Below, in pieces: positions 1-64,000 of a stretch of DNA of 64,000 nucleotides. The position numbers and the translations under genes are program-made. The DNA comes from Streptomyces sp. NBC_00490 (GTDB lineage: Bacteria > Actinomycetota > Actinomycetes > Streptomycetales > Streptomycetaceae), in NCBI RefSeq assembly GCF_036013645.1, contig NZ_CP107869.1:1736001-1800000 (forward strand), read 5' to 3'. The stretch's first letter is position 1. Each line of letters opens with the position of its first letter. The notes beneath the pieces are model-generated. The model was not told where the DNA came from and did not search any database. It worked only from the letters and a program-made list of their open reading frames with translations.

Positions 1-59
1 ATTCGAGTGACATCGGGGTGCGCTAAGGTCACGGAGAGGTCGAGGAATGGAGGCCGCGG

Positions 60-839
60 ATGTCCCGCGACGCCCGCTGGAAAGCGCTGCTGGAACTGCT
101 CGTGGAGCGCGGCCGGCTGGACGTCGAGGAGGCCGCCGCCGAACTGGGGGTCTCGTCCGCCACGATCCGCCGCGACTTCGACCAGCTGGCCGAACAGCAG
201 ATGCTCGTGCGCACCCGGGGCGGCGCGGTCGTGCACGGGGTCTCCTACGAGCTGCCGCTGCGCTACAAGACGGCCCGGCACGCCTCCGAGAAGCAGCGCA
301 TCGCCCAGGCCGTCGCCGCTCTCGTCACCCCCGGCACCGCCGTGGGCCTCACCGGCGGCACGACCACGACCGAGGTGGCCCGCGCCCTGGCCGTCCGCCC
401 CGACCTGGCATCCGGCTCCCCCGCGCTCACCGTCGTCACCAACGCGCTGAACATCGCCAACGAGCTGGCCGTACGCCCGCAGTTCAAGATCGTGGTGACC
501 GGCGGGGTGGCGCGTCCGCAGTCGTACGAGCTCATCGGGCCGCTCGCCGACGGGGTGCTGAGCCAGATCACCATCGATGTGGCGGTGCTCGGTGTGGTCG
601 CCTTCGACGTCACGCACGGCGCGGCCGCGCACGACGAGGCCGAGGCGGCGATCAACCGGCTGCTGTGCGAGCGCGCCGCGCGGGTGATCGTGGCCGCCGA
701 CTCCAGCAAGCTGGGGCAGCGCGCGTTCGCCCGGATCTGCGCGTCCGACGCGGTGGACACGCTGGTCACGGACACGGCGGCCGACGAGGACGCCGTGCGG
801 GGCTTCGAGGAGGCGGGGATCCGGGTCGTCGCGGTCTGA
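60..839 (+). CDS. DeoR-family transcriptional repressor
   Basis: This is a sugar-metabolism type regulator of 259 residues, close to the usual 250-260 for DeoR proteins. The N-terminal winged helix-turn-helix lies at residues 5-58, with the family signature around SSATIRRDFDQL. The C-terminal DeoR sensor domain (about 75-235) is an ISOCOT-like fold with the GLTGGTTTTEVA and TNALNIANELA motifs that normally bind a phosphosugar. The ATG is preceded by GGAGG at a good distance. The downstream GH15 enzyme is co-directional with 58 bases between them, so co-transcription is possible. The effector is unknown; regulation of carbohydrate genes is inferred from the family only. Confidence 0.9.
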   Translation: MSRDARWKALLELLVERGRLDVEEAAAELGVSSATIRRDFDQLAEQQMLVRTRGGAVVHGVSYELPLRYKTARHASEKQRIAQAVAALVTPGTAVGLTGGTTTTEVARALAVRPDLASGSPALTVVTNALNIANELAVRPQFKIVVTGGVARPQSYELIGPLADGVLSQITIDVAVLGVVAFDVTHGAAAHDEAEAAINRLLCERAARVIVAADSSKLGQRAFARICASDAVDTLVTDTAADEDAVRGFEEAGIRVVAV

Positions 840-897
840 TTCCGTTCGCCGCACCTGCCGGGCCGAACCGACCTAGGGTGGTTCCAGGGAGGCCGCG

Positions 898-2724
898 ATG
901 AGCGCAACACCTTTGGACCAGCCGGACCAGCCGTATCTGCCGATCGCCGAGCACGGGCTGATCGGCGACCTGCGGAGCGTGGCGCTGGTGGGCACGGACG
1001 GCACGATCGACTGGTACTGCTGCCCGTCCTTCGACGCCCCCAGCGTCTTCGCCTCGATCCTCGACGCGGAGCGCGGCGGGTCCTTCCAGCTCGCCGCGTC
1101 GGTGCCGGCGAAGACGAAGCAGTTCTACTGCCCCGACACCAACGTCCTGATCACCCGCTTCTTCACCGAGGACGGCGTCGGCGAGGTGCAGGACTTCATG
1201 CCGGTGGACGGCGAGTCGGCCGAGACCGAGCGGCACCGGCTGATCCGGCGGGTGGTGTGCGTACGCGGCTCCATCCCGTTCCGCACCCGTGTCGCCCCGC
1301 GGTTCGACTACGGCAGGACGCCGCACACCGTGCGCATGGCCGGTGACGTCGCCGTCTTCGAATCGGAGCAGCTGTCGCTCGGCCTGACCGCGACCGTGCC
1401 GCTGGAGACCGACGGCCAGGACGCCCGCGCCGACTTCAAGCTCGCCGAGGGCGAGTCGGCGGTGTTCGCGCTGGACCAGGTCGGCGGTGAGGTGACCCCG
1501 CGCAGATGCGCCCGCACCGAGGCCGAGGAGCAGTTCAGCAGCACGGTCGCCTACTGGCGCCGCTGGCTCTCCGCCTCCAAGTACCGGGGCCGGTGGCGGG
1601 AGATGGTGCACCGCTCGGCCCTCACCCTGAAACTGCTCACCTACGCGCCGACCGGCGCGATCGTGGCCGCGCCGACCACGAGCCTGCCCGAACAGCTCGG
1701 CGGGGAACGCAACTGGGACTACCGGTACGTGTGGGTGCGGGACGCCGCGTTCTGTGTGTACGCCCTGCTGCGGCTCGGCTTCACCGGCGAGGCCGAGGCG
1801 TTCATGAACTTCGTGACCGAGCACATCAGTCCGGGCGACGGCAAACCCTCCGGACCCCTGCAGATCATGTACGGCATCGACGGCCGCACCGATTTGACCG
1901 AGACCGAACTCCCCCACCTCGAAGGGCATCAGGGCTCCGCGCCGGTGCGGATCGGCAACGCCGCGGCGGACCAGCTCCAGCTGGACATCTACGGCGCGCT
2001 GATCGACTCGATCTACCTCTACGACAAGTGGGCCAAGCCGATCTCCAGCGACCAGTGGGACGACGTGTGCGCCCTGGTGGAGTGGGTGTGCGAGCACTGG
2101 GACCAGCCCGACGAGGGGATCTGGGAGACCCGGGGCGGCCGCAAGAACTTCCTGTACTCGCGTCTCATGTGCTGGGTGGCGATCGAGCGGGCGATCCGCA
2201 TGGCGAACCGCCGCGGTCTGCCGGCCGATCTGCCGCGCTGGCTGGAGTGCCGCGACACGATCTACCGGCGGATCATGAGCCGCGGCTGGTCCGAGACCCG
2301 CAAGGCGTTCGTGCAGCACGAGGACGGCGACGTGCTGGACGCGGCCGTCCTCATGATGCCGCTGACGAAGTTCATCGCCCCGACCGACCCCAAGTGGCTG
2401 TCCACCCTGGACGCGCTCACCCAGGAGCTGGTCTCCGACTCCCTGGTCTACCGCTACGACCCGCTGGCCAGCCCCGACGGGCTGCGCGGCGACGAGGGCA
2501 CGTTCTCCATCTGCTCCTTCTGGTACGTCGAGGCGATGGTGCACGCCGGCCGGGTCGACGAGGCACGGCTCGCCTTCGAGAAGATGCTCACGTACGCCAA
2601 CCATCTGGGCCTGTACGCCGAGGAGATCAGCCACACCGGCGAGCAACAGGGCAACTTCCCGCAGGCGTTCACGCATCTCGCGCTCATCAGCGCGGCGTTC
2701 AACCTGGATCGCGCGCTGGGCTGA
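898..2724 (+). CDS. GH15 glycoside hydrolase (glucoamylase/trehalase-like)
   Basis: A cytoplasmic (no signal peptide) 608-residue protein of the glycoside hydrolase 15 family. The N-terminal beta-sandwich domain begins with the typical IAEHGLIGDLRSVALVG and DGTIDWYCCPSFD segments. The C-terminal (alpha/alpha)6 barrel carries NWDYRYVWVRDAAF, the substrate-binding region of the family, and a second conserved stretch near YAEEISHTGEQQGNFPQAF that holds the catalytic-base glutamate. Members of this actinobacterial subgroup act on trehalose or on alpha-glucans; the sequence does not decide which. The start has GGGAGG upstream. It follows a DeoR regulator and is convergent with the siderophore monooxygenase. 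Confidence 0.9.
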   Translation: MSATPLDQPDQPYLPIAEHGLIGDLRSVALVGTDGTIDWYCCPSFDAPSVFASILDAERGGSFQLAASVPAKTKQFYCPDTNVLITRFFTEDGVGEVQDFMPVDGESAETERHRLIRRVVCVRGSIPFRTRVAPRFDYGRTPHTVRMAGDVAVFESEQLSLGLTATVPLETDGQDARADFKLAEGESAVFALDQVGGEVTPRRCARTEAEEQFSSTVAYWRRWLSASKYRGRWREMVHRSALTLKLLTYAPTGAIVAAPTTSLPEQLGGERNWDYRYVWVRDAAFCVYALLRLGFTGEAEAFMNFVTEHISPGDGKPSGPLQIMYGIDGRTDLTETELPHLEGHQGSAPVRIGNAAADQLQLDIYGALIDSIYLYDKWAKPISSDQWDDVCALVEWVCEHWDQPDEGIWETRGGRKNFLYSRLMCWVAIERAIRMANRRGLPADLPRWLECRDTIYRRIMSRGWSETRKAFVQHEDGDVLDAAVLMMPLTKFIAPTDPKWLSTLDALTQELVSDSLVYRYDPLASPDGLRGDEGTFSICSFWYVEAMVHAGRVDEARLAFEKMLTYANHLGLYAEEISHTGEQQGNFPQAFTHLALISAAFNLDRALG

Positions 2725-2728
2725 CGGC

Positions 2729-2744
2729 GGCCCGGGGCCGGGCC
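2729..2744 (+). terminator. GC-rich hairpin between convergent genes
   Basis: The arms GGCCCGG and CCGGGCC are perfect complements with a two-base centre. The hairpin lies five bases after the GH15 stop and before the convergent end of the ornithine monooxygenase gene. There is no U-tract, as is common in Streptomyces. Termination is inferred from position. Confidence 0.4.
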
Positions 2745-2785
2745 ACTCGTCGGGCACACCCGCGTCAGGCGCACCCGCGGGCGGC

Positions 2786-4093
2786 TCAGCCGGAGTGTGC
2801 CGCCTGCCTGGCGAGCAGTGAGCGATGGATCTCGCCGGCCCGGATCGCCGTCGTGGACAGCAGGGTCGAGGTCAGTCCGTGGGTGTGCTCGGTGCCGCCC
2901 TGGAGGTAGATGCCCGCGGTGACGTCGGGGGCGGTCTCCACGCGGTGGTCGCGGGTCACGCGGATGGCGTCCCCGTCGTCCCGGAGACAGACCTTGGCCG
3001 CCTCTCCGAGCAGGGCCGTGAAGTCGCGCGGCCGGTAGCCGGTGGCGTGCACCAGCAGGTCGGCCTCCATGGTCCGCTCGTCGCCGGTGGGAAGGTACTC
3101 GACGGTGATGTCGAGGGCGTTGTCGGCGCGTTGGCTCACCTCACGGATGCGGGAGACGTTCAGGAAGCGCAGCCGCTCCCGGCCGGTGACCTTCTCGCGG
3201 TACGCGCTCGCGTACAGGGACTCGATCAACTCCATGTCGACCACGGAGTAGTTGGTCGAGCGGTGGTAGTCGAAGAGGGACTGTTTCACCTCCGACGGGG
3301 AGGTGAAGTACACGTCCACCGCCTCCGGGTCGAAGATGCGGTTGGCGAACGGGCTGTCGTCCGCCGGGGTGTAGCCGTACTTGGAGAAGACCGCGCAGAC
3401 CTCGGCCTCCGGGAAGGAGCGGTGCAGGTAGTCGACCGACTCGGCGGCGCTCTGCCCCGCGCCCAGCACGACGGCCCGCCGCACGGACTTGCCCTCGGCG
3501 AGGAGCTTTTCCACGCCGGGCAGCAACTGGCTGTTGTGCCAGACCCGTTCGGACAGTTCGGCGCCCGGTGGCACATGGGGTTCCAGCCCGACGGCCACGG
3601 TCAGGTTGCGGGCCCGGTACGTCCTCCCGCCGCAGACCACCTCGAAGCTGGTGACGGCGCCCGAGTCGTCCCGGACCGGGTCGACGGCGGTCACCTCGTG
3701 GTCGTAGGCGACGAGCGAGCGGACCCGCTCGGCGGCCCATTCGAAGTACTCGTGGAACTCGACGCGCAGCGGGAACAGGGTCTTCTGGTTCAGGAAGTCG
3801 ACCAGCCGGCCGCGGTCGCGCAGGAAGCAGAGAAAGCTGAAGTCGCTGGCCGGGTCCCGTAACGTCACCAGGTCCTTCAGGAAGGACACCTGCATGGTGG
3901 CGTCGTCGATGAGCATGCCCCGGTGCCAGCCGAATCCCGGTTGGCGTTCCAGGAAAAGGGCGTCCAGCCGTCGCTCGGGTGGAAGGTCTGCGTTGTGTTC
4001 CGCAATGGCTATGGCCAGGGCCAGATTTGACGGGCCGAAGCCGATTCCGAGGATGTCGTAGGTGCGATCCGATCCCGTGAGCGGTGAGTTCAC
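2786..4093 (-). CDS. L-ornithine N5-monooxygenase (siderophore hydroxylase)
   Basis: A flavin- and NADPH-dependent N-hydroxylating monooxygenase (SidA/PvdA/CchB family). It converts L-ornithine to N5-hydroxyornithine for the hydroxamate ligands. The FAD-binding start DILGIGFGPSNLALA, the LFLERQPGFGWH segment, the NADPH-binding AVVLGAGQSAAE motif and the C-terminal LVHATGYRP motif are all present. With the chosen GTG start the length is 435 residues, normal for the family. That start has GGGAGG about nine bases upstream; an upstream in-frame ATG at 4123 would begin almost inside the iron box and is less likely. It is divergent from the formyltransferase, and both share the iron box at 4130-4148. 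Lysine as substrate is possible, but the formyl-hydroxyornithine A domain favours ornithine. Confidence 0.92.
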   Translation of the reverse strand: MNSPLTGSDRTYDILGIGFGPSNLALAIAIAEHNADLPPERRLDALFLERQPGFGWHRGMLIDDATMQVSFLKDLVTLRDPASDFSFLCFLRDRGRLVDFLNQKTLFPLRVEFHEYFEWAAERVRSLVAYDHEVTAVDPVRDDSGAVTSFEVVCGGRTYRARNLTVAVGLEPHVPPGAELSERVWHNSQLLPGVEKLLAEGKSVRRAVVLGAGQSAAESVDYLHRSFPEAEVCAVFSKYGYTPADDSPFANRIFDPEAVDVYFTSPSEVKQSLFDYHRSTNYSVVDMELIESLYASAYREKVTGRERLRFLNVSRIREVSQRADNALDITVEYLPTGDERTMEADLLVHATGYRPRDFTALLGEAAKVCLRDDGDAIRVTRDHRVETAPDVTAGIYLQGGTEHTHGLTSTLLSTTAIRAGEIHRSLLARQAAHSG

Positions 4094-4129
4094 CGTGGCA
4101 TCGCCTCCCTCAGGCAGCCACATGTTAGA

Positions 4130-4148
4130 TAAGGTAAGCCTTACCTTG
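4130..4148. promoter_or_regulatory. Iron box (DmdR/IdeR-type operator) 1
   Basis: The arms AAGGTAA and TTACCTT are perfect complements around GCC. The 19-mer matches the DtxR-family consensus TTAGGTTAGGCTAACCTAA at 13 of 19 positions. It lies between the divergent monooxygenase and formyltransferase genes, 29-37 bases from each start, so iron repression of both is expected. Confidence 0.8.
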
Positions 4149-4176
4149 CAATGAGGCCGTCCGAGGGGAGCACCGC

Positions 4177-5154
4177 ATGCGCGTCGCCATGTTCGGCTAT
4201 CAGACCTGGGGGCACCGCACACTCCAGGCCCTGCTGGACTCCGACCACGAAGTCGTCCTCGTCGTCACCCACCCCAAGAGCGACCACGCCTACGAGAAGA
4301 TCTGGGACGACAACGTCGCCGAACTGGCCGAGAAGAACGACGTCCCCGTCCTGCTGCGCAACCGGCCCGACGACCCCGAACTCCTCGCCGCGCTGCGGGA
4401 GTCCGGACCGGACATCATCGTCGCCAACAACTGGCGGACCTGGCTGCCACCAGAGCTGTTCGACCTGCCCCCGCACGGCACGCTCAACATCCACGACTCG
4501 CTGCTGCCGGCGTACGCAGGCTTCTCGCCGCTGATCTGGGCGCTCATCAACGGCGAGGCACGGGTCGGCGTCACCGCGCACCGCATGAACGCCGAGCTCG
4601 ACGCCGGGGACATCCTCGTCCAGCGTTCGATACCGGTCGGACCGGCCGACACCGCGACCGACCTGTTCCACCGGACCGTCGACCTGATCTCGCCGATCGT
4701 GCGCGAGTCGCTCGATCTGATCGCCGCCGGCAAGGACGCCGGACAGTGGGTGCCGCAGGACCGCGGCCGGGCAAGTTTCTTCCACAAGCGGTCACTCGAG
4801 GACAGCCGCATCGACTGGAGCTGGCCCGCGGAATGCCTGGAACGCCTCGTGAGGGCCCAGTCCGACCCGTACCCGAACGCGTACACGTTCCACCGCGGAG
4901 AACGCCTCAGGATCGTCGAGGCCTCCGTGTCAGAGGCGTTCTACGGCGGCACCCCGGGCCGGATCTTCATCCGCGAGGGCGACGGCGTGGTCATCGTGGC
5001 CGGCGCCGACGCCCACACCGGCCACTGCCGTGGGCTCGTCGTCCGGCGGCTGCGCACCGAGGACGGCACCGAGTTCGCCGCCACCGACTACTTCCGGACG
5101 ATGGGCGGCTATCTCACCCGGTACCCGAACTCCCGCCCGAACAACGCCGCATGA
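4177..5154 (+). CDS. Hydroxyornithine formyltransferase (CchA-like)
   Basis: A methionyl-tRNA formyltransferase-like enzyme of 325 residues. It would move a formyl group from N10-formyl-tetrahydrofolate to N5-hydroxyornithine, giving the formyl-hydroxamate building block. The N-terminal catalytic domain shows the family Asn-x-His pair in LNIHDSLLPAYAGFSPLIWA (about residues 106-125) and the conserved Asp in the AELDAGDILVQ segment. The C-terminal OB-like domain follows (about 205-310). The start has GAGGGGAG upstream. It is not a housekeeping fmt gene: it lies between iron boxes, beside the N-hydroxylase, and an NRPS A domain in the cluster carries the formyl-hydroxyornithine pocket. Its role is inferred from the coelichelin pathway. 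Confidence 0.88.
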   Translation: MRVAMFGYQTWGHRTLQALLDSDHEVVLVVTHPKSDHAYEKIWDDNVAELAEKNDVPVLLRNRPDDPELLAALRESGPDIIVANNWRTWLPPELFDLPPHGTLNIHDSLLPAYAGFSPLIWALINGEARVGVTAHRMNAELDAGDILVQRSIPVGPADTATDLFHRTVDLISPIVRESLDLIAAGKDAGQWVPQDRGRASFFHKRSLEDSRIDWSWPAECLERLVRAQSDPYPNAYTFHRGERLRIVEASVSEAFYGGTPGRIFIREGDGVVIVAGADAHTGHCRGLVVRRLRTEDGTEFAATDYFRTMGGYLTRYPNSRPNNAA

Positions 5155-5204
5155 CTGACCGTCACATGCGCGTTCGGGCAAGGATCGCGTCCGGAACACA
5201 TTGC

Positions 5205-5223
5205 TAAGGCAAGGCTTACCTTG
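5205..5223. promoter_or_regulatory. Iron box 2
   Basis: TAAGGCAAGGCTTACCTTG matches the DtxR-family consensus at 13 of 19 positions. It lies 53 bases before the start of the siderophore-binding lipoprotein, in the correct place for iron repression of that gene. Confidence 0.75.
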
Positions 5224-5275
5224 CTTTACTGACCGGCGTACCGAGTCTGCCGGCATCTGGCGAAAAGGGATGCAC

Positions 5276-6280
5276 ATGTCGAGAAAACTCCGCACCACCC
5301 TTCTCACGGTCACCCTGGCCGCCGCGCTGGCCGCCTGTGGCTCCGTGGAGGACGACGACCCCGTCTCGTCGTCCTCCGACGGCGCCTCCTCGGACGCGTT
5401 CCCCGTCACGGTCAAGCACAAGTTCGGCAGCACCCGGATCAAGTCGGCGCCCGAGCGGGTCGTGGTGATCGGCAACGGCGGTACGGACGACATCGACGCG
5501 CTCTACGCCCTCGGTGTCACGCCTGTCGCCATCTCCAAGGACGCCCTGAGCTCCGACGGCATCTACCCGTGGCTCAAGGACAGGATCGACACCGAGAAGA
5601 CCAAGCTGCTCGACACGCTCACCGCGGTGGACTACGAGGCCGTCGCCGCCCTCCAGCCGGATCTGATCCTGGCCACCTCGGACTTCACGCTCGACAAGGA
5701 CTACAAGAAGCTCGCCGCCGTGGCCCCCACCATCGGCTACGAGACGGCGTGGGGACAGCAGACCTGGCAGGAGCACGTGCAGGTGGTGGGCCAGGCCGTC
5801 GGCAAGCCGGACGAGGCCGAGAAGGTCGTCAAGGACACCGAGGCCCGCATCGCCGCGGTGAAGGACAAGCACCCGGGCCTCGTGGGCAAGACCTACAGCC
5901 TGTCCATCGGCAACACCCCGGCCAAGATCTACACCATCGCCTCCGAGGAGGACTTCGCCGCCAAGCTGATGAGCGAGGTCGGGCTGAAGCTGACCCCGTC
6001 GGTCACCGACATCAAGACGGTGAGCGGGAGCCCGACCGGTGAGCTGTCCTTCGAACAGCTCGACAAGCTCGACGCCGACCTGGTGATCATCGCGTTCACC
6101 ACGCCGGACCTGAAGAAGGCCTTCGAGGCCAGCACGCTGGTGAAGAACATGTCCGCGGTGAAGAAGGACCACTACGTGGTGACCGACGTCGCCACGATCA
6201 GCCAGCTGCGCAGTCCGTCCGCCCTGGGCATCCCGTGGGCGCTGGACAATCTGGAGACCGGCTTCGCCAAGCTCGACTGA
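5276..6280 (+). CDS. Siderophore-binding lipoprotein of an ABC importer
   Basis: A FepB/CchF-like periplasmic-type binding protein, lipid-anchored outside the membrane, which captures the ferric siderophore for the FecCD permeases. It has 334 residues. The signal peptide ends in the lipobox LAAC (cysteine at about residue 21). The TroA/FepB fold is indicated by SAPERVVVIGNGGTDDIDALYALGV, by LQPDLILATSDF and by the C-terminal LDADLVIIAFTTPDL. The second of two close ATGs was chosen because AAGGGA lies six bases before it. It has its own iron box and ends in a hairpin shared with the convergent NRPS operon. The matching permeases lie 25 kb away, at the other end of the cluster. Confidence 0.9.
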   Translation: MSRKLRTTLLTVTLAAALAACGSVEDDDPVSSSSDGASSDAFPVTVKHKFGSTRIKSAPERVVVIGNGGTDDIDALYALGVTPVAISKDALSSDGIYPWLKDRIDTEKTKLLDTLTAVDYEAVAALQPDLILATSDFTLDKDYKKLAAVAPTIGYETAWGQQTWQEHVQVVGQAVGKPDEAEKVVKDTEARIAAVKDKHPGLVGKTYSLSIGNTPAKIYTIASEEDFAAKLMSEVGLKLTPSVTDIKTVSGSPTGELSFEQLDKLDADLVIIAFTTPDLKKAFEASTLVKNMSAVKKDHYVVTDVATISQLRSPSALGIPWALDNLETGFAKLD

Positions 6281-6293
6281 CAGTGAGGGGGAA

Positions 6294-6330
6294 GGAAGGG
6301 CGGGCCGCACTCGGGGCGGGCCGCCCTTCC
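6294..6330. terminator. Bidirectional hairpin terminator
   Basis: The arms GGAAGGGCGG and CCGCCCTTCC are a perfect 10-bp match, extended inward by further G-C pairs. The hairpin sits in the 57-base gap between the convergent lipoprotein gene and the NRPS operon, so it can serve both. Confidence 0.7.
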
Positions 6331-6337
6331 TCGTTCC

Positions 6338-9300
6338 CTACGCGTCGCGCAGGGCCGCGTCGATCTCCTCGGCCGACATGTCCTCGATCTCCAGGTGGAT
6401 CGCGGCGACCCCCTCCAGCCGGCCGGGCGTCGCCTCCTCGGCGGACAGCCGCTTGGCCATGCCCCCGGCCGTGAGCGTGGCGAACAGGGCGCGGACGGAC
6501 ACCTCGGAGGTGTCGAGGACCTCCCGCAGCCTGCTCACGATGACCGTGGCGAGCACGGAGTCGCCGCCGAGCGCGAAGAAGCCGTCGTCGAGGCCGACGC
6601 GTTCGACACCGAGGACGTCCGCCCAGACCCGGGCCACGACCGTCTCCAGCGCGGTGCCGGGCGCCCGGTGCCCCAACTCCTCCTCGCCCTCCCAGAGTTG
6701 CCGCACGGCACGCCGGTCCAGCTTGCCGTTGGAGGTGAGCGGAAGCTCCCGCACGACGGCGATCCGCGACGGGACCATGTGCGAGGGCAGCACCGACCGC
6801 ACCCACTCCCGCAGTTCCTCCGCGGCCGTGCCCCGCTCGGCGGCCACGGCGGCCGCCAGCTGGACTCCCTGCCCCCGGGTCAGCCCCGCGACAGCCCTGC
6901 GCACGGCGGGGTGCCCGGCGAGTGCCGCCTCCACCTCGCCCAACTCGATCCGGAAACCGCGCAGTTTCACCTGATGGTCGCGGCGGCCGAGGAACTCCAG
7001 GGTGCCGTCGGGCCAGTAGCGGGCGAGATCACCGGTGCGGTACCAGCGCAGGCCGTCCCGCTCGGTGAACTTCTCGGCCGTGCGCACCGGATCGGCCCGG
7101 TACCCGAGCGCCACCCCGTCCCCGCCGATCCACAGCTCGCCCGGCACCCAGTCGGGGCAGTCCCGCCCCCGGCCGTCGACGACCCGGCAGCGCACATTGC
7201 GCAAAGGGGTGCCGTACGGCACCGACTTCCACCCGGCGGGCACCTGACCGCCCGTCACCTCGCAGACCGTGGAGTGGATCGCGGTCTCCGTCGTCCCGCC
7301 GAGACCGGCGAACCGGCACCCCGGCGCCCGTTCGGCGAGGCGCCCCGGCAGATCGGTGCCGACCCAGTCGCCGCCGAGCAACACGACCCGCAGTGAGGAG
7401 AGTTCGCCGGGTGCGAGGAGCAGCATGTCGAGCAGGGGCGGTACGCAGTTCAGGAGGGTCACGCCGTGGGTGCGCACCAGCTCCGCCCACTGACCGGCCT
7501 CGCGCCGGTCGGCGTCGTCCACGAGGACCAGTGCGCCGCCCGCGCCCAGCAGCCCGAACGTGTCGTAGACGGACAGGTCGAAGTCGAGGGCGGACAGGGC
7601 CAGGCAGCGGTCCGAAGGACCCACCGCGTAGCGCTCGTTGAGGTCGTCGATGGTGTTCACCGCCGCCCGGTGCGGCACCTCGACCCCCTTGGGTTCGCCG
7701 GTCGAGCCGGAGGTGAACAGCACATAGGCGGGCTGCTCCTCGTCCACGGTCACCGGTTCCGCGAGGGGCGGGTGGTGTAGCGACACGGAGTCCAGGACTG
7801 CCCGGAATCCCGCGGTGGCCCGGATGCGCTCGCGGCGAGCCGGCGGTTGCCCGACGCCGACGGGGACATAGGCGGCGCCCGCGGCGAGCACACCCAGAAC
7901 GGCCGTGATCTGGTCGGGCCCCTTCGGGAGACTGACCGCGACCGTGTCCCCGGGCCGCACACCCCGCTCCACCAGGTCGGCCGCGACCCTCAGCGACCGG
8001 TCGGCCAACTCGCCGTAGGACAAGGCCCCTTCCGAGCCCCAGAGCAGCGCAGGCGTGTCCGGCCGCTCGGCCGCCCGCTCGAAGAACCCCTGGTGGAGCA
8101 GCCGGTGACTGCGCGGCCCCTCGGTGGAGTTGACCGTCGCGCGGACCGTCTTCTCCCGCTCGCCCAGCAGCGCCGGTACCGGCTGCTCCCAGACCGCCTC
8201 CTCGGTGCCGAGCCGGCTCACCAATGCGTGGAAGGCGGCGAACATGGCGTCGACCAGGCCCGCGGGGAAGGCGTCCTCGCGCACGTCCCAGTTGACCAGG
8301 AGCCCGCCGTCGACCTCGGTCACCTGGCAGTCCAAGACCACCTGCGGGCCCTGGGAGATGATCCAGACCGGTTCCCCGAAGGACTGGCTTACGCCCGCGT
8401 CGAACAGCTCTCCCAGGTTCAGCGCGCTGGTGAACACGACCGGTGCGAGGACCTGTTCGCCCCGGTGCCGGGAGAGGTCGCGCAGTACCTCCACGCCGGA
8501 GTAGTCGGCGTGGGCGGCGTCGGTGTGCATACGGTCCTGGAGGCGCCGGGCGTGCGCGGTGAAGGACTCCTGCCCGGCCAGGTCCACGTCGAGGAGGACC
8601 GAGCTGGTGAAGTCGCCGACGAGAAGGTCGACATCGGGGTGGGAGCCGCGGCGGTCGAACATCGGGATGTTGAGCAGGAAGCGCGCCTGACCGCTGAAGG
8701 CGGCCAGCACCTCCGAGAAGGCGGCCGCCACCGCCATCGCCGGGGTGAGTCCGTGCCGGTGGGCCCGGGCGGTCAGGCGCTGCTTCTCCTGCGCCCGCAG
8801 CCAGTGGTGGCGGCGCGTGACCCGGGTGGGGTCGGCGCGCTCCGCCTCGGGCACGAGCGGGAGTTCGGGTGCGCTGGGCAGTTCGGGGATGCGCTCCTGC
8901 CACCACTTCCGCGAGTCCTCGCGGCTGAGCCGCCGTACGGTGGCGCGTTCGGCGAGGTACTCCGGGTAGCTGGTGCGGATCGGCGGCAGCGGGGTCGCCG
9001 GGTGCTCGTAGAAGTGGGCGAGGTCGGAGAGCAGGACGCGGTAGCTGAGGGCGTCCGCGGCGAGCATGTCGACGTCCACGTGGAGCCTGCTGCGGCCGCC
9101 CGGCAGCAGGGAGAGCCGGACGGAGAAGACCTCGCCGGCCGCGACGTCGAGCCGGGCGTGCGAGGAGGAGTGCCGCAGGGACTCCAGTTCGGCCGCGACG
9201 GTGTCGGCGTCCAGTCCTCGCAGGTCGTTGACGACGGTCGCGGGGCGGGTGAGGGCGGGGAGGATCTCCTGGCGGCCGTCGTCGCCGAAGCGGGCGCGCA

Positions 9301-9763
9301 GCATTCCGTGCCGCTCCACGAGGGCGCGTACGGCGGTGTCGAGCCGCTCCGGGTCCACCCCGGCGCCGTCGAACTCGACGTAGAGATGCGCGGCGACGGA
9401 GCCGAGGGTGGTGTCCTCGCCGCGGCCGATCCGGTAGGCGTGCTGCATGACGGCCAGCGGGAACGGCTCGCCCGGATCGGCCGCCGGAACCGTCATGGGA
9501 GCGGGCTCGGGTTCGGGTTCGGGTGCCGCGCCCGTACGGGCCGTCAGCAGTGCCCGCCAGGCCCGCAGGGTGGGTTCCTTGGCCAGTTCCGCGAACGTGA
9601 CGCGGACACCTTGCCGGCGCCAGCCGCTCGCGATCTTCATCAGGGTGATGGAGTCCAGGCCCCAGGTGATGAGGCTGTCCTCGTCGCTCGGCGGGGTGTC
9701 CGCGCCGAATGTGTCGGTGACCGAACGGAGCAGCTCGTCCGCGGTCGGGGGGTGCTGCGTCAC
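6338..9763 (-). CDS. NRPS: aryl carrier - Cy - A - T (chain initiation)
   Basis: A 1141-residue synthetase. It begins with a carrier domain (about 8-80, WGLDSITLMK) of the aryl-carrier type, expected to take salicylate from the ligase at 29435. Next is a heterocyclisation domain (about 98-520) with FPLAVMQHAYRIGR and the Cy motif D-x4-D in DMLAADALSY. The A domain follows (about 535-1010, FTSGSTGEPKG); its pocket reads DLYNLGLIHK, close to the Cys/Ser/Thr type found beside Cy domains. A last T domain carries LGGDSVLAT. It would make a hydroxyphenyl-oxazoline or -thiazoline. GTG start with GGAGGAACC upstream, 16 bases after the previous stop. There is no thioesterase. It is the last gene of the operon but carries the first-acting module. 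Confidence 0.9.
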   Translation of the reverse strand: MTQHPPTADELLRSVTDTFGADTPPSDEDSLITWGLDSITLMKIASGWRRQGVRVTFAELAKEPTLRAWRALLTARTGAAPEPEPEPAPMTVPAADPGEPFPLAVMQHAYRIGRGEDTTLGSVAAHLYVEFDGAGVDPERLDTAVRALVERHGMLRARFGDDGRQEILPALTRPATVVNDLRGLDADTVAAELESLRHSSSHARLDVAAGEVFSVRLSLLPGGRSRLHVDVDMLAADALSYRVLLSDLAHFYEHPATPLPPIRTSYPEYLAERATVRRLSREDSRKWWQERIPELPSAPELPLVPEAERADPTRVTRRHHWLRAQEKQRLTARAHRHGLTPAMAVAAAFSEVLAAFSGQARFLLNIPMFDRRGSHPDVDLLVGDFTSSVLLDVDLAGQESFTAHARRLQDRMHTDAAHADYSGVEVLRDLSRHRGEQVLAPVVFTSALNLGELFDAGVSQSFGEPVWIISQGPQVVLDCQVTEVDGGLLVNWDVREDAFPAGLVDAMFAAFHALVSRLGTEEAVWEQPVPALLGEREKTVRATVNSTEGPRSHRLLHQGFFERAAERPDTPALLWGSEGALSYGELADRSLRVAADLVERGVRPGDTVAVSLPKGPDQITAVLGVLAAGAAYVPVGVGQPPARRERIRATAGFRAVLDSVSLHHPPLAEPVTVDEEQPAYVLFTSGSTGEPKGVEVPHRAAVNTIDDLNERYAVGPSDRCLALSALDFDLSVYDTFGLLGAGGALVLVDDADRREAGQWAELVRTHGVTLLNCVPPLLDMLLLAPGELSSLRVVLLGGDWVGTDLPGRLAERAPGCRFAGLGGTTETAIHSTVCEVTGGQVPAGWKSVPYGTPLRNVRCRVVDGRGRDCPDWVPGELWIGGDGVALGYRADPVRTAEKFTERDGLRWYRTGDLARYWPDGTLEFLGRRDHQVKLRGFRIELGEVEAALAGHPAVRRAVAGLTRGQGVQLAAAVAAERGTAAEELREWVRSVLPSHMVPSRIAVVRELPLTSNGKLDRRAVRQLWEGEEELGHRAPGTALETVVARVWADVLGVERVGLDDGFFALGGDSVLATVIVSRLREVLDTSEVSVRALFATLTAGGMAKRLSAEEATPGRLEGVAAIHLEIEDMSAEEIDAALRDA

Positions 9764-9779
9764 CGGTTCCTCCGCTGGT

Positions 9780-12700
9780 TCAGAAGTCGTCGTTCTCGAA
9801 GTCGTCGATGTCCTCTTGGGTCAGCTCCACCAGCGGGAGGTCGGACGGCGTCAGGCCGCCCGCCGGAGATTCCCCGGCATGGCGTACGAGCCCGTGCAGG
9901 GCCCGCTCCCACAGGGCGAGCAGGTCGGTGGCCTCCGCGGGAGTCAGGAACGACTCGGGCCAGGCCGCCCAGATGTGCAGCCGGAGGCCGTCGTCCCCGT
10001 CGACGGCGACGGCGTTGATCTCCAGCCCGAAGCGCGCGGGTCCCGCGAGAGGCAGCATCGGAGCCTCGGGGGCGAGGTCCCAGGGGTCGTCGGCGGAGGC
10101 CGAGGCGGTGAACCGGCCGAGGTAGTTGAAGGCGACCTGCGGCTGCGGGAGCTTCTCCAGGGGCGCCGAGGTGTCGGGGTTGAGGTGGCGCAGCAGGCCG
10201 TAGCCCAGACCGCCGTCCGGTACGGCACGCAGCTGCTCCTTGACGCGCTTGAGTGCCGTGCCCGCCGCGGGACCGCCGTCGAGCGCCTCGCCGAGGTCCA
10301 GGGGGCCGGGGTCGATGCCGACCGGGTGGAAGGTGGTGAACCAGCCGACCGTGGCCGACAGGTCCACGCCCTCGGCGATGGCCTCCTCGCGGCCATGGCC
10401 CTCGACGCCGACGAGCAGCGAACGTCCCGTCAGGTCGCCGCGTTCCTCGCGCCAGTCGGCGGCCGCCACCGCGAGCGCGGTCAGCAGGACGTCCGGGACG
10501 GCGGCATGGTAGGCGGCGGGCACGGACGTCAGCAGCGGTCCGGTGATCCCGGGCGGGAGCACGAGCGTCTGCTCGCGCTGGGTGTCTCCGGGGTCGGGGA
10601 CCCGCTCGACCAGTGGCCGGGCGTTCTCCGACACCCAGGTCCACCAGGGGAGTTCGCTCCCCCGCTTGCCGGCTTCCTCGCCCAGGAGCCTGCTCCAGGT
10701 CCGGAAGGACGTCCCGGTGCGCGGGAGGGCCTCGCCCGACTGCCAGGTCTCCGCCAGATCCGAGGTGATGATCCGCCAGGACACCCCGTCGACGACCAGG
10801 TGATGGGCCACGAGGAGCAGCCGCGCGGAGTCGGCGAACCAGACGGCCTGGAGCATGCGCCCGGACGCCGGGTCGAGCCGGGCCACGGCGGCGGCCAGCT
10901 CCTCGTGGACGTCCGTGCCCCGCACCTGGCCGAGCAGGTCCTCCGCCCGCACGGTCCCCTCGGCGGGTACCACCAGCCGGCCGGAGAGCCGGGCGCGCAG
11001 CAGGTCGTGCCGGTCCACCACCCTCTGCAGGACGGCGGCCAGGGTGTCGTAGGAGAGTTCCGGCGGCGTCACCAGCAGGACGGCCTGGGCGAGACCGTCG
11101 TACGATCCCGCCGTCCACCGCATGATCGGCGTCAGCTCCACCTCGCCGACCGGCTCGTCGACCGGGCCGGTCTCGGTGCGCTCCGCCGCGGCGGCCGCCG
11201 CCAGGCCCGCCGGGGTGGGGGTCTGGAAGACCTGGCGGGGGCTGATGGCGAGCCCGGCCCTGCGGGCCAGGGTGACCAGACGGATGGAGACGATGCTGTC
11301 GCCGCCGAGTTCGAAGAAGTTGTCGTCGACGCCGACCTGTCGCAGGCCCAGGAGGGACGCGAACAGCTCGCACAGCTGCCGTTCGCGGGCGTCGGCGGGC
11401 TCCCGTGTCGCGGCGGCGGTGCTCGTGGTCTCGGGGGCGGGCAGCGAGGCGCGGTCCACCTTGCCGGAGGGCAGCAGCGGGAAGGCGTCCAGGACGGTGA
11501 GGGTGGCCGGGACCATGTGTTCGGGGAGGCTTTCACGGAGCCATACGGGCAGGTCGGTGAGGTCGCCCGCGGCCAGGCAGTAACCGGCCAGACGCTTGAC
11601 GCCCGGCGTGTCCTCGCGGATCACCACCACCGCCCGCCGGACGCCGGGATGCTGTTCGAGGATCGCCTCGATCTCCTCCAGCTCGACGCGCATCCCGCGG
11701 ATCTTGACCTGGTTGTCGGCGCGGCCGAGGAACTCCAGGGTGCCGTCGCGCTGCCAGCGCACGAGGTCGCCGGTGCGGTAGAGGCGTTCGCCGGGCGGTC
11801 CGAACGGGTCGGCGACCCAGTGGTCGGCGGTACGCCGGGGGTCGTTGACGTAGCCGCGGCCGAGGTAGACGCCGCCCGCGTACAGCTCTCCGGGCACGCC
11901 CACCGGGGTGGGCTGGAGGCGTTCGTCGAGGACGTAGAGGCGGGTGTTGCCGTTGGGGCGGCCGATGGAGACGGCGCTGCGGATGGCGCCGGTGCGGTAG
12001 ACGACGTGGCTGACTCCGATGGTGGCCTCGGCGGGGCCGTACCCGTGGTACATCACGGCCCTGCCGGCGGTCCGGAAGCGGGCGAACAGCTCGGGGGTGA
12101 GCACCTCGCCGCCGCACCACACATGCCTCAGCGACCGCGCCCGCCGGGCGAAGCCGTCGAGTTCGAGGAGCAGGTCGAGCATCGAGGAGACCAGGTAGGT
12201 GAAGGTCACCCGGTGGCGTTCGACGGTGTCCAGGAGGTAGTCGACGTCCCGTTCGCCGCCGGGCTCGGCGACCACCACCCGGCCGCCGTTCACCAGCGGC
12301 AGGAAGATCTCGTTGATGGAGATGTCGAAGCCGAGCGGGGCCTTGAACAGGGCCGCGTCGTCCGTCCCGAAGCCGAGCAGGCCGCGTTGCCACAGCAGCC
12401 GGTGCGCGATGGCCCGGTGCCGGATCATCGCGCCCTTGGGGACGCCGGTCGAGCCGGAGGTGTAGATGACGTAGGCGAGCCCTTCGGGGTCGACGGGGAC
12501 GCACGGGTTCGCGGTGTCCGTCACCGGGTCCCGCAGGTCGACGGCGAGGGCGGGCGGTCCGCCGGGGACGGCTGCGCCGAGCACCGCTGTCAGCCCGGCG
12601 TTCGCGCACACCTCGGCGATACGCCGGGCGGGCCAGGACGGCTCCAGCGGCACGAACGCCCCGCCCGCCTTGAGGACCGCGAGCAGGGCGACGACCATCT

Positions 12701-15700
12701 CCACCGAGCGTTCGAGGTGGATGCCGACGCGGTGCTCCGGGCCCACTCCCAGGGACGTCAGCCGGCGGGCGAGGGCGTTGGCGCGGTGGTTGAGCTCGCC
12801 GTAGGTCAGTGCCGTTCCGCCGGGGGTGCCGTACTCCACGGCCGTCAGCTTCGGGGTCCGTGCCGCCTGTTCCTCGACCAGTGCGGTGAGGGTGGTGGAC
12901 GGCATGGGGTGCGCGGTGTCGTTCCACTCCTCCAGCAGCCGCGTCCGTTCGCGCGGGCTGAGGAGGTCGGCGGCGGCCACGGGACGGTCCGGCTCGGCGG
13001 CGAGTTCGGTGAGCAGCCGGACGTATCGCTCGGCCATGTCCTGTGCGGTCGCGGCGTCGTACAGGTCACGGCTGAAGACGAGCGAGCCGGTGAGTCCGCC
13101 GCCGTCGGGCCGCTCGAAGACGTGGAAGGCCAGGTCGGTCTTGGCGGTGTAGTGGTCGACGCGCAGCTCGTGGAGTGTGAGTCCGGCGAACTCCCTTTCC
13201 TCTTGCGGGGCTTGCTGGTGGGCCAGCATCACCTGGAAGAGCGGGTGGCGGCCCATCGAGCGGGTCGGGGCGAGCGCGTCCACGAGTCGCTCGAACGGCA
13301 GGTCCTGGTGGGCGTAGGCGTCGACATCGGCCTCGCGGACGCGGGCGAGGAGGGTGCGGTACGTCGGGTCTCCGGAGACGTCGGTGCGCAGCACCAGGGT
13401 GTTGACGAAGAGGCCGACGAGGTTGTCGAGGGCGGCGTCGCCGCGGCCGGCCACCGGGGTCCCGAGGGGAATGTCGTGCCCCGCGCCGAGGCGGCTGAGC
13501 AGGACGGCGAGGGCGGCCTGGAGCGCCATGAAGACGGTGCCGCCGGCTTCGGTGGCGAGGTCACGCAGGGCGCGGTGGGTGTCGGCGTCGACGGTGAAGT
13601 CGGCCGCTCCCGCGTTGTACGAGTGGATGGCCGGACGCGGCCGGTCCACGGGCAGCTGGAGTTCCTCGGGAAGACCGGCCAACTGGCTGGTCCAGTAGTC
13701 CAGTTCCCCTTCGTGGTCGGCCAGTTCCCGCTGCCAGAGCGTGTAGTCCGCGTACTGCACGGGCAGGGGCGGCCACTCGGGCGGCCCGCCTCGCAGCCGT
13801 GCCGCGTAGGCCCGCTCCAGGTCCGCGAGGAGGGGGTCCGCGGACCAGCCGTCCGTGGCGATGTGGTGGACCAGCAGGAACAGCGCGTGCTCCTCGGGGG
13901 CGAGGGCGTACAGCGTGGCGCGTACGGGGATCTCGGCGTCCAGCGAGAAGCAGTGCGCCGCGGCTTCCCTCAGCTGCGCGTCGAGGGCGTCCGGCTCGCC
14001 GGGCACCACGTCGAAGGGGACGACGGCGTCCGCCACGACCTCCTGCCGGGGCACGCCGTCCTGGTCCGGGAACACCGTGCGCAGCGCCTCATGACGGCCC
14101 ACGACGTCCTGAAGCGCCTGCCGGAGGGCGTCGGGGTCGAGCGGTCCGGTGAGGCGTACGGCGGTGTGGATGTTGTAGGTGGGGCTCGGACCTTCCAGCC
14201 GGTGCAGGAACCACAGCCTGGCCTGTGCGGAGGACAGCGGGACAAGGTCCGGTCGGCGCGCGGGCCGCAGTACCGGGCGCTGTTCGGCCGGGGACTCCAG
14301 CAGCGGGGCGAGGGCGGCCACGGTCGGGGTGTCGAAGACGGCTCGCAGCGGGAGCGTGACACCCAGCTCGGCCCGGACCCGGGCGACCAGGCGGGTGGCG
14401 AGCAGGGAGTGGCCGCCGAGGGCGAAGAACTCGTCGTGGATGCCGACGGCGGGCAGTCCGAGCAGATCGGCGAAGAGCACGCCGAGGGCCGCCTCGGCCT
14501 CGGTGCGGCGTGCGGTGGCGGTGGTGAGGTCCGTGAGGTCGGGGGCCGGCAGGGCTGCGCGGTCCAGTTTTCCGTTGGGGGTGAGGGGCAGTTCGTCGAG
14601 GATCACGACCGCCGTGGGCAGCAGATGCTCCGGCAGGGTGGCCTTGAGGTCCTGCCGGACCCGGAGCGGTTCGAGGCGGGCGCCGGGCTGCGGGACCGCG
14701 TACGCCACCAACTGCGGCTCGTCTGTTCCGCGTACCGTCACGGCCGCCTGCGACACACCGGGCAGGGCGGCCACGGCCGCCTCCGTCTCCCCCGGCTCGA
14801 CGCGAACACCGCGGATCTTCACCTGGTCGTCGGAGCGGCCCAGGAATTCGAGCGCGCCCCGCACGGTCCAGCGCACGAGGTCGCCGGTGCGGTAGAGGCG
14901 GGCGCCCGGCGGCCCGTAGGGGTCGGCGACGAAGCGGCCGGCGGTGAGGACGGGGCGGTTCAGATAGCCGCGGGCCAGCTGGGTGCCGCCCAGATAGAGC
15001 TCGCCGGGGACTCCGGGCGGGACCGGGCGCAGGTTCGCGTCCAGGACGAGGGTGCGGGTGTTCCACACCGGTCGGCCGATCGGTACGGAGCCGGCGGCGG
15101 TCCGGGTGCCGTCGGCGCATGCCCAGGCGGTGACGTCGACCGCGGCCTCGGTGGGGCCGTAGAGGTTGTGCAACTCGGTGCCGTCGAGCAGGCGGGCGAA
15201 GCGCTCGGCGAGTTCGGTGGGCAGTGCCTCACCGCTGCACACCACGCGGCGCAGCACACCGCGCACGTGCGCGGCGGCGGAGTCGTCGAGGAAGGCCCGC
15301 AGCATGGAGGGGACGAAGTGGGCGGTGGTCACCCGTTGTTCGCGGATGAGCTCGGCGAGATGGCCGGGGTCGCGGTGGCCGCCGGGACGGGCGAGCACGA
15401 GGCCCGCGCCGGTGATCAGCGGCCAGAAGAACTCCCAGACGGAGACGTCGAAGCCGGCCGGTGTCTTCTGCAACACGCGGTCGTCGGGGCCGAGTCGGTA
15501 CGTGTCCTGCATCCACAGCAGCCGGTTGACGATCGCGGCGTGCGCGACGGCGGCCCCCTTGGGGCGGCCGGTGGAGCCGGAGGTGTAGATGACGTAGGCC
15601 GGGTGCTCGGGGCGCAGGGGCCGGAGGCGTTCGGCGTCGGTGGGTTCGGTCGCGTCGAGGTGGGCGTACTCCTCCTCGTCCGGCACCAGGACAGGTGCCC

Positions 15701-17492
15701 CGTAGTCGGCCTCGGTGTGCGCCAGGACCAGGGTCGGCCGGGAGTCCTCGACCATGTACGCCAGCCGCTCCGCGGGGTAGCCGGGGTCCAGCGGGAGGTA
15801 GGCGCCCCCCGCCTTCAGCACCGCCAGCAGCGCCACCACCAGGCCGGGGCCGCGCTCCAGGGCGACGCCCACCAGGTGTTCGGGGCCGACTCCGCGGGAG
15901 ATCAGCAGGCGGGCGAGGCGGTTGGCGCGGGCGTGCAGTTCGGCGTGGTCGAGGGTTTCGTCGGCGATGAGTGCGGGGGCGTGCGGGGTGCGTGCCGCCT
16001 GCTCGGCGAGCAGGTCCGCGAGGGTGGTGTCGGGGACGGGGTGGGCCGTGGAGTTCCAGTCCTCAAGGACCTGGCGCTCCTCGGCGGAGGTCATCAACGG
16101 GAGGCGGGACACGGCGAGTTCCGGGTCGGCGAGGGCCGCCGCGAGAAGCGTCTCCAGTTGGCGCAGGAGCCGGTCGACGGTCTCCGGTGTGAACAGAGCG
16201 CTGCGGTAGGTCGCTTCGATCCGCAGCCGGCCCTCGGTGAGGAAGGCCTCCAGGGAGAGGTCGAACTGGGTGGTGTCGTTGTGGACCGTCTCCCATGCGG
16301 CGGTCACTCCGGGAAATTGCGGCCCTTCCAGCCCCTGGGTGAGGAAGAGCAGCATGACGTCGAAGTACACGGCACGCCCCGGGTGCCGTTCGGGGCGCAG
16401 CCGCTCGACGAGCCGGTCGAAGGGCATGTCCTGGTGGGCGTAGCTCTCGGTGCACAACCGGCGGACCCGCTCGAGAAGTTCGGCGAAGTCGGGATCGCCG
16501 TCGAGGTCGGCGCGGAGTGCCAGGGTGTTGCCGAAGTTGCCGATCAGCTTCTCCAGGCCCGGCAGGTCGCGGTTCATGACCGCCGAGCCGATGGGGATGT
16601 CGGTGGCGCCGGTGGTGCGGTGCAGGAGAGCGGCCAGGCCCGCGAGCAGCACCATGAAGGGGGTGGCGCCCGACTTCCTGGCGAACTCCGTGAGCCGCTC
16701 GGTGACGTCCGGGGCGAAGGCGTGGAAGCGACGGCGGCCCTGGGCGGTGGGATGGGCGCCGCGGGGCGCGTCGACGGGCAGGGCGAGCGGCCGGGGTGGT
16801 GGTGTCAGGGCGGTGCGCCAGTACTGAAGGTGTTCGTCCAGTCGTGCGTCGGTCCAGGTCTCGCGCTGCCGGACGGCGTAGTCGGCGTACTGGACGGGCA
16901 GCGGTTCGACGGTGTCCGGGGCCTGGTAGAGGGCGCTCAGATCGCGGGAGAGGGCGTGGAACGTGCCGCCGTCCCAGGCGATGTGATGGACTGTCAGGAC
17001 CAAGGTGTGGTCCTGTTCCGCGTGCCGGATCAGGACAGCCCTCAGGGAGTGGTCGGTGGCCAGGTCGAACGGGGTGGCCGACTCGGTGCGGGCCAGTTCG
17101 GCGGCGCGCTCCGGCGGCAGTTCGGCGGTGGTGAATCGGACCTCGGCCGTCGCGTCGACGACCTGTTCCGGGGTGCCGTCCTCGGCTGCCGGGTAGCGGG
17201 TGCGCAGGATCTCGTGCCGGGCGACCAGCCCCTGGAGGGCGGTGTGCAGCCGGGCCGGGTCCAGCGGGCCGCGCAGGCGGATGGTGAGGCAGACGTTGTA
17301 GGCGGGGCCGACCGGGTCGAGTTGCTGGAGCAGCCACATCCGGGACTGGGCGTACGACAGCGGCAGGCGCCCCGCGTCCGCGGGCCGGCGCGGGATGCGC
17401 TCGGCACGGGCGGGCGTGTCGGCGAGGCCCGCGTTCTCCAGCCTTCGGCGCAGCAGTTCGCGCTTGCGGGCCGCCAGGTCGGTCTCGGTCAC
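9780..17492 (-). CDS. NRPS: C-A(Ser)-T-C-A(formyl-hydroxy-Orn)-T-E
   Basis: A 2570-residue bimodular synthetase. C1 (about 44-470; LSYAQSRMWLL, HHIAWDG) looks like an L-to-L condensation domain. A1 has the pocket DVWHVSLVDK, close to the serine code DVWHLSLIDK. T1 contains LGGHSLLATR. C2 has LSSAQARLWFLHRL and HHIATDG. A2 has the pocket DINYWGGIGK, identical as I recall it to the coelichelin formyl-hydroxyornithine domain. T2 contains LGGDSIVSIR. A terminal epimerase follows (AHHLVVDGVSW, LGYGLLRHLNP, VAFNYLGRF). The GTG start overlaps the upstream TGA (GTGA), so translation is coupled. The product of its last module should be D-configured. No release domain is present. Confidence 0.92.
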   Translation of the reverse strand: MTETDLAARKRELLRRRLENAGLADTPARAERIPRRPADAGRLPLSYAQSRMWLLQQLDPVGPAYNVCLTIRLRGPLDPARLHTALQGLVARHEILRTRYPAAEDGTPEQVVDATAEVRFTTAELPPERAAELARTESATPFDLATDHSLRAVLIRHAEQDHTLVLTVHHIAWDGGTFHALSRDLSALYQAPDTVEPLPVQYADYAVRQRETWTDARLDEHLQYWRTALTPPPRPLALPVDAPRGAHPTAQGRRRFHAFAPDVTERLTEFARKSGATPFMVLLAGLAALLHRTTGATDIPIGSAVMNRDLPGLEKLIGNFGNTLALRADLDGDPDFAELLERVRRLCTESYAHQDMPFDRLVERLRPERHPGRAVYFDVMLLFLTQGLEGPQFPGVTAAWETVHNDTTQFDLSLEAFLTEGRLRIEATYRSALFTPETVDRLLRQLETLLAAALADPELAVSRLPLMTSAEERQVLEDWNSTAHPVPDTTLADLLAEQAARTPHAPALIADETLDHAELHARANRLARLLISRGVGPEHLVGVALERGPGLVVALLAVLKAGGAYLPLDPGYPAERLAYMVEDSRPTLVLAHTEADYGAPVLVPDEEEYAHLDATEPTDAERLRPLRPEHPAYVIYTSGSTGRPKGAAVAHAAIVNRLLWMQDTYRLGPDDRVLQKTPAGFDVSVWEFFWPLITGAGLVLARPGGHRDPGHLAELIREQRVTTAHFVPSMLRAFLDDSAAAHVRGVLRRVVCSGEALPTELAERFARLLDGTELHNLYGPTEAAVDVTAWACADGTRTAAGSVPIGRPVWNTRTLVLDANLRPVPPGVPGELYLGGTQLARGYLNRPVLTAGRFVADPYGPPGARLYRTGDLVRWTVRGALEFLGRSDDQVKIRGVRVEPGETEAAVAALPGVSQAAVTVRGTDEPQLVAYAVPQPGARLEPLRVRQDLKATLPEHLLPTAVVILDELPLTPNGKLDRAALPAPDLTDLTTATARRTEAEAALGVLFADLLGLPAVGIHDEFFALGGHSLLATRLVARVRAELGVTLPLRAVFDTPTVAALAPLLESPAEQRPVLRPARRPDLVPLSSAQARLWFLHRLEGPSPTYNIHTAVRLTGPLDPDALRQALQDVVGRHEALRTVFPDQDGVPRQEVVADAVVPFDVVPGEPDALDAQLREAAAHCFSLDAEIPVRATLYALAPEEHALFLLVHHIATDGWSADPLLADLERAYAARLRGGPPEWPPLPVQYADYTLWQRELADHEGELDYWTSQLAGLPEELQLPVDRPRPAIHSYNAGAADFTVDADTHRALRDLATEAGGTVFMALQAALAVLLSRLGAGHDIPLGTPVAGRGDAALDNLVGLFVNTLVLRTDVSGDPTYRTLLARVREADVDAYAHQDLPFERLVDALAPTRSMGRHPLFQVMLAHQQAPQEEREFAGLTLHELRVDHYTAKTDLAFHVFERPDGGGLTGSLVFSRDLYDAATAQDMAERYVRLLTELAAEPDRPVAAADLLSPRERTRLLEEWNDTAHPMPSTTLTALVEEQAARTPKLTAVEYGTPGGTALTYGELNHRANALARRLTSLGVGPEHRVGIHLERSVEMVVALLAVLKAGGAFVPLEPSWPARRIAEVCANAGLTAVLGAAVPGGPPALAVDLRDPVTDTANPCVPVDPEGLAYVIYTSGSTGVPKGAMIRHRAIAHRLLWQRGLLGFGTDDAALFKAPLGFDISINEIFLPLVNGGRVVVAEPGGERDVDYLLDTVERHRVTFTYLVSSMLDLLLELDGFARRARSLRHVWCGGEVLTPELFARFRTAGRAVMYHGYGPAEATIGVSHVVYRTGAIRSAVSIGRPNGNTRLYVLDERLQPTPVGVPGELYAGGVYLGRGYVNDPRRTADHWVADPFGPPGERLYRTGDLVRWQRDGTLEFLGRADNQVKIRGMRVELEEIEAILEQHPGVRRAVVVIREDTPGVKRLAGYCLAAGDLTDLPVWLRESLPEHMVPATLTVLDAFPLLPSGKVDRASLPAPETTSTAAATREPADARERQLCELFASLLGLRQVGVDDNFFELGGDSIVSIRLVTLARRAGLAISPRQVFQTPTPAGLAAAAAAERTETGPVDEPVGEVELTPIMRWTAGSYDGLAQAVLLVTPPELSYDTLAAVLQRVVDRHDLLRARLSGRLVVPAEGTVRAEDLLGQVRGTDVHEELAAAVARLDPASGRMLQAVWFADSARLLLVAHHLVVDGVSWRIITSDLAETWQSGEALPRTGTSFRTWSRLLGEEAGKRGSELPWWTWVSENARPLVERVPDPGDTQREQTLVLPPGITGPLLTSVPAAYHAAVPDVLLTALAVAAADWREERGDLTGRSLLVGVEGHGREEAIAEGVDLSATVGWFTTFHPVGIDPGPLDLGEALDGGPAAGTALKRVKEQLRAVPDGGLGYGLLRHLNPDTSAPLEKLPQPQVAFNYLGRFTASASADDPWDLAPEAPMLPLAGPARFGLEINAVAVDGDDGLRLHIWAAWPESFLTPAEATDLLALWERALHGLVRHAGESPAGGLTPSDLPLVELTQEDIDDFENDDF

Positions 17493-20400
17493 TGGTGTCC
17501 GCCCTTCAGGAGCTGGTCGAGGGAGGCGCCCCACAGTTCGGCCAGCCGGCCGATCTCCGCCTCGGTGAAGAGCCGTTCGGGCCACTGCCAGCAGACCTTG
17601 AGGACCCCGTCCGTGATCACCGCGTCGATGACCAGGGGGTAGGGGGCCGGCATCGAGGGGTCGGCCGCGCTGCCCATGGCTCCGGTCTCGGGGGCGCTGG
17701 TGAACAGGGAGCTGTCCTGCCGCTCGCCCATGGTCATGCGGCCGAGGTAGTTGAACTCGATCTGCGGCTGCGGCAGTTCGGCCAGTTCCGCGGCGGTCGC
17801 CGGGTCGAGATGGCGGAGCAGCCCGTATCCGATGCCGTTGTCGGGCAGTTCCGGCAGTCGTCGGCCGGACTCCAGCCGGACGGGGAAGACGGTGGTGAAC
17901 CAGCCGAGGGTGCTGGACAGATCGGCACCGGGAAGGAGTCGTTCCTCGCGGCCGTGGCCCTCCAGGGCGATCAGCACACTGTCGTCCGCCGTGGGGCGGG
18001 CGGCTTCCCCGCGCCAGGCGGGGACCGCGCGGGCGAGGGCCTCCAGCAGCACGTCCTGCACGTCGGTCGTCGGCGCGGGATGGTCCGTCCAGTGGCGGCG
18101 GACCGTGGCACGGGTGTCCAGGGCGGGGTCCAACGAGGCCGCGCCCAGGGGTGGCTCCGGCCGGTCCAGGATGCCTTTCCACAAGGCGAGTTCAGCCGTG
18201 CGCCGTGGGACCTCCTCGTGCAGCGCCCGGGCCCACTCCTTGAAGGAGGTGCCTCGGGGAGAGAGTTCCCTGCCCTCCCAGGCCGCCGCGAGGTCGGCCA
18301 CGAGCACACCCCAGGATGCCGCGTCCGTCACCAGGTGATGCAGGACGACGAGCAGCCGTCCCTCGCGATCGGGCCCCGCGTCGAACCACAGGAACCGCGC
18401 CACCGCTCCGGCGGGCGGGTCGAGTTCGGCGACCAGCTCGTCGAAGGCGCGGGGCACGTCCGGCTGTTCGCCGTACCCGCGTCGTCGTACGCATTCCTCC
18501 GCGCGGACCGCTCCCGCCGGTGCCGTGTGCAGCCGCCACGCTCCGACGTCGGTCTGCGTGAAGGTGGCGCGCAGCAGGTCGTGCCGGTCCAGGACGGCCT
18601 GGACGGTCCGGTGCAGCCGGTCGAGGTCGGTTCCCGCGGGTGTCCGCAGGAAGCGTGCCTGGCTGACCCGGCGGAACGGGCCGCCCTGCTCGGTGAGCCA
18701 GGTCAGCATCGGGGTGAGCGGAATGTCGCCGGTGCCCGCGTCGGGGACGCTCACCGGGCGCTCGACGGCGGAGCCGGTGCGCTCGGCGAGCTCCGCGACG
18801 GTGGGCGCCTCGAAGATGTCCCGCGGCGAGACGGCCAGCCCGGCGGCGCGTGCCTGGCTGACGAGGCGCATCGACACGATGCTGTCGCCGCCGAGGGCGA
18901 AGAAGCTGTCGTGCACCCCGATGGTGTCCAGGCCGAGGACACCGGAGAACAGGGCGGCGAGGCGCTGCTCGGCCGCGTTCCGCGGTGGCGCGGCGGCCGG
19001 TCCGGCGGAGCGGGAGGGGGCGGGCAGCGCGGCGGTGTCCAGCTTGCCGTTGAGGGTGAGCGGGAAGCCGTCGACCGGGACGAAGGCCGAGGGGACCATG
19101 TAGTCGGGCAGGGCCGCGGCCGCGAACCGGCGCAGCGCGTCCTGCGCGACGTCGCCCTTCGGCACCACGTAGGCGACCAGGCGCCGCACCCCGGGGGTGT
19201 CCTCCCGTATGACGACCGCGGCGCGCTCGACGAGCTCGTGCTCCAGCAGGACCGCCTCGATCTCGCCGGGCTCGATGCGATAGCCCCTGATCTTGACCTG
19301 GTCGTCGATCCGGCCGAGGCACTCCACCAGCCCGTTCTCGGTCCACCGGGCGATGTCGCCGGTGCGGTACATGCGCGCGCCCGGCCGGTCGGCGAAGGGG
19401 TCGGCGACGAAGCGGCTCGCGGTGGCGCCCGACTGTCCGAGGTAGCCGCGGGCGAGGCCTGCTCCCGCGACGTACAGCTCGCCGTCGACGCCGACGGGGA
19501 CGGGGTTGAGGTGGCCGTCCAGGATGTAGAGCGTGCCGCCCGCGACCGGTCGGCCGATGGCGGGCCGCTCGCTGAGGGCGAGGTCGCAGTCGGCGGAGTC
19601 GACGGTGCACTCGGTGGGTCCGTACAGGTTGTGCGCGGCCAGCCCGTCCGTCTCCCGCAGGGTCCGCCACAGGTCCGGGGGCACGGCCTCGCCGCCCACG
19701 CCCAGCACCTTCAACCGCCCCTGCCAGTCGCCGCCTTGGGCGACCAGTTCACCCAGCAGGGACGGGGACAGCTCGATGAACTCGATGGCGTGCTCGGTGA
19801 GGAAGCCGCGCAGGGCGTCCTGGTCGCGGCGCACCTCCTCGGGTACGAAGTGGAGTTCGTGCCCGGCGAACATCCACAGCATCGGCTGCCACGAGGCGTC
19901 GAACGCGGTCGGCCAGGCGTGCCCCACCCGCAGGGGCCGCCCGCCGACCGCTTCGGAGGCCGGTGTGTGCAGGGCGGTGTTGTGGGCGGCGAAGAGGTTG
20001 GCGATGGCCCGCTGCGGCACCACGACGGCCTTGGGGCGTCCGGTGGAGCCGGAGGTGTAGATGACGTAGGCGGGGTGCTCGGGGAGCAGGGGTGCCGGGC
20101 GGTCCTCGTCGGTGAGGTCCGAGCCGTCCGTCTCCGCCAGCCGCCGCCGGACGGCCGGGTCGTCCAGCAGGAGCGCCGTTTCAAGGACCGTCTCCGCCGT
20201 GGCCAGCAGCGCCACGGGCCGCGCGTCGGCGAGCATCCCGGCGATCCGCTCCCGTGGCCAGGCCGGGTCCAGCGGCAGATAGGCGGCGCCCGCCTTCTGG
20301 ATCGCGAGGATCGCGATCATGGTGTCCGGCGTCGGCGGCAGGGCGAACGCCACGATCCGCTCGGGACCGGCGCCCGACTCCACCAGCAGCCGGGCCAGTT

Positions 20401-21859
20401 GGTTGGCCCGCGTGTTCAGTTCGGCGAAGGTCAGCCGCCGGCCGGCTCCCACGACCGCGACAGCGTCCGGAGTCCGGGCCGCCTGGCCCTCGAACACCGC
20501 GGGCATGGTGGCCCGCGCCGACGGCGGCCGCTCCCCCACCCCTCCCGCGAGCAGCGCGGCCCGCTCCTCGGGCGTGAGGACGTCCAGGGCGGCCAGCGGG
20601 GTGTCGGGCGCCGCCACGACCGCGTGGACGAGCCGTTCGAAGCGTCCCGCCAGTGCCTCGACCGTGGCCCGGTCGTACGCGTCGGGACGGAACTCGAAGA
20701 TCACCTCGAGGTGCTGCTCGTCGAGGACGGCCAGGGTCAGCGGATAGTGGGTCGCGCCGGAGCCCTTCACGTCGACGATCCGCAGTCCGGCGAGCGTCTC
20801 GGCCTCGGCGACCGCACCCCGGTCGATCGGGTAGTTCTCGAAGACGAGCAGGGTGTCGAAGAGGTCCCCGGAACCGGCCAGGCGCTGGATCTCGGTGAGA
20901 CCAAGATGCTGATGGCCCATCAGACGGGCCTGTTCGTCCTGGAGTCGTCGCAGGAAGGCACCGGCGCGCTCTCCCGGCGGGACCGCCACCCGTGCCGGCA
21001 CGGTGTTGATGAACAGGCCGATCATGGCCTCCGCACCGGCGAGTTCGGCGGGCCGCCCGGCCACGGTCGCACCGAAGACCGCGTCCTCCCGACCGGTCAG
21101 CCGGGCGAGCAGCAGCGCCCACAGACCCTGGACAACGGTGTTGACGGTGACACCGTGCGAGCGCGCCAACTCCTTCGTCGAGGAAGGGAGTCGCAGAGTG
21201 TGCAGCTCGGGCCGCACCGGGACCGGCCCGGGGGCCGTGGGTGCCAGGAGGGTGGGTGTGGCCCCGGCGAGCGCCTGCCGCCAGGCCTGCTCCGAGGCCT
21301 CGCGGTCCCGTGCCGCCAGCCAGGCGAGGAAGTCCCGGTAGGGGCGTACGGCGGGCAGGGGTGCGGCCCGGTCGGGCGCCAGCCGGGCCGCGTAGAGCTG
21401 GAGCAGCTCGCGTACGAGAAGCGGCACGGACCAGCCGTCGAGGAGGAGATGGTGGTTGATGAGGATGAGCAGCCAGCGGTTCTCGCCCCGGTCGACGAGG
21501 GTGAACCGGAGCAGCGGGGGGTCGGTCAGGTCGAAGCGGGCCGTGGCGTCGGCGACGAGCGCGGCCTCCTGGGCCGCGTCGGCCTCGGTCCAGTCCACGG
21601 TGATCTGTTTGAGGACCACCTGCACCGGTTCGTCGAGGTCCTCGTGGAGGAAGGCGCTGCGCAGGTTGGCGTGGCGGGCGAAGAGCTCCTCGGCGGCCGT
21701 GCGCAGCAGGTCGGGGCGCAGCGGTCCTTCGATCTCCACCAGGGACCGCATGGTGTAGATGTCCTGGGCGTCCTCGTCGAACAGGGCGTGGAAGAGCAGG
21801 CCCTGTTGCAGCGGGGACAGCGGCAGGACGTCCTCGACCAGGGAACCGTCGTCGCTCAT
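17489..21859 (-). CDS. NRPS: C-A-T-E module
   Basis: A 1456-residue single-module synthetase. The C domain (about 10-440) has LSPLQQGLLFHALFD and HHLLLDGWS, the style of condensation domains that accept D- or non-L donors. The A domain (about 460-950) has YTSGSTGRPKAVV and a pocket read as DAQEGGLVDK; I cannot assign its substrate, and hydroxyornithine is only a chemical guess. T contains LGGDSIVSMR. The epimerase (about 1060-1450) has LHHLVTDAASW, EGHGREE, IGYGLLRHLDP and IEFNYLGRM. The ATG overlaps the previous TGA (ATGA) and the stop overlaps the next start, so it is translationally coupled on both sides. Ending in an epimerase with no thioesterase is unusual if it acts last. Confidence 0.9.
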   Translation of the reverse strand: MSDDGSLVEDVLPLSPLQQGLLFHALFDEDAQDIYTMRSLVEIEGPLRPDLLRTAAEELFARHANLRSAFLHEDLDEPVQVVLKQITVDWTEADAAQEAALVADATARFDLTDPPLLRFTLVDRGENRWLLILINHHLLLDGWSVPLLVRELLQLYAARLAPDRAAPLPAVRPYRDFLAWLAARDREASEQAWRQALAGATPTLLAPTAPGPVPVRPELHTLRLPSSTKELARSHGVTVNTVVQGLWALLLARLTGREDAVFGATVAGRPAELAGAEAMIGLFINTVPARVAVPPGERAGAFLRRLQDEQARLMGHQHLGLTEIQRLAGSGDLFDTLLVFENYPIDRGAVAEAETLAGLRIVDVKGSGATHYPLTLAVLDEQHLEVIFEFRPDAYDRATVEALAGRFERLVHAVVAAPDTPLAALDVLTPEERAALLAGGVGERPPSARATMPAVFEGQAARTPDAVAVVGAGRRLTFAELNTRANQLARLLVESGAGPERIVAFALPPTPDTMIAILAIQKAGAAYLPLDPAWPRERIAGMLADARPVALLATAETVLETALLLDDPAVRRRLAETDGSDLTDEDRPAPLLPEHPAYVIYTSGSTGRPKAVVVPQRAIANLFAAHNTALHTPASEAVGGRPLRVGHAWPTAFDASWQPMLWMFAGHELHFVPEEVRRDQDALRGFLTEHAIEFIELSPSLLGELVAQGGDWQGRLKVLGVGGEAVPPDLWRTLRETDGLAAHNLYGPTECTVDSADCDLALSERPAIGRPVAGGTLYILDGHLNPVPVGVDGELYVAGAGLARGYLGQSGATASRFVADPFADRPGARMYRTGDIARWTENGLVECLGRIDDQVKIRGYRIEPGEIEAVLLEHELVERAAVVIREDTPGVRRLVAYVVPKGDVAQDALRRFAAAALPDYMVPSAFVPVDGFPLTLNGKLDTAALPAPSRSAGPAAAPPRNAAEQRLAALFSGVLGLDTIGVHDSFFALGGDSIVSMRLVSQARAAGLAVSPRDIFEAPTVAELAERTGSAVERPVSVPDAGTGDIPLTPMLTWLTEQGGPFRRVSQARFLRTPAGTDLDRLHRTVQAVLDRHDLLRATFTQTDVGAWRLHTAPAGAVRAEECVRRRGYGEQPDVPRAFDELVAELDPPAGAVARFLWFDAGPDREGRLLVVLHHLVTDAASWGVLVADLAAAWEGRELSPRGTSFKEWARALHEEVPRRTAELALWKGILDRPEPPLGAASLDPALDTRATVRRHWTDHPAPTTDVQDVLLEALARAVPAWRGEAARPTADDSVLIALEGHGREERLLPGADLSSTLGWFTTVFPVRLESGRRLPELPDNGIGYGLLRHLDPATAAELAELPQPQIEFNYLGRMTMGERQDSSLFTSAPETGAMGSAADPSMPAPYPLVIDAVITDGVLKVCWQWPERLFTEAEIGRLAELWGASLDQLLKGGHQ

Positions 21860-24800
21860 CGGGTTCTCCACCTCGCCTTGACGTTGTCGAGCTGCGACTG
21901 GCTGAGCGACACCAGCGGTGCGGTGGTCGCGGTGAACTCCTCGGACCCGCCCCCGGATTCGGGCAGCGCCGCCGCGAGGCCGGCCGGGGTGCGGTGGGTG
22001 AACACGTCCCGGGGGGAGAGCGGGAGCCCGGCTCTGCGGGCGCGGTCGGCCAGGCGTACGGAGACGATGCTGTCGCCGCCGTGTTCGAAGAAGTCGTCGT
22101 GCACACCGGCCCGTTCGAGCCCGAGCACCTCGGCGAACAGTGCGCACAGCACCTTCTCCGGTTCGGTGCGCGGCGGTTCGTACGTGCTCGCCTCCGTGAA
22201 GTCGGGGGCGGGCAGGGCGCGGCGGTCCAGTTTGCCGCTGGGGGTGAGCGGCAGGGCGTCCAGGACGACCACGGCGGAGGGGACGAGGTGGCCGGGGAGG
22301 CGTTCCGCGAGCGCCCGCCGGAGGGCGACGGGGTCGGGGGTGGTGTCGGGCTCGGGCACCACGTACACCACGAGGCGCTCCGCTGGAGGGGCCGTGACAT
22401 ATCTGCGGGCCGGTGGGGGCTGGTCGCGCAGTTCCCCGCGCCCCTTTAGAGGCTCGTCATCGCGCCGGGCCACCACAGCGGCCTGGGAAACTCCCGGCAG
22501 GGCGCGGGCCGCCGCCTCGATCTCACCCGGCTCCACCCGGAAGCCCCTGATCTTGACCTGGCTGTCGGTCCGGCCGAGGAACTCCACCGTGCCGTCGGCC
22601 CGCAGCCTGGCCAGGTCGCCGGTGCGGTAGAGGCGGCTGCCGGGCGGGCCGAAGGGGTTGGCGACGAACCGTTCGGCGGTGCGGCCGGGTTGGTTCAGAT
22701 AGCCGCGGGCCAGTCCGTCCCCGGCGATGTACAGCTCGCCGCTCGCCCCGGCCGGGGAGGGCCGCAGGAACGGGTCCAGGACGTGGACGCGGGTGTGAGC
22801 GATGGGGTGGCCGAGCGGGACCGGGCCGTCTGCGCCGTCGTGGAGGTGGATCAGGCTGTCGCCGGCCGCCTCGGAGCAGCCGTAGAGGTTGACGAGCCGG
22901 GCCTGCGGCCAGCGTTCGGTGATGGCCCGGGCGAGTTCGCCGGTGAGGGGCTCGCCGCTGGACACCCAGGTCCGCACGGAGTCGAAGGCGCCGGGCGGGG
23001 CCGACTCGACCAGGGTGGCGTAGAGGCTGGGGACCGCGGTCAGGAGGGTGGCCCGGTGGCGGTCGGCCAGTGCGGCGAGGGCGGTGGGGTCACCGGTCGT
23101 CTCGTCGTCGGCGAGAGCCACGGGCTCGCCCGCGACCAGGGCGCCGAGCAGTTCGGTGAGGCCGTCGATGAAGCTGATCGGGCTCTTGGAGACGCGTACG
23201 CCGTCGTCCGTCAGCTGCCGTCCCCAGGCGAGGCGGTTGGCCAGGGCACGTTGGGTGCCGACGACGCCCTTGGGGCGGCCGGTGGAGCCCGAGGTGAAGA
23301 TGACGTAGGCCGGGTGGTCGGGCGACAGGGGAGGCTGTTCGCCTACGCCGGCTTCGACATCCGGCGCGCACAGCAACTCGGCGCTGATTCCCGGCGGTTG
23401 GCCGTGGCCGATCACGAGACAGGGCTCGGCGTCATCGAGCATCAGGGCGATGCGGTCGGGCGGGTACCCCAGGTCGGCCGGCATACAGGCCGCACCCGCC
23501 TTGAGCACGGCGAGGAGGGCGATCACCAGATCGGGGCCGCGCGGCAGGGCGACGGCCACCACGGACTCGGGACCGGCGCCGCGGACGGCGAGTGCGGCGG
23601 CCAACCGGTCGGCCCGGGCGTCGAGTTCTGCGAAGGTGATGACGGTGTCGCCGTGCAGGACGGCCGGGGCCTCGGGGGTGCGGGCGGCCTGTTCCTCGAA
23701 GAGGGCGCGCACGGTGGTGGCGCCGCGCTCGACCGGGTTCTCGACCTCGGGCGGCGGGCCGAGTCGGGCGACGGGAGACCCGGGGTCCTTGGTGAACGCC
23801 GTTATCAGGTACTGGAGTTGGTCCGCGATGTCCTCGACCGCATTGTGGTCCAGGGCGGACGGCTGATGGCTGAAGGTCAGCGTGAGCCGGGGGCCGGGCA
23901 GGGCAGTGAGGGTCAGCGGGTAGTGGGTGGCGTCCCGGACGGAGACTCCCGTCATGCGCGGGCCGTCGAGGGCGCGGGCGATGCCGTCGTCGTCGATCGG
24001 GTAGCTCTCGAAGACCAGCAGGGTGTCGAAGAGGACGGGGTGGCCGGCGGCGCGCTGGATGTCGGCGAGGCCGAGGTGGCGGTGGTCCAGGAGGGCGGAC
24101 TGCTCGGACTGGAGGCGCAGGAGGAGGTCCGCGAGGGGTTCCTCCGGTCGTAACCGCACGCGTACCGGGAGGGTGTTGATGAAGAGGCCGACCATGGACT
24201 CGATGCCGGGTACGTCGGCGTCACGGCCGGAGACGGTGGCGCCGAGGACGACGTCGGTGCGGCCGGTCAGTCGGCCGAGGAGGACGGCCCACAGGCCCTG
24301 GAGGGCGGTGCTGACCGTCAGTCCGTGGGCGCGGGCGGTGGCGGTGAGTGCCTCGGTGTCCTGCTCGGAGAGCTCCAGGAAGAGCCGTTCGGGCTGCTCC
24401 ACGGGGTGTTCACCCGGCGCGATGAGTGACGGTTCGTCAAGTCCCTGGAGGGCGGACCGCCATGCCTCCCGCGCGGCCTCGCGATCCTGCCGGGACAGCC
24501 AGGCGAGGTAGTCGCGGTAGGGCCGTACGCGAGGCAGGGCCGTCGGGTCGCCGGCCGAGGTGTAGAGCTGGAAGAGCTCCCGCACGAGCACGGGGGCGGA
24601 CCAGCCGTCCCAGAGCAGATGGTGGGAGGAGAGGACCAGGCGGTGGTCCTGGTCGCCGAGGACGGCCAGGCGGAACCGGAGCAGGGGCGGGCGGGCCAGG
24701 TCGAAGGGTTCGTCCAGGTCCTGCTCCAGCAGCCGGTCGAGGGCCGGTCGGCGCTCCTGGGGCGGCAGGACGGACAGGTCGTCGACGGTCCACGGCACGG

Positions 24801-25056
24801 TGACCGCACCGCGCACGACCTGGACCGGGCGGCCGGAGCGCTGGGTGCGGAACGCGGCGCGGAGGTTGGCGTGCCGGGCGACCAGGGCCTCGGCCGCGGT
24901 GCGCAACCGGCCCTGCTCCAGGGGGCCTTCGAGGCGGACGACCATCTGGCCGGTGTAGACGTCCCGGGCGCGGGTGTCGTACAGCGCGTGGAAGACCATG
25001 CCCTCCTGCATGGGCGAGAGCGGGAGGACGTCCTCGACGCCCGGGCGGGCCGCCAT
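21856..25056 (-). CDS. NRPS: C-A(beta-Ala)-T module with inserted repeat
   Basis: A 1066-residue module. The C domain (about 7-430) has LSPMQEGMVFHALYD and HHLLWDGWS, typical of domains accepting a D-configured donor. The A domain (about 445-960) contains FTSGSTGRPKGVV. Where alpha-amino-acid domains have FDxSxxE it reads FIDGLTE, so the alpha-amine-binding Asp235 is replaced. The pocket IDTTVSLGDK resembles the beta-alanine code VDWVISLADK that I recall from bleomycin. T contains HGGDSIVSVR. PanD, which makes beta-alanine, is two genes upstream. A 24-residue stretch between motifs A8 and A9 is encoded by an in-frame interspersed repeat (22381-22452). The ATG overlaps the MbtH stop. Confidence 0.9.
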   Translation of the reverse strand: MAARPGVEDVLPLSPMQEGMVFHALYDTRARDVYTGQMVVRLEGPLEQGRLRTAAEALVARHANLRAAFRTQRSGRPVQVVRGAVTVPWTVDDLSVLPPQERRPALDRLLEQDLDEPFDLARPPLLRFRLAVLGDQDHRLVLSSHHLLWDGWSAPVLVRELFQLYTSAGDPTALPRVRPYRDYLAWLSRQDREAAREAWRSALQGLDEPSLIAPGEHPVEQPERLFLELSEQDTEALTATARAHGLTVSTALQGLWAVLLGRLTGRTDVVLGATVSGRDADVPGIESMVGLFINTLPVRVRLRPEEPLADLLLRLQSEQSALLDHRHLGLADIQRAAGHPVLFDTLLVFESYPIDDDGIARALDGPRMTGVSVRDATHYPLTLTALPGPRLTLTFSHQPSALDHNAVEDIADQLQYLITAFTKDPGSPVARLGPPPEVENPVERGATTVRALFEEQAARTPEAPAVLHGDTVITFAELDARADRLAAALAVRGAGPESVVAVALPRGPDLVIALLAVLKAGAACMPADLGYPPDRIALMLDDAEPCLVIGHGQPPGISAELLCAPDVEAGVGEQPPLSPDHPAYVIFTSGSTGRPKGVVGTQRALANRLAWGRQLTDDGVRVSKSPISFIDGLTELLGALVAGEPVALADDETTGDPTALAALADRHRATLLTAVPSLYATLVESAPPGAFDSVRTWVSSGEPLTGELARAITERWPQARLVNLYGCSEAAGDSLIHLHDGADGPVPLGHPIAHTRVHVLDPFLRPSPAGASGELYIAGDGLARGYLNQPGRTAERFVANPFGPPGSRLYRTGDLARLRADGTVEFLGRTDSQVKIRGFRVEPGEIEAAARALPGVSQAAVVARRDDEPLKGRGELRDQPPPARRYVTAPPAERLVVYVVPEPDTTPDPVALRRALAERLPGHLVPSAVVVLDALPLTPSGKLDRRALPAPDFTEASTYEPPRTEPEKVLCALFAEVLGLERAGVHDDFFEHGGDSIVSVRLADRARRAGLPLSPRDVFTHRTPAGLAAALPESGGGSEEFTATTAPLVSLSQSQLDNVKARWRTR
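22381..22452. repeat. Interspersed Streptomyces repeat inserted in frame in an NRPS gene
   Basis: About 72 bases, read on the minus strand, contain GCGCGGGGAACTGCGCGACC followed by AGCCCCCACCGGCCCGCAG. This resembles a small repeat that I recall as widespread in Streptomyces intergenic DNA. The other A domains here pass directly from ...DEP to ..LVVYVVP-like sequence; this one carries about 24 extra residues (from LKGRGELRDQ to VTAPPAE). The length is a multiple of three and the frame is kept. No second copy was seen in this window. Confidence 0.75.
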
Positions 25057-25274
25057 CAGGACCCGGCCGCGCGCATGGCCTCGGCCAGGCTGCGCGGGCG
25101 CATGTCCGTCCAGTGCCGCTCGATGTGCTCCAGGCAGGCGGCCCGGGTGCCGGGTCCGTGCACGCTCTCCCAGCCGGCGGGTACGGGGGCGAAGTCCGGC
25201 CAGAGGGAGTACTGGCCCTCGTCGTTGACCAGGACTCGGAAGACGCCGTCGTCGTCGTCGAAGGGGTTGGCCAT
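25056..25274 (-). CDS. MbtH-like NRPS accessory protein
   Basis: A 72-residue MbtH-family protein, which binds A domains and is needed for their folding or activity. The family signature is complete: [10 protein letters not shown], the PAGW turn and the [12 protein letters not shown] end. Its stop overlaps the start of the C-A-T synthetase by one base (TGATG), and only three bases separate it from panD upstream, so it is co-translated with the NRPS genes. It probably serves all four synthetases. GAGAGGA lies before the ATG. Confidence 0.95.
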
Positions 25275-25277
25275 GGC

Positions 25278-25703
25278 TCAGTTCCTCTCCTGCGCGGTTC
25301 CGGCGTACTGGTCCTTCGCCCCGGGCACCGGCTCGGCCGGGTCGGCGCCCAGGGCAACGATGCGGTTGGCCCGGTCGACGTGGACGACCCGGGGCTGGTG
25401 CGCCGCCCGTTCGGACTCGTCGAGTTCGGCGAAAGACATGATGATCACGAGGTGCCCGGGGTGGATGAGGTGGGCGGCGGCGCCGTTGACCCCGATGACA
25501 CCGCTGCCGCGTTCGCCCGCGATGGCGTACGTGGTGAGGCGGGCGCCGTTGTCGATGTCCACGACCTGTACCGCTTCGCCCTCGACGATGTCGGAGGCGT
25601 CCAGCAGGTTCTGATCGATCGTCAGGGAGCCGACGTAGTGCAGATCGGCCTGGGTGACGGTGGCTCGATGGATCTTTCCGTTGAGCAGGGTGCGTCGCAC
25701 CAT
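25278..25703 (-). CDS. panD: Aspartate 1-decarboxylase, beta-alanine supply
   Basis: A pyruvoyl-dependent decarboxylase converting L-aspartate to beta-alanine and CO2. It has 141 residues, normal for PanD. The self-cleavage site is visible as Gly-Ser in YVGSLTID (about residues 24-28); the serine becomes the pyruvoyl group. The conserved [18 protein letters not shown] segment is intact. It is the first gene of the iron-controlled operon panD-mbtH-NRPS x4, not placed with pantothenate genes. A dedicated role in feeding beta-alanine to the NRPS is therefore inferred, and the beta-Ala-like pocket of the next synthetase supports it. Confidence 0.95.
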
Positions 25704-25721
25704 GACCCCCAGAGTAGATAC

Positions 25722-25740
25722 TTAGGTGAGGCTAACCTAA
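25722..25740. promoter_or_regulatory. Iron box 3 (near-consensus)
   Basis: TTAGGTGAGGCTAACCTAA matches the DtxR-family consensus at 18 of 19 positions. It lies 19 bases before the panD ATG and should repress the whole panD-mbtH-NRPS operon when iron is plentiful. It sits between panD and the end of the upstream co-directional hydrolase gene. Confidence 0.92.
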
Positions 25741-25741
25741 A

Positions 25742-26554
25742 TCAACATCGTCGGGTGCGGAAGAAGTCGAGAAGCACGCGGTTCACCTCGTCCGGCCGCT
25801 CCAGATAGCCGTAGTGGCCGCAGTCCTTGATCTCCTGGTAGACGGCGCCGGGGACGGCGTCCGCGACCTCGCGGCTCAGATGCGGTGGCAGGATCACGTC
25901 GTCGGCGAACCCGACGACCAGGCAGGCCACGGTGATGGCCCGATAGGCGGCGAGCCGGCCGTCAGGGACCTGGAGGTCCAACTGGGCCCGTGTGCCCGGC
26001 CCGTGGACCGGCGGGGCGAACTCGAAGATCTCCAGCCAGTCCTGCGCCCGGAGTTCGTCGTCCAGGGTGGCAGGCGAGAGGTTCTGGAGCGCTCGCACCC
26101 AGGCCGCGTAGGCCGGGGGCAGGACGACTCCGCTGTCGTACAGGGTGCGTTCGGCGCGGGCCATGGCGGTGCGCAGGGCGTCGGTGCGGCCACGGGTGGC
26201 CATCAGGACGCCCTGGCGCACGAGTTCGGGCCTGGCGAGCATCAGTTCCTGGACGACGTACGCGCCCATGGAGACGCCGACGACACGGCACGGGGCGAGG
26301 CCGAGGTGCTCGATCAGGCCCGCCGTGTCGGCGACCAGGTCGTCGATCGTGAAGCCCTCGGGGCACTCGTCGCTCGGCGGGATGCCCCGGTTGTCGAAGG
26401 TGACGACCCGGTGACCGGCGGCCACGAGGGCGGGCACCTGGTGGAGGTGCCAGCCGCGGCCCGCGGCGCCCTGGCCCATCACCAGGACGACCGGTTCACC
26501 GTGGCCGCTGTCCTCGTAGTGCAGCCGGACTCCGTCGATCTGCGCACTCGGCAT
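25742..26554 (-). CDS. Alpha/beta hydrolase (siderophore esterase or release enzyme)
   Basis: A cytoplasmic alpha/beta-fold hydrolase of 270 residues. The nucleophile elbow is GVSMG (Ser about 96), the acid is probably in the GFADDVILPP segment, and the histidine is in CGHYGYLERP. An oxyanion-side segment VLVMGQGAAGRGWH is present. Coelichelin clusters carry a similar esterase. It could release the peptide from the terminal module, since no thioesterase domain exists in the NRPS set, or open the ferric siderophore after uptake. The sequence does not separate these. It follows the exporter gene by 54 bases and precedes iron box 3. Confidence 0.85.
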   Translation of the reverse strand: MPSAQIDGVRLHYEDSGHGEPVVLVMGQGAAGRGWHLHQVPALVAAGHRVVTFDNRGIPPSDECPEGFTIDDLVADTAGLIEHLGLAPCRVVGVSMGAYVVQELMLARPELVRQGVLMATRGRTDALRTAMARAERTLYDSGVVLPPAYAAWVRALQNLSPATLDDELRAQDWLEIFEFAPPVHGPGTRAQLDLQVPDGRLAAYRAITVACLVVGFADDVILPPHLSREVADAVPGAVYQEIKDCGHYGYLERPDEVNRVLLDFFRTRRC

Positions 26555-26608
26555 GGCTCCCCCAGCGGCTCCTGCGGTCCCTGCGGTTCCTGCGGCTCTG
26601 GTGGTGCC

Positions 26609-27910
26609 CTACGACGGCTTGTCGGTCGGTCTGGTGACGGCCTCCACCGCCGCCTTCTCCCCCTCTTGCGCCGACGGCCCGTGCAGGGTCGCCTTCCGCA
26701 GGTCCGGCATGGCCACAGCGAGCGTCGCCACACCGGCGAGGCAGATGACCCCGCCGAGCGCCGCGGCACCGCCCGAGGATCCGAGCGCCCGCGCCACCAG
26801 GCCCGCCTCCAGGTTGCCGACGGAGGGGCCGGCGGTGGCCTGAGCGAGCCACAGGCTGCCGACCCGGCCCTGCAGACGGTCAGGGGTGTAGTGCTGGAGC
26901 AGGGCCCGGCGCAGGATCTCGGAGGCGGTGTCACCGAGCCCTGCCAGGGCCAGGAAGGTCAGCCCCAGCCACAGGTCGGAGCTCAGGCCGAAGCAGGCGA
27001 TCCCCGCGCCCCACACCGCCACCGCGCCGATCAGCGCCCGGCCGGTGTGATGGACGCGCCCGGTCCAGCCGCTGGTCAGCGCGCCGAAGAAGGAGCCGAC
27101 CGCGGGGGCGGTGTAGAGCAGTCCGACGGTGGTGTCGCCGCCGCCGAAGTGCTCGGTGCCCATTTCCGGGAAGAGCGCGTACGGCATCGCGAAGACCACC
27201 GCGCACACGTCGATGAGCAGCAGTCCGGTCACGACCCGGTTGCCGCGCAGGAAGCGCCAGCCCTCCCCCATGGCCTTCAGCGGATGCTGCGCCTCCCCCG
27301 AGCTCTCGGGCGGCAGCGGAGGCAGCGGGGCCAGGAGCAGCAGGCCCACGACGTACACGGCCGCGTCGATGCCGAAGCACCAGGCCACGCCCGGGCCGGC
27401 CGCGATGACGCCGGCCAATGACGGGCCGGCCATGCCGCCGAGTTGGGCGGTGAGGGTGGTCAGCGCGCCCGCCGCCGCGAGCTGGCCGGGGGCGACCAGG
27501 GTCGGGGTGGCCGCCATCATGGCCGGTCCGCCGAGGCCGCTGACGCCGCCCGCGAGGACGGCCGCGACGAAGACGAACCAGACCTGCGGGTCGGGCAGGG
27601 CCGCGTTGACCGCGAGCGCCGCGATCACCACCGCGGTGATCGCCCGGGTGACGAGCACGACCCGGCGCCGGTCGACCCGGTCGGCGAGCACCCCGCCCGC
27701 GACCAGTCCGACCAGCAGGGACAGGCCCAACACCAGGCTCATCAGCCCGACTTGGACCGATGACCCGGTCAGGTGGTAGATCTGCAGGCTCGCCGCCACC
27801 GAGGTGAGGTGGGTGCCGAGCATGGAGATCGCCTGGGTGGCGAACACCAGCCGGAAGTCCCTGCTGGAGCGCAGGGGCGTGACGTCGACGACGACTTCTC
27901 CGAGACGCAC
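26609..27910 (-). CDS. MFS exporter (EntS-like), probable siderophore secretion
   Basis: A 433-residue major facilitator protein with about 12 membrane segments and the inter-helix motif GGVLADRVDRRRVVL between TM2 and TM3. It belongs by appearance to the EntS/tetracycline-resistance-like MFS group found in siderophore loci. GTG start with AGGA upstream, only eight bases after the salicylate synthase stop, so the two are co-transcribed from iron box 4. Secretion of the finished siderophore is inferred from context. The last residues are charged and lack special features. Confidence 0.88.
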   Translation of the reverse strand: MRLGEVVVDVTPLRSSRDFRLVFATQAISMLGTHLTSVAASLQIYHLTGSSVQVGLMSLVLGLSLLVGLVAGGVLADRVDRRRVVLVTRAITAVVIAALAVNAALPDPQVWFVFVAAVLAGGVSGLGGPAMMAATPTLVAPGQLAAAGALTTLTAQLGGMAGPSLAGVIAAGPGVAWCFGIDAAVYVVGLLLLAPLPPLPPESSGEAQHPLKAMGEGWRFLRGNRVVTGLLLIDVCAVVFAMPYALFPEMGTEHFGGGDTTVGLLYTAPAVGSFFGALTSGWTGRVHHTGRALIGAVAVWGAGIACFGLSSDLWLGLTFLALAGLGDTASEILRRALLQHYTPDRLQGRVGSLWLAQATAGPSVGNLEAGLVARALGSSGGAAALGGVICLAGVATLAVAMPDLRKATLHGPSAQEGEKAAVEAVTRPTDKPS

Positions 27911-27918
27911 CGGGTTTC

Positions 27919-29262
27919 CTAACCCTGGAGGGACGGCGCGACGACCCGCGCCGGTTGCGCGGGGACGACGTAGGGGGCGACGCTGCGCAGTTTCTCGCAG
28001 GTCTCCTCCAGCTCCCGTTCGGGAGTGGACCCGGAGAGGATGCCGGCGCCGGCCCGCAGCCAGGTGCGCCCGCCCTCCTCGAAGAGGCTGCGCAGCACCA
28101 GGGCCGCGTCGAGGCCTCCGTCGCTTGCCGCCATCAGCACCGCGCCACTGTAGATCCCGCGGCGCTCCCGCTCGAGACGGGTGATGCAGTCGTACGCCGG
28201 ACCCTTGGGGATGCCGGAGGCGGTGACCGCCGGGAAGACCGCCCGGAGCACGTCCCAGGCGCTCGCGTGCTCGGCCAGCTCTCCGTGCACACTGGACCCG
28301 AGGTGCTGGACGCTGCCGCGCTGCCGCACGCTCAGCAGGTCACGGACCAGGACCGAGCCGGGCCGGCACACGGTGGCCATCTCCTCCTCGGCCAGTTTGA
28401 CGGAGAGCACGTGCTCGGAGATCTCCTTGGGATCGGCGAGGAGTTCGGCGCGCAGCCGCTCGTCCTCCCGCGCGCCGAGACCGCGGGCGCGGGTGCCGGC
28501 CAGGGGCTGGGTGACGACGTGGCCGTCCGCGTCGACCTCGGCGACGGTCTCGGGGCTGAATCCGACGACGCGTCGGCCGCCGAGGTTCAACAGGTAGGAG
28601 CGCGCGGGGGTGTTGTGGGTGCGGCCGTGGACGTAGGTGGCGACGAAGTCGACCGGGAAGGGGATCGTGAGGGTCCTGGAGAGGATGACCTTCTGGAGTT
28701 CGCTGGTGCGGATCTCCTCCAGTGCCTCCGACACCATCTCCGGGTAGCCACTGCCGGTGCCGGAGACCTCGATGGGCCGGGGTTCGGCGGTGCGGGGGAC
28801 GGTGGGCTCGGACAGCAGGGCCACCAGGGAGTCGAGGGTCTCCTGGTCGGTGCTGCGCACCTGGGCGCCGTTCTGACGCAGCCTCACTTCGCTGTGCGGG
28901 ACGACGAGATGGAGCAGCCGGTCGTCGCCGGCACGGTCCGGGCGGTCGGTGTGAAGGTGGGAGAACTCGAAGGCCATCCAGCCGTAGGCATGCCATCCGG
29001 CCACGTCCATGGCCGCCAACCGTTCCTCCACTTGGCGCAGCGGATGCGCTCCGAGCGGGGTCACCGTCTCGTCGGTCAGCCATCTGGCGCGGATCTCGGA
29101 CCGGTCGACCACGATCTCGCCGAGCGCTCCTCCGGCGAACCAGCAGTCGCCCTCCCGCTCGTACACGACGTACTGGTCGAACAGTCCCGACTCGGCCAGT
29201 CTCGCGGCCAACAGAACGGGATCTCCCGGCAGTTCCGTCTCCGCGCTCCGGTAACGCAGCAA
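27919..29262 (-). CDS. Salicylate synthase (MbtI/Irp9 type)
   Basis: A chorismate-utilising enzyme of 447 residues that converts chorismate via isochorismate to salicylate and pyruvate. Family segments seen in order: KVILSR near the catalytic lysine, NTPARSYLLNLGG, GFSPETVAEV, TQPLAGTRA, DPKEISEH, GSVQHLGSSV, RRGIYSGAVL and TWLRAGAGI. The single-enzyme form, with no separate isochorismatase or DHB dehydrogenase in the cluster, points to salicylate rather than 2,3-dihydroxybenzoate. The TTG start was chosen because GGAGG lies seven bases before it; the nearby ATG is in another frame. Iron box 4 lies directly upstream. Confidence 0.93.
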   Translation of the reverse strand: MLRYRSAETELPGDPVLLAARLAESGLFDQYVVYEREGDCWFAGGALGEIVVDRSEIRARWLTDETVTPLGAHPLRQVEERLAAMDVAGWHAYGWMAFEFSHLHTDRPDRAGDDRLLHLVVPHSEVRLRQNGAQVRSTDQETLDSLVALLSEPTVPRTAEPRPIEVSGTGSGYPEMVSEALEEIRTSELQKVILSRTLTIPFPVDFVATYVHGRTHNTPARSYLLNLGGRRVVGFSPETVAEVDADGHVVTQPLAGTRARGLGAREDERLRAELLADPKEISEHVLSVKLAEEEMATVCRPGSVLVRDLLSVRQRGSVQHLGSSVHGELAEHASAWDVLRAVFPAVTASGIPKGPAYDCITRLERERRGIYSGAVLMAASDGGLDAALVLRSLFEEGGRTWLRAGAGILSGSTPERELEETCEKLRSVAPYVVPAQPARVVAPSLQG

Positions 29263-29280
29263 CGAGCCACCTCCATTGAC

Positions 29281-29299
29281 TTAGGTTAACCTAACCTAA
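29281..29299. promoter_or_regulatory. Iron box 4 (long perfect palindrome)
   Basis: TTAGGTTAACCTAACCTAA is the core; extended to 29278-29302 it forms two perfect 11-bp arms, GACTTAGGTTA and TAACCTAAGTC, around ACC. It matches the DtxR-family consensus at 17 of 19 positions. It lies 19 bases before the salicylate synthase TTG. Confidence 0.92.
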
Positions 29300-29394
29300 G
29301 TCAACCCTAGACTCCGCATCGGAGACACGTCCAGAGCGCCCCACCCCCGCACACCCCTCCCGATCCCGCATCCAGGCTTGACCCTGATCGCTCA

Positions 29395-29413
29395 TTAGGC
29401 AAGCCTTTCCTAA
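29395..29413. promoter_or_regulatory. Iron box 5
   Basis: TTAGGCAAGCCTTTCCTAA matches the DtxR-family consensus at 14 of 19 positions. It lies 22 bases before the salicylate ligase start. With box 4 it allows separate control of the two divergent operons. Confidence 0.8.
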
Positions 29414-29434
29414 ACAGGCAGGCGGGAGTTGAGC

Positions 29435-31063
29435 ATGCTCGACGGTTGGGTGCGCTGGCCGGAGCCGCTGGCGCGGCGGTATCGGACCGAGGGGTACTGG
29501 GTGGGCCGGCCACTGGACCGGCTGCTGCGGGACCGGGCCCGGCAGGCTCCGGAACGGATCGCGCTCGTGGACGCCGAGGGGAACCGCTGGACGTACGCGG
29601 AGCTCGATCTGCGCGCCGACCGCACGGCGGCGGGGCTGCGGAGGGCCGGCATCGGCAGCGGTGACCGGGTCGTCGTCCAACTCCCCAACACGGACGCCTT
29701 CGTGGTGTTGTTCTTCGGGCTGCTGCGGGCCGGTGCCGTGCCGGTGCTGACGCTCCCCGCGCACCGGGAGAGCGAACTCGTCCATGTCGCCGAGACGGCC
29801 GGCGCGATCGCCCTGGCGATCCCCGACACGCTCGACGGCTTCGACCACCGCCCGCTCGCCAGGGCTGTGCGCAAGGCGGTGCCGAGCGTCGAGCACGTCC
29901 TGGTGGCCGGTGACCCCGCCGAGTTCACCGCGCTCGCCGACGTGGACGCCGAGCCGGTGCCGCTGCCCGAACCGGACCCCGGTGACGTGGCGGTACTGCT
30001 GCTGTCCGGCGGCACGACCGGTAAGCCGAAGCTCATCCCGCGCACCCACGACGACTACACGTACAACGTCCGTGCGAGCGCCCAGCTCTGCGGTCTCGAC
30101 GAGTCCACCGTCTGTCTGGTGGTCCTGCCGACCGCGCACAACTTCGCGCTGGCCTGCCCCGGTCTGCTCGGCACCCTGATGGCCGGCGGCACCGTGGTGC
30201 TCTCCCCCACCCCCAGCCCCGACGACGCGTTCGCGCTGATCGAGCGGGAGAAGGTCACCATCACGGCCGTGGTCCCGCCCATCGCCCTGCTGTGGCTGGA
30301 CGCGGTGGAGTGGGAGGACGCCGATCTGTCCTCCCTCGCCCTGCTCCAGGTCGGCGGCTCCAAACTGGGCGCCGAACCGGCGGCCCGGGTCGAACCCGCG
30401 CTCGGCTGCAGGCTCCAGCAGGTCTTCGGCATGGCCGAGGGACTACTCAACTACACCCGCCTGGACGATCCCGCGGAGCTGGTGATCGGCACCCAGGGGC
30501 GGCCGTTGTCCCCTGCCGACGAGATCAGGGTGGTCGACGAGGACGGACACGACGTGGCGCCGGGCGGGACCGGGGAGTTGCTCACCCGCGGGCCGTACAC
30601 GCTGCGCGGCTACTACCGGGCCGCCGAACACAACGCCCGGTCCTTCACCGACGACGGCTTCTACCGCACCGGCGATCTCGTCAGGGTGCTGCCCACCGGC
30701 CATCTGGTCGTCGAGGGCCGGGCCAAGGACCAGATCAACCGGGGCGGCGACAAGATCTCCGCCGAGGAGCTGGAGAACCACATCCTCGCCCACCCCGCGG
30801 TGCACGACGCCGCCGTGGTCGGCATGCCCGACGAGACGATGGGCGAGCGCACCTGCGCCTACCTCGTCCCCCGCGGACCGGCCCCGACCCAGCGGGAACT
30901 GGCCGCCTTCCTCACCGAACGCGGCGTCGCCGCCTACAAGTTGCCCGACCGCGTCGAACCTACCGACGCGTTCCCCCGTACCTCCGTGGGAAAGATCGAC
31001 AAGAAGGCGCTCGGCCGTCGCATCGCCGAGCGGCTGCGCGCGGAGGGAAGCGTTGGCAACTGA
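29435..31063 (+). CDS. Salicylate-AMP ligase (stand-alone aryl A domain)
   Basis: An adenylating enzyme of 542 residues (DhbE/YbtE/MbtA family) that activates an aryl acid and loads it on the aryl carrier domain. [18 protein letters not shown] is the phosphate-binding motif. The pocket holds the aryl-acid asparagine in [11 protein letters not shown]; the Cys in that stretch is the residue I recall in salicylate enzymes, where DHB enzymes have Ser. The C-terminal catalytic lysine is in [17 protein letters not shown] lies six bases before the chosen ATG; an in-frame TTG six bases earlier is also possible. Its stop overlaps the first permease gene, forming one operon with iron box 5. Confidence 0.92.
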
Positions 31064-32099
31064 GTCCGCCACGGCGGCACTTGGCCGAAAGCCCCCCCGG
31101 CGCCGGAACTCCACCCGCACGCTCGCGGTCCTCGGCGCCCTGCTCCTGCTGCTCGCGGCCGTCCTGCTCAGCCTGGCGGTCGGCTCGCGCTCGCTGCCGC
31201 TGTCCACGGTCGTCGACGCGCTGCTCCACGACGACGGCTCGACCGCGAGCTCGGTGATCTGGGACGTACGGGTGCCCCGAACCCTGGCCGGCATCGCCGC
31301 CGGGGCCGCGCTCGGGGTCGCGGGGGCGCTCATCCAGGCGCTGACCCGCAATCCGCTGGCCGACCCCGGGCTGCTCGGCATCAACGCCGGGGCCGCCGCC
31401 GGGGTGGTGGTGTCCCTCACGGTGCTGGGGCTGACCAGCCTGTGGGCCTCGGTGTGGTTCGCGATGGCGGGGGCGGTGGTGGCGGGGCTGCTGGTGTACA
31501 CGCTGGCCTCGGGCGGACGGGCCGGCGCCACCCCCGAGCGGCTGGCACTGGGGGGCGCGGTGATCGCCGCCGTGTTCACCGGCATCGGCCAGACCCTGAT
31601 GCTGCTCGACGCCCAGGCCCTGGACCAACTGCGGTTCTGGAGCGTGGGTTCGCTCGCCCGGGCCGGCAGCGAGACCCTGACGACCATCGCGCCGTTCGTC
31701 GGCGTGGGCCTGCTGCTCGCGCTCTGTCTCGTCCGGCCGCTCAACGCGCTGGCCCTCGGCGAGGACGGCGCCCGCGCCCTGGGCGCCCATGTGGACCGGA
31801 CCCGGTTCGTCGGCCTGCTCGCGGTGACGCTGCTGTGCGGGGCGGCGACCGCCGCCGTCGGTCCGCTGGTCTTCGTCGGGCTCGCCGTGCCGCACATGGC
31901 CCGGATGATCGCCGGGGCGGACCAGCGCTGGACCCTGCCGCTGTCGATGCTGCTCGCCCCGGCCCTGCTGCTCCTCGCCGATGTGCTGGGCCGGGTCGTG
32001 GTCCGCCCCGACGAGCTCGACGCGGGTGTGGTCACCGCGGTGATCGGCGCGCCGGTGTTCATCGCGCTCGTACGCCACCGCCGGGTGGTGGGCGTATGA
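31053..32099 (+). CDS. FecCD-family iron-siderophore ABC permease 1
   Basis: A 348-residue inner-membrane permease of the FecCD/BtuC family with about 9-10 membrane segments. Family motifs: [55 protein letters not shown], and [15 protein letters not shown], the last facing the ATPase. The TTG start has GGAGGGAAG just before it and overlaps the ligase stop by about ten bases. The stop overlaps the next permease (ATGA). It imports the ferric siderophore with its partner and the lipoprotein at 5276. No ATPase gene follows. Confidence 0.92.
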
Positions 32100-33154
32100 C
32101 CACGCAGACTGCCCCCGCGCGCAGCCATGTGGTCCGCGGCCGGTCCCACCGGTTCTCCCTGCGGGTGGACGTCCGGGTGGTGACGGTCTGCGCGCTGGTG
32201 CTGGCCGCCACCGCGGGCGTCGGTGTCCTCGCGCTCGGCACCGGGGAGTACACGATCTCCCCGGCGGACGTCGTACGCACCCTGCTGGGCAACGGAAGCC
32301 GGCGGACGGACTTCGTCGTCAACGAGCTACGACTGCCCCGGCTGCTCACCGGCGTCCTCGTCGGTGCCGCGCTCGGGCTGAGCGGGGCGCTGTTCCAGAG
32401 CCTGACCCGCAATCCGCTGGGCAGCCCGGACATCGTCGGCTTCACCTACGGCTCGGCCACCGGCGGCCTTCTGGTCGTCCTGCTCGTCGGCGGTACCGGC
32501 GGCCAGGTCGCGGCCGGTGCGGTCGGCGGCGGCCTCGCGACCGCGATCCTGGTGTACGTCCTCGCCTGGCGGCACGGCATCCACGGCTACCGGCTCGTGC
32601 TGGTCGGCATCGGCGTCAGTGCCCTGCTCCAGGGCGTCAACGCCTATCTGCTCGCCAAGGCCCGCTTCACCCAGGCCGCGCAGGCGATGGTGTGGCTCAA
32701 CGGCAGCCTCAACGGGCGGGGTTGGCAGGACGTCCGGCCGGCCGCCCTCGGACTGCTCGTCGTACTGCCCCTGGTCGCGCTCGCCGCGAGCCGGCTGAAG
32801 ATTCTGGAGATGGGCGACGACGTGGCGGGCGGTCTCGGGGTGCCCGTCCAGCGCACCCGGCTGCTGATCCTCGTCCTCGCCACGGCGGCCTGCGCGGTGG
32901 CCACCGCCGCGGCCGGCCCGATCCCCTTCGTCGCCCTCATCGCACCGCAGCTGGCCCGGCGCCTCACCCGAGCGCCGGGCCCCAACCTCCTGGCCGCCAC
33001 CTGTACCGGCGCCTTCCTCGTGGTCGCCGCGGACTTCGCGTCCCAGCGGATCCACGAGACGGCCCAGCTGCCGGTGGGGGTGGTCACGGCGGTGGCAGGC
33101 GGGCTGTATCTGGGGCTGCTGCTGCGCAGGCAGCGCCGGTTGGGCCGGATCTGA
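32096..33154 (+). CDS. FecCD-family iron-siderophore ABC permease 2
   Basis: The second subunit of the heterodimeric permease, 352 residues with a longer basic N-terminus before the first membrane segment. Motifs: LRLPRLLTGVLVGAALGLSG, QSLTRNPLGSPDIVGF, MGDDVAGGLGVPV and FVALIAPQLARRL. The ATG overlaps the preceding TGA, so translation is coupled. Its stop is one base from the stop of the convergent copper-linked gene, leaving no space for a terminator. An ATP-binding subunit is missing here, so a shared or distant ATPase must serve this importer. Confidence 0.92.
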   Translation: MTTQTAPARSHVVRGRSHRFSLRVDVRVVTVCALVLAATAGVGVLALGTGEYTISPADVVRTLLGNGSRRTDFVVNELRLPRLLTGVLVGAALGLSGALFQSLTRNPLGSPDIVGFTYGSATGGLLVVLLVGGTGGQVAAGAVGGGLATAILVYVLAWRHGIHGYRLVLVGIGVSALLQGVNAYLLAKARFTQAAQAMVWLNGSLNGRGWQDVRPAALGLLVVLPLVALAASRLKILEMGDDVAGGLGVPVQRTRLLILVLATAACAVATAAAGPIPFVALIAPQLARRLTRAPGPNLLAATCTGAFLVVAADFASQRIHETAQLPVGVVTAVAGGLYLGLLLRRQRRLGRI

Positions 33155-33155
33155 G

Positions 33156-34091
33156 TCAGTGGCCGTGGCCGCCCTCGTCGGTATGCGTACCGGCCTGCGC
33201 TCCGGTCCTGACCGTGAACGCCACCGTGTGCACCTGGCCTTCGTGCTTGAAGTCCAGGAACAGGCGGTACGCGCCCTCGCTCGGCGCCGTGGCGGTGAAG
33301 GAGATGCCCGGACCGGACTGGGTCTTCCCGTCGCCCGGTTCACCGTTGGGGTGGACATGGAGGTAGGCGAGGTCGCCGGAGCGCAGGGCGACGAGGTGGC
33401 CGTAGGCGCCGAGGTAGGGCTGGAGGTCGGTGACGGGCCTGCCGTCACGGGAGACCGTCAGCTTGACCTCGCTCTCGCCGCCCGGGCGCAGGCCGCCGCT
33501 CAGCTCGACCTCGTAGCCGTCCGTCTCGGCCGTGGCGTCCGGCGCCGGAAGCCGCCGCGGCGCGTAGGAGCCCGAGGCCGCCAGGTCCGCGCCGAGGGCG
33601 AGGTTCTCGGCGCCCTTCTTCGCCGGGGTGAAGTCGGCGAAGACGCGGTAGCCGCCGGCGCGGGGCAGCTCGACCGGGATGCTCCAGGTGCCGTCGGCGG
33701 CGCGGGTGGGGTGCAGATGGCGGTAGGTGACCAGGTCGCGTGAGGCGACGATGAGGTGGAGTTCCTTCTCGTGCTCACGCCGGTACGCGGTGACGGCACG
33801 GCCGCTCGCGTCGCGGACGGCGAACCGCAGCTCGGCTCGCTGCCCGGCGGCGACGCTCGGGGTCTTCAGGTCGAGGGTGTAGCCGCCTTCGGAGATCTGC
33901 AGTCCCCCGAGCGCGTGGCCTGCACCGCCGCCAGCGGGACCACCTCCGTCCGGCGACTCTTCGTGACTTTCATGGCTCGCGGGCGCACTCTCCGTGACGG
34001 CCGGGTCGATGGCCCTGCCCACGCCGTACGCGGTGCCGAACGTCGCGGCCAGCGCCGCCGCGAACGCGGAGATCTTGAGTCCTGCGTGCAT
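33156..34091 (-). CDS. Secreted His-rich protein of the copper module
   Basis: A 311-residue exported or membrane-anchored protein. The N-terminus has a hydrophobic segment (about 5-25, ISAFAAALAATFGTAYGVG) followed by a His/Glu-rich linker with SHESHEE. Two beta-rich repeats follow (about 60-175 and 180-300), each with a His cluster: TYRHLHPTRAADG and LAYLHVHPNGEPG. The C-terminus is GGHGH. Histidine placement suggests extracytoplasmic metal binding. It is divergent from the CopA-like ATPase across CsoR-type palindromes, so copper induction is likely. The function is inferred; I recognise the family only as a conserved actinobacterial copper-associated protein. Confidence 0.75.
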   Translation of the reverse strand: MHAGLKISAFAAALAATFGTAYGVGRAIDPAVTESAPASHESHEESPDGGGPAGGGAGHALGGLQISEGGYTLDLKTPSVAAGQRAELRFAVRDASGRAVTAYRREHEKELHLIVASRDLVTYRHLHPTRAADGTWSIPVELPRAGGYRVFADFTPAKKGAENLALGADLAASGSYAPRRLPAPDATAETDGYEVELSGGLRPGGESEVKLTVSRDGRPVTDLQPYLGAYGHLVALRSGDLAYLHVHPNGEPGDGKTQSGPGISFTATAPSEGAYRLFLDFKHEGQVHTVAFTVRTGAQAGTHTDEGGHGH

Positions 34092-34151
34092 GACGAGCTC
34101 CTGGAGAACACGGCCTCCCGCTTGGGATACGAGGCCTCGATGCAGCCGACA

Positions 34152-34168
34152 ATACCCCTAGGGGGTAT
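34152..34168. promoter_or_regulatory. CsoR-type copper operator 1
   Basis: ATACCCCTAGGGGGTAT is a near-perfect palindrome of the TACCCC/GGGGTA type bound by the copper repressor CsoR in actinobacteria. It lies 61 bases upstream of the His-rich protein gene. Confidence 0.8.
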
Positions 34169-34198
34169 GAAGTCAACTCCTGGAACCACTTGCCTTTG

Positions 34199-34217
34199 AT
34201 ACCCCCCATGGGTATAC
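34199..34217. promoter_or_regulatory. CsoR-type copper operator 2
   Basis: ATACCCCCCATGGGTATAC has the TACCC/GGGTA arms of a CsoR site. It lies 51 bases upstream of the copper ATPase ATG. A third, weaker match (ATACCCCCGCCCCGTAT) follows near 34235-34251. Confidence 0.8.
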
Positions 34218-34267
34218 AGGAGTCCGTGCCGCAGATACCCCCGCCCCGTATTCACCAAGGAGTAGCG

Positions 34268-36514
<2,247 letters not shown>

Positions 36515-36517
36515 GCG

Positions 36518-36549
36518 GAGTGCCGGACCACCGCGGTGGTCCGGCACTC
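36518..36549. terminator. Strong bidirectional hairpin terminator
   Basis: The arms GAGTGCCGGACCACC and GGTGGTCCGGCACTC are a perfect 15-bp match with a GC centre. The hairpin lies in the short gap between the convergent copper ATPase and DJ-1/PfpI genes. Confidence 0.85.
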
Positions 36550-36557
36550 CGGTGAGC

Positions 36558-37253
36558 TCAGCCCAGCTTCTTCAGGAGCTCCACGGCCAGCGGGGCCGAG
36601 GACGCCGGGTTCTGGCCGGTGACCAGGTTGCGGTCGACCACGACGTTCGGCACCCACGGCTCGCCCACCTGGACCTGGACACCGGCCTCGGTCAGCCGGT
36701 CCTGGAGGAGCCACTTGGCCTTGTCGGCGAAGCCGGCCTGCGTCTCCTCGGCGTTGGTGAAGGCGGCGATCCGGTACCCGGCGAAGGAGTTGGCTCCGTC
36801 GGACTTGACCGCGGCGAGCAGCGCGGCCGGGGCGTGGCAGACGACGCCGAGCGGCTTGCCGGACTCCAGGGCGCTGGTGAGCAGTTCACCGGAGTCGGTG
36901 TTGACCGCGAGGTCCTCCATGGGGCCGTGGCCACCGGGGTAGAAGACGGCGGCGTAGTCGTCCAGGTGCACGTCCTCCAGGCGGATCGGGTTCTGGAGCT
37001 CGGTCGCCGCGGCGATGACGCCCGCGATCCGGTCGGCGTTCTCCTGGCCGCCGTTGACCTCGGCGGCCAGGCTGCCCTTGTCGACGGTGGGGACGACGCC
37101 TCCGGGGGTGGCCACGGTGATCTCGTGACCGGCGGCCTTGAAGGCCTCGTAGGGGGCCACGGCCTCCTCGCCCCAGAAGCCGGTGGGGTGCTGCGTGCCG
37201 TCGGCCAGCGTCCAGTGGTCGACGCCGGTGATTACGAAGAGGATCTTTGCCAT
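36558..37253 (-). CDS. DJ-1/PfpI-family protein (class I amidotransferase-like)
   Basis: A cytoplasmic 231-residue protein of the DJ-1/ThiJ/PfpI superfamily, in size and layout like the Hsp31/glyoxalase-III branch. The nucleophile elbow is VVCHAPAALL, with the catalytic cysteine at about residue 134. The upstream acidic partner is in FYPGGHGPMEDL. The substrate may be alpha-oxoaldehydes or glycated groups, but the branch is not certain. It is divergent from a LysR regulator with about 50 bases between, a layout that suggests LysR control. Confidence 0.85.
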   Translation of the reverse strand: MAKILFVITGVDHWTLADGTQHPTGFWGEEAVAPYEAFKAAGHEITVATPGGVVPTVDKGSLAAEVNGGQENADRIAGVIAAATELQNPIRLEDVHLDDYAAVFYPGGHGPMEDLAVNTDSGELLTSALESGKPLGVVCHAPAALLAAVKSDGANSFAGYRIAAFTNAEETQAGFADKAKWLLQDRLTEAGVQVQVGEPWVPNVVVDRNLVTGQNPASSAPLAVELLKKLG

Positions 37254-37294
37254 GCTCCGACGGTAAGTCGATCCACCCATAAGAATCCAATAGG

Positions 37295-37308
37295 CTCACG
37301 TATGTGAG
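37295..37308. promoter_or_regulatory. Short palindrome overlapping the LysR start
   Basis: CTCACGTATGTGAG has perfect 5-bp arms (CTCAC/GTGAG) and overlaps the GTG start of the LysR gene. A direct repeat GAATCCAAT flanks it at 37283-37291 and 37316-37324. It is a candidate autoregulatory site. Confidence 0.35.
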
Positions 37309-38233
37309 AGATAGGGAATCCAATCACCACTCGGTCGCGGCACCGCTGGACCTGAATCTGCTCCGCACGTTCCTGACCGTGTACCGCACCGGTTCCTTCA
37401 CCGCCGCCGCCCGGCTCCTCGGCCTGTCCCAGCCCACGGTCACCACCCAGATCCGCGCCCTGGAGCGGCAACTGGGCCGCGAGCTGTTCGAGCGGATGGC
37501 CCGCGGTGTCGCGCCCAGGCCGTACGCGGACGAGCTCGCCGCCCGGATCACCGAGCCCCTGGACTCGCTCGCCACGGCCACGGGAGCGGACGACGCCCCG
37601 GCCGAGCCCGTGCACCTCGCCGGTCCGGCCGAGTTCCTCACCGTCTCCGTCCTGCCCGGTATCGCGCCGCTGGTGGAGGCGGGCGTACGGCTGCGCGTGA
37701 CCCCGGGGCTGACCGAGCCGCTCCTGGAGGATCTGCGCGCGGGCCGCCACGACCTGGTGATCGCCACGTTCCGGCCGCGCGGGCGCACCCTGACCTCGGT
37801 GGCCCTCAACGACGAGGAGTTCGTGCTGGTCGCCGCCCCCGGGCGGGCGGAGCGGATCGGCTCCGCGGCCCGGATCGCGGCGGAGGGGGCGGCCGCGCTG
37901 CACGGCGTCCCCCTGGTCGCGTACGCCGAGGACCTGCCCATCGTGCGCCGCTACTGGCGGCATGTCTTCGGCAAGCGGCTGGCGCGTGACCCCGCGGTCA
38001 CGATGCCCGACCTGAACGCGGTGAAGGCGGCAGTCGTGGGCGGGGCGGGGTTCTCGGTGCTCCCCCGCTATCTGTGCGCGGCCGAGCTGGCCTCGGGCGC
38101 GCTCGTCCTGCTCCACGATCCGGACGACCCGCCCATCAACACCGGCTTCCTCGTGCAGCGCCCGGGCGCCTCGGGCAATCCTCATGTGGCCCTGGTCCGC
38201 GATCATCTGCTGCGGGCCACCCGGGACCGGTGA
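37304..38233 (+). CDS. LysR-family transcriptional regulator
   Basis: A 309-residue LysR-type regulator. The N-terminal helix-turn-helix (about 17-75) reads LRTFLTVYRTGSFTAAARLL followed by SQPTVTTQIRALERQLGREL. The effector-binding domain (about 100-300) is a periplasmic-binding-protein-like fold. The GTG start directly follows a palindrome and lacks a clear ribosome site, so the mRNA may be leaderless. It probably controls the divergent DJ-1/PfpI gene. The ligand is unknown. Confidence 0.88.
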   Translation: MRDRESNHHSVAAPLDLNLLRTFLTVYRTGSFTAAARLLGLSQPTVTTQIRALERQLGRELFERMARGVAPRPYADELAARITEPLDSLATATGADDAPAEPVHLAGPAEFLTVSVLPGIAPLVEAGVRLRVTPGLTEPLLEDLRAGRHDLVIATFRPRGRTLTSVALNDEEFVLVAAPGRAERIGSAARIAAEGAAALHGVPLVAYAEDLPIVRRYWRHVFGKRLARDPAVTMPDLNAVKAAVVGGAGFSVLPRYLCAAELASGALVLLHDPDDPPINTGFLVQRPGASGNPHVALVRDHLLRATRDR

Positions 38234-39196
38234 CTACGCGTCCTCCTGAAGGAACGACGAGCGCGGGCCCTCCAGGGTGGCGTCCATGCGGGCCGCCTGC
38301 CCCTGGGTGAACATGAACATGGCCACGTCGTCGGTGTAGTCCATGTAGTTCACGAACATGTCGCCGTCGGGGGCGTTGTTGCACGTCACATGGGGGAACG
38401 TGGGCCTGCCGAAATTGGGGCCGCCCGCGTTGGGGGTGTCCGCGACGAAGTCGCTGCCGCTGCAGCCCTGACCGTCGTCGCCCCAGATGTGGAAGAGGTT
38501 GAGCCAGTGACCCACCTCGTGGGTGGCGGTGCGGCCGAGGTCGAACGGGGGCGACGCGGTGCCCGTCGTACCGACGAAGCTGTGGGCGATGACAACTCCG
38601 TCGGTGGCGGCGGCGCCACCCGGGAACTGGGCGTAGCCGAGGATCTCCCCGACCTGGGGGTCGAAGAGGCGCGGCGCCACCCAGAAGTTGAGGTACCGGT
38701 CGGCGGGCCAGGCGTCCTGTCCACCGCCCGCCGTGAACTTGATCGCGTCGTCCATCCCGAACGTGTCCGTCGCGGTCTGCGTGCGGGTGATACCGGTGGT
38801 GGGCGCCCCCTCGGGATCCTGGTCCGCGAGCCGGAACTCGATGCGACAGTCGGCGACGAGGTCCTTCCACACGATGGGCACCTGCCCGGCGTCCGGATTG
38901 CGCATCCGGTAGTCCTGGTTGAGGACGTCGATCTGGCTGGTGATCTGGTCGTCGCCGATGTTCTGCTCGGGGCTGTGGTGGATGACATGCACCACGACGG
39001 GGATCACCGTCACCCCGGTGCGGGCCGGGGTCCGCAGGCCCCGTTCGAAGGCGAAGGCCCGGTTCTCCACCGCGTCCCGCGCGACGGCGTACGAGGGGTC
39101 CTCGGTCAGCAGCCGCCGGTGCACCGGCATGGTGCCGCAGACACGGTGTGCGGGGGTGGGGGTGGGGGTGGTCTCGTCGGTCTCGTTCTCGGGCAC
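38234..39196 (-). CDS. M43-family zinc metalloprotease (pappalysin-like)
   Basis: A 320-residue metallopeptidase. The zinc motif is [11 protein letters not shown] (HExxHxxxxxH) with the Met-turn NYMDY downstream, the pattern of M43 cytophagalysin/pappalysin peptidases. The N-terminal 50 residues are polar with a TPTPTP stretch; no signal peptide or membrane segment is visible from the GTG start. That is odd for an enzyme usually secreted, so either a further-upstream start, another export route or intracellular action must apply. It is divergent from a small hypothetical gene. Confidence 0.85.
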
Positions 39197-39312
39197 GCTG
39201 CACCGCCTGGAGATGGCCGCACCGGGATCGGCGCGGAGGTGAGGGTGGAGCGGGCCCGTTGAGGTTTACCGTAGGGCGACGGAACGGACACGGTAAGCAG
39301 AATCGCAAATTC

Positions 39313-39328
39313 CGCCGTAAGTACGGCG
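39313..39328. promoter_or_regulatory. Palindrome in divergent promoter region
   Basis: CGCCGTAAGTACGGCG has perfect 7-bp arms around AG, in the 181-base region between the divergent metalloprotease and small-protein genes. It is a candidate operator with no known regulator. Confidence 0.35.
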
Positions 39329-39377
39329 TTGCCTTCCGTATCGGTTCAACCTGCCACAGATCAGGAGGTGCCCGGCC

Positions 39378-39695
39378 ATGAGCAGTCCGCCGCCGGAACT
39401 GATCGGAACATGGGTGCACGCGTACGAGGAGGACTCCCCCGGCGTCACGGTGTACCGCCCGGCGGGCTATCCGCTGCCACCCGCACGCGGCCGCCGGGGA
39501 CTGGAGTTCGCCGCGGACGGCACCTTCACCGACCGCCCCCTCGGCCGCGCCGACGCACCCGGGCGACGCACCGGCCGCTGGGCGACGGCGGACGCACAGG
39601 GGCATCGACTCGCGCTCAGCGTCCCCGGCGCGGACCGCCAGTTGGAGGTCCTGTACGTCGACGATCAGGTGCTGAAGGTGCGGGCCCCCGACTGA
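39378..39695 (+). CDS. Small conserved hypothetical protein
   Basis: A 105-residue cytoplasmic protein that I do not recognise as a characterised family. It opens with ELIGTWVHAYEEDSPG and contains GLEFAADGTFTD and RRTGRW, a layout reminiscent of small lipocalin-like beta-barrel proteins (turns after W and G). CAGGAGG upstream of the ATG supports the start. It is convergent with the SpoIIE phosphatase gene. Confidence 0.65.
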   Translation: MSSPPPELIGTWVHAYEEDSPGVTVYRPAGYPLPPARGRRGLEFAADGTFTDRPLGRADAPGRRTGRWATADAQGHRLALSVPGADRQLEVLYVDDQVLKVRAPD

Positions 39696-39720
39696 TCATG
39701 GCCGCGGGGCGAGCGGGCGT

Positions 39721-41802
39721 TCACTCCGGCGCGGTGACCGTCAGCAACGTCTGGAGCGCCTCGTCGGACTCGTTGAGCTCGGCCCAGACCGTCTTGCCGT
39801 GGGAGGCGTGGCGGGTGCCCCAGTGCTCGGCGAGCTGGGCGACCAGGAACAGTCCGCGGCCGCCCTCGTCGAAGGTACGGGCCCGGCGCAGGTGCGGGGT
39901 GGTGCCCCCGGCGTCGGAGACCTCGCACAGCAGGCCCCGGTCGTGGATGAGGCGCAGCTGGATGGGGGGCCGGCCGTGGCGGATGGCGTTGGTGACCAGT
40001 TCGCTGACGACCAGTTCGGTGCTGAAGTCGAGTTCCTCCAGGCCCCAGATCCGCAACTGCCGGGCGACGTTCGCGCGGGCCCGGCCGACGGCGGCGGGGT
40101 CGGCCTCCAGATCCCAGGTGGCGACCTGACGGACGCCCAGGGCGTGGGTGCGGGCGAGGAGCAGGGCGACGTCGTCGTCCGGGCGGTTCGGCAGCAGGGC
40201 CTCCAGGACGGAGTCGCAGGCGGCTTCCAGGGAGGGGCCGGCCCCGGCGAGGGCGCCGCGCAGCAGGGCGAGGCCCGCCTCGACGTCGTGGTCGCGGGCC
40301 TCGATCAGTCCGTCGGTGTAGAGGGCCAGGAGGCTGCCCTCGGCCAGGTCGACCTCCGCCACCTCGAAGGGCAGGCCGCCCAGTCCCAGCGGCGGGCCCG
40401 GCGGCAGGTCGAGGAGGTCGACGGTGCCGTCGCGGGTCACCAGGATCGGCAGCACATGGCCCGCGCGGGCCAGGGTGCAGCGGCGGGAGACGGGGTCGTA
40501 GACGGCGTAGAGGCAGGTCGCGCCGATGTCGCCGGCGGGCTCGCCGTCCGAGTCTTCGGCGGCCTCGGCGGACAGGCGCAGGACGATGTCGTCGAGGTGG
40601 GTGAGGAGTTCGTCGGGTGGCAGGTCGAAGTCGGCGAGGGTGCGTACGGCGGTGCGCAGCCGGCCCATGGTGGCGGCGGCGTGGATGCCGTGGCCGACGA
40701 CGTCGCCCACCACCAGCGCGACCCGGGCGCCGGAGAGCGGGATGACGTCGTACCAGTCGCCGCCCACGCCGACCCGGTCACCGGCGGGCAGATAGCGGCA
40801 GGCGACCTCGACGGCGGACTGCTGCGGCATGTGCTGCTGGAGCAGGCTGCGCTGGAGGGTGAGGGCGGTGGCGCGGGCGTGGGTGTAGCGGCGGGCGTTG
40901 TCGACGGCGACCGCGGCCCGCGCGGCGATCTCCTGGGCGAGCAGCAGGTCCTCGTCGTCGTAGGGGTCGGCGGTGTCGTGACGGACGAACTGGGCGACGC
41001 CGAGGGTCGTGCCGCGGGCGCGCAGCGGCACGACCAGGGTCGAACGGTCCCCGGAGGGCTCTCCGGTGGCCAGGGCCCGGGCCGGTGGCGATCCGTCCGG
41101 GTAGGTGTGGAGCCGCGGTTCCCGCGCGGGCGGTCGCTGGGCGATCCGGCGCAGGACGGGCGGGTCCGCCGTCGGCATGTCGTGTCCGTACAGGACGGAG
41201 TCGAGCAGGTCCACGGTCACGCGGTCGGCGAAGTGCTCGACGGCGAGGTCGGCCAGTTCCTGGGTGGTGCGGGTGATGTCCAGCGTGGTCCCGATGCGCA
41301 GGCCCGCCTCGTTGACCAGGCAGAGCCGTGCCCGCAGCCGGTGTTCCCGCTCCTCCTGGTAGGCCAGGACGCCGTACTCGGACGTGCGGTCCACATAGCC
41401 GGTCGCCGTCGCCAGCAGCCCACGGGTCGCGGCGCTGAGCAGTTCGGTGTCGTCGGTGAGCCGCGGCAGCTCCCGGAGCAGCCGGTCCAGGACGACGCCC
41501 TGTCCGAGGCGGAAGGCCCGCAGCAGTGCGCTGACGGGGATGCCGTGCCGGGCGAGCCGGCGGGCCCGCTCGATCTCCGCGGCCGGCGGTTCGACGCGGC
41601 TCGGCCCGACTCCGTGCTGGAGAACGTCCAGTACGGCGACGACGTGGCGGGCGATGTTCGCCGAGGCCATGGCCTCGGGGTCGTCCCACAGCTCGGGGAC
41701 CTCGTCGCGCAGACACTCCTCGACATCGCGGATCAGCCCGTCCGCCGCCCGGCTCAGTGCGTGCGCGGCCCGGGACACCAGACGGTCCGCGGTGGCGTCC
41801 AC
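39721..41802 (-). CDS. SpoIIE-type PP2C phosphatase with GAF and HATPase domains
   Basis: A multi-domain sigma-factor-control protein of about 693 residues. The N-terminal helical region (about 1-140) is followed by a GAF-like sensor (about 145-320). Next is a PP2C/SpoIIE phosphatase (about 335-550) with VGGDWYDVIPL and VVGDVVGHGIHAA carrying the metal-binding aspartates. A C-terminal HATPase_c anti-sigma-like kinase domain (about 570-690) has the N-box ELVTNAIRHG. Such Streptomyces proteins act on anti-sigma-factor antagonists. The GTG start was picked as the first in-frame start not running into the next gene; no good ribosome site is visible, so the N-terminus is uncertain. Confidence 0.88.
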   Translation of the reverse strand: MDATADRLVSRAAHALSRAADGLIRDVEECLRDEVPELWDDPEAMASANIARHVVAVLDVLQHGVGPSRVEPPAAEIERARRLARHGIPVSALLRAFRLGQGVVLDRLLRELPRLTDDTELLSAATRGLLATATGYVDRTSEYGVLAYQEEREHRLRARLCLVNEAGLRIGTTLDITRTTQELADLAVEHFADRVTVDLLDSVLYGHDMPTADPPVLRRIAQRPPAREPRLHTYPDGSPPARALATGEPSGDRSTLVVPLRARGTTLGVAQFVRHDTADPYDDEDLLLAQEIAARAAVAVDNARRYTHARATALTLQRSLLQQHMPQQSAVEVACRYLPAGDRVGVGGDWYDVIPLSGARVALVVGDVVGHGIHAAATMGRLRTAVRTLADFDLPPDELLTHLDDIVLRLSAEAAEDSDGEPAGDIGATCLYAVYDPVSRRCTLARAGHVLPILVTRDGTVDLLDLPPGPPLGLGGLPFEVAEVDLAEGSLLALYTDGLIEARDHDVEAGLALLRGALAGAGPSLEAACDSVLEALLPNRPDDDVALLLARTHALGVRQVATWDLEADPAAVGRARANVARQLRIWGLEELDFSTELVVSELVTNAIRHGRPPIQLRLIHDRGLLCEVSDAGGTTPHLRRARTFDEGGRGLFLVAQLAEHWGTRHASHGKTVWAELNESDEALQTLLTVTAPE

Positions 41803-41909
41803 TCTTACGACGGTACGCCGCTCGTCGTCGTGTGGGGCCGCTTCCGGGCCGGAGTGCGGGATTCCGTGATAGGGACTCTGCAGCTGGGGTGATCGACAGT
41901 GGGGGGACC

Positions 41910-42467
41910 GTGTTGGGCAGGGTTTCGGCGGCTGTGGTGGTCGTCTGCGTGCTGACGCTGGCGGGCTGCACTTTCGAGGGCGGCGGGAGTACGGCTGCCG
42001 AGGCGACGGGGGCCGAGGCGAGCGCCGCGTCCACGCCCCCTTCGTCGTCCGCGCCGGCGAGCACGACTCCGAGTGCAAGCGCGGGGTCGAGTGCACGCCC
42101 GTCCCCGACGCCGGTGCCCGTCAGGAGCCCGGGGCAGACGCTGGTGTCCCTGAAGATCAGCGGCGGTTTCGCCGGGGTCGGCCAGTCGGTGGTCCTGCGC
42201 GGCGACGGCACCGTGCACGCCCGGGACGACCGCAAGGGCTCGGTGGTGCACCGGACGACCGCGGCCGAGTTCGGGAAGCTGCGCCTGCTCCTCGGCGATC
42301 CGGCGCTGGACGACGTTTCGGACGTCACGATGAACATGAGCGCCGCGGACCTCTTCCAGTACGAGGTCCGCTTCGAGGGCCGCACCGTCCGCACGGACCG
42401 CTCCGCCGAGCAGCCGCCCCTCGACGCGCTCATCAGCGCCCTGCGCGCGTATCTGCCGAAGGGCTGA
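41910..42467 (+). CDS. Putative lipoprotein
   Basis: An exported, probably lipid-anchored protein of about 185 residues. The signal peptide VSAAVVVVCVLTLAGC ends in a lipobox with the cysteine near residue 20. A Ser/Thr/Ala/Pro-rich linker (about 25-70) leads to a small folded domain (about 75-185) of unknown function, with LVSLKISGGFAGVGQSVVLR and an RFEGRTVRTDR strand. GTG at 41910 has GGGGGG three bases before it; GTG at 41889 and TTG at 41913 are alternatives in the same frame. Confidence 0.7.
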   Translation: MLGRVSAAVVVVCVLTLAGCTFEGGGSTAAEATGAEASAASTPPSSSAPASTTPSASAGSSARPSPTPVPVRSPGQTLVSLKISGGFAGVGQSVVLRGDGTVHARDDRKGSVVHRTTAAEFGKLRLLLGDPALDDVSDVTMNMSAADLFQYEVRFEGRTVRTDRSAEQPPLDALISALRAYLPKG

Positions 42468-42539
42468 GCACCGTACTCCGAGGCAAGTACGCGCGGTTAC
42501 TCCCGCCGTCAGACGCCCCGGGAGCCCCGGCCCGGCACC

Positions 42540-43079
42540 GTGGGCCGGGTGAAACTGACACGTCCCGCCCGCCGGGCCTCCCTCGTCGTCCATGTCACCG
42601 CCTCCGCCGGCTGGCTCGGGCTCACACTCGGGCTGCTGGCGCTGGGGATCACCGCGGCCACCACCGGGTCGGCGGTGACCGTCGAAGCATCCGTCCGGAC
42701 CATGAAGCTGTTCGCGGACTGGCTGCTCCTCCCACTCGCGTTCCTCACGCTCCTGAGCGGCCTGTTGCTCTCGCTGGGCACCCCGTGGGGTCTGGCGCGG
42801 CATCGCTGGGTCTGGACGAAGTTCTGGCTGACCCTCGCCACGACCACCGCGACGGTCTTCGCGCTGCGCCCCGCGGTGAACTCCGCGGTCGCGGCCGTCG
42901 CCGCGGGCGGCCCGCTGCCCGACGCCGGCGACGTGCTGTTCGGGCCGATCGTGTCCCTGTCCGCCTACGTCTTCATGACGGTGATCTCGGTCCTCAAGCC
43001 CTGGGGCCCCACCCGACGCGGCCGCAGGTTCCGGGCGGCCTCCTCCGGCCGCGCGAAGATCCCAACTCCCGTTGCCTGA
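42540..43079 (+). CDS. Four-helix integral membrane protein
   Basis: A 179-residue membrane protein with about four hydrophobic segments (around 15-40, 55-80, 90-110 and 130-150) and a basic C-terminus. It resembles the DUF2269/YndJ-like predicted membrane proteins of Streptomyces. No catalytic motif is seen. A second in-frame GTG nine bases downstream is an equally possible start. Confidence 0.7.
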   Translation: MGRVKLTRPARRASLVVHVTASAGWLGLTLGLLALGITAATTGSAVTVEASVRTMKLFADWLLLPLAFLTLLSGLLLSLGTPWGLARHRWVWTKFWLTLATTTATVFALRPAVNSAVAAVAAGGPLPDAGDVLFGPIVSLSAYVFMTVISVLKPWGPTRRGRRFRAASSGRAKIPTPVA

Positions 43080-43133
43080 CGCGGCATTGACGATGCGGCC
43101 GCTTCGCGTCACGGTGGGCACCGGAGGTCGCCC

Positions 43134-44297
43134 ATGCCAGCACCCCGTTCCGACGCGGACCTCGTCGCGCGTGTCCACGCGCTCCGGCCGTTGATCAGCG
43201 AGCACGCGCTGCGCACCGAGGAGCAGAGGAGGGTGACCGCCGAGGTCGTCGCGGCGTTGACGGACGCCGGGGTGTACCGAATGAACGTGCCCCGAAGGTA
43301 CGGCGGTTATCAGACGCGGCCGCGTACCCAGGTGGACGCGCTGGCGGAGGTCGCCGCCGCGTGCGGTTCGGCCGGGTTCACGGCACTGATCCAGGCCGGC
43401 TGCGCCTTCATCGCCGCGCTCTTTCCCGACGAGGCGCAGGACGAGATCTTCACCAGCCCCGACGTGAAAGTCGGCGGGACCCTCGTCCCGGACGCCACGG
43501 CGGTCGCGACGGACGAGGGTTATGTCGTCAACGGCACCTCGGGCTTCGCCACCGGCTGCCAGGACGCCGACTGGCATCTGCTGACGGCGCGGGTCGAGTC
43601 CGGTGAGGGGCCGCCCGAGGTGCTGTGGACCGCCGTACCCATGGCGGAGCTGGAGGTTCTCGACGACTGGTACGTCTCCGGGCTCGCCGGGAGCGGCAGC
43701 AACAGTGTCGTGGCGCGGGACGTCGTCGTGCCCGCGCACCGGGTCCTGCCCGTCGGGCCGCTGCTGGCGGGCGAGTTCCCCTCGAAGGCCAACGCCGACG
43801 ACCCCTTCTACCGCATGCCCGTACTGCTGATGTTCTGCGTCTGGACCGCGTCCCACGCGCTCGGGGTGGCCCGGGGCGCCCTGGCGGAGTTCACCGAGCG
43901 CATCCATCGGCGGGGCATCACGTACACGTTCCACCGGCGGCAGTACGAGGCCGCCGTCACCCATCTTCAGTCGGCCGAGGCGGCGATGAAGGTCTCCTGC
44001 GCCGAGCTACTGACGGGCGACCTCGTGGCCCGGATCGAGGCCGGTGAGCCGTACACGACCGAGGAGCGGGCGAAGATCCGCGCGCAGACGGGCTATGCGG
44101 CGCGGCTGGCCAAGGAGGCCGTGGATCTCGTCGCCTCCGCCTCCGGGGCCTCGTCCCTGGATCGGAAGATGCCGATCCAGCGGGCCGTACGGGATGTGCA
44201 GGCGCTGAATCTGCATTCCTTCGTCAATCCGGCGACCAACCTGGAGCTGTACGGCCGGGTCCTGGCCGGGCTGGACCCGGGCACGCCGTTCCTCTGA
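43134..44297 (+). CDS. Acyl-CoA-dehydrogenase-fold flavin monooxygenase
   Basis: A 387-residue protein of the group D flavin monooxygenase / acyl-CoA dehydrogenase superfamily (HpaB/HsaA/DszC-like). Members use reduced flavin from a partner reductase to hydroxylate aromatic or amine substrates. The N-terminal helical domain has YRMNVPRRYGGYQ; the central beta-domain has GGTLVPDATAV and VNGTSGFATGCQ; the C-terminal helical bundle ends with the HSFVNPATNLELYGR segment typical of this group. A flavin reductase gene is not adjacent. Substrate unknown. ATG start with GGAGGT upstream. Confidence 0.82.
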   Translation: MPAPRSDADLVARVHALRPLISEHALRTEEQRRVTAEVVAALTDAGVYRMNVPRRYGGYQTRPRTQVDALAEVAAACGSAGFTALIQAGCAFIAALFPDEAQDEIFTSPDVKVGGTLVPDATAVATDEGYVVNGTSGFATGCQDADWHLLTARVESGEGPPEVLWTAVPMAELEVLDDWYVSGLAGSGSNSVVARDVVVPAHRVLPVGPLLAGEFPSKANADDPFYRMPVLLMFCVWTASHALGVARGALAEFTERIHRRGITYTFHRRQYEAAVTHLQSAEAAMKVSCAELLTGDLVARIEAGEPYTTEERAKIRAQTGYAARLAKEAVDLVASASGASSLDRKMPIQRAVRDVQALNLHSFVNPATNLELYGRVLAGLDPGTPFL

Positions 44298-44371
44298 GCC
44301 AAGGGGGTGATCGAGACCACAAAAGGAACGGCGCCGTTTCGATGCCGGCGGGGTATTCTGAGGCCCAGGTG

Positions 44372-44388
44372 AACGAAACGGTTTCGTT
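44372..44388. promoter_or_regulatory. Perfect palindrome, TetR-like operator
   Basis: The arms AACGAAAC and GTTTCGTT flank a single G. The site lies 14 bases before the response-regulator ATG, downstream of a TATTCT hexamer at 44354-44359 that could be a -10 element. A repressor bound here would block transcription. The arm sequence is typical of TetR-family operators; no tetR gene is adjacent. Confidence 0.6.
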
Positions 44389-44402
44389 TAGAAGGAGCCG
44401 GC

Positions 44403-45089
44403 ATGACCTCCGTACTCATCGCCAGCGATCAATCCCTCCAACGGCACGGCCTGCGCATCCTGCTGGCCGCCGTGCCCGATCTGACCGTTGCCGGTGAAGC
44501 CCGCAACGGAACCGAGGCGGTCCGGCTGGCCGCCGTGCTCCGCCCCGACGTCGTCCTGCTGGACGGCCGTATCCATGAGACGGAAGGCACCGAGGTCATC
44601 CGCCGGATCACCCGGCCCCCGGCCCTCGCCGTGACGACCCAGCCCGCCGACCCGGCACGCGTCCTGGTCCTGACTCCCACCGGCGACGAGGGCCACGCCT
44701 ACGCCGCCCTGCGCGCCGGAGCCGGCGGCTTCCTCCCCCAGGACGCCACCCCCGACGAGCTGATCGCCGCCATCCGCGTCGTGGCCACCGGCGACTCGGT
44801 CATCACCCCCCATCTGACCCGCGCCCTCATCGACACGGTCCGCCAGTTGCAGCCCCTCGGCCCCACCGCGTCGGGCGTGGGGCTCGACACCTTCACCCAG
44901 CGGGAGCGCGACGTCCTGACCGCCGTCGCCTCCGGCTGGTCGAACGCCGAGATCGCCGCGCGGCTGTCCATCGCGCCGACCACCGTCAAATCGCATGTCA
45001 GCCACATCCTCGCCAAGATCGGCGGACGCGCCCGCGTCCAGGCGGTGGCCTTCGCCTACGAGTCCGGGCTGGTGCGTCCGGCGGCCTGA
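44403..45089 (+). CDS. NarL/LuxR-family response regulator
   Basis: A 228-residue two-component regulator. The receiver domain (about 1-130) has the phospho-acceptor aspartate in VVLLDGRIHETEG and the conserved lysine region replaced by LTPTGDEGHAYAALRAGA. The LuxR-type helix-turn-helix (about 160-222) has TQRERDVLTAVASGWSN and IAARLSIAPTTVKSHVSHIL. There is no histidine kinase next to it, so it is an orphan here. GAAGGAG precedes the ATG. It is probably regulated through the perfect palindrome at 44372. Confidence 0.9.
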   Translation: MTSVLIASDQSLQRHGLRILLAAVPDLTVAGEARNGTEAVRLAAVLRPDVVLLDGRIHETEGTEVIRRITRPPALAVTTQPADPARVLVLTPTGDEGHAYAALRAGAGGFLPQDATPDELIAAIRVVATGDSVITPHLTRALIDTVRQLQPLGPTASGVGLDTFTQRERDVLTAVASGWSNAEIAARLSIAPTTVKSHVSHILAKIGGRARVQAVAFAYESGLVRPAA

Positions 45090-45209
45090 GAGGTTTGCCG
45101 CGCCGAGAAGTGGTCAGGCGCGTGGGATGTCCCAGGTACTCATCCCAGCAGCCCCTTCCGTCAGACACGTATCGGCCGGCTTCCTGCGCGGTGCGCAGGG
45201 GGCGGTGTG

Positions 45210-46304
45210 GTGAGCGCGCCCACGGACGTTCCACCCAGGACACCCCGGCAGGACCCGGCGCCGCGGACCGAGCCGGTGAAGCAGCGGGACGCGTTCTTCG
45301 ACAACGCCAAGTACCTGGCGATCGTGCTGGTGGCGACGGGACACGCCTGGGAGCCGCTGCGCGACGGCAGCAGGGCCGTCTCCGCGCTCTACATGCTCGT
45401 CTACGCCTTCCACATGCCCGCGTTCATCGTGATCGCCGGCTACTTCTCCCGGAGTTTCGACGCGAGCCCGCAGCGGCTCAGGCGGCTGGTGACCGGGGTC
45501 GCCGTCCCCTACGTCGTCTTCGAGACGGCGTACACCTTCTACACCCGGTGGACCGACGGGGTCCCGGACCGCCCGGTCAGCCTCCAGGAGCCGCTGTATC
45601 TGACGTGGTTCCTGGCCGCCCTGTTCATCTGGCGGCTGACGACCCCGGTGTGGCGTTCCGTACGGTGGCCGCTGCCGCTCGCCCTCGCCTTGGCCATGCT
45701 GGCGACCACGGCCCCGTCCATCGGCGAGGACTTCGATCTCCAGCGCACCCTTCAGTTCCTGCCGTACTTCGTGCTCGGCCTGTGTCTGAAGCCGGAACAC
45801 TTCCGGCTGGTCCGGCGCTGGAAGGTGCGGATCGCGGCGGTGCCGGTGTTCGCCGGCGCGCTCGCGGCGGCGTACTGGGCGGTGCCGCGGATGAGCGACG
45901 CCTGGTTCTACCACCGCGACAGCGCCCAGGAACTCGGTGCGCCCGCCTGGTACGGCCCGTTCATGACCCTGGTCGTGTTCGCCTGCTCGACGCTGCTGGT
46001 GGCCTGCTTCCTCTCCTGGGTGCCCGGGCGGCGGATGTGGTTCACGGCGCTGGGCGCGGGCACGCTGTACGGCTATCTGCTGCACGGCTTCGTCGCCCAG
46101 GGCTCCAAGCCCTGGGGCTGGTACGACCCCGCCTGGGTGTACGAGCCGCTCGGCGAGATCGTCGTCACCGTCGTCGCGGCCGCGATCGTGACCGTGCTGT
46201 GCACACCGCCCGTGCGCAGGGTGTTCCGGTTCGTCATGGAGCCGGAGCTGAAGTGGGCCTTCCGCGGCGAACGGAACCGGGAGCGTGTCGTCCTGCGCGC
46301 CTGA
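45210..46304 (+). CDS. Membrane acyltransferase-3 family protein
   Basis: A multi-pass membrane protein of 364 residues of the acyltransferase 3 / NolL-OafA type, with about ten membrane segments. The N-terminal signature [20 protein letters not shown] carries the catalytic-type histidine in the first membrane segment, and [14 protein letters not shown] follows. Members transfer acyl groups from cytoplasmic acyl-CoA to sugars or other extracellular targets; this subgroup is near the fucose-4-O-acetylase-like proteins. The GTG start at 45210 has AGGGGGC upstream; GTG at 45207 is equally in frame. Confidence 0.82.
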
Positions 46305-46307
46305 GGC

Positions 46308-46522
46308 TCAGCGCGGCGCCGGGGTGGTGGTCGGCGAGGACGGCGGCCGGGAGGTGCCCGCGACCGTGGGGGAGGCGGGTCCTCGCCCGCGACCGGGCCG
46401 TCGAGCCACAACTCCTTGACCGCGACCGGGCGTTCGAGCACCTTGTCCCGCGCCCGCCACACCCGTCCCATGCCGCCCTGCCCGACCCGCTCCCCCAGCC
46501 GGTACCGGCCCCCGACGCGCAT
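46308..46522 (-). pseudogene. Remnant of a Ser/Thr protein kinase (N-lobe only)
   Basis: The ATG, with a strong GGGAGGTG before it, opens a PknB-like kinase N-lobe: [20 protein letters not shown] (glycine loop) and RPVAVKEL (ATP lysine). After DGPVAGED the frame dissolves into Pro/Arg-rich sequence; no catalytic-loop HRD or DFG motif follows. A one-base shift would reach a stop at 46308. It is therefore a truncated, frameshifted kinase. Strong translation signals with a missing catalytic lobe suggest recent decay. Confidence 0.7.
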
Positions 46523-46611
46523 GGGTGTTCACCTCCCCGCCCCTCCCATGACAGCACCACCCGACACCGGACAGGCACAACCGCGCCCACCCCCACGGCC
46601 GGTCGACACCC

Positions 46612-46720
46612 CTGTTTGCTACGCTCCCCGAGCCTCCCGCGGGGGAAGTCCGGTGAGAGTCCGGCGCTGACCCGCAACGGTGTGCGCGACCGCCTGTCGC
46701 GTGAGCCCGATCGCCCGTGG
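46612..46720 (+). ncRNA. Cobalamin riboswitch
   Basis: The conserved core is clear: GGGGGAAGTCCGGTGAGAGT followed by CCGGCGCTGACCCGCAACGG, matching the GGGAA..GGTG..A.TCC..GCTG.CCCGCAAC pattern of B12 riboswitches. A degenerate B12 box (GAGCCCGATCGCCCG) lies near 46703-46717. It is 120 bases before an ABC importer of the BtuCDF type, with GC-rich sequence between that could form the expression platform. Coenzyme B12 should reduce expression of the importer. Exact ends are approximate. Confidence 0.88.
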
Positions 46721-46840
46721 GTGGCGCGACCCGTTGACTGCTCGCCGAGGACTGCGAGAGGGGACCGCGCGGCCTCGGGGCCGTACGGGCCGGCTCCTTG
46801 ACGTTCACCAGGCGGCCCCACCCGAAGGACCGCCCCGACC

Positions 46841-47896
46841 GTGCGCCGAAGTACCGCACCGAGCCGCATACCCCTGCCCCCGTTGGTGATCGGGTCGGCG
46901 CTGCTCCTTCTGGTGTCCCTGGTCGGCGGTGTGGGACTGGGGGCAGCCGGGATCGGCTGGGCGGAGGTCTTCCGGTTCCTGTGGGCCGGGCTGAGCGGCG
47001 GGACCGTGCACGCCGACGACGTCGCCGCGTACACCATCGTCTGGGAGATCCGGCTGCCGCGGGTCGTGCTCGGTGCCGTCGTCGGGGCGGGGCTCGCGGC
47101 CGTCGGGGTGGCAGTGCAGGCGATGGTCCGCAACGCGCTGGCCGACCCCTTCGTGCTCGGCATCTCCTCCGGAGCCGCGGTGGGCGCCAACGCGGTCATC
47201 CTGCTCGGCGCGTTCGCCGGGCTCGGGATCTGGGCCCTGTCGGGGGCGGCGTTCGCCTCGGCGCTCGCGGCGATGGTGCTGGTCTACGCCGCGGCCCGGT
47301 CCCCGCACGGGCTGACCCCACTGCGGCTGGTTCTCACCGGTACGGCGCTGGCGTACGGCTTCGAGGCGGTCACCACGGTCATGGTGTTCGGCGCGGCGCG
47401 CGGTGAGGCGGCCCGGTCGGCGCTGATGTGGCTCCTCGGCAGTCTGGGCGGGGCGACCTGGGCGCAGGTGCCGCTCGTCGCCGTGACCGTGGCGGCCGGG
47501 TGGGCGTGGCTGCGGTGGCGGGCCGAGTCGCTCAACGCGCTGGCGATGGGCGACGAGACCTCGGCCGCGCTGGGTGTCCGGCCGGCCTCGCTGCGACGGG
47601 AGTTGTTCCTCGTGACCGCCGCGGTGACCGGGACCGTCGTCGCGGTGAGCGGGGCCATCGGGTTCGTCGGGCTGATGGTGCCGCATGTCGTACGGATGCT
47701 CGTCGGCGCGGATCACCGGCGGGTGCTGGCCGTGGCGCCGCTCGCCGGGGCCGTCCTGCTGGTGTGGGCGGACGTGCTGTCCCGGCTGCTGCTGGCGCCC
47801 GCGGAGCTGCCCGTCGGAGTGATCACCGCCGTGGTGGGCGTGCCCGCCTTCCTGCTGCTGATGCGGCGCGGCGGCTACGCGTTCGGAGGCCGCTGA
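46841..47896 (+). CDS. BtuC-like ABC permease, cobalamin uptake
   Basis: A 351-residue FecCD/BtuC-family membrane permease with about ten membrane segments. Motifs: IRLPRVVLGAVVGAGLAAVGVAVQAMVRNALADPFVLGISSGA, MGDETSAALGV and GFVGLMVPHVVRML. It is the first of three genes (permease, ATPase, binding protein) under the cobalamin riboswitch, so the substrate is most likely vitamin B12 or a corrinoid rather than a ferric siderophore. The GTG start has AAGGA about a dozen bases upstream. Confidence 0.9.
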   Translation: MRRSTAPSRIPLPPLVIGSALLLLVSLVGGVGLGAAGIGWAEVFRFLWAGLSGGTVHADDVAAYTIVWEIRLPRVVLGAVVGAGLAAVGVAVQAMVRNALADPFVLGISSGAAVGANAVILLGAFAGLGIWALSGAAFASALAAMVLVYAAARSPHGLTPLRLVLTGTALAYGFEAVTTVMVFGAARGEAARSALMWLLGSLGGATWAQVPLVAVTVAAGWAWLRWRAESLNALAMGDETSAALGVRPASLRRELFLVTAAVTGTVVAVSGAIGFVGLMVPHVVRMLVGADHRRVLAVAPLAGAVLLVWADVLSRLLLAPAELPVGVITAVVGVPAFLLLMRRGGYAFGGR

Positions 47897-47898
47897 CG

Positions 47899-48666
47899 AT
47901 GAGGCTCGACATCGAGGACGTCACGGTCGAGATCGCCGGGGCCCGGATCGTAGACGAGCTCCGACTGGCCGTGGACAGCGGGGCGTTCGTCGGACTCGTC
48001 GGCCCCAACGGCAGCGGGAAGTCGACGCTGCTGCGCTGTGTGTACCGAGCGCTGCGGCCCGCCGGGGGCGTGGTCCGGCTCGACGGGGAGGACGTCCACG
48101 CGATGCCGGCCCGGGACACCGCCCGGGTACTGGCGGCACTGCCGCAGGAGTCGTCGGCGGAGTTCGACTTCACGGTCGCCGAGGTGGTCGCCATGGGGCG
48201 GCTGCCGCACCGGGACCGAACGGCCGCCGCCGACGCGGAGATCTGCGCCGAGGCCATGGGACGCACCGGTGTGGAGCACCTCGCCGAGCGGGGGTTCCTC
48301 GCCCTGTCCGGAGGTGAGAAGCAGCGCGTCCTGATCGCGCGCGCCCTCGCCCAGCGGCCCCGGGTGCTCGTCCTCGACGAACCCACCAACCACCTCGACA
48401 TCGCCCACCAGTTGGATGTGCTGTCCCTGCTGCGCGTCAGCGGCGTGACCGTGCTCGCCGCCCTGCACGACCTCAACCTGGCCGCCGCGCACTGCGATGT
48501 GCTGTACGTGATCGCGGGCGGCCGCGTCGTCGCGTCCGGATCACCGCACGACGTGCTCCAACCGGCCCTGCTCGCCGAGGTGTTCGGGGTGCGCGCGCAT
48601 CCCGTACGGCATCCGGAGACCGGTGCCGTCCAGCTTCTGTTCGACCTGCTTCCGCAGAAACCGTGA
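47899..48666 (+). CDS. BtuD-like ABC ATPase, cobalamin uptake
   Basis: A 255-residue ATP-binding subunit. Walker A is GPNGSGKST, the signature is LSGGEKQRV, Walker B is VLVLDEPTNHLD, and the switch histidine is in ALHDLNLAA. It follows the permease by two bases and is coupled to the binding-protein gene. It is the only FecE/BtuD-type ATPase in the window; whether it also serves the siderophore permeases, which lack one, is an open question. Confidence 0.93.
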   Translation: MRLDIEDVTVEIAGARIVDELRLAVDSGAFVGLVGPNGSGKSTLLRCVYRALRPAGGVVRLDGEDVHAMPARDTARVLAALPQESSAEFDFTVAEVVAMGRLPHRDRTAAADAEICAEAMGRTGVEHLAERGFLALSGGEKQRVLIARALAQRPRVLVLDEPTNHLDIAHQLDVLSLLRVSGVTVLAALHDLNLAAAHCDVLYVIAGGRVVASGSPHDVLQPALLAEVFGVRAHPVRHPETGAVQLLFDLLPQKP

Positions 48667-48674
48667 GGACCCCC

Positions 48675-49661
48675 ATGCGCAAACTGCTCGCCGCCGCCCT
48701 GTGTCTCGCCGCGACCGCCACCGGGTGCGGCGCGTCGGTCGAGACGACGCCGAAGGGTCCCGGGCCGTCCTCGGTCACCCTCACCAACTGCGGCGAGAAG
48801 GTGACGTTCGACAAGGTCCCCGAGCGTGTCGTCACCAACGACGTCGGGATCACCGAGCTGATGTTCGCGCTCGGCCTGGAGGACCGGATGGCAGGGTTCG
48901 CCATGCCCGACGACAAGGGCGACCTCAGCGACGTCCCCTGGAAGGACGGCTACGACAAGGTCCCGTGGCTCTCCAAGGACCAGCTCACCAAGGAGAACGT
49001 CCTCGACGCCCGCGGCGACATGGTCTTCGCGGGCTGGAACTACGGCTTCCGCGAGGACGCCGGCTTCACCCCCGACGCCCTGAAGAAGCTCGGCATCCCC
49101 TCGTACATCCTCACCGAGTCCTGCCGCAACGACCGGACGAAGACCTCGCGCGGCATCATGCCGCCCCTGGAGGCCCTCTACACCGACCTCACCAACCTCG
49201 GGAAACTGTTCGGCGTCGAGAAGCGCGCGGCCACGCTGATCTCCGGGTTCAAGAAGGAGATCGCCGACGTCCATGCAAAGGCCCCGGCGAAGAAGCCGAC
49301 GGTGTTCCTCTACGACAGCGGCCAGGACCAGCCCTTCACCTCCGGCCGCTACGCCGCCCCCGACCAGATCATCAGCGAGGCCGGCGGCGTCAATGTCATG
49401 CACGACGTAGCGGACTCCTGGACCACGGTCGGCTGGGAGAGCGTGGTGGAGCGCAATCCCGACACCATCGTGATCTGCGACTACGGCGACGTCAGCGCGG
49501 AGCAGAAGAAGAAGTTCCTGCTCTCCTACGCCCCCCTGCGCAATGTCTCCGCCGTCAAGCACCGGCGGATCTTCACGCTCGACTACGTCGATCTGGTCGA
49601 GAGCCCTCGCAATCCCTCGGCGATCGCCCGGCTCGGCGCCTACCTTCGGACGGCCGGGTGA
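48675..49661 (+). CDS. Substrate-binding lipoprotein of the cobalamin importer
   Basis: A 328-residue TroA/BtuF-type binding protein. The signal peptide ends in TATGCGAS, a lipobox with the cysteine near residue 20. The N-lobe starts KVPERVVTNDVGITELMFALGL; the C-lobe has RNPDTIVICDYGDV and ends SPRNPSAIARLGAYL. ATG at 48675 has GAGGA upstream; GTG at 48663, overlapping the ATPase stop, is possible. It completes the three-gene importer under the B12 riboswitch. Confidence 0.9.
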   Translation: MRKLLAAALCLAATATGCGASVETTPKGPGPSSVTLTNCGEKVTFDKVPERVVTNDVGITELMFALGLEDRMAGFAMPDDKGDLSDVPWKDGYDKVPWLSKDQLTKENVLDARGDMVFAGWNYGFREDAGFTPDALKKLGIPSYILTESCRNDRTKTSRGIMPPLEALYTDLTNLGKLFGVEKRAATLISGFKKEIADVHAKAPAKKPTVFLYDSGQDQPFTSGRYAAPDQIISEAGGVNVMHDVADSWTTVGWESVVERNPDTIVICDYGDVSAEQKKKFLLSYAPLRNVSAVKHRRIFTLDYVDLVESPRNPSAIARLGAYLRTAG

Positions 49662-49680
49662 CCGACCGGGGTACGGCGTC

Positions 49681-50223
49681 TCACGGGCGCCGGTACAGGG
49701 CGGGGTCGGGGTGCGGGGTGAAGCCGAGCTCGCGGTAGAGCGGTTCGCCCTCCGCGGAGGCGTACAGGTCGACGCGTGCGACCTCGCGGTCCCGGAACCA
49801 GTCGAGCAGGCCTCGCATGATCGCGCGGCTGTGGCCGCGCCGCCGGTGCGCGGGGTCGGTGATCACGCCGATGACCTGACCGATCCGGCCGTTGTGGAGG
49901 TGCGGCCCCGGCAGCCGTTGCTCGAGGGTGCCGATCCCGCAGGCGGCGAGGCGGCCGTCGGTGCCGTCCACGACGAGGATGCGTACGCCGTCCGCGGTCA
50001 GTTGCTCCTTGAGCACCACGGCCAGGGCGTCCAGCCAGCCGTCGTCCGCCGCCGCGGGGTCGAAGAAGTCGCCTCCGAGATGCTCGAACAGCAGCGTCCG
50101 CAGGCGGACGAGTTCGACGAGGTCGTACTCCACGGCCTGCCGTACGCCGGATACGGCCTGGCGTTCGTCGGTCACGGCCTGCCGTACGTCGGATCGGGGT
50201 CCGGTGCGTTGTTCCATGACCAT
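49681..50223 (-). CDS. GNAT-family N-acetyltransferase with N-terminal heptad repeats
   Basis: A 180-residue acetyl-CoA-dependent N-acetyltransferase. The acetyl-CoA-binding region is IGVITDPAHRRRGHSRAIM (about 115-133), with the RRRGH version of the R/QxxGxG/A loop. The C-terminal YRELGFTPHPDPALY is typical. The N-terminus carries three near-identical heptads (VRQAV, ERQAV, VRQAV), encoded by a 21-bp direct repeat, probably a short amphipathic helix. Substrate unknown. Two ATGs six bases apart can serve as the start. It is divergent from the CGNR gene with only 20 bases between the starts. Confidence 0.82.
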   Translation of the reverse strand: MVMEQRTGPRSDVRQAVTDERQAVSGVRQAVEYDLVELVRLRTLLFEHLGGDFFDPAAADDGWLDALAVVLKEQLTADGVRILVVDGTDGRLAACGIGTLEQRLPGPHLHNGRIGQVIGVITDPAHRRRGHSRAIMRGLLDWFRDREVARVDLYASAEGEPLYRELGFTPHPDPALYRRP

Positions 50224-50243
50224 GACCCTGATGTAATGACCTT

Positions 50244-50762
50244 ATGCACCTCAACCCTTACGGCGAGGATGCCGTGAATCTGGCCGCCGACCTGGCCAAC
50301 CGCCGCCCGGTGAGCGCCGAGGAGCTCGCCGACCGCTGCCGAGCCGCCGGTCTGGTGGTGGAGGGCCCGGCCACGCCGGAGGATCTGGAGCGCACGGCGG
50401 TCGTGCTGGACACGTGGGAGAAGGTCGTCGACACCACGGACGAGCACGAGCGCGCCGACCTGGTCAACGGGATGCTGGCCGCGGCCGCCGCCTACCCGAG
50501 GATGACCAACCACGTGGGCACCGGCTGGCATCTGCACTACCGCGACGGGGGACAGCCGCTCAGCGGCGTGCTGTTCTCCCTGATCGCCGTGGGCACCGCC
50601 CTCCACCTGACGGGACGCGGCGTGCACCGTCTCAGGCGCTGCGCCGTGACGGAGTGCACCACGGTCTTCGCCGACACCTCACGCACGGGCAGACAGCGCT
50701 ACTGCTCCCCGCGCTGCGCCAACCGCGACGCGGTCCGCCGCCACCGGGCCCGCGCCGCCTAG
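50244..50762 (+). CDS. CGNR zinc-finger transcriptional regulator
   Basis: A 172-residue DNA-binding protein of the CGNR family. The N-terminal ABATE-like domain (about 1-115) is a stress-linked sensor fold. The C-terminal zinc finger (about 128-170) has two Cys pairs in RRCAVTECTTVFADTSRTG and RYCSPRCANRDAVRRHR; the family CGNR tetrad reads CANR here. It may regulate the divergent GNAT gene; the 20-base gap means the promoters overlap and at least one mRNA may be nearly leaderless. Confidence 0.88.
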   Translation: MHLNPYGEDAVNLAADLANRRPVSAEELADRCRAAGLVVEGPATPEDLERTAVVLDTWEKVVDTTDEHERADLVNGMLAAAAAYPRMTNHVGTGWHLHYRDGGQPLSGVLFSLIAVGTALHLTGRGVHRLRRCAVTECTTVFADTSRTGRQRYCSPRCANRDAVRRHRARAA

Positions 50763-50805
50763 GGGTACCGAACGGGTACCGGACGGCCGAGCAGGTCGGA
50801 GAGGG

Positions 50806-51861
50806 TCAGTCCTGGACGGTCTTGCCGCGGCCCCACGCCCAGGCGAGGCGGTCCGCGCCGGACTGGTTGGTGGTGGCCAGCCAGGGCTTGGACGGGGTGC
50901 CGGTCAGCTTCTGGATCGAGTACGTGTCGTCGGTGCGCAGCCCCGGCCAGTACACGGAGCCCATCTTCAGCTCGCGGAAGGTGTCGGTGACGGCCTGGAT
51001 GAAGTTGACGTAGTTGTCGTCCGGGGTCGGCACGTTGTAGTTCAGGCCGGTCGTCATCGGGGCGCCGAACTCGTCCGCGACGGTCCGGTTCGCGCAGTCA
51101 CCGATACGCACCTTGAGGTCGGCGACCCACTCGTCGTAGGTGGCGTACGACTTCCAGAAGCCGTAGTGGTGCAGCGACAGGTACGTGCCCTTGAGTCGCG
51201 GGTCGGCGCAGACCGAGGTGACGTGGTCGTTGTAGCCGGCGCCGCTGACGAAGACCCGGTTGCGCGGCACCTTCGCGTAGGTCCGGAGCCACTTCGCCGC
51301 TATGTCGGCCCACTCGGTGTCGGTGTAGCCGTGCGGCTCGTTCATCGGCTCGAAGTAGACCTTCGAGTTGTTCTTGTACGCCTTCACCACGGTGTCCCAC
51401 ATGGGCCAGTAGGTGGCGGTGTCGTCGATGTAGCCGTCCTTGCGCTCCCCCGTGCCCTCCCAGTAGGACACGATGACCTTGAAGCCCTGCGCGGTCGCCG
51501 CGTCGATGACACCGCGGTACGACTTCCAGTACGCGCCGTTGACGGTGTACGGGTTGATCGGCAGCCGGACGGTGTTGGCGCCGAGGTTCGCGCGGAACGC
51601 CGCGATGATCCGGCTCGACTTGGCGTACGTCTCCCGGTAGCTGTCCGAGGTCGACAGGCCGGACAGCTGGAGCAGGTCGTCGGCGAAGTTGTCGCGGGGG
51701 TCGGCCCAGTTGACGCCCTTGAACTGGGTGGTGTCGGTGCTCGGCGCCGCGGAGGCCGGGCTGCCCGCCAGGGTGGCGCCGGTCACGGCGGCGACCGCGA
51801 CCGCGGCGAAGGTGGCGCGCAGTCGAGGGGTGAGACGAGTGCTGACAGGGGTCTTGCGCAT
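50806..51861 (-). CDS. Secreted GH5-family glycoside hydrolase
   Basis: An extracellular glycosidase of 351 residues, likely a cellulase or related beta-glycanase. A long signal peptide with twin-basic start (MRKTPVSTRLTPRLR) and hydrophobic core ends near SPASAAPST. The (beta/alpha)8 domain has the acid/base glutamate in FEPMNEPHGY, the HHYGFW segment and the nucleophile glutamate in TVADEFGAP. No carbohydrate-binding module is attached. The ATG has GGAAGGGC upstream. A perfect LacI-type operator lies 25 bases upstream and a divergent LacI repressor gene follows, so sugar induction is likely. Confidence 0.87.
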   Translation of the reverse strand: MRKTPVSTRLTPRLRATFAAVAVAAVTGATLAGSPASAAPSTDTTQFKGVNWADPRDNFADDLLQLSGLSTSDSYRETYAKSSRIIAAFRANLGANTVRLPINPYTVNGAYWKSYRGVIDAATAQGFKVIVSYWEGTGERKDGYIDDTATYWPMWDTVVKAYKNNSKVYFEPMNEPHGYTDTEWADIAAKWLRTYAKVPRNRVFVSGAGYNDHVTSVCADPRLKGTYLSLHHYGFWKSYATYDEWVADLKVRIGDCANRTVADEFGAPMTTGLNYNVPTPDDNYVNFIQAVTDTFRELKMGSVYWPGLRTDDTYSIQKLTGTPSKPWLATTNQSGADRLAWAWGRGKTVQD

Positions 51862-51885
51862 CGACGTGCCCTTCCAGGACGACAG

Positions 51886-51903
51886 CATGTTTACGTAAAC
51901 ATG
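51886..51903. promoter_or_regulatory. LacI-family operator (perfect palindrome)
   Basis: CATGTTTACGTAAACATG is an 18-bp perfect palindrome with the central CG of LacI/GalR operators. It lies just upstream of the GH5 gene and 106 bases from the LacI gene start. The neighbouring repressor is its probable ligand. Confidence 0.85.
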
Positions 51904-52009
51904 ACGGCGCCGGAATCGTGACATCCGCCCCAGCAGCCGTCAAGGTTTCCCACACGTAACATCCGATGCGCCGCGCAACCGCGCTCACATCCGATCGAAG
52001 GAGGCATCA

Positions 52010-53056
52010 GTGGTGGAACGGGGTGGCTCCGACGTGCCCGGCGGACGCCGTAAACAGCGGGTGTCCATGGCCGACGTCGCCCAGCTCGCGGGCGTCTCGT
52101 CCCAGACGGTCTCGCGGGTCGCCAACGGCCAGCCCGGGGTGATCGACTCGACGCGGGAGCAGGTGCTCGCGGCGATGCGGGAGCTGGGCTACCGGCCCAA
52201 CAGCGCGGCCCGCGCCCTGCGTTACGGCCAGTTCAACACCATCGGCGTGATCCTCTTCAGCCTCTCCTCCACCGGCAACAGCCGTACCGTGGAGGCGATC
52301 GCCACCCACGCCGCGGCCGAGGGCTACGCGATCACCCTGATCCCCATCGACGTCCCGACGCAGGACAATGTGCTGGGCGCCTTCACACGCATGGGCGAGC
52401 TGGCCGTCGACGCCGTCATCGTCATCATGGAGATCCGTCTCCTCGACGCAGGCACCGTCCAACTCCCGCCCGGCGTCCACGCCGTGGTCGTGGACTCCGA
52501 CGCCGGCGACCGCTACACCGTGGTCGACACCGACCAGGCGGACGGCGCGCGCCAGGCCGTGGAGCATCTGCTCGACCTGGGCCATCGCACGGTATGGCAT
52601 GTCACCGGTCCGCAGAGCTCCTTCTCGGGTCAGCGCCGGACCCAGGCGTGGCGCGAGGTCCTGACGGAGGCCGGACGTCCCGTACCACCGCCGCTGCACG
52701 GCGACTGGTCGGCCGAGTCGGGGTACGCGGCCGGCCTCGCGCTCGCCGAACAGCCCGACTGCACGGCCGTGTTCGCGGCCAACGACCAGATGGCGCTGGG
52801 CCTGTTGCGCGCCTTCCACGAGCGTGGCCGCGCCGTCCCCGACGACATCAGCGTGGTCGGCTTCGACGACATCCCCGAGGCGGCGTTCTTCGTACCGCCC
52901 CTGACCACCGTCCACCAGGACTTCGCCGAGGTGGGCCACCGCTGTGTGCAGAAGGCACTCCAGCAGATCCGCACCCGCGACGGCTCCGGGCCGGGCACCG
53001 ACCTGGTCCCGACCCGGCTGGTCCTCAGACAGAGCACCGCTCCCCCACGGGGCTGA
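52010..53056 (+). CDS. LacI-family transcriptional repressor
   Basis: A 348-residue LacI/GalR repressor. The N-terminal HTH reads VSMADVAQLAGVSSQTVSRVANG (about 17-39), with the hinge helix in GYRPNSAARALR. The periplasmic-binding-like core (about 80-340) has AVFAANDQMALGLL and VSVVGFDDIPEAAFF, the effector-binding and dimer segments. GAAGGAGG precedes the GTG start. It is divergent from the GH5 glycosidase, whose promoter holds an 18-bp perfect operator; autoregulated sugar-responsive control of both is the expected arrangement. Confidence 0.92.
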   Translation: MVERGGSDVPGGRRKQRVSMADVAQLAGVSSQTVSRVANGQPGVIDSTREQVLAAMRELGYRPNSAARALRYGQFNTIGVILFSLSSTGNSRTVEAIATHAAAEGYAITLIPIDVPTQDNVLGAFTRMGELAVDAVIVIMEIRLLDAGTVQLPPGVHAVVVDSDAGDRYTVVDTDQADGARQAVEHLLDLGHRTVWHVTGPQSSFSGQRRTQAWREVLTEAGRPVPPPLHGDWSAESGYAAGLALAEQPDCTAVFAANDQMALGLLRAFHERGRAVPDDISVVGFDDIPEAAFFVPPLTTVHQDFAEVGHRCVQKALQQIRTRDGSGPGTDLVPTRLVLRQSTAPPRG

Positions 53057-53139
53057 CCGCCACGCGCTCGGGGCCGAAATCGTGGTTCCAGCGGGTAGGA
53101 AGGTCTCGCGCCCGAGCGGTCCCGGCTCTGCGCAGGGGC

Positions 53140-53364
53140 GTGCTGTGGTTCGCCCTCGGCGCCGCGGGCGCCTTCGTGCTCGCTCTGCCCGTCGCCCTGT
53201 GGTTCGACGCGCCGCGCGCGATCTCCCTCACCACGCCGTCGGGCACCCACGTTTCCGGTGTCTCGGTCCCGCCCTGGTCGGCGGAACCGGCCGGTTTCGG
53301 AAGCGACGGGCGTCTGCCCTGCTCCTACCGCCGGTCGGCGGCATGGCCGCGGCGGTGTGGGTGA
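53140..53364 (+). other. Possible fragment of a membrane protein
   Basis: In this frame a hydrophobic stretch, VLWFALGAAGAFVLALPVAL, is followed by about 50 polar residues and a stop. A GTG lies in front but no ribosome site is convincing. It could be the start of a small membrane gene, or the relic of one disrupted by the repeat that begins 70 bases later. Apart from this and the repeat, nothing else recognisable was seen in 53057-54161. Confidence 0.25.
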
Positions 53365-53434
53365 CCGTCCGCTTCGACATGCGGACGGCCGAGACGGCGG
53401 TGGCGTTGCGACCACGGTCGCGGCGTGACCGGAG

Positions 53435-53940
53435 GTGTCGCGGGCGGCACCGGCTGCGGGCTGGACGCCGGAATGACCCCAGCTGTCGCAGGCGCCACCG
53501 ACTGTGGGCCGGTCTGCGGGCTGACCAAAGCTGTCGCAAGCGCCATCGACTGCGGGCCGGTCGCCCGGAGAACCCCACCTGTCGCAGACGGCACCGGCTA
53601 AGGGCCTGTCTGCGGGGTGACCTGAGCTGTCGCAGGCGCCACCGACTGCGGGCCGGTCTGCGGGCTGACCAAAACTGTCGCGGGCGCCACCGACTGCGGG
53701 CCGGTCGCCCGGATAACCCCACCTGTCGCAGACGGCACCGGCTAAGGGCCAGTCTGCGGGGTGACCTGAGCTGTCGCAGGCGCCACCGACTGCGGGCTGG
53801 CCTGCGGGCTGACCAAAACTGTCGCGGGCGCCATCGGCTGCGGGCCGGTCGCCCGGATAACCCCACCTGTCGCAGACGGCACCGACTGCGGGCCGGTCTG
53901 CGGGGTGACCTGAGCTGTCGCAGGCGTCATCGACGGCTGG
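53435..53940. repeat. 48-bp minisatellite with 144-bp higher-order period
   Basis: About ten tandem 48-bp units start at 53435, 53483, 53531, 53579, 53627, 53675, 53723, 53771, 53819 and 53867, most with CTGTCGC. The ends cycle in three types: GACCAAA (A), AACCCCAC (B) and GTGACCTGAG (C), giving three ABC sets of 144 bp from 53483 to 53914. Because 48 is a multiple of three, several frames stay open as 16-residue repeats; none has a good start or known domain, and C units often contain CTAAG, which stops one minus frame. Confidence 0.92.
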
Positions 53941-54161
53941 TCGCCGGCTCGCCGTCTGCTTCGGCCGCGGTCTCGCCGGTAAGCCTGCCGACCTGGCCGC
54001 ACCAGTAGTGCCCGCCGACTTCCTGGGGCAGGACCGCGGAATCAACGCTCGCGGTGTCGGAGCCGACGGCGGACGTCCGGCGACGGGCCACCGGCAGCGG
54101 GCGGACAACCCGGGCGTGGGGACGCGTGAGGGCCCGGCCGGGTGGGGCCGGGCCCCGTGAG

Positions 54162-55313
54162 TCAGGCGGTGTGGAGGGTCAGGCCGTAGCGGTTGAGGAT
54201 CTCGTTGACGGGCTGGAACCAGGTCTCGCCGCCGCTGCCGCAGTTGCCCCAGCCGCCGGAGGTGACGCCCTGGGCCTGGTCGCCGCTGATGAACGAGCCG
54301 CCGGAGTCACCGGGTTCGGCGCAGACGCTGGTCTTGGTCATCTGACGCACGGCGCCCTGGCTGTAGTTGACGGTCTCGTTCATCGCGAGGACCGTGCCGC
54401 AGTGCCAGTGGGTGGTCGAACCGGAGCGGCAGATCGAGGAGCCGACAGGGGCCACGTTCGAGCCGCGTACGAGCTGGTCGGAGACGGTGCCCCAGCCGAG
54501 CACGACCGGCACCGTCCACCAGCCGCTGCCCACGTTGACCCAGGCGTAGTCGTTCTCCGGGAAGGACGAGCCCTGGAAGTTGCCGACGTAGCTGCGGTCC
54601 CAGCCGTAGACGGCGGCGGACGGCTGCCCGCAGTGCCCGGCGGTGATGAACCCGCCGTACACCGAGAACCCAATGGAACAGCGGACGTTGCCGGTGTAGT
54701 AGGGGTCGCCGCCGACGGTTCCGGCGGCAAGGGTCTGGGGTGCGGCGGAGACGTGCCGGACGGTGACGGGGCCCGCGCGGTGGGCCCGGGCCGTGAACCG
54801 CCGGACATCGTTGTCGGCACGCTCGCTCGCGACGACGTTCACGACGACGGTGCTCGCCTTCGGGTCCACGTGCCAGCTGCTCACTCCCGCGGGCGCGGGC
54901 AGTTTGTCGAGTCGCGCCTGGGTGGCGGCCAGTTCGCGCGCGCTGTGCGTGACGGTGCGGACGGTGGCGCCCGTGGCCCGCACGTCCCGGAGGGTCGCCG
55001 GCGTCGCGTCCGGGGTGAGGCCGACGGTCAGCCGGCCGGCGGTGGCGTCGAACCAGGTGCCGCCGAAGGAAGACCCGGCGGCTCGGCGGACCTTGGGCTC
55101 CAGGGCCGTGGCCCGCCGCTCGGCCGCGAGCCTCTCCTCGGCCTCGGCCTTCGAGAGGTTCAGGTCGCGCTGCATGGCGGTGAGGAGACCGGTCGAGGCG
55201 GGTGCCTTCGCGGCGGAATCGCCGGCCGAGGCGGGCGTGGTGCCCGCGGCGAGACCGGCGCCGAGCGTGAGCAGCACGGCCAGGGCGGCACGGGTCAATC
55301 TGGTGCGTCTCAT
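54162..55313 (-). CDS. Secreted streptogrisin/alpha-lytic-type serine protease
   Basis: An extracellular S1-family protease made as a 383-residue prepro-enzyme. The signal peptide (about 1-30) ends near TPASAGD. The propeptide (about 35-195) is an alpha-lytic-type foldase region (LTVGLTPDATPATLRDV). The mature domain has the triad His in FITAGHCGQ, Asp in PENDYAWVNV and Ser in EPGDSGGSFISG, with cysteine pairs typical of streptogrisins C and D. No chitin-binding tail is present. A 14-bp palindrome lies 60 bases upstream. It is divergent from the PKS cluster. Confidence 0.93.
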   Translation of the reverse strand: MRRTRLTRAALAVLLTLGAGLAAGTTPASAGDSAAKAPASTGLLTAMQRDLNLSKAEAEERLAAERRATALEPKVRRAAGSSFGGTWFDATAGRLTVGLTPDATPATLRDVRATGATVRTVTHSARELAATQARLDKLPAPAGVSSWHVDPKASTVVVNVVASERADNDVRRFTARAHRAGPVTVRHVSAAPQTLAAGTVGGDPYYTGNVRCSIGFSVYGGFITAGHCGQPSAAVYGWDRSYVGNFQGSSFPENDYAWVNVGSGWWTVPVVLGWGTVSDQLVRGSNVAPVGSSICRSGSTTHWHCGTVLAMNETVNYSQGAVRQMTKTSVCAEPGDSGGSFISGDQAQGVTSGGWGNCGSGGETWFQPVNEILNRYGLTLHTA

Positions 55314-55372
55314 GGGGGTTGCCCTTCGTCGTTCCAGTGGAGTGGGGTGGAACCGCAGGAGCAGTGGATCTC

Positions 55373-55386
55373 TGAGAGCGCTCTCA
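55373..55386. promoter_or_regulatory. CebR-like 14-bp palindrome
   Basis: TGAGAGCGCTCTCA is a perfect palindrome that differs at two positions from TGGGAGCGCTCCCA, the cellulose-utilisation operator of CebR (LacI family). It lies upstream of the secreted protease, in the 251-base gap before the PKS. Regulator unknown. Confidence 0.7.
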
Positions 55387-55564
55387 AAAGTGTGGCGCGG
55401 GAGAGCCTAGCGGCCGATCACGAACAGGTCCATACCAGCGAACGGTCCGCTTCCGACTAGCTCTCTCCCGGTCAACTGGCCGGGTTTCGGCCATGGTTGT
55501 GGTGCACCGACGTACGCTGCTTCAAGATCCGCCGCGGTGCGGATTCCCCCTGACAGGAGGCCCG

Positions 55565-58500
55565 ATGGGTTTGGCGGAAGCGGTCGTGGTCCGGCCGGTG
55601 GCGGAGCTGCTCGCGGAGAACGCCGTGCGGTACGGCGAGAAGCTCGCGTTCGCCGACGACCGGCGCGGTGTCAGCTGGGCCGAACTGGACCGTCGGACCG
55701 CCCGGTTGGCGGCCGGACTCGGGGTCGAGCGCGGTACCCGGGTGGCGTTCTGCCTGGACAACAGCGTGGAGCTGGTCGAAGGGCTGCTGGCCACCGTCCG
55801 TGCCGCGGCGGTCGGTGTACCGCTGCCTCCGCGCGCCACCCATGCCGAACTCGCGTACCTGCTGGCCGACTGTGCTCCGGCCGTGGTCGTCACCGATCAG
55901 CGGCGTCTGCCGCGCATCGCCGGAATGGTCGCCGGACGGTCGGTGCGTCTGGTGGTGACCGGCGAGGGCGAGGTGCCGGACGACGCCTCGCACATCGACG
56001 AACTCATCGCCGAGGGCGAGCACTTGGTCGGAGGTGGCTTCAAGGCCGGGGGTGGTCTCGGGGGCGAGGGCAGTCTCGGAGTGGCCGGGGGCAGCCTTGC
56101 GGCGGGGGGCTCGGCCGCTCCCCGTGACGATCTCGGGCTGGATGAACCGGCCTGGCTGCTCTACACCTCCGGCACTTCCGGAACGCCGACGGCGGCCGTG
56201 TCCAGTCAACGGTCCGCGCTCTGGTCCTCGTTCGCCTGCTATCTGCCACGGCTGGGGCTCACGGACACCGACCGCGTGCTCTGGCCGCTGCCCCTGGCCC
56301 ACACCTACGCCCACTCCCTCTGCGTACTGGGCACGACCGTGGCCGGGGCGAGCGCGCGGATCACCTCGGCGCCGGACCCGGCCCGACTGGTCCGGCTGAT
56401 CGGCGAGTTCGAGCCGACCGTGCTGGGCGGCGTGCCGCTCACCTTCCGGCAGCTGCTCGACAGCGGCCTGGGCACGGTGCCCTCGCTGCGGGTGTGCGTC
56501 ACCGCGGGCGCACCGAGCGACGCGGATCTGCGGGAGGAGGCCGAGCGGCGGTTCGGCGCACCGCTCCTGGACGGCTACGGCTCCACCGAGACCTGCGGCA
56601 AGATCGCCATGGAGGCGGTGAACGGGCCGCGGGCGCGGGGCGGCAGCGGTACTCCGCTGCCCGGCATGGAGGTCCGCCTGGTCGACCCCGACAGCGGACT
56701 GGACGTGGGCGGCGCCGAGGACTCGGACGGCGGGGAGCACCCGGTCGGCGAGGACTCGGTCGGCCGCGAGGGCGAGATCTGGGTACGTGGCCCCGGTGTC
56801 ATGCTCGGCTACCACCATCGGCCCGAGGCGACCGCCGATGCCGTGCGCGACGGCTGGTACCGGACGGGCGACCTGGGCCGGCTCGGAGCGGACGGCGTCC
56901 TGACCGTCACCGGCCGGCTGGGCGACCGGATCGTGCGCGGCGGCGAGAACGTCGACCCGGCCGAGGTCGAGCGGGTGCTGCGCTCGCTGCCCGGGGTGCG
57001 CGACGCCGCCGTGGTGGCACGCGAGCATCCGCTGCTCGGCGAGGTCCCGGTGGCGTTCGTGGTACCGGCGGAGCAGTCGCTCGACCCGGCCGGTCTGCTG
57101 CGGGGCTGCGCCGAGGTGCTGTCCGCGCACAAGGTGCCCGAGGAGGTCCTGTTCACGCCGGCCGTCCCGCGCACGGCGGCGGGCAAGCCCCGGCGGGCGG
57201 TGCTGCGCGAGACGCTCGCCGAGCGTCCGCCGGCGCCGGAACTGGCCCGGCTGGCCGGTCTCACGGCCGGTGAACGACGTACCGCGCTCACGGAGTTGGT
57301 GTGTGCTCAGGCCGAGGCGATCCGGGGCGCGGCGGCCGATCCCGGCACCGCGTTCGCCGATCTCGGCCTGACCTCGCTGGACGCCATGACCTTGTGGCAC
57401 CGGCTCAGTCTGCGCACCGGGCTGCGGCTGCCGGCGACGCTGGTCTGGGACCATCCGAACCCGGCCGCGGTCGCCGCCTACCTGGACAGCCGGATAAGCG
57501 GTGACACCCCCGCTCCCGCGTCCTCGCCCGCTGCCGCGACGACCGCGGCGCGCCGTGGCCCGGAGGCCGAACCGGTGGCGATCGTGGCCGTCGGCTGCCG
57601 TTACCCGGGCGGCGTGAGCTCGCCCGAGGACCTGTGGCGGCTGGTCTCCGAGGGCGTGGACGCCACCGGCGACTTCCCCACCGACCGCGGCTGGGACATC
57701 GACGCCCTCGTCCATCCCGACCCCGACCGGCTCGGCACGACCTACACCCGGCGCGGCGGCTTCCTGGACGATGTGGCCGACTTCGACCCGCTGTTCTTCG
57801 GCATCTCCCCGCGCGAGGCACTGGCCACCGACCCCCAGCACCGGCTGCTCCTCGAGGTGGCCTGGGAGACGCTGGAACGCGCCGGCATCCCCGCGCCGTC
57901 GCTGCGCGGCTCCCGTACCGGGGTGTACGTCGGTCTGATGCACGCCGGTTACGGCACCGGCCTTTCACCGCACGAGCTGGAGTCGCACATCGGCATCGGT
58001 TCGTCGGGCAGTGTGGCGTCGGGCCGGATCTCGTACGTCCTGGGCCTGCGCGGCCCGACGATGACCGTCGACACGGCGTGTTCGTCGTCGCTGGTCGCGA
58101 TGGACCTGGCGGCGAGGGCGCTGCGGGCGGGCGAGTGCACGCTCGCGCTGGCCGGTGGGGTGACGGTGCTGTCGAGCCCGCAGCCGTTCATCGCGTTCAG
58201 CCGGCAGCGCGGGCTGTCGGCGGACGGGCGGTGCCGGTCGTTCGCGGCGGACGCGGAAGGCACCGCGTGGGCCGAGGGCGTGGGCCTGGTGCTGTTGGAG
58301 AAGCTGTCGGACGCCCGGCGCAACGGCCATCCGGTGCTGGCCGTGCTGCGCGGGTCCGCGGTGAACTCCGACGGCGCGTCCAACGGGCTGACGGCCCCCA
58401 ACGGCGAGGCGCAGCGCGAGCTGATCCGGCTGACGCTGGCCGACGCGGGCCTCGGCCCGGCCGACGTGGACGTGGTCGAGGGACACGGCACGGGCACCGC

Positions 58501-61500
58501 GCTCGGCGACCCGATCGAGGCGGGTGCCGTGCTGGCCACCTACGGGCAGGACCGTGACCGGGCCGACCCGGTGTGGCTGGGCTCGGTCAAGTCGAACCTC
58601 GGGCACTCGCAGGCCGCGGCCGGGGTGGCAGGCGTGATCAAGATGATCGAGGCGATGCACCACGGCGAACTGCCCCGCTCGCTGTACTCGGAGCGGCCGT
58701 CGCCGCACGTGGACTGGTCCGCGGGGGCCGTGCGGCTGCTCGACCGGGCGCGGCCGTGGCCGCGGCGCGACCGGCCGCGCCGGGCGGCGGTCTCCTCGTT
58801 CGGTATCGGGGGCACCAACGCGCATGTGATCATCGAGCAGCCGCCGGAGACGGACGGCACGGCCGGGGCCACGCGCCGACTGCCCGTGACCTCCTGGCTG
58901 GTGAGCGGCGGCGACGCTGCCGGTCTCCGGGCCCACGCCGAAAAGCTCGCGGCGACACTGGCGGACGCGGACGCCACCTCGGACGCGACCGGCGAAGCCG
59001 CGCTGGACATCGCGTACTCATTGGCGACCACCAGGGCTCCCCTGCCTCACCGCGCGGCCGTCCTGGGCTCCGACGCCTCCGAACTGCTCTCCGGTCTACG
59101 GCGGTTGGCGGCCGGCGAGGACGGTCCGGCGCTGCTCAGGAACACCGTGCGCGGGACGCCCAAGCTGGCGCTGCTCTGCGCCGGCCAGGGCACACAGCGG
59201 GCCGGGATGGGCCGTGAACTGGCGGCGACCTTCCCGGTGTTCGACGCGGCGTTCTCCGAAGTGTGCGCGTGGTTCGCCCCGTTGCTGGACCGGCCGCTGC
59301 GGGAAGTGATCGACGATCCCGACAGCGACCTGCTGGACCGCACGGACTACGCCCAACCCGCGCTGTTCGCCTTCGAGGTGGCCGTGCACACCCTGCTCGC
59401 CGACTGGGGCGTACGGCCGGACTACCTGGTCGGCCACTCGGTCGGCGAGCTGGCGGCCGCGTACCTCGCCGGGGTGTTCTCGCTCGGCGACGCGGTCCGG
59501 CTGGTCGCCGCGCGCGGGCGGCTGATGGCCGCGCTGCCCGCCGGGGGCGCGATGATCGCGGTGCGGGCACCGGAGGCCGAGGTGGCACGCCGGCTCGGCG
59601 AGGCGCGCGGTCGCGTCGCGATCGCCGCGGTCAACGGGCCCGCGTCCGTGGTGGTGTCCGGGGACGAGGACGCGGTGACCGCCCTGGCCGACTCGCTCGG
59701 CGGCCGGAGCACCCGGCTGCGGGTGAGTCACGCCTTCCACTCGCCGCTGCTCGACCCGATGCTGGCCGAGTTCCGGGCGGTCGCCGAGACCGTCACCTAC
59801 CACCGGCCGTCGGTACCGGTGGTGTCCACGGTGACCGGCCGCCCCGAGCCCGAGGCGCTGGCCGGCGCCGACTACTGGGTACGGCAGGTGCGCGAGACCG
59901 TCCGGTTCGCCGACGCGGTGAACTGGCTGGCGGAGGCGGGCGTGACGGCGTTCGTCGAGGCGGGTCCGGCCGCCGCGCTCAGTGTCGCGGCCGAGGACTG
60001 TGTCGCCCCGGACACGGGCGCGGTGTTCACGCCGTGCGTCGACGCCCGGGGCGCGCTCGCGGGGCTGGCCGCACTCCATGTGCAGGGCGTTGCGGTCGAC
60101 TGGCGGTCGGTGTACGCGGACAGCGGTGCCCGCCGCCGCCCGCTGCCCACCTACCCGTTCCAGCGGCAGCGCTACTGGCTGGACGCGGTACGGCACGCCG
60201 CCCCGGCCGGGCATCCGCTGCTGGGCGAGCCGCAGCCGGACGCCGACGGACCGGGCGTGCGGCACACGGGGGTGCTGTCCGTGGTACGCCAGCCCTGGCT
60301 CGCCGACCATGTGATCGGCGGCCGGGTCCTGGTTCCGGCGACGGTGTTCGCCGAGCTGGTCTGCCACGCGGCCGGGACACCGGGTCCGGTCCGGCTGACC
60401 GAGCTGGCCTTCCGGACGCCGCTGGTCCTGCCGGAGTCGGAGCCGGTGCGCCTTCAGGTCGTCACCGACGGCCCGGACGAGGCGGGGAACCGGCCGGTCA
60501 CGGTCTGGGCCCGGGCGGGCGACACGTGGACGCGGCACGCCACCGCGACCGTCGCCCCGGCCGCCTCGGCGCCCGTCGTTGCGCGCGCGGCCTGGCCTCC
60601 CGCTGGTGCCGAGCGGCTGCCGGTCGACTACGACCGGCTCGCCGCGCACGGCCACCACTACGGTCCGGCCTTCCGGGCGGTGACGGCGCTGTGGCGCCGG
60701 GGGACGTCCCTGTTCGCCGAACTGGCCCTGCCGCCCCGGGAAGCGGCGACGGCCGGCTCGTACACCCTGCATCCCGCGCTCCTCGACGCGGCGCTGCATG
60801 CCGCGCTCCTCGCGGAGGGCGGCTCGGGCGAGGCACGGGTCCCCCTCACCTGCGCGGGACTGACGGTGCACGCCACCGGCGCCACCTCCGCCCGGGCCCA
60901 GCTGGAGCGACTCGGCCCGGACGAGTTCCGGGTCGCCCTCACCGACCACGCCGGACAGCCGATCGCCACGGTCGAGTCCCTGGTCACGCGAGTCCTGCCC
61001 GCCCAACGTTCTGCTGTCGAGGCCGAGTTGTACCGCACGGCCTGGCGGCCCGTCCCGGCGGCCGGCGATGGCGACACGCGGCACGAACTGCTCGACCTGA
61101 CGGGACCGGACCTGGAGACCGCCCTCCCCGACCGTGCGCTGACGCTGCTCACCGCCACGCTCGCGGGCGTACGGGACTGGATCGCCGACGCGCGGCCGGG
61201 GCGGCTCCTGGTGCTCACCCACAACGCCACCGGCGACGATCCCGACCCGGCGGAGGCCGCGGTCGCCGGACTCGTCCGCAGCGCCCAGTCCGAGCACCCC
61301 GGCCGGATCGTGCTGGTCGACCGCCGCGGTGGCCCCGCCTCCCCGGCGGACCTGGACGCGGCGCTGCGCACCGGTGAACCCCAGGTCGCCCTGGAGGGCG
61401 GCGCCGTTCTCGCACCCCGGCTGGCCCCGGTACGGGCCCAGGCGGCGGCGCCCGTCCTCGATCCCGAGGGGACGGTACTCATCACCGGCGGCACGAGTGC

Positions 61501-63391
61501 GCTCGGCGCGAGCCTCGCCCGGTATCTGGTGGCCGAACACGGGGTCCGCCACCTGCTGTTGGTGAACCGCAGCGGTCGTACGCCCGCATGGGCAGCCGAA
61601 CTCGGCGCGACCGTGCGCACGGCGGCCTGCGAGGTGAGCGACCGCGCCGCCGTGGACGCCCTGGTCGCGTCCTGTCGGCCGGCACTGACGGCGGTGTTCC
61701 ATCTCGCCGGAGTCGTGGACGACGGCGTCGTGGACGGCCTCACCACGCAGCGGTTGGCGGCCGTGCTCGCGCCGAAGGCGGTCGGCGCGTGGCATCTGCA
61801 CGAGGCCACCAAGGAGCTCGGGCTGTCCGCGTTCGTGCTCTACTCCTCGGCCGCGGGCGTGCTGGGCCGCCCCGGACAGGCCAACTACGCGGCGGCCAAC
61901 GGCTTTCTCGACGCGCTCGCCCGGCATCGCGTCGCCCGGGGCCTGCCCGCGCAGGCCCTCGCCTGGGGCCCGTGGATCACGGCCGGGGACGACGGCATGG
62001 CGGCCCAGGTCCCGGCTCGCCGGCTCGGCGACGGCGGTGTCCTGTCGGTCGACGAGGAGGAGGGCATCGAGTTGCTCGACCGGGCGCTGCGGACCCCTGA
62101 GCCGGTGCTGGTGCCGATCCCGCTGAACCTGGGGGCCCTCGGCGGTCCGGCCACTCCGCCGGTCCTCACGGACCTGGTGCCGAAGCGTCCGGCCGCCGCT
62201 CCGATCGCCGCCCCGCAGGCACCCGGCGCCTGGCGGGAGCGGCTCGCCTCCGTTCCGGCGCACGAGCGGGAGGAGGTGCTGGTCGAGCTGATCCGCGCCG
62301 AACTCGCCCTGCTGCTGGGCTTCGAGGACCCGGCCGCGCTCCCCACCGATCGCGCCTTCGGGGAACTCGGCTTCGACTCGCTGATGGCGGTGCAGTTCCG
62401 CAACCGGCTCAGCGCGTTCACGCGCGTGCGACTGGCGTCCACGATCGTGTTCGACCATCCGACCCTGCACTCGCTGGCCGCGCACCTCCACGACGCCCTG
62501 CGCGCAGCCCTTCCGGACGCCGAGGCCGACACCGGGGGCGGTACCGGAGGCGGCAACGGCGGGGACGAGCCGTCCTCCTACCGCTTCGGCCCCCTGTACC
62601 ACCAGGTCCTGCGCGAGCGCGGCCCGCTGGAGGCGATGGGGCTGCGCTACCTGGCGTCCCACGCCCTCCCGTCCTTCACCGCCGCCGAGCGCGGCCGGTA
62701 CGCGGTCGACCCGGTCCGGCTGGCGCGGGGTGCGGGCACCACGCTGGCGTACATCCCGGACTACCTCACGCCGTACCATCGCGTCCCCGCCGGGCTGGCC
62801 AAGCAGTTCGACGGCGAGCGCGACGTGTTCCTGCTGGAGCACCCCGGTCTCGGGGCCCGCAAGGCCGTGCCGGACAGTGCGGCCGCCGTCGTGCGGACAC
62901 ATGTCGACGCGGTGGGCGCTCTGTCGTCCCAGGGGCCGGTCGTCCTCGTGGGCTACTGCGCCGGGGGCGCGATCGCGCACGCCGTGGCGCGTGAGCTCGC
63001 ACGGTCGGGGCGGCCGCCGGCCGGGCTGATCCTGCTCGACGCCCACGCGGGCGTGCTGCGCCGGGACGACGAACGGGCGCTGGCCCTGATGACCGCGGGC
63101 GCGAAGCTGCCTGACGATGTCGTCGCCGAGTTCGAGGACTCGCTGCTGATCGCCGGCGGCGGCTACGCGCGCGTGCTGGAGAACTGGGACCTCGAACCGT
63201 CCCCGGTCCCGGCTCTCCTGGTGCGGGGCCGGCCGACGGCGCAGATGCGCCGCATCGACCCCGACGGGGAGTGGCTGCCGCGCTGGCCCCTGCCGCACGA
63301 CACCGCGGACGTGCCCGGCGACCACTACACCCTCGTCCACCACGACGCCGACACCACGGCCGCCGCGATGCGCGCCTGGCTGCCGGCATGA
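55565..63391 (+). CDS. Type I PKS: AL-ACP-KS-AT-DH-KR-ACP-TE
   Basis: A 2608-residue synthase. An acyl/aryl-AMP ligase (about 10-570; YTSGTSGTP near 198) loads a carboxylic-acid starter on ACP1 (Ser in GLTSLDA, about 600). KS (about 668-1090) has Cys in TACSSS and His in EGHGTGT and SNLGHSQ. AT has GHSVGE and HAFH, the malonyl type. DH has HVIGGRVLVP and the HPALLDAALHA acid. KR has GGTSALGASLA, the VDD motif and NYAAANG. ACP2 has GFDSLMA. The TE nucleophile elbow reads GYCAGG, with Cys for Ser. One extension would give an alpha,beta-unsaturated acid. AGGAGG precedes the chosen ATG. Confidence 0.92.
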   Translation: MGLAEAVVVRPVAELLAENAVRYGEKLAFADDRRGVSWAELDRRTARLAAGLGVERGTRVAFCLDNSVELVEGLLATVRAAAVGVPLPPRATHAELAYLLADCAPAVVVTDQRRLPRIAGMVAGRSVRLVVTGEGEVPDDASHIDELIAEGEHLVGGGFKAGGGLGGEGSLGVAGGSLAAGGSAAPRDDLGLDEPAWLLYTSGTSGTPTAAVSSQRSALWSSFACYLPRLGLTDTDRVLWPLPLAHTYAHSLCVLGTTVAGASARITSAPDPARLVRLIGEFEPTVLGGVPLTFRQLLDSGLGTVPSLRVCVTAGAPSDADLREEAERRFGAPLLDGYGSTETCGKIAMEAVNGPRARGGSGTPLPGMEVRLVDPDSGLDVGGAEDSDGGEHPVGEDSVGREGEIWVRGPGVMLGYHHRPEATADAVRDGWYRTGDLGRLGADGVLTVTGRLGDRIVRGGENVDPAEVERVLRSLPGVRDAAVVAREHPLLGEVPVAFVVPAEQSLDPAGLLRGCAEVLSAHKVPEEVLFTPAVPRTAAGKPRRAVLRETLAERPPAPELARLAGLTAGERRTALTELVCAQAEAIRGAAADPGTAFADLGLTSLDAMTLWHRLSLRTGLRLPATLVWDHPNPAAVAAYLDSRISGDTPAPASSPAAATTAARRGPEAEPVAIVAVGCRYPGGVSSPEDLWRLVSEGVDATGDFPTDRGWDIDALVHPDPDRLGTTYTRRGGFLDDVADFDPLFFGISPREALATDPQHRLLLEVAWETLERAGIPAPSLRGSRTGVYVGLMHAGYGTGLSPHELESHIGIGSSGSVASGRISYVLGLRGPTMTVDTACSSSLVAMDLAARALRAGECTLALAGGVTVLSSPQPFIAFSRQRGLSADGRCRSFAADAEGTAWAEGVGLVLLEKLSDARRNGHPVLAVLRGSAVNSDGASNGLTAPNGEAQRELIRLTLADAGLGPADVDVVEGHGTGTALGDPIEAGAVLATYGQDRDRADPVWLGSVKSNLGHSQAAAGVAGVIKMIEAMHHGELPRSLYSERPSPHVDWSAGAVRLLDRARPWPRRDRPRRAAVSSFGIGGTNAHVIIEQPPETDGTAGATRRLPVTSWLVSGGDAAGLRAHAEKLAATLADADATSDATGEAALDIAYSLATTRAPLPHRAAVLGSDASELLSGLRRLAAGEDGPALLRNTVRGTPKLALLCAGQGTQRAGMGRELAATFPVFDAAFSEVCAWFAPLLDRPLREVIDDPDSDLLDRTDYAQPALFAFEVAVHTLLADWGVRPDYLVGHSVGELAAAYLAGVFSLGDAVRLVAARGRLMAALPAGGAMIAVRAPEAEVARRLGEARGRVAIAAVNGPASVVVSGDEDAVTALADSLGGRSTRLRVSHAFHSPLLDPMLAEFRAVAETVTYHRPSVPVVSTVTGRPEPEALAGADYWVRQVRETVRFADAVNWLAEAGVTAFVEAGPAAALSVAAEDCVAPDTGAVFTPCVDARGALAGLAALHVQGVAVDWRSVYADSGARRRPLPTYPFQRQRYWLDAVRHAAPAGHPLLGEPQPDADGPGVRHTGVLSVVRQPWLADHVIGGRVLVPATVFAELVCHAAGTPGPVRLTELAFRTPLVLPESEPVRLQVVTDGPDEAGNRPVTVWARAGDTWTRHATATVAPAASAPVVARAAWPPAGAERLPVDYDRLAAHGHHYGPAFRAVTALWRRGTSLFAELALPPREAATAGSYTLHPALLDAALHAALLAEGGSGEARVPLTCAGLTVHATGATSARAQLERLGPDEFRVALTDHAGQPIATVESLVTRVLPAQRSAVEAELYRTAWRPVPAAGDGDTRHELLDLTGPDLETALPDRALTLLTATLAGVRDWIADARPGRLLVLTHNATGDDPDPAEAAVAGLVRSAQSEHPGRIVLVDRRGGPASPADLDAALRTGEPQVALEGGAVLAPRLAPVRAQAAAPVLDPEGTVLITGGTSALGASLARYLVAEHGVRHLLLVNRSGRTPAWAAELGATVRTAACEVSDRAAVDALVASCRPALTAVFHLAGVVDDGVVDGLTTQRLAAVLAPKAVGAWHLHEATKELGLSAFVLYSSAAGVLGRPGQANYAAANGFLDALARHRVARGLPAQALAWGPWITAGDDGMAAQVPARRLGDGGVLSVDEEEGIELLDRALRTPEPVLVPIPLNLGALGGPATPPVLTDLVPKRPAAAPIAAPQAPGAWRERLASVPAHEREEVLVELIRAELALLLGFEDPAALPTDRAFGELGFDSLMAVQFRNRLSAFTRVRLASTIVFDHPTLHSLAAHLHDALRAALPDAEADTGGGTGGGNGGDEPSSYRFGPLYHQVLRERGPLEAMGLRYLASHALPSFTAAERGRYAVDPVRLARGAGTTLAYIPDYLTPYHRVPAGLAKQFDGERDVFLLEHPGLGARKAVPDSAAAVVRTHVDAVGALSSQGPVVLVGYCAGGAIAHAVARELARSGRPPAGLILLDAHAGVLRRDDERALALMTAGAKLPDDVVAEFEDSLLIAGGGYARVLENWDLEPSPVPALLVRGRPTAQMRRIDPDGEWLPRWPLPHDTADVPGDHYTLVHHDADTTAAAMRAWLPA

Positions 63392-63428
63392 TCCGCCGAC
63401 ACCGCACCGGGGAAACAGGAGTTGCCGT

Positions 63429-64000
63429 ATGACCCAGGAGTACGACCTGATCGTCGTCGGCGGCGGGCCCGCGGGGTCGACCGCCGCGACCGTCGTGGCC
63501 AAGCGCGGGCACCGGGTCCTGCTGCTGGAGCGGGAGACCTTCCCGCGCTACCAGATCGGCGAGTCGCTCCTGCCCGCCACGGTCCACGGCCTGTGCCGCA
63601 TCCTCGGTGTCGCCGACGAGGTGCAGCGGGCCGGCTTCACCCTCAAGCGCGGCGGCACGCTGCGCTGGGGCCGTGACCCCGAGCCGTGGCAGTTCTCCTT
63701 CGCGATGACGCCGCGCGTGCCCGAGCCCACCGCGACCGCCTTCCAGGTGGAGCGCTCACGGTTCGACGAGATCCTGCTGCGCGGTGCCCAGCGGGCGGGC
63801 GTCGAGGTCCGCGAGGGCAGCCCGGTGCGGCGGGTGGTCGCCGACGACGAGCGGGTGCGGGGCGTCGAGTACACCGACGTCGACGGCAACTCCCGTACGG
63901 CACACGCCCCTTACGTCATCGACGCGTCCGGGAACACCAGCCGGATCCACGGCGGGGTCGGCGGTGGGCGCGTGTACTCCGACTTCTTCCGCAACCTGGC
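63429..64000 (+). CDS. Flavin-dependent halogenase (partial, runs off the window)
   Basis: The first about 190 residues of an FADH2-dependent halogenase of the CmlS/CndH/PltA type. The FAD motif is VVGGGPAGSTAATVV; FPRYQIGESLLPAT and the SDFFRN segment are typical. The family WxWxIP motif would lie beyond the edge. It starts 37 bases after the PKS stop with AGGAG upstream, so it is probably co-transcribed and chlorinates either the starter or a carrier-bound intermediate. An ordinary FAD monooxygenase is the alternative; the GESLLPAT stretch favours a halogenase. Confidence 0.82.
   Translation, partial: MTQEYDLIVVGGGPAGSTAATVVAKRGHRVLLLERETFPRYQIGESLLPATVHGLCRILGVADEVQRAGFTLKRGGTLRWGRDPEPWQFSFAMTPRVPEPTATAFQVERSRFDEILLRGAQRAGVEVREGSPVRRVVADDERVRGVEYTDVDGNSRTAHAPYVIDASGNTSRIHGGVGGGRVYSDFFRNL

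Follow-up and report, generated by a model that had tools for sequence, protein, structure and literature searches.

The window analysed here (64,000 nucleotides of Streptomyces sp. NBC_00490) carries a cahuitamycin-type, probably iron-regulated NRPS operon, and sequence features make it very probable that its synthetases work in the order Cy > b > a > h, which departs from gene order. The four genes lie in the order a (beta-Ala), h (hydroxyornithine), b (Ser and formyl-hydroxyornithine, with an E domain) and Cy (aryl carrier and oxazoline), and they are read as one operon because a overlaps h, and h overlaps b, by 4 bases in each case and 16 bases separate b from Cy (Table 1). Their coordinates and domain content, including the aryl carrier and Cy domain in the last gene, agreed with the initial annotation. 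The A-domain codes were read with what we take to be their meanings, i.e., Cys/Ser type for DLYNLGLIH, Ser for DVWHVSLV, formyl-hydroxyornithine for DINYWGGI, hydroxyornithine for DAQEGGLV and beta-Ala type for IDTTVSLGD, and both palindromes were found with a presumed iron-box consensus. The h code, DAQEGGLVD, was identical in 21/21 Streptomyces and 15/15 Pseudonocardiales relatives, and the last residue, which the annotation had left open as perhaps hydroxyornithine, is therefore most likely hydroxyornithine. Profile matches also identified the starter set, i.e., salicylate synthase, an aryl-AMP ligase of putative salicylate specificity and ArCP-Cy-A-T, together with aspartate decarboxylase, MbtH, hydrolase and EntS-like MFS genes, as in the published description of cah. 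The monooxygenase ORF was called to 4222, with ATG at 4123 or GTG at 4093 as likelier starts.

Table 1. Features of the siderophore locus (positions within the window)
Feature	Position	Strand	Evidence
Ornithine N-monooxygenase	2786..4123	-	Pfam
Formyltransferase, putatively acting on hydroxyornithine	4177..5154	+	Pfam
Siderophore-binding protein (Peripla_BP_2)	5201..6280	+	Pfam
Cy gene (CahA-like), ArCP-Cy-A-T	6338..9763	-	Pfam, sequence, A code DLYNLGLIH
b gene (CahB-like), C(LCL)-A(Ser)-T-C-A(formyl-hydroxyornithine)-T-E	9780..17492	-	Pfam, C-domain tree, codes DVWHVSLV and DINYWGGI
Acidic COM-donor-like tail of b, PLVELTQEDIDDFENDDF	9783..9836	-	Sequence; charge conserved in relatives
h gene (CahC-like), C(DCL)-A(hydroxyornithine)-T-E, donor tail absent	17489..21859	-	Domains, tree, code DAQEGGLV
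Acidic acceptor finger of h C domain, LHEDLDE	21629..21649	-	Aligned to BacC 5150-5156
a gene (CahD-like), C(DCL)-A(beta-Ala type)-T, without E	21856..25056	-	Domains, tree, code IDTTVSLGD
Basic COM-donor-like tail of a, shortly after T, PLVSLSQSQLDNVKARWRTR	21859..21918	-	Sequence; charge conserved in unfused relatives
GGDSI phosphopantetheine motif, T domain of a	22066..22080	-	Sequence; motif usual in T domains preceding E
Basic acceptor finger of a C domain, RTQRSGR	24829..24849	-	Alignment to BacC
MbtH-like protein (CahE-like)	25056..25274	-	Pfam
Aspartate 1-decarboxylase (CahF-like), putative beta-alanine supply	25278..25703	-	Pfam
Iron-box-like palindrome upstream of NRPS operon	25722..25740	.	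Motif scan; 0 expected in 100 shuffles
Alpha/beta hydrolase (CahG-like), candidate trans-acting release enzyme	25742..26554	-	Pfam
EntS-like MFS exporter (CahH-like)	26609..27910	-	NF007792 above cut-off
Salicylate synthase (CahI-like)	27919..29262	-	TIGR03494 above cut-off
Second iron-box-like palindrome, salicylate synthase/ligase intergenic	29281..29299	.	Motif scan
AMP-dependent ligase (CahJ-like), predicted salicylate-AMP ligase	29429..31063	+	Pfam, family level only
Two FecCD-type siderophore permease genes, ORFs 31053-32099 and 31442-33154 (second start not fixed)	31053..33154	+	Pfam

In 36 related loci a adjoins or is fused to h, and 35 of these have b next, the exception being L046, whose contig stops before that point; this recurrence places the a-h-b arrangement beyond chance. 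Moreover, a and h form a single polypeptide, with a first, in three Amycolatopsis loci (L026, L028 and L039). The 15 Pseudonocardiales loci (L026-L028, L030-L034, L037-L039, L041-L043 and L045) share the order a-h-b-Cy within the reach of their contigs, the tails and the identical h code, but differ in that a reads C-A(Ser-like in 11/15)-T-C-A(fhOrn)-T-E, b has two Ser-like A domains and a/h are fused in the three loci mentioned.

COM-like donor tails end both b and a. The b tail was acidic in 33/33 intact relatives (net -5 to -18; three truncated b genes were set aside) and the a tail basic in 33/33 unfused ones (net +3 to +5), while the donor-tail motif was present on none of the 32 non-truncated h genes (one, L019, with a broken frame), as would be expected if no module follows h. 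The tail pattern, LVxLxxxxLDxVxxxW, was matched by eye only to the COM lid/helix hydrophobics (BacC L5076, I5079 and Y5083). COM domains have been said to co-occur with an E domain (PMC12402864); b does carry one, whereas a goes against this rule, having no E between its T domain and the tail. An E-less COM-like tail also occurs in L055, one of 26 reference ORFs with T as the last domain detected, and the idea that such a tail is peculiar to cahuitamycin-type a genes was dropped. The T domain of a groups as E-type, its finer placement being too weakly supported (support 30) to name the T from which the a module derives.

The acceptor fingers were located by alignment to BacC, as a plain regular expression left 45 of the 77 cis junctions undetected, along with every a gene of Pseudonocardiales and four of those of Streptomyces. 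The finger of a-C was basic in 36/36 relatives (+1 to +4) and that of h-C acidic in 36/36 (-4/-5 in 33/33 unfused, -2/-3 in the three fused), and on these sequences the tail and finger charges are complementary only for b > a > h. As a reference, 74 cis (covalent) E-C junctions of other NRPSs were used, in which donor and finger charges were correlated at r = -0.44 (0 of 10,000 permutations as low), or r = -0.46 on 37 locus means. Donors measured -4 to -7 at the three junctions with a positive finger, and at the eight whose finger was -3 or lower no donor fell below -2. The signs were opposite in 12 junctions and the same in 29, with a zero in the other 33; opposite charge is thereby ruled out as a strict COM-pair rule, and because of the 29 same-signed junctions charge pairing was used as a trend and at its extremes only. 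The three natural a-h fusions, with donors of -2, -2 and -1 against fingers of -3, -3 and -2, are same-signed as well, but they inform order and not docking mode because they have lost the greater part of the donor helix.

The initial annotation had based the same order on C-domain types, taking the first C domain of b (b-C1) as an L-acceptor and a-C as a D-acceptor. Both types held in a tree of 218 C/E/Cy domains in which each reference was classed as after-T or after-E from its own position in cis: b-C1 is LCL, in a clade (support 98) with 49/56 after-T and 0/73 after-E references, and a-C is DCL, in a clade (support 91) with 73/73 after-E and 3/56 after-T references, the reverse of the LCL a-C and DCL b-C1 that would have spoken against that order. 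However, h-C, which had been overlooked, falls inside the same DCL clade, so that the argument is weakened as worded. Across Streptomyces and Pseudonocardiales, a-C and h-C each form their own clade at support 99, which marks them as orthologues between the two groups. Since both lone modules are DCL, order could not be derived from C-domain types alone; they also fit 9780 > 17489 > 21856 (b > h > a) and leave the end of the line open. The predicted order draws its support instead from the a-h fusion, the presence and charge of the docking tails and the charge of the acceptor fingers, which together make b > a > h the most likely end.

The annotation placed the cluster close to madurastatin or cahuitamycin, and gene content, as given in the available part of PMC4757757, agrees with cahuitamycin. 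By that description, the cah cluster of Streptomyces gandocaensis shares the gene families cahA-J (letters that presumably follow gene order), the monooxygenase and the formyltransferase; its modules are alike (CahA, CahB with E, CahC C-A-T-E and CahD for beta-Ala), and the A domain of CahA, like that of the Cy gene, reads as Cys. The scheme given there runs A>B>C>D with piperazate and sets CahC before CahD, whereas here the CahD-like synthetase would precede the CahC-like one. The published structure of cahuitamycin A has been refuted by synthesis and the true structure was stated to be unknown in 2023 (PMC10758118); a literature search of titles and abstract openings found no revised structure, and a revision elsewhere is possible. 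PMC10758118 describes attinimicin and oxachelin A as isomeric with cahuitamycin A, sharing homologous NRPS modules and ending in a hydroxyornithine lactam at the C-terminus; for attinimicin, the order b > a > h may have been published already. The kasichelin cluster similarly has Cy, beta-amino-acid and hydroxyornithine modules; its NMR-solved product ends in a beta-amino acid-D-hydroxyornithine lactam, and KasH-KasE-KasG, opposed to gene order, was called possible by its authors. It differs in having only three NRPS genes, no Ser/fhOrn gene, a Thr-derived oxazoline and an E domain retained in the beta-amino-acid module, unlike a (PMC12305651). Madurastatin, in the available part of PMC10779116, is alike in salicyl-oxazoline, beta-Ala and terminal cyclic hydroxyornithine, but has Gly, N-methyl-hydroxyornithine, no epimerases and extension modules on one large NRPS; since the present cluster has two E domains and different substrates, it was ruled out as the nearest relative.

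In the proposed route, the synthetase encoded by the Cy gene would receive salicylate on its aryl carrier and form a hydroxyphenyl-oxazoline from Ser or a thiazoline from Cys. The b synthetase would add Ser and then formyl-hydroxyornithine, the latter converted to D by its E domain, and its acidic tail would dock on the basic finger of the D-accepting a-C. After beta-alanine is added by a, the basic tail of a would dock on the acidic finger of h-C, and h would add the final hydroxyornithine and probably epimerise it. Release is probably by the stand-alone hydrolase, the hydroxyornithine side chain closing a ring on its own carbonyl. The predicted product, salicyl-oxazoline-Ser-D-fhOrn-beta-Ala-cyclo-hOrn (C27H37N7O11, computed m/z 636.26), would have the formula of cahuitamycin A; the HMBC reported for the latter, from an hOrn-like CH2 to C-9 (173.9), is off from the lactam carbonyl predicted near 167. 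The proposed order puts the DCL h-C after achiral beta-Ala, and against it, this domain would also fit directly behind the E domain of b. In the madurastatin-like protein P0066, the C domain that stands in cis behind a beta-Ala-code module has its best scores against a-C/h-C, so the pairing of a beta-Ala module with such a C domain exists.

Many NRPS operons are colinear, which is the sole point in favour of the strict order a > h > b > Cy; this order is scarcely credible here, as the aryl carrier and Cy domain belong to the last gene, b-C1 is of LCL type despite the E domain that closes h, and a starts with a DCL domain. The published cah order, Cy > b > h > a, is unlikely, though it was proposed in PMC4757757 (in its available part) and PMC10758118. 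It would end the chain in hydroxyornithine-beta-Ala, with release from the beta-Ala module giving either a linear peptide with piperazate (the original proposal) or a 10-membered lactam (favoured after total synthesis). Every DCL domain would then stand directly behind an E domain, and like-charged donor/finger pairs such as it involves occur at the 29 reference junctions given above. Yet the donor motif was found on none of the 32 h genes while a keeps a conserved basic tail, a strongly acidic b tail would face a finger of -4, a combination unseen among the eight reference fingers of -3 or less, and a precedes h in the fused genes. Nor did any of four synthesised isomers containing piperazate, one of which had its ends exchanged, match the natural product (PMC10758118).

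The end order might also not be fixed, a and h both docking on b to give two products or module skipping. Both begin with DCL domains, and kineochelins (PMC13238742, in the part available) and kasichelins (PMC12305651) each comprise several congeners. This is nevertheless very unlikely, because the fingers of a-C and h-C are oppositely charged in every relative examined, favouring two distinct sockets.

The cluster is thus of a known kind, and the published order of assembly for clusters of this type probably errs at the final two steps, which matters because that order underlies the cahuitamycin structure refuted by synthesis (PMC10758118). With Cy > b > a > h preferred, we think it fairly likely, taken as one joint proposal, that cah runs CahA > CahB > CahD > CahC; that true cahuitamycin A is salicyl-oxazoline-Ser-D-fhOrn-beta-Ala-cyclo-hydroxyornithine and not the piperazate or 10-membered lactam; that cahuitamycin E, 18 Da above D, is uncyclised; and that the beta-Ala module is a C-A-T-E relic, which lost E once its substrate was achiral and kept the E-type carrier and COM tail. 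The sequence evidence points to one concrete isomer for synthesis and comparison. It further suggests, as a trend and not a rule, that subunit order in scrambled NRPS operons can be read with the help of tail presence and tail/finger charge. If the proposal is true, the beta-Ala module would be a natural exception to the COM/E co-occurrence rule. The naturally occurring COM-like tails that lack an accompanying epimerase would allow the docking role of COM to be examined separately from the scaffolding role proposed for it.

The four NRPS genes of the window are designated here a, h, b and Cy and resemble CahD, CahC, CahB and CahA, respectively, of the published cahuitamycin cluster. Genes a and h overlap by 4 bases, as do h and b, and 16 bases separate b from Cy. 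They are flanked by genes for MbtH, aspartate decarboxylase, an alpha/beta hydrolase and an EntS-like exporter, and further cluster neighbours encode salicylate synthase, an AMP ligase, FecCD permeases, ornithine monooxygenase, a formyltransferase and a siderophore-binding protein. Two palindromes that fit the actinobacterial iron-box consensus were found, with none expected (100 shuffles). An orthologue of a (at least 75% identity) occurred in this 10.8-Mb genome and nine others among 150 Streptomyces genomes, its own included, one being partial; the closest named relative of h was in Streptomyces canus V4I20 (95% identity). The adjoining heavy-metal P-type ATPase gene is probably unrelated to the cluster.

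Positions of the NRPS genes (25056 down to 6338), neighbouring features and two features of related or reference loci
Feature	Domains	Position	Strand
a	C-A-T	21856-25056	-
h	C-A-T-E	17489-21859	-
b	C-A-T-C-A-T-E	9780-17492	-
Cy	ArCP-Cy-A-T	6338-9763	-
Iron-box-like palindrome		25722	
Iron-box-like palindrome		29281	
P-type ATPase		34190-36514	+
h gene of L019 (related locus)		L019:9710-14467	+
ORF of L055 (reference locus)	ends in T, acidic tail	L055:3313-11463	+

The C domain types speak against assembly colinear with gene order. The C tree comprised 218 domains, 14 from cluster loci, with 12 E and 6 Cy domains sampled; N-terminal domains of reference loci, three domains of unclear context and 49 domains shorter than 330 aa were left out, and references were labelled as after-T or after-E by the preceding domain in the same polypeptide. 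The first C domain of b grouped with 49 of the 56 after-T references and none of the 73 after-E references, and the C domain of a fell into a clade holding all 73 after-E and three after-T references, bearing out the initial annotation, which had called them L- and D-acceptor types, respectively. The C domain of h, in the same clade, is likewise of the D-acceptor type. Domain types alone would fit b>h>a as well as b>a>h.

The gene ends help to tell these two orders apart. In Streptomyces (21 of 21) and in Pseudonocardiales with an unfused a (12 of 12), gene a ends in a motif like PLVSLSQSQLDNVKARWRTR, and by eye an a-type tail was also seen in the best 58 of 120 listed homologues of a (P0001-P0058), with a longer extension in P0058. 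An acidic version ends 33 of 33 intact b genes, three more being truncated. Among 32 non-truncated h genes, including that of L019 with its broken frame, no copy of the motif was found; most h genes stop within 10 residues past E, and those of L014, L021, L025 and L029 after 13 to 27. Net charge, counted after LVxL of the motif, was +3 to +5 in a tails and -5 to -18 in b tails. In several Streptomyces b genes (e.g., L014, L019 and L020) the acidic tail has grown into D/E/F-rich repeats, reaching -18. The L019 h gene changes reading frame late in its E domain, through a frameshift or an assembly error.

In BacC, an acceptor finger is described as holding the donor helix of the docking (COM) domain, with E5150 and E5152 touching K5082 (PMC12402864). 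Fingers were located by alignment to BacC, the numbering being verified by the letters at 5150-5156, and read RTQRSGR in a and LHEDLDE in h. Among relatives, finger charge was +1 to +4 in a (36/36) and -4 or -5 in h (33/33), and -2 or -3 in the h part of three fused genes. For reference, other NRPSs supplied 74 junctions in which E precedes C in cis and the partners are certain, the 16 residues before C being taken as donor. Donor and finger charge were negatively correlated (r = -0.44; 0 of 10,000 permutations as low; r = -0.46 on 37 locus means). Counting against this trend, only 12 junctions pair opposite charges, 29 have like charges and 33 a zero, and the charge argument rests on the extremes of this set. 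The three positive fingers had donors of -4 to -7, the same pattern as b>a. At the eight fingers of -3 or lower the donor was never below -2, so that an h finger receiving the b tail would depart from this pattern; a donor as basic as the a tail was found in none of the 74. Opposite charges at both joints would be obtained with b>a>h only, and in b>h>a the joint from h to a would have no donor.

The order b>a>h, as the initial annotation had proposed, is also supported by the relatives. Pseudonocardiales share the gene order a-h-b-Cy, their a being C-A-T-C-A-T-E, and in Amycolatopsis tucumanensis, A. deserti and A. thermalba (L026, L028 and L039) a and h form a single polypeptide with a first. 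Since the C domains of a from Streptomyces and Pseudonocardiales form one clade (support 99), as do those of h, these fusions place the action of a before that of h, at least in the lineage with fused genes. At the fusion junctions E abuts C almost directly, with little of the COM donor helix left, at odds with the rule of a cis-COM always linking E to C; donor and finger are both mildly acidic there, against the charge trend.

COM domains are described as strictly co-occurring with E domains (PMC12402864); gene a has a COM-like tail and no E domain. GGDSI was present in the carrier of a in 21 of 21 relatives. When counting was limited to carriers at most 60 residues ahead of the following domain, it was found before E in 84/84 (cluster) and 71/72 (reference), and before C in 0/48 and 10/59, respectively. 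The carrier of a also sits among E-type carriers in the T tree. The simplest reading of these sequences is that a was a C-A-T-E module which lost E on the switch to beta-Ala, whereas the kasichelin beta-amino-acid module retains E. A carrier followed by a COM-like acidic tail without E was also seen in one (L055) of the 26 reference ORFs in which T was the last domain identified.

D residues are reported in cahuitamycin (PMC4757757). The E motif of h in the window is HHLVTDAASW, with A in place of G; 19 of the 20 Streptomyces h genes have HHxxxDAASW and the last one gave no match to an E motif, and the G is retained in all 12 unfused Pseudonocardiales h genes. An HHxxxDxxSW-type motif was not found in the terminal E of 11 of 14 Pseudonocardiales b genes (14 loci), and a looser pattern gave no match in the three rechecked (L026, L030 and L031). 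These E domains of b may be inactive.

The presumed A domain codes are DLYNLGLIH (Cy), DVWHVSLV and DINYWGGI (b), DAQEGGLV (h) and IDTTVSLGD (a). The predicted product would be salicyl-oxazoline-Ser-formyl-hydroxyornithine-beta-Ala-cyclo-hydroxyornithine, oxazoline being favoured because the CahA A domain likewise reads as Cys, yet Ser is found (PMC4757757). Its computed formula is C27H37N7O11 ([M+H]+ 636.262), and cahuitamycin A is given as C27H37N7O11, calculated 636.2629 (PMC4757757). P0066 (Actinomadura madurae), probably a madurastatin synthetase, has a module with the beta-Ala code, and behind it in the same protein come a C domain most similar to those of a and h and an h-like A domain.

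The cahuitamycin cluster is known here from its published description, with the cahA-J lettering taken as gene order; the order given there is CahA>B>C>D, with piperazate before beta-Ala (PMC4757757). According to a synthetic study, the published cahuitamycin A structure does not match the natural product, nor do three piperazate isomers, one with its ends swapped; the true structure is called unknown and four lactam alternatives are offered, a 10-membered one favoured, while attinimicin and oxachelin A are cahuitamycin A isomers with a C-terminal hydroxyornithine lactam (PMC10758118). Kasichelin B has an internal beta-Ala followed by the hydroxyornithine lactam, with shifts of 3.56 ppm (lactam CH2) and 2.46 and 3.56/3.52 (beta-Ala) (PMC12305651). 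The shifts reported for cahuitamycin A, 3.57/3.63, 2.39 and 3.47/3.39 (PMC4757757), agree with b>a>h, though the solvents differ; synthetic piperazates give signals at 2.75-3.25 and 4.3-5.5 (PMC10758118). The reported HMBC to C-9 (173.9) conflicts with a lactam carbonyl unless mis-assigned. The isomer proposed here may be one of the four lactam alternatives described in PMC10758118.
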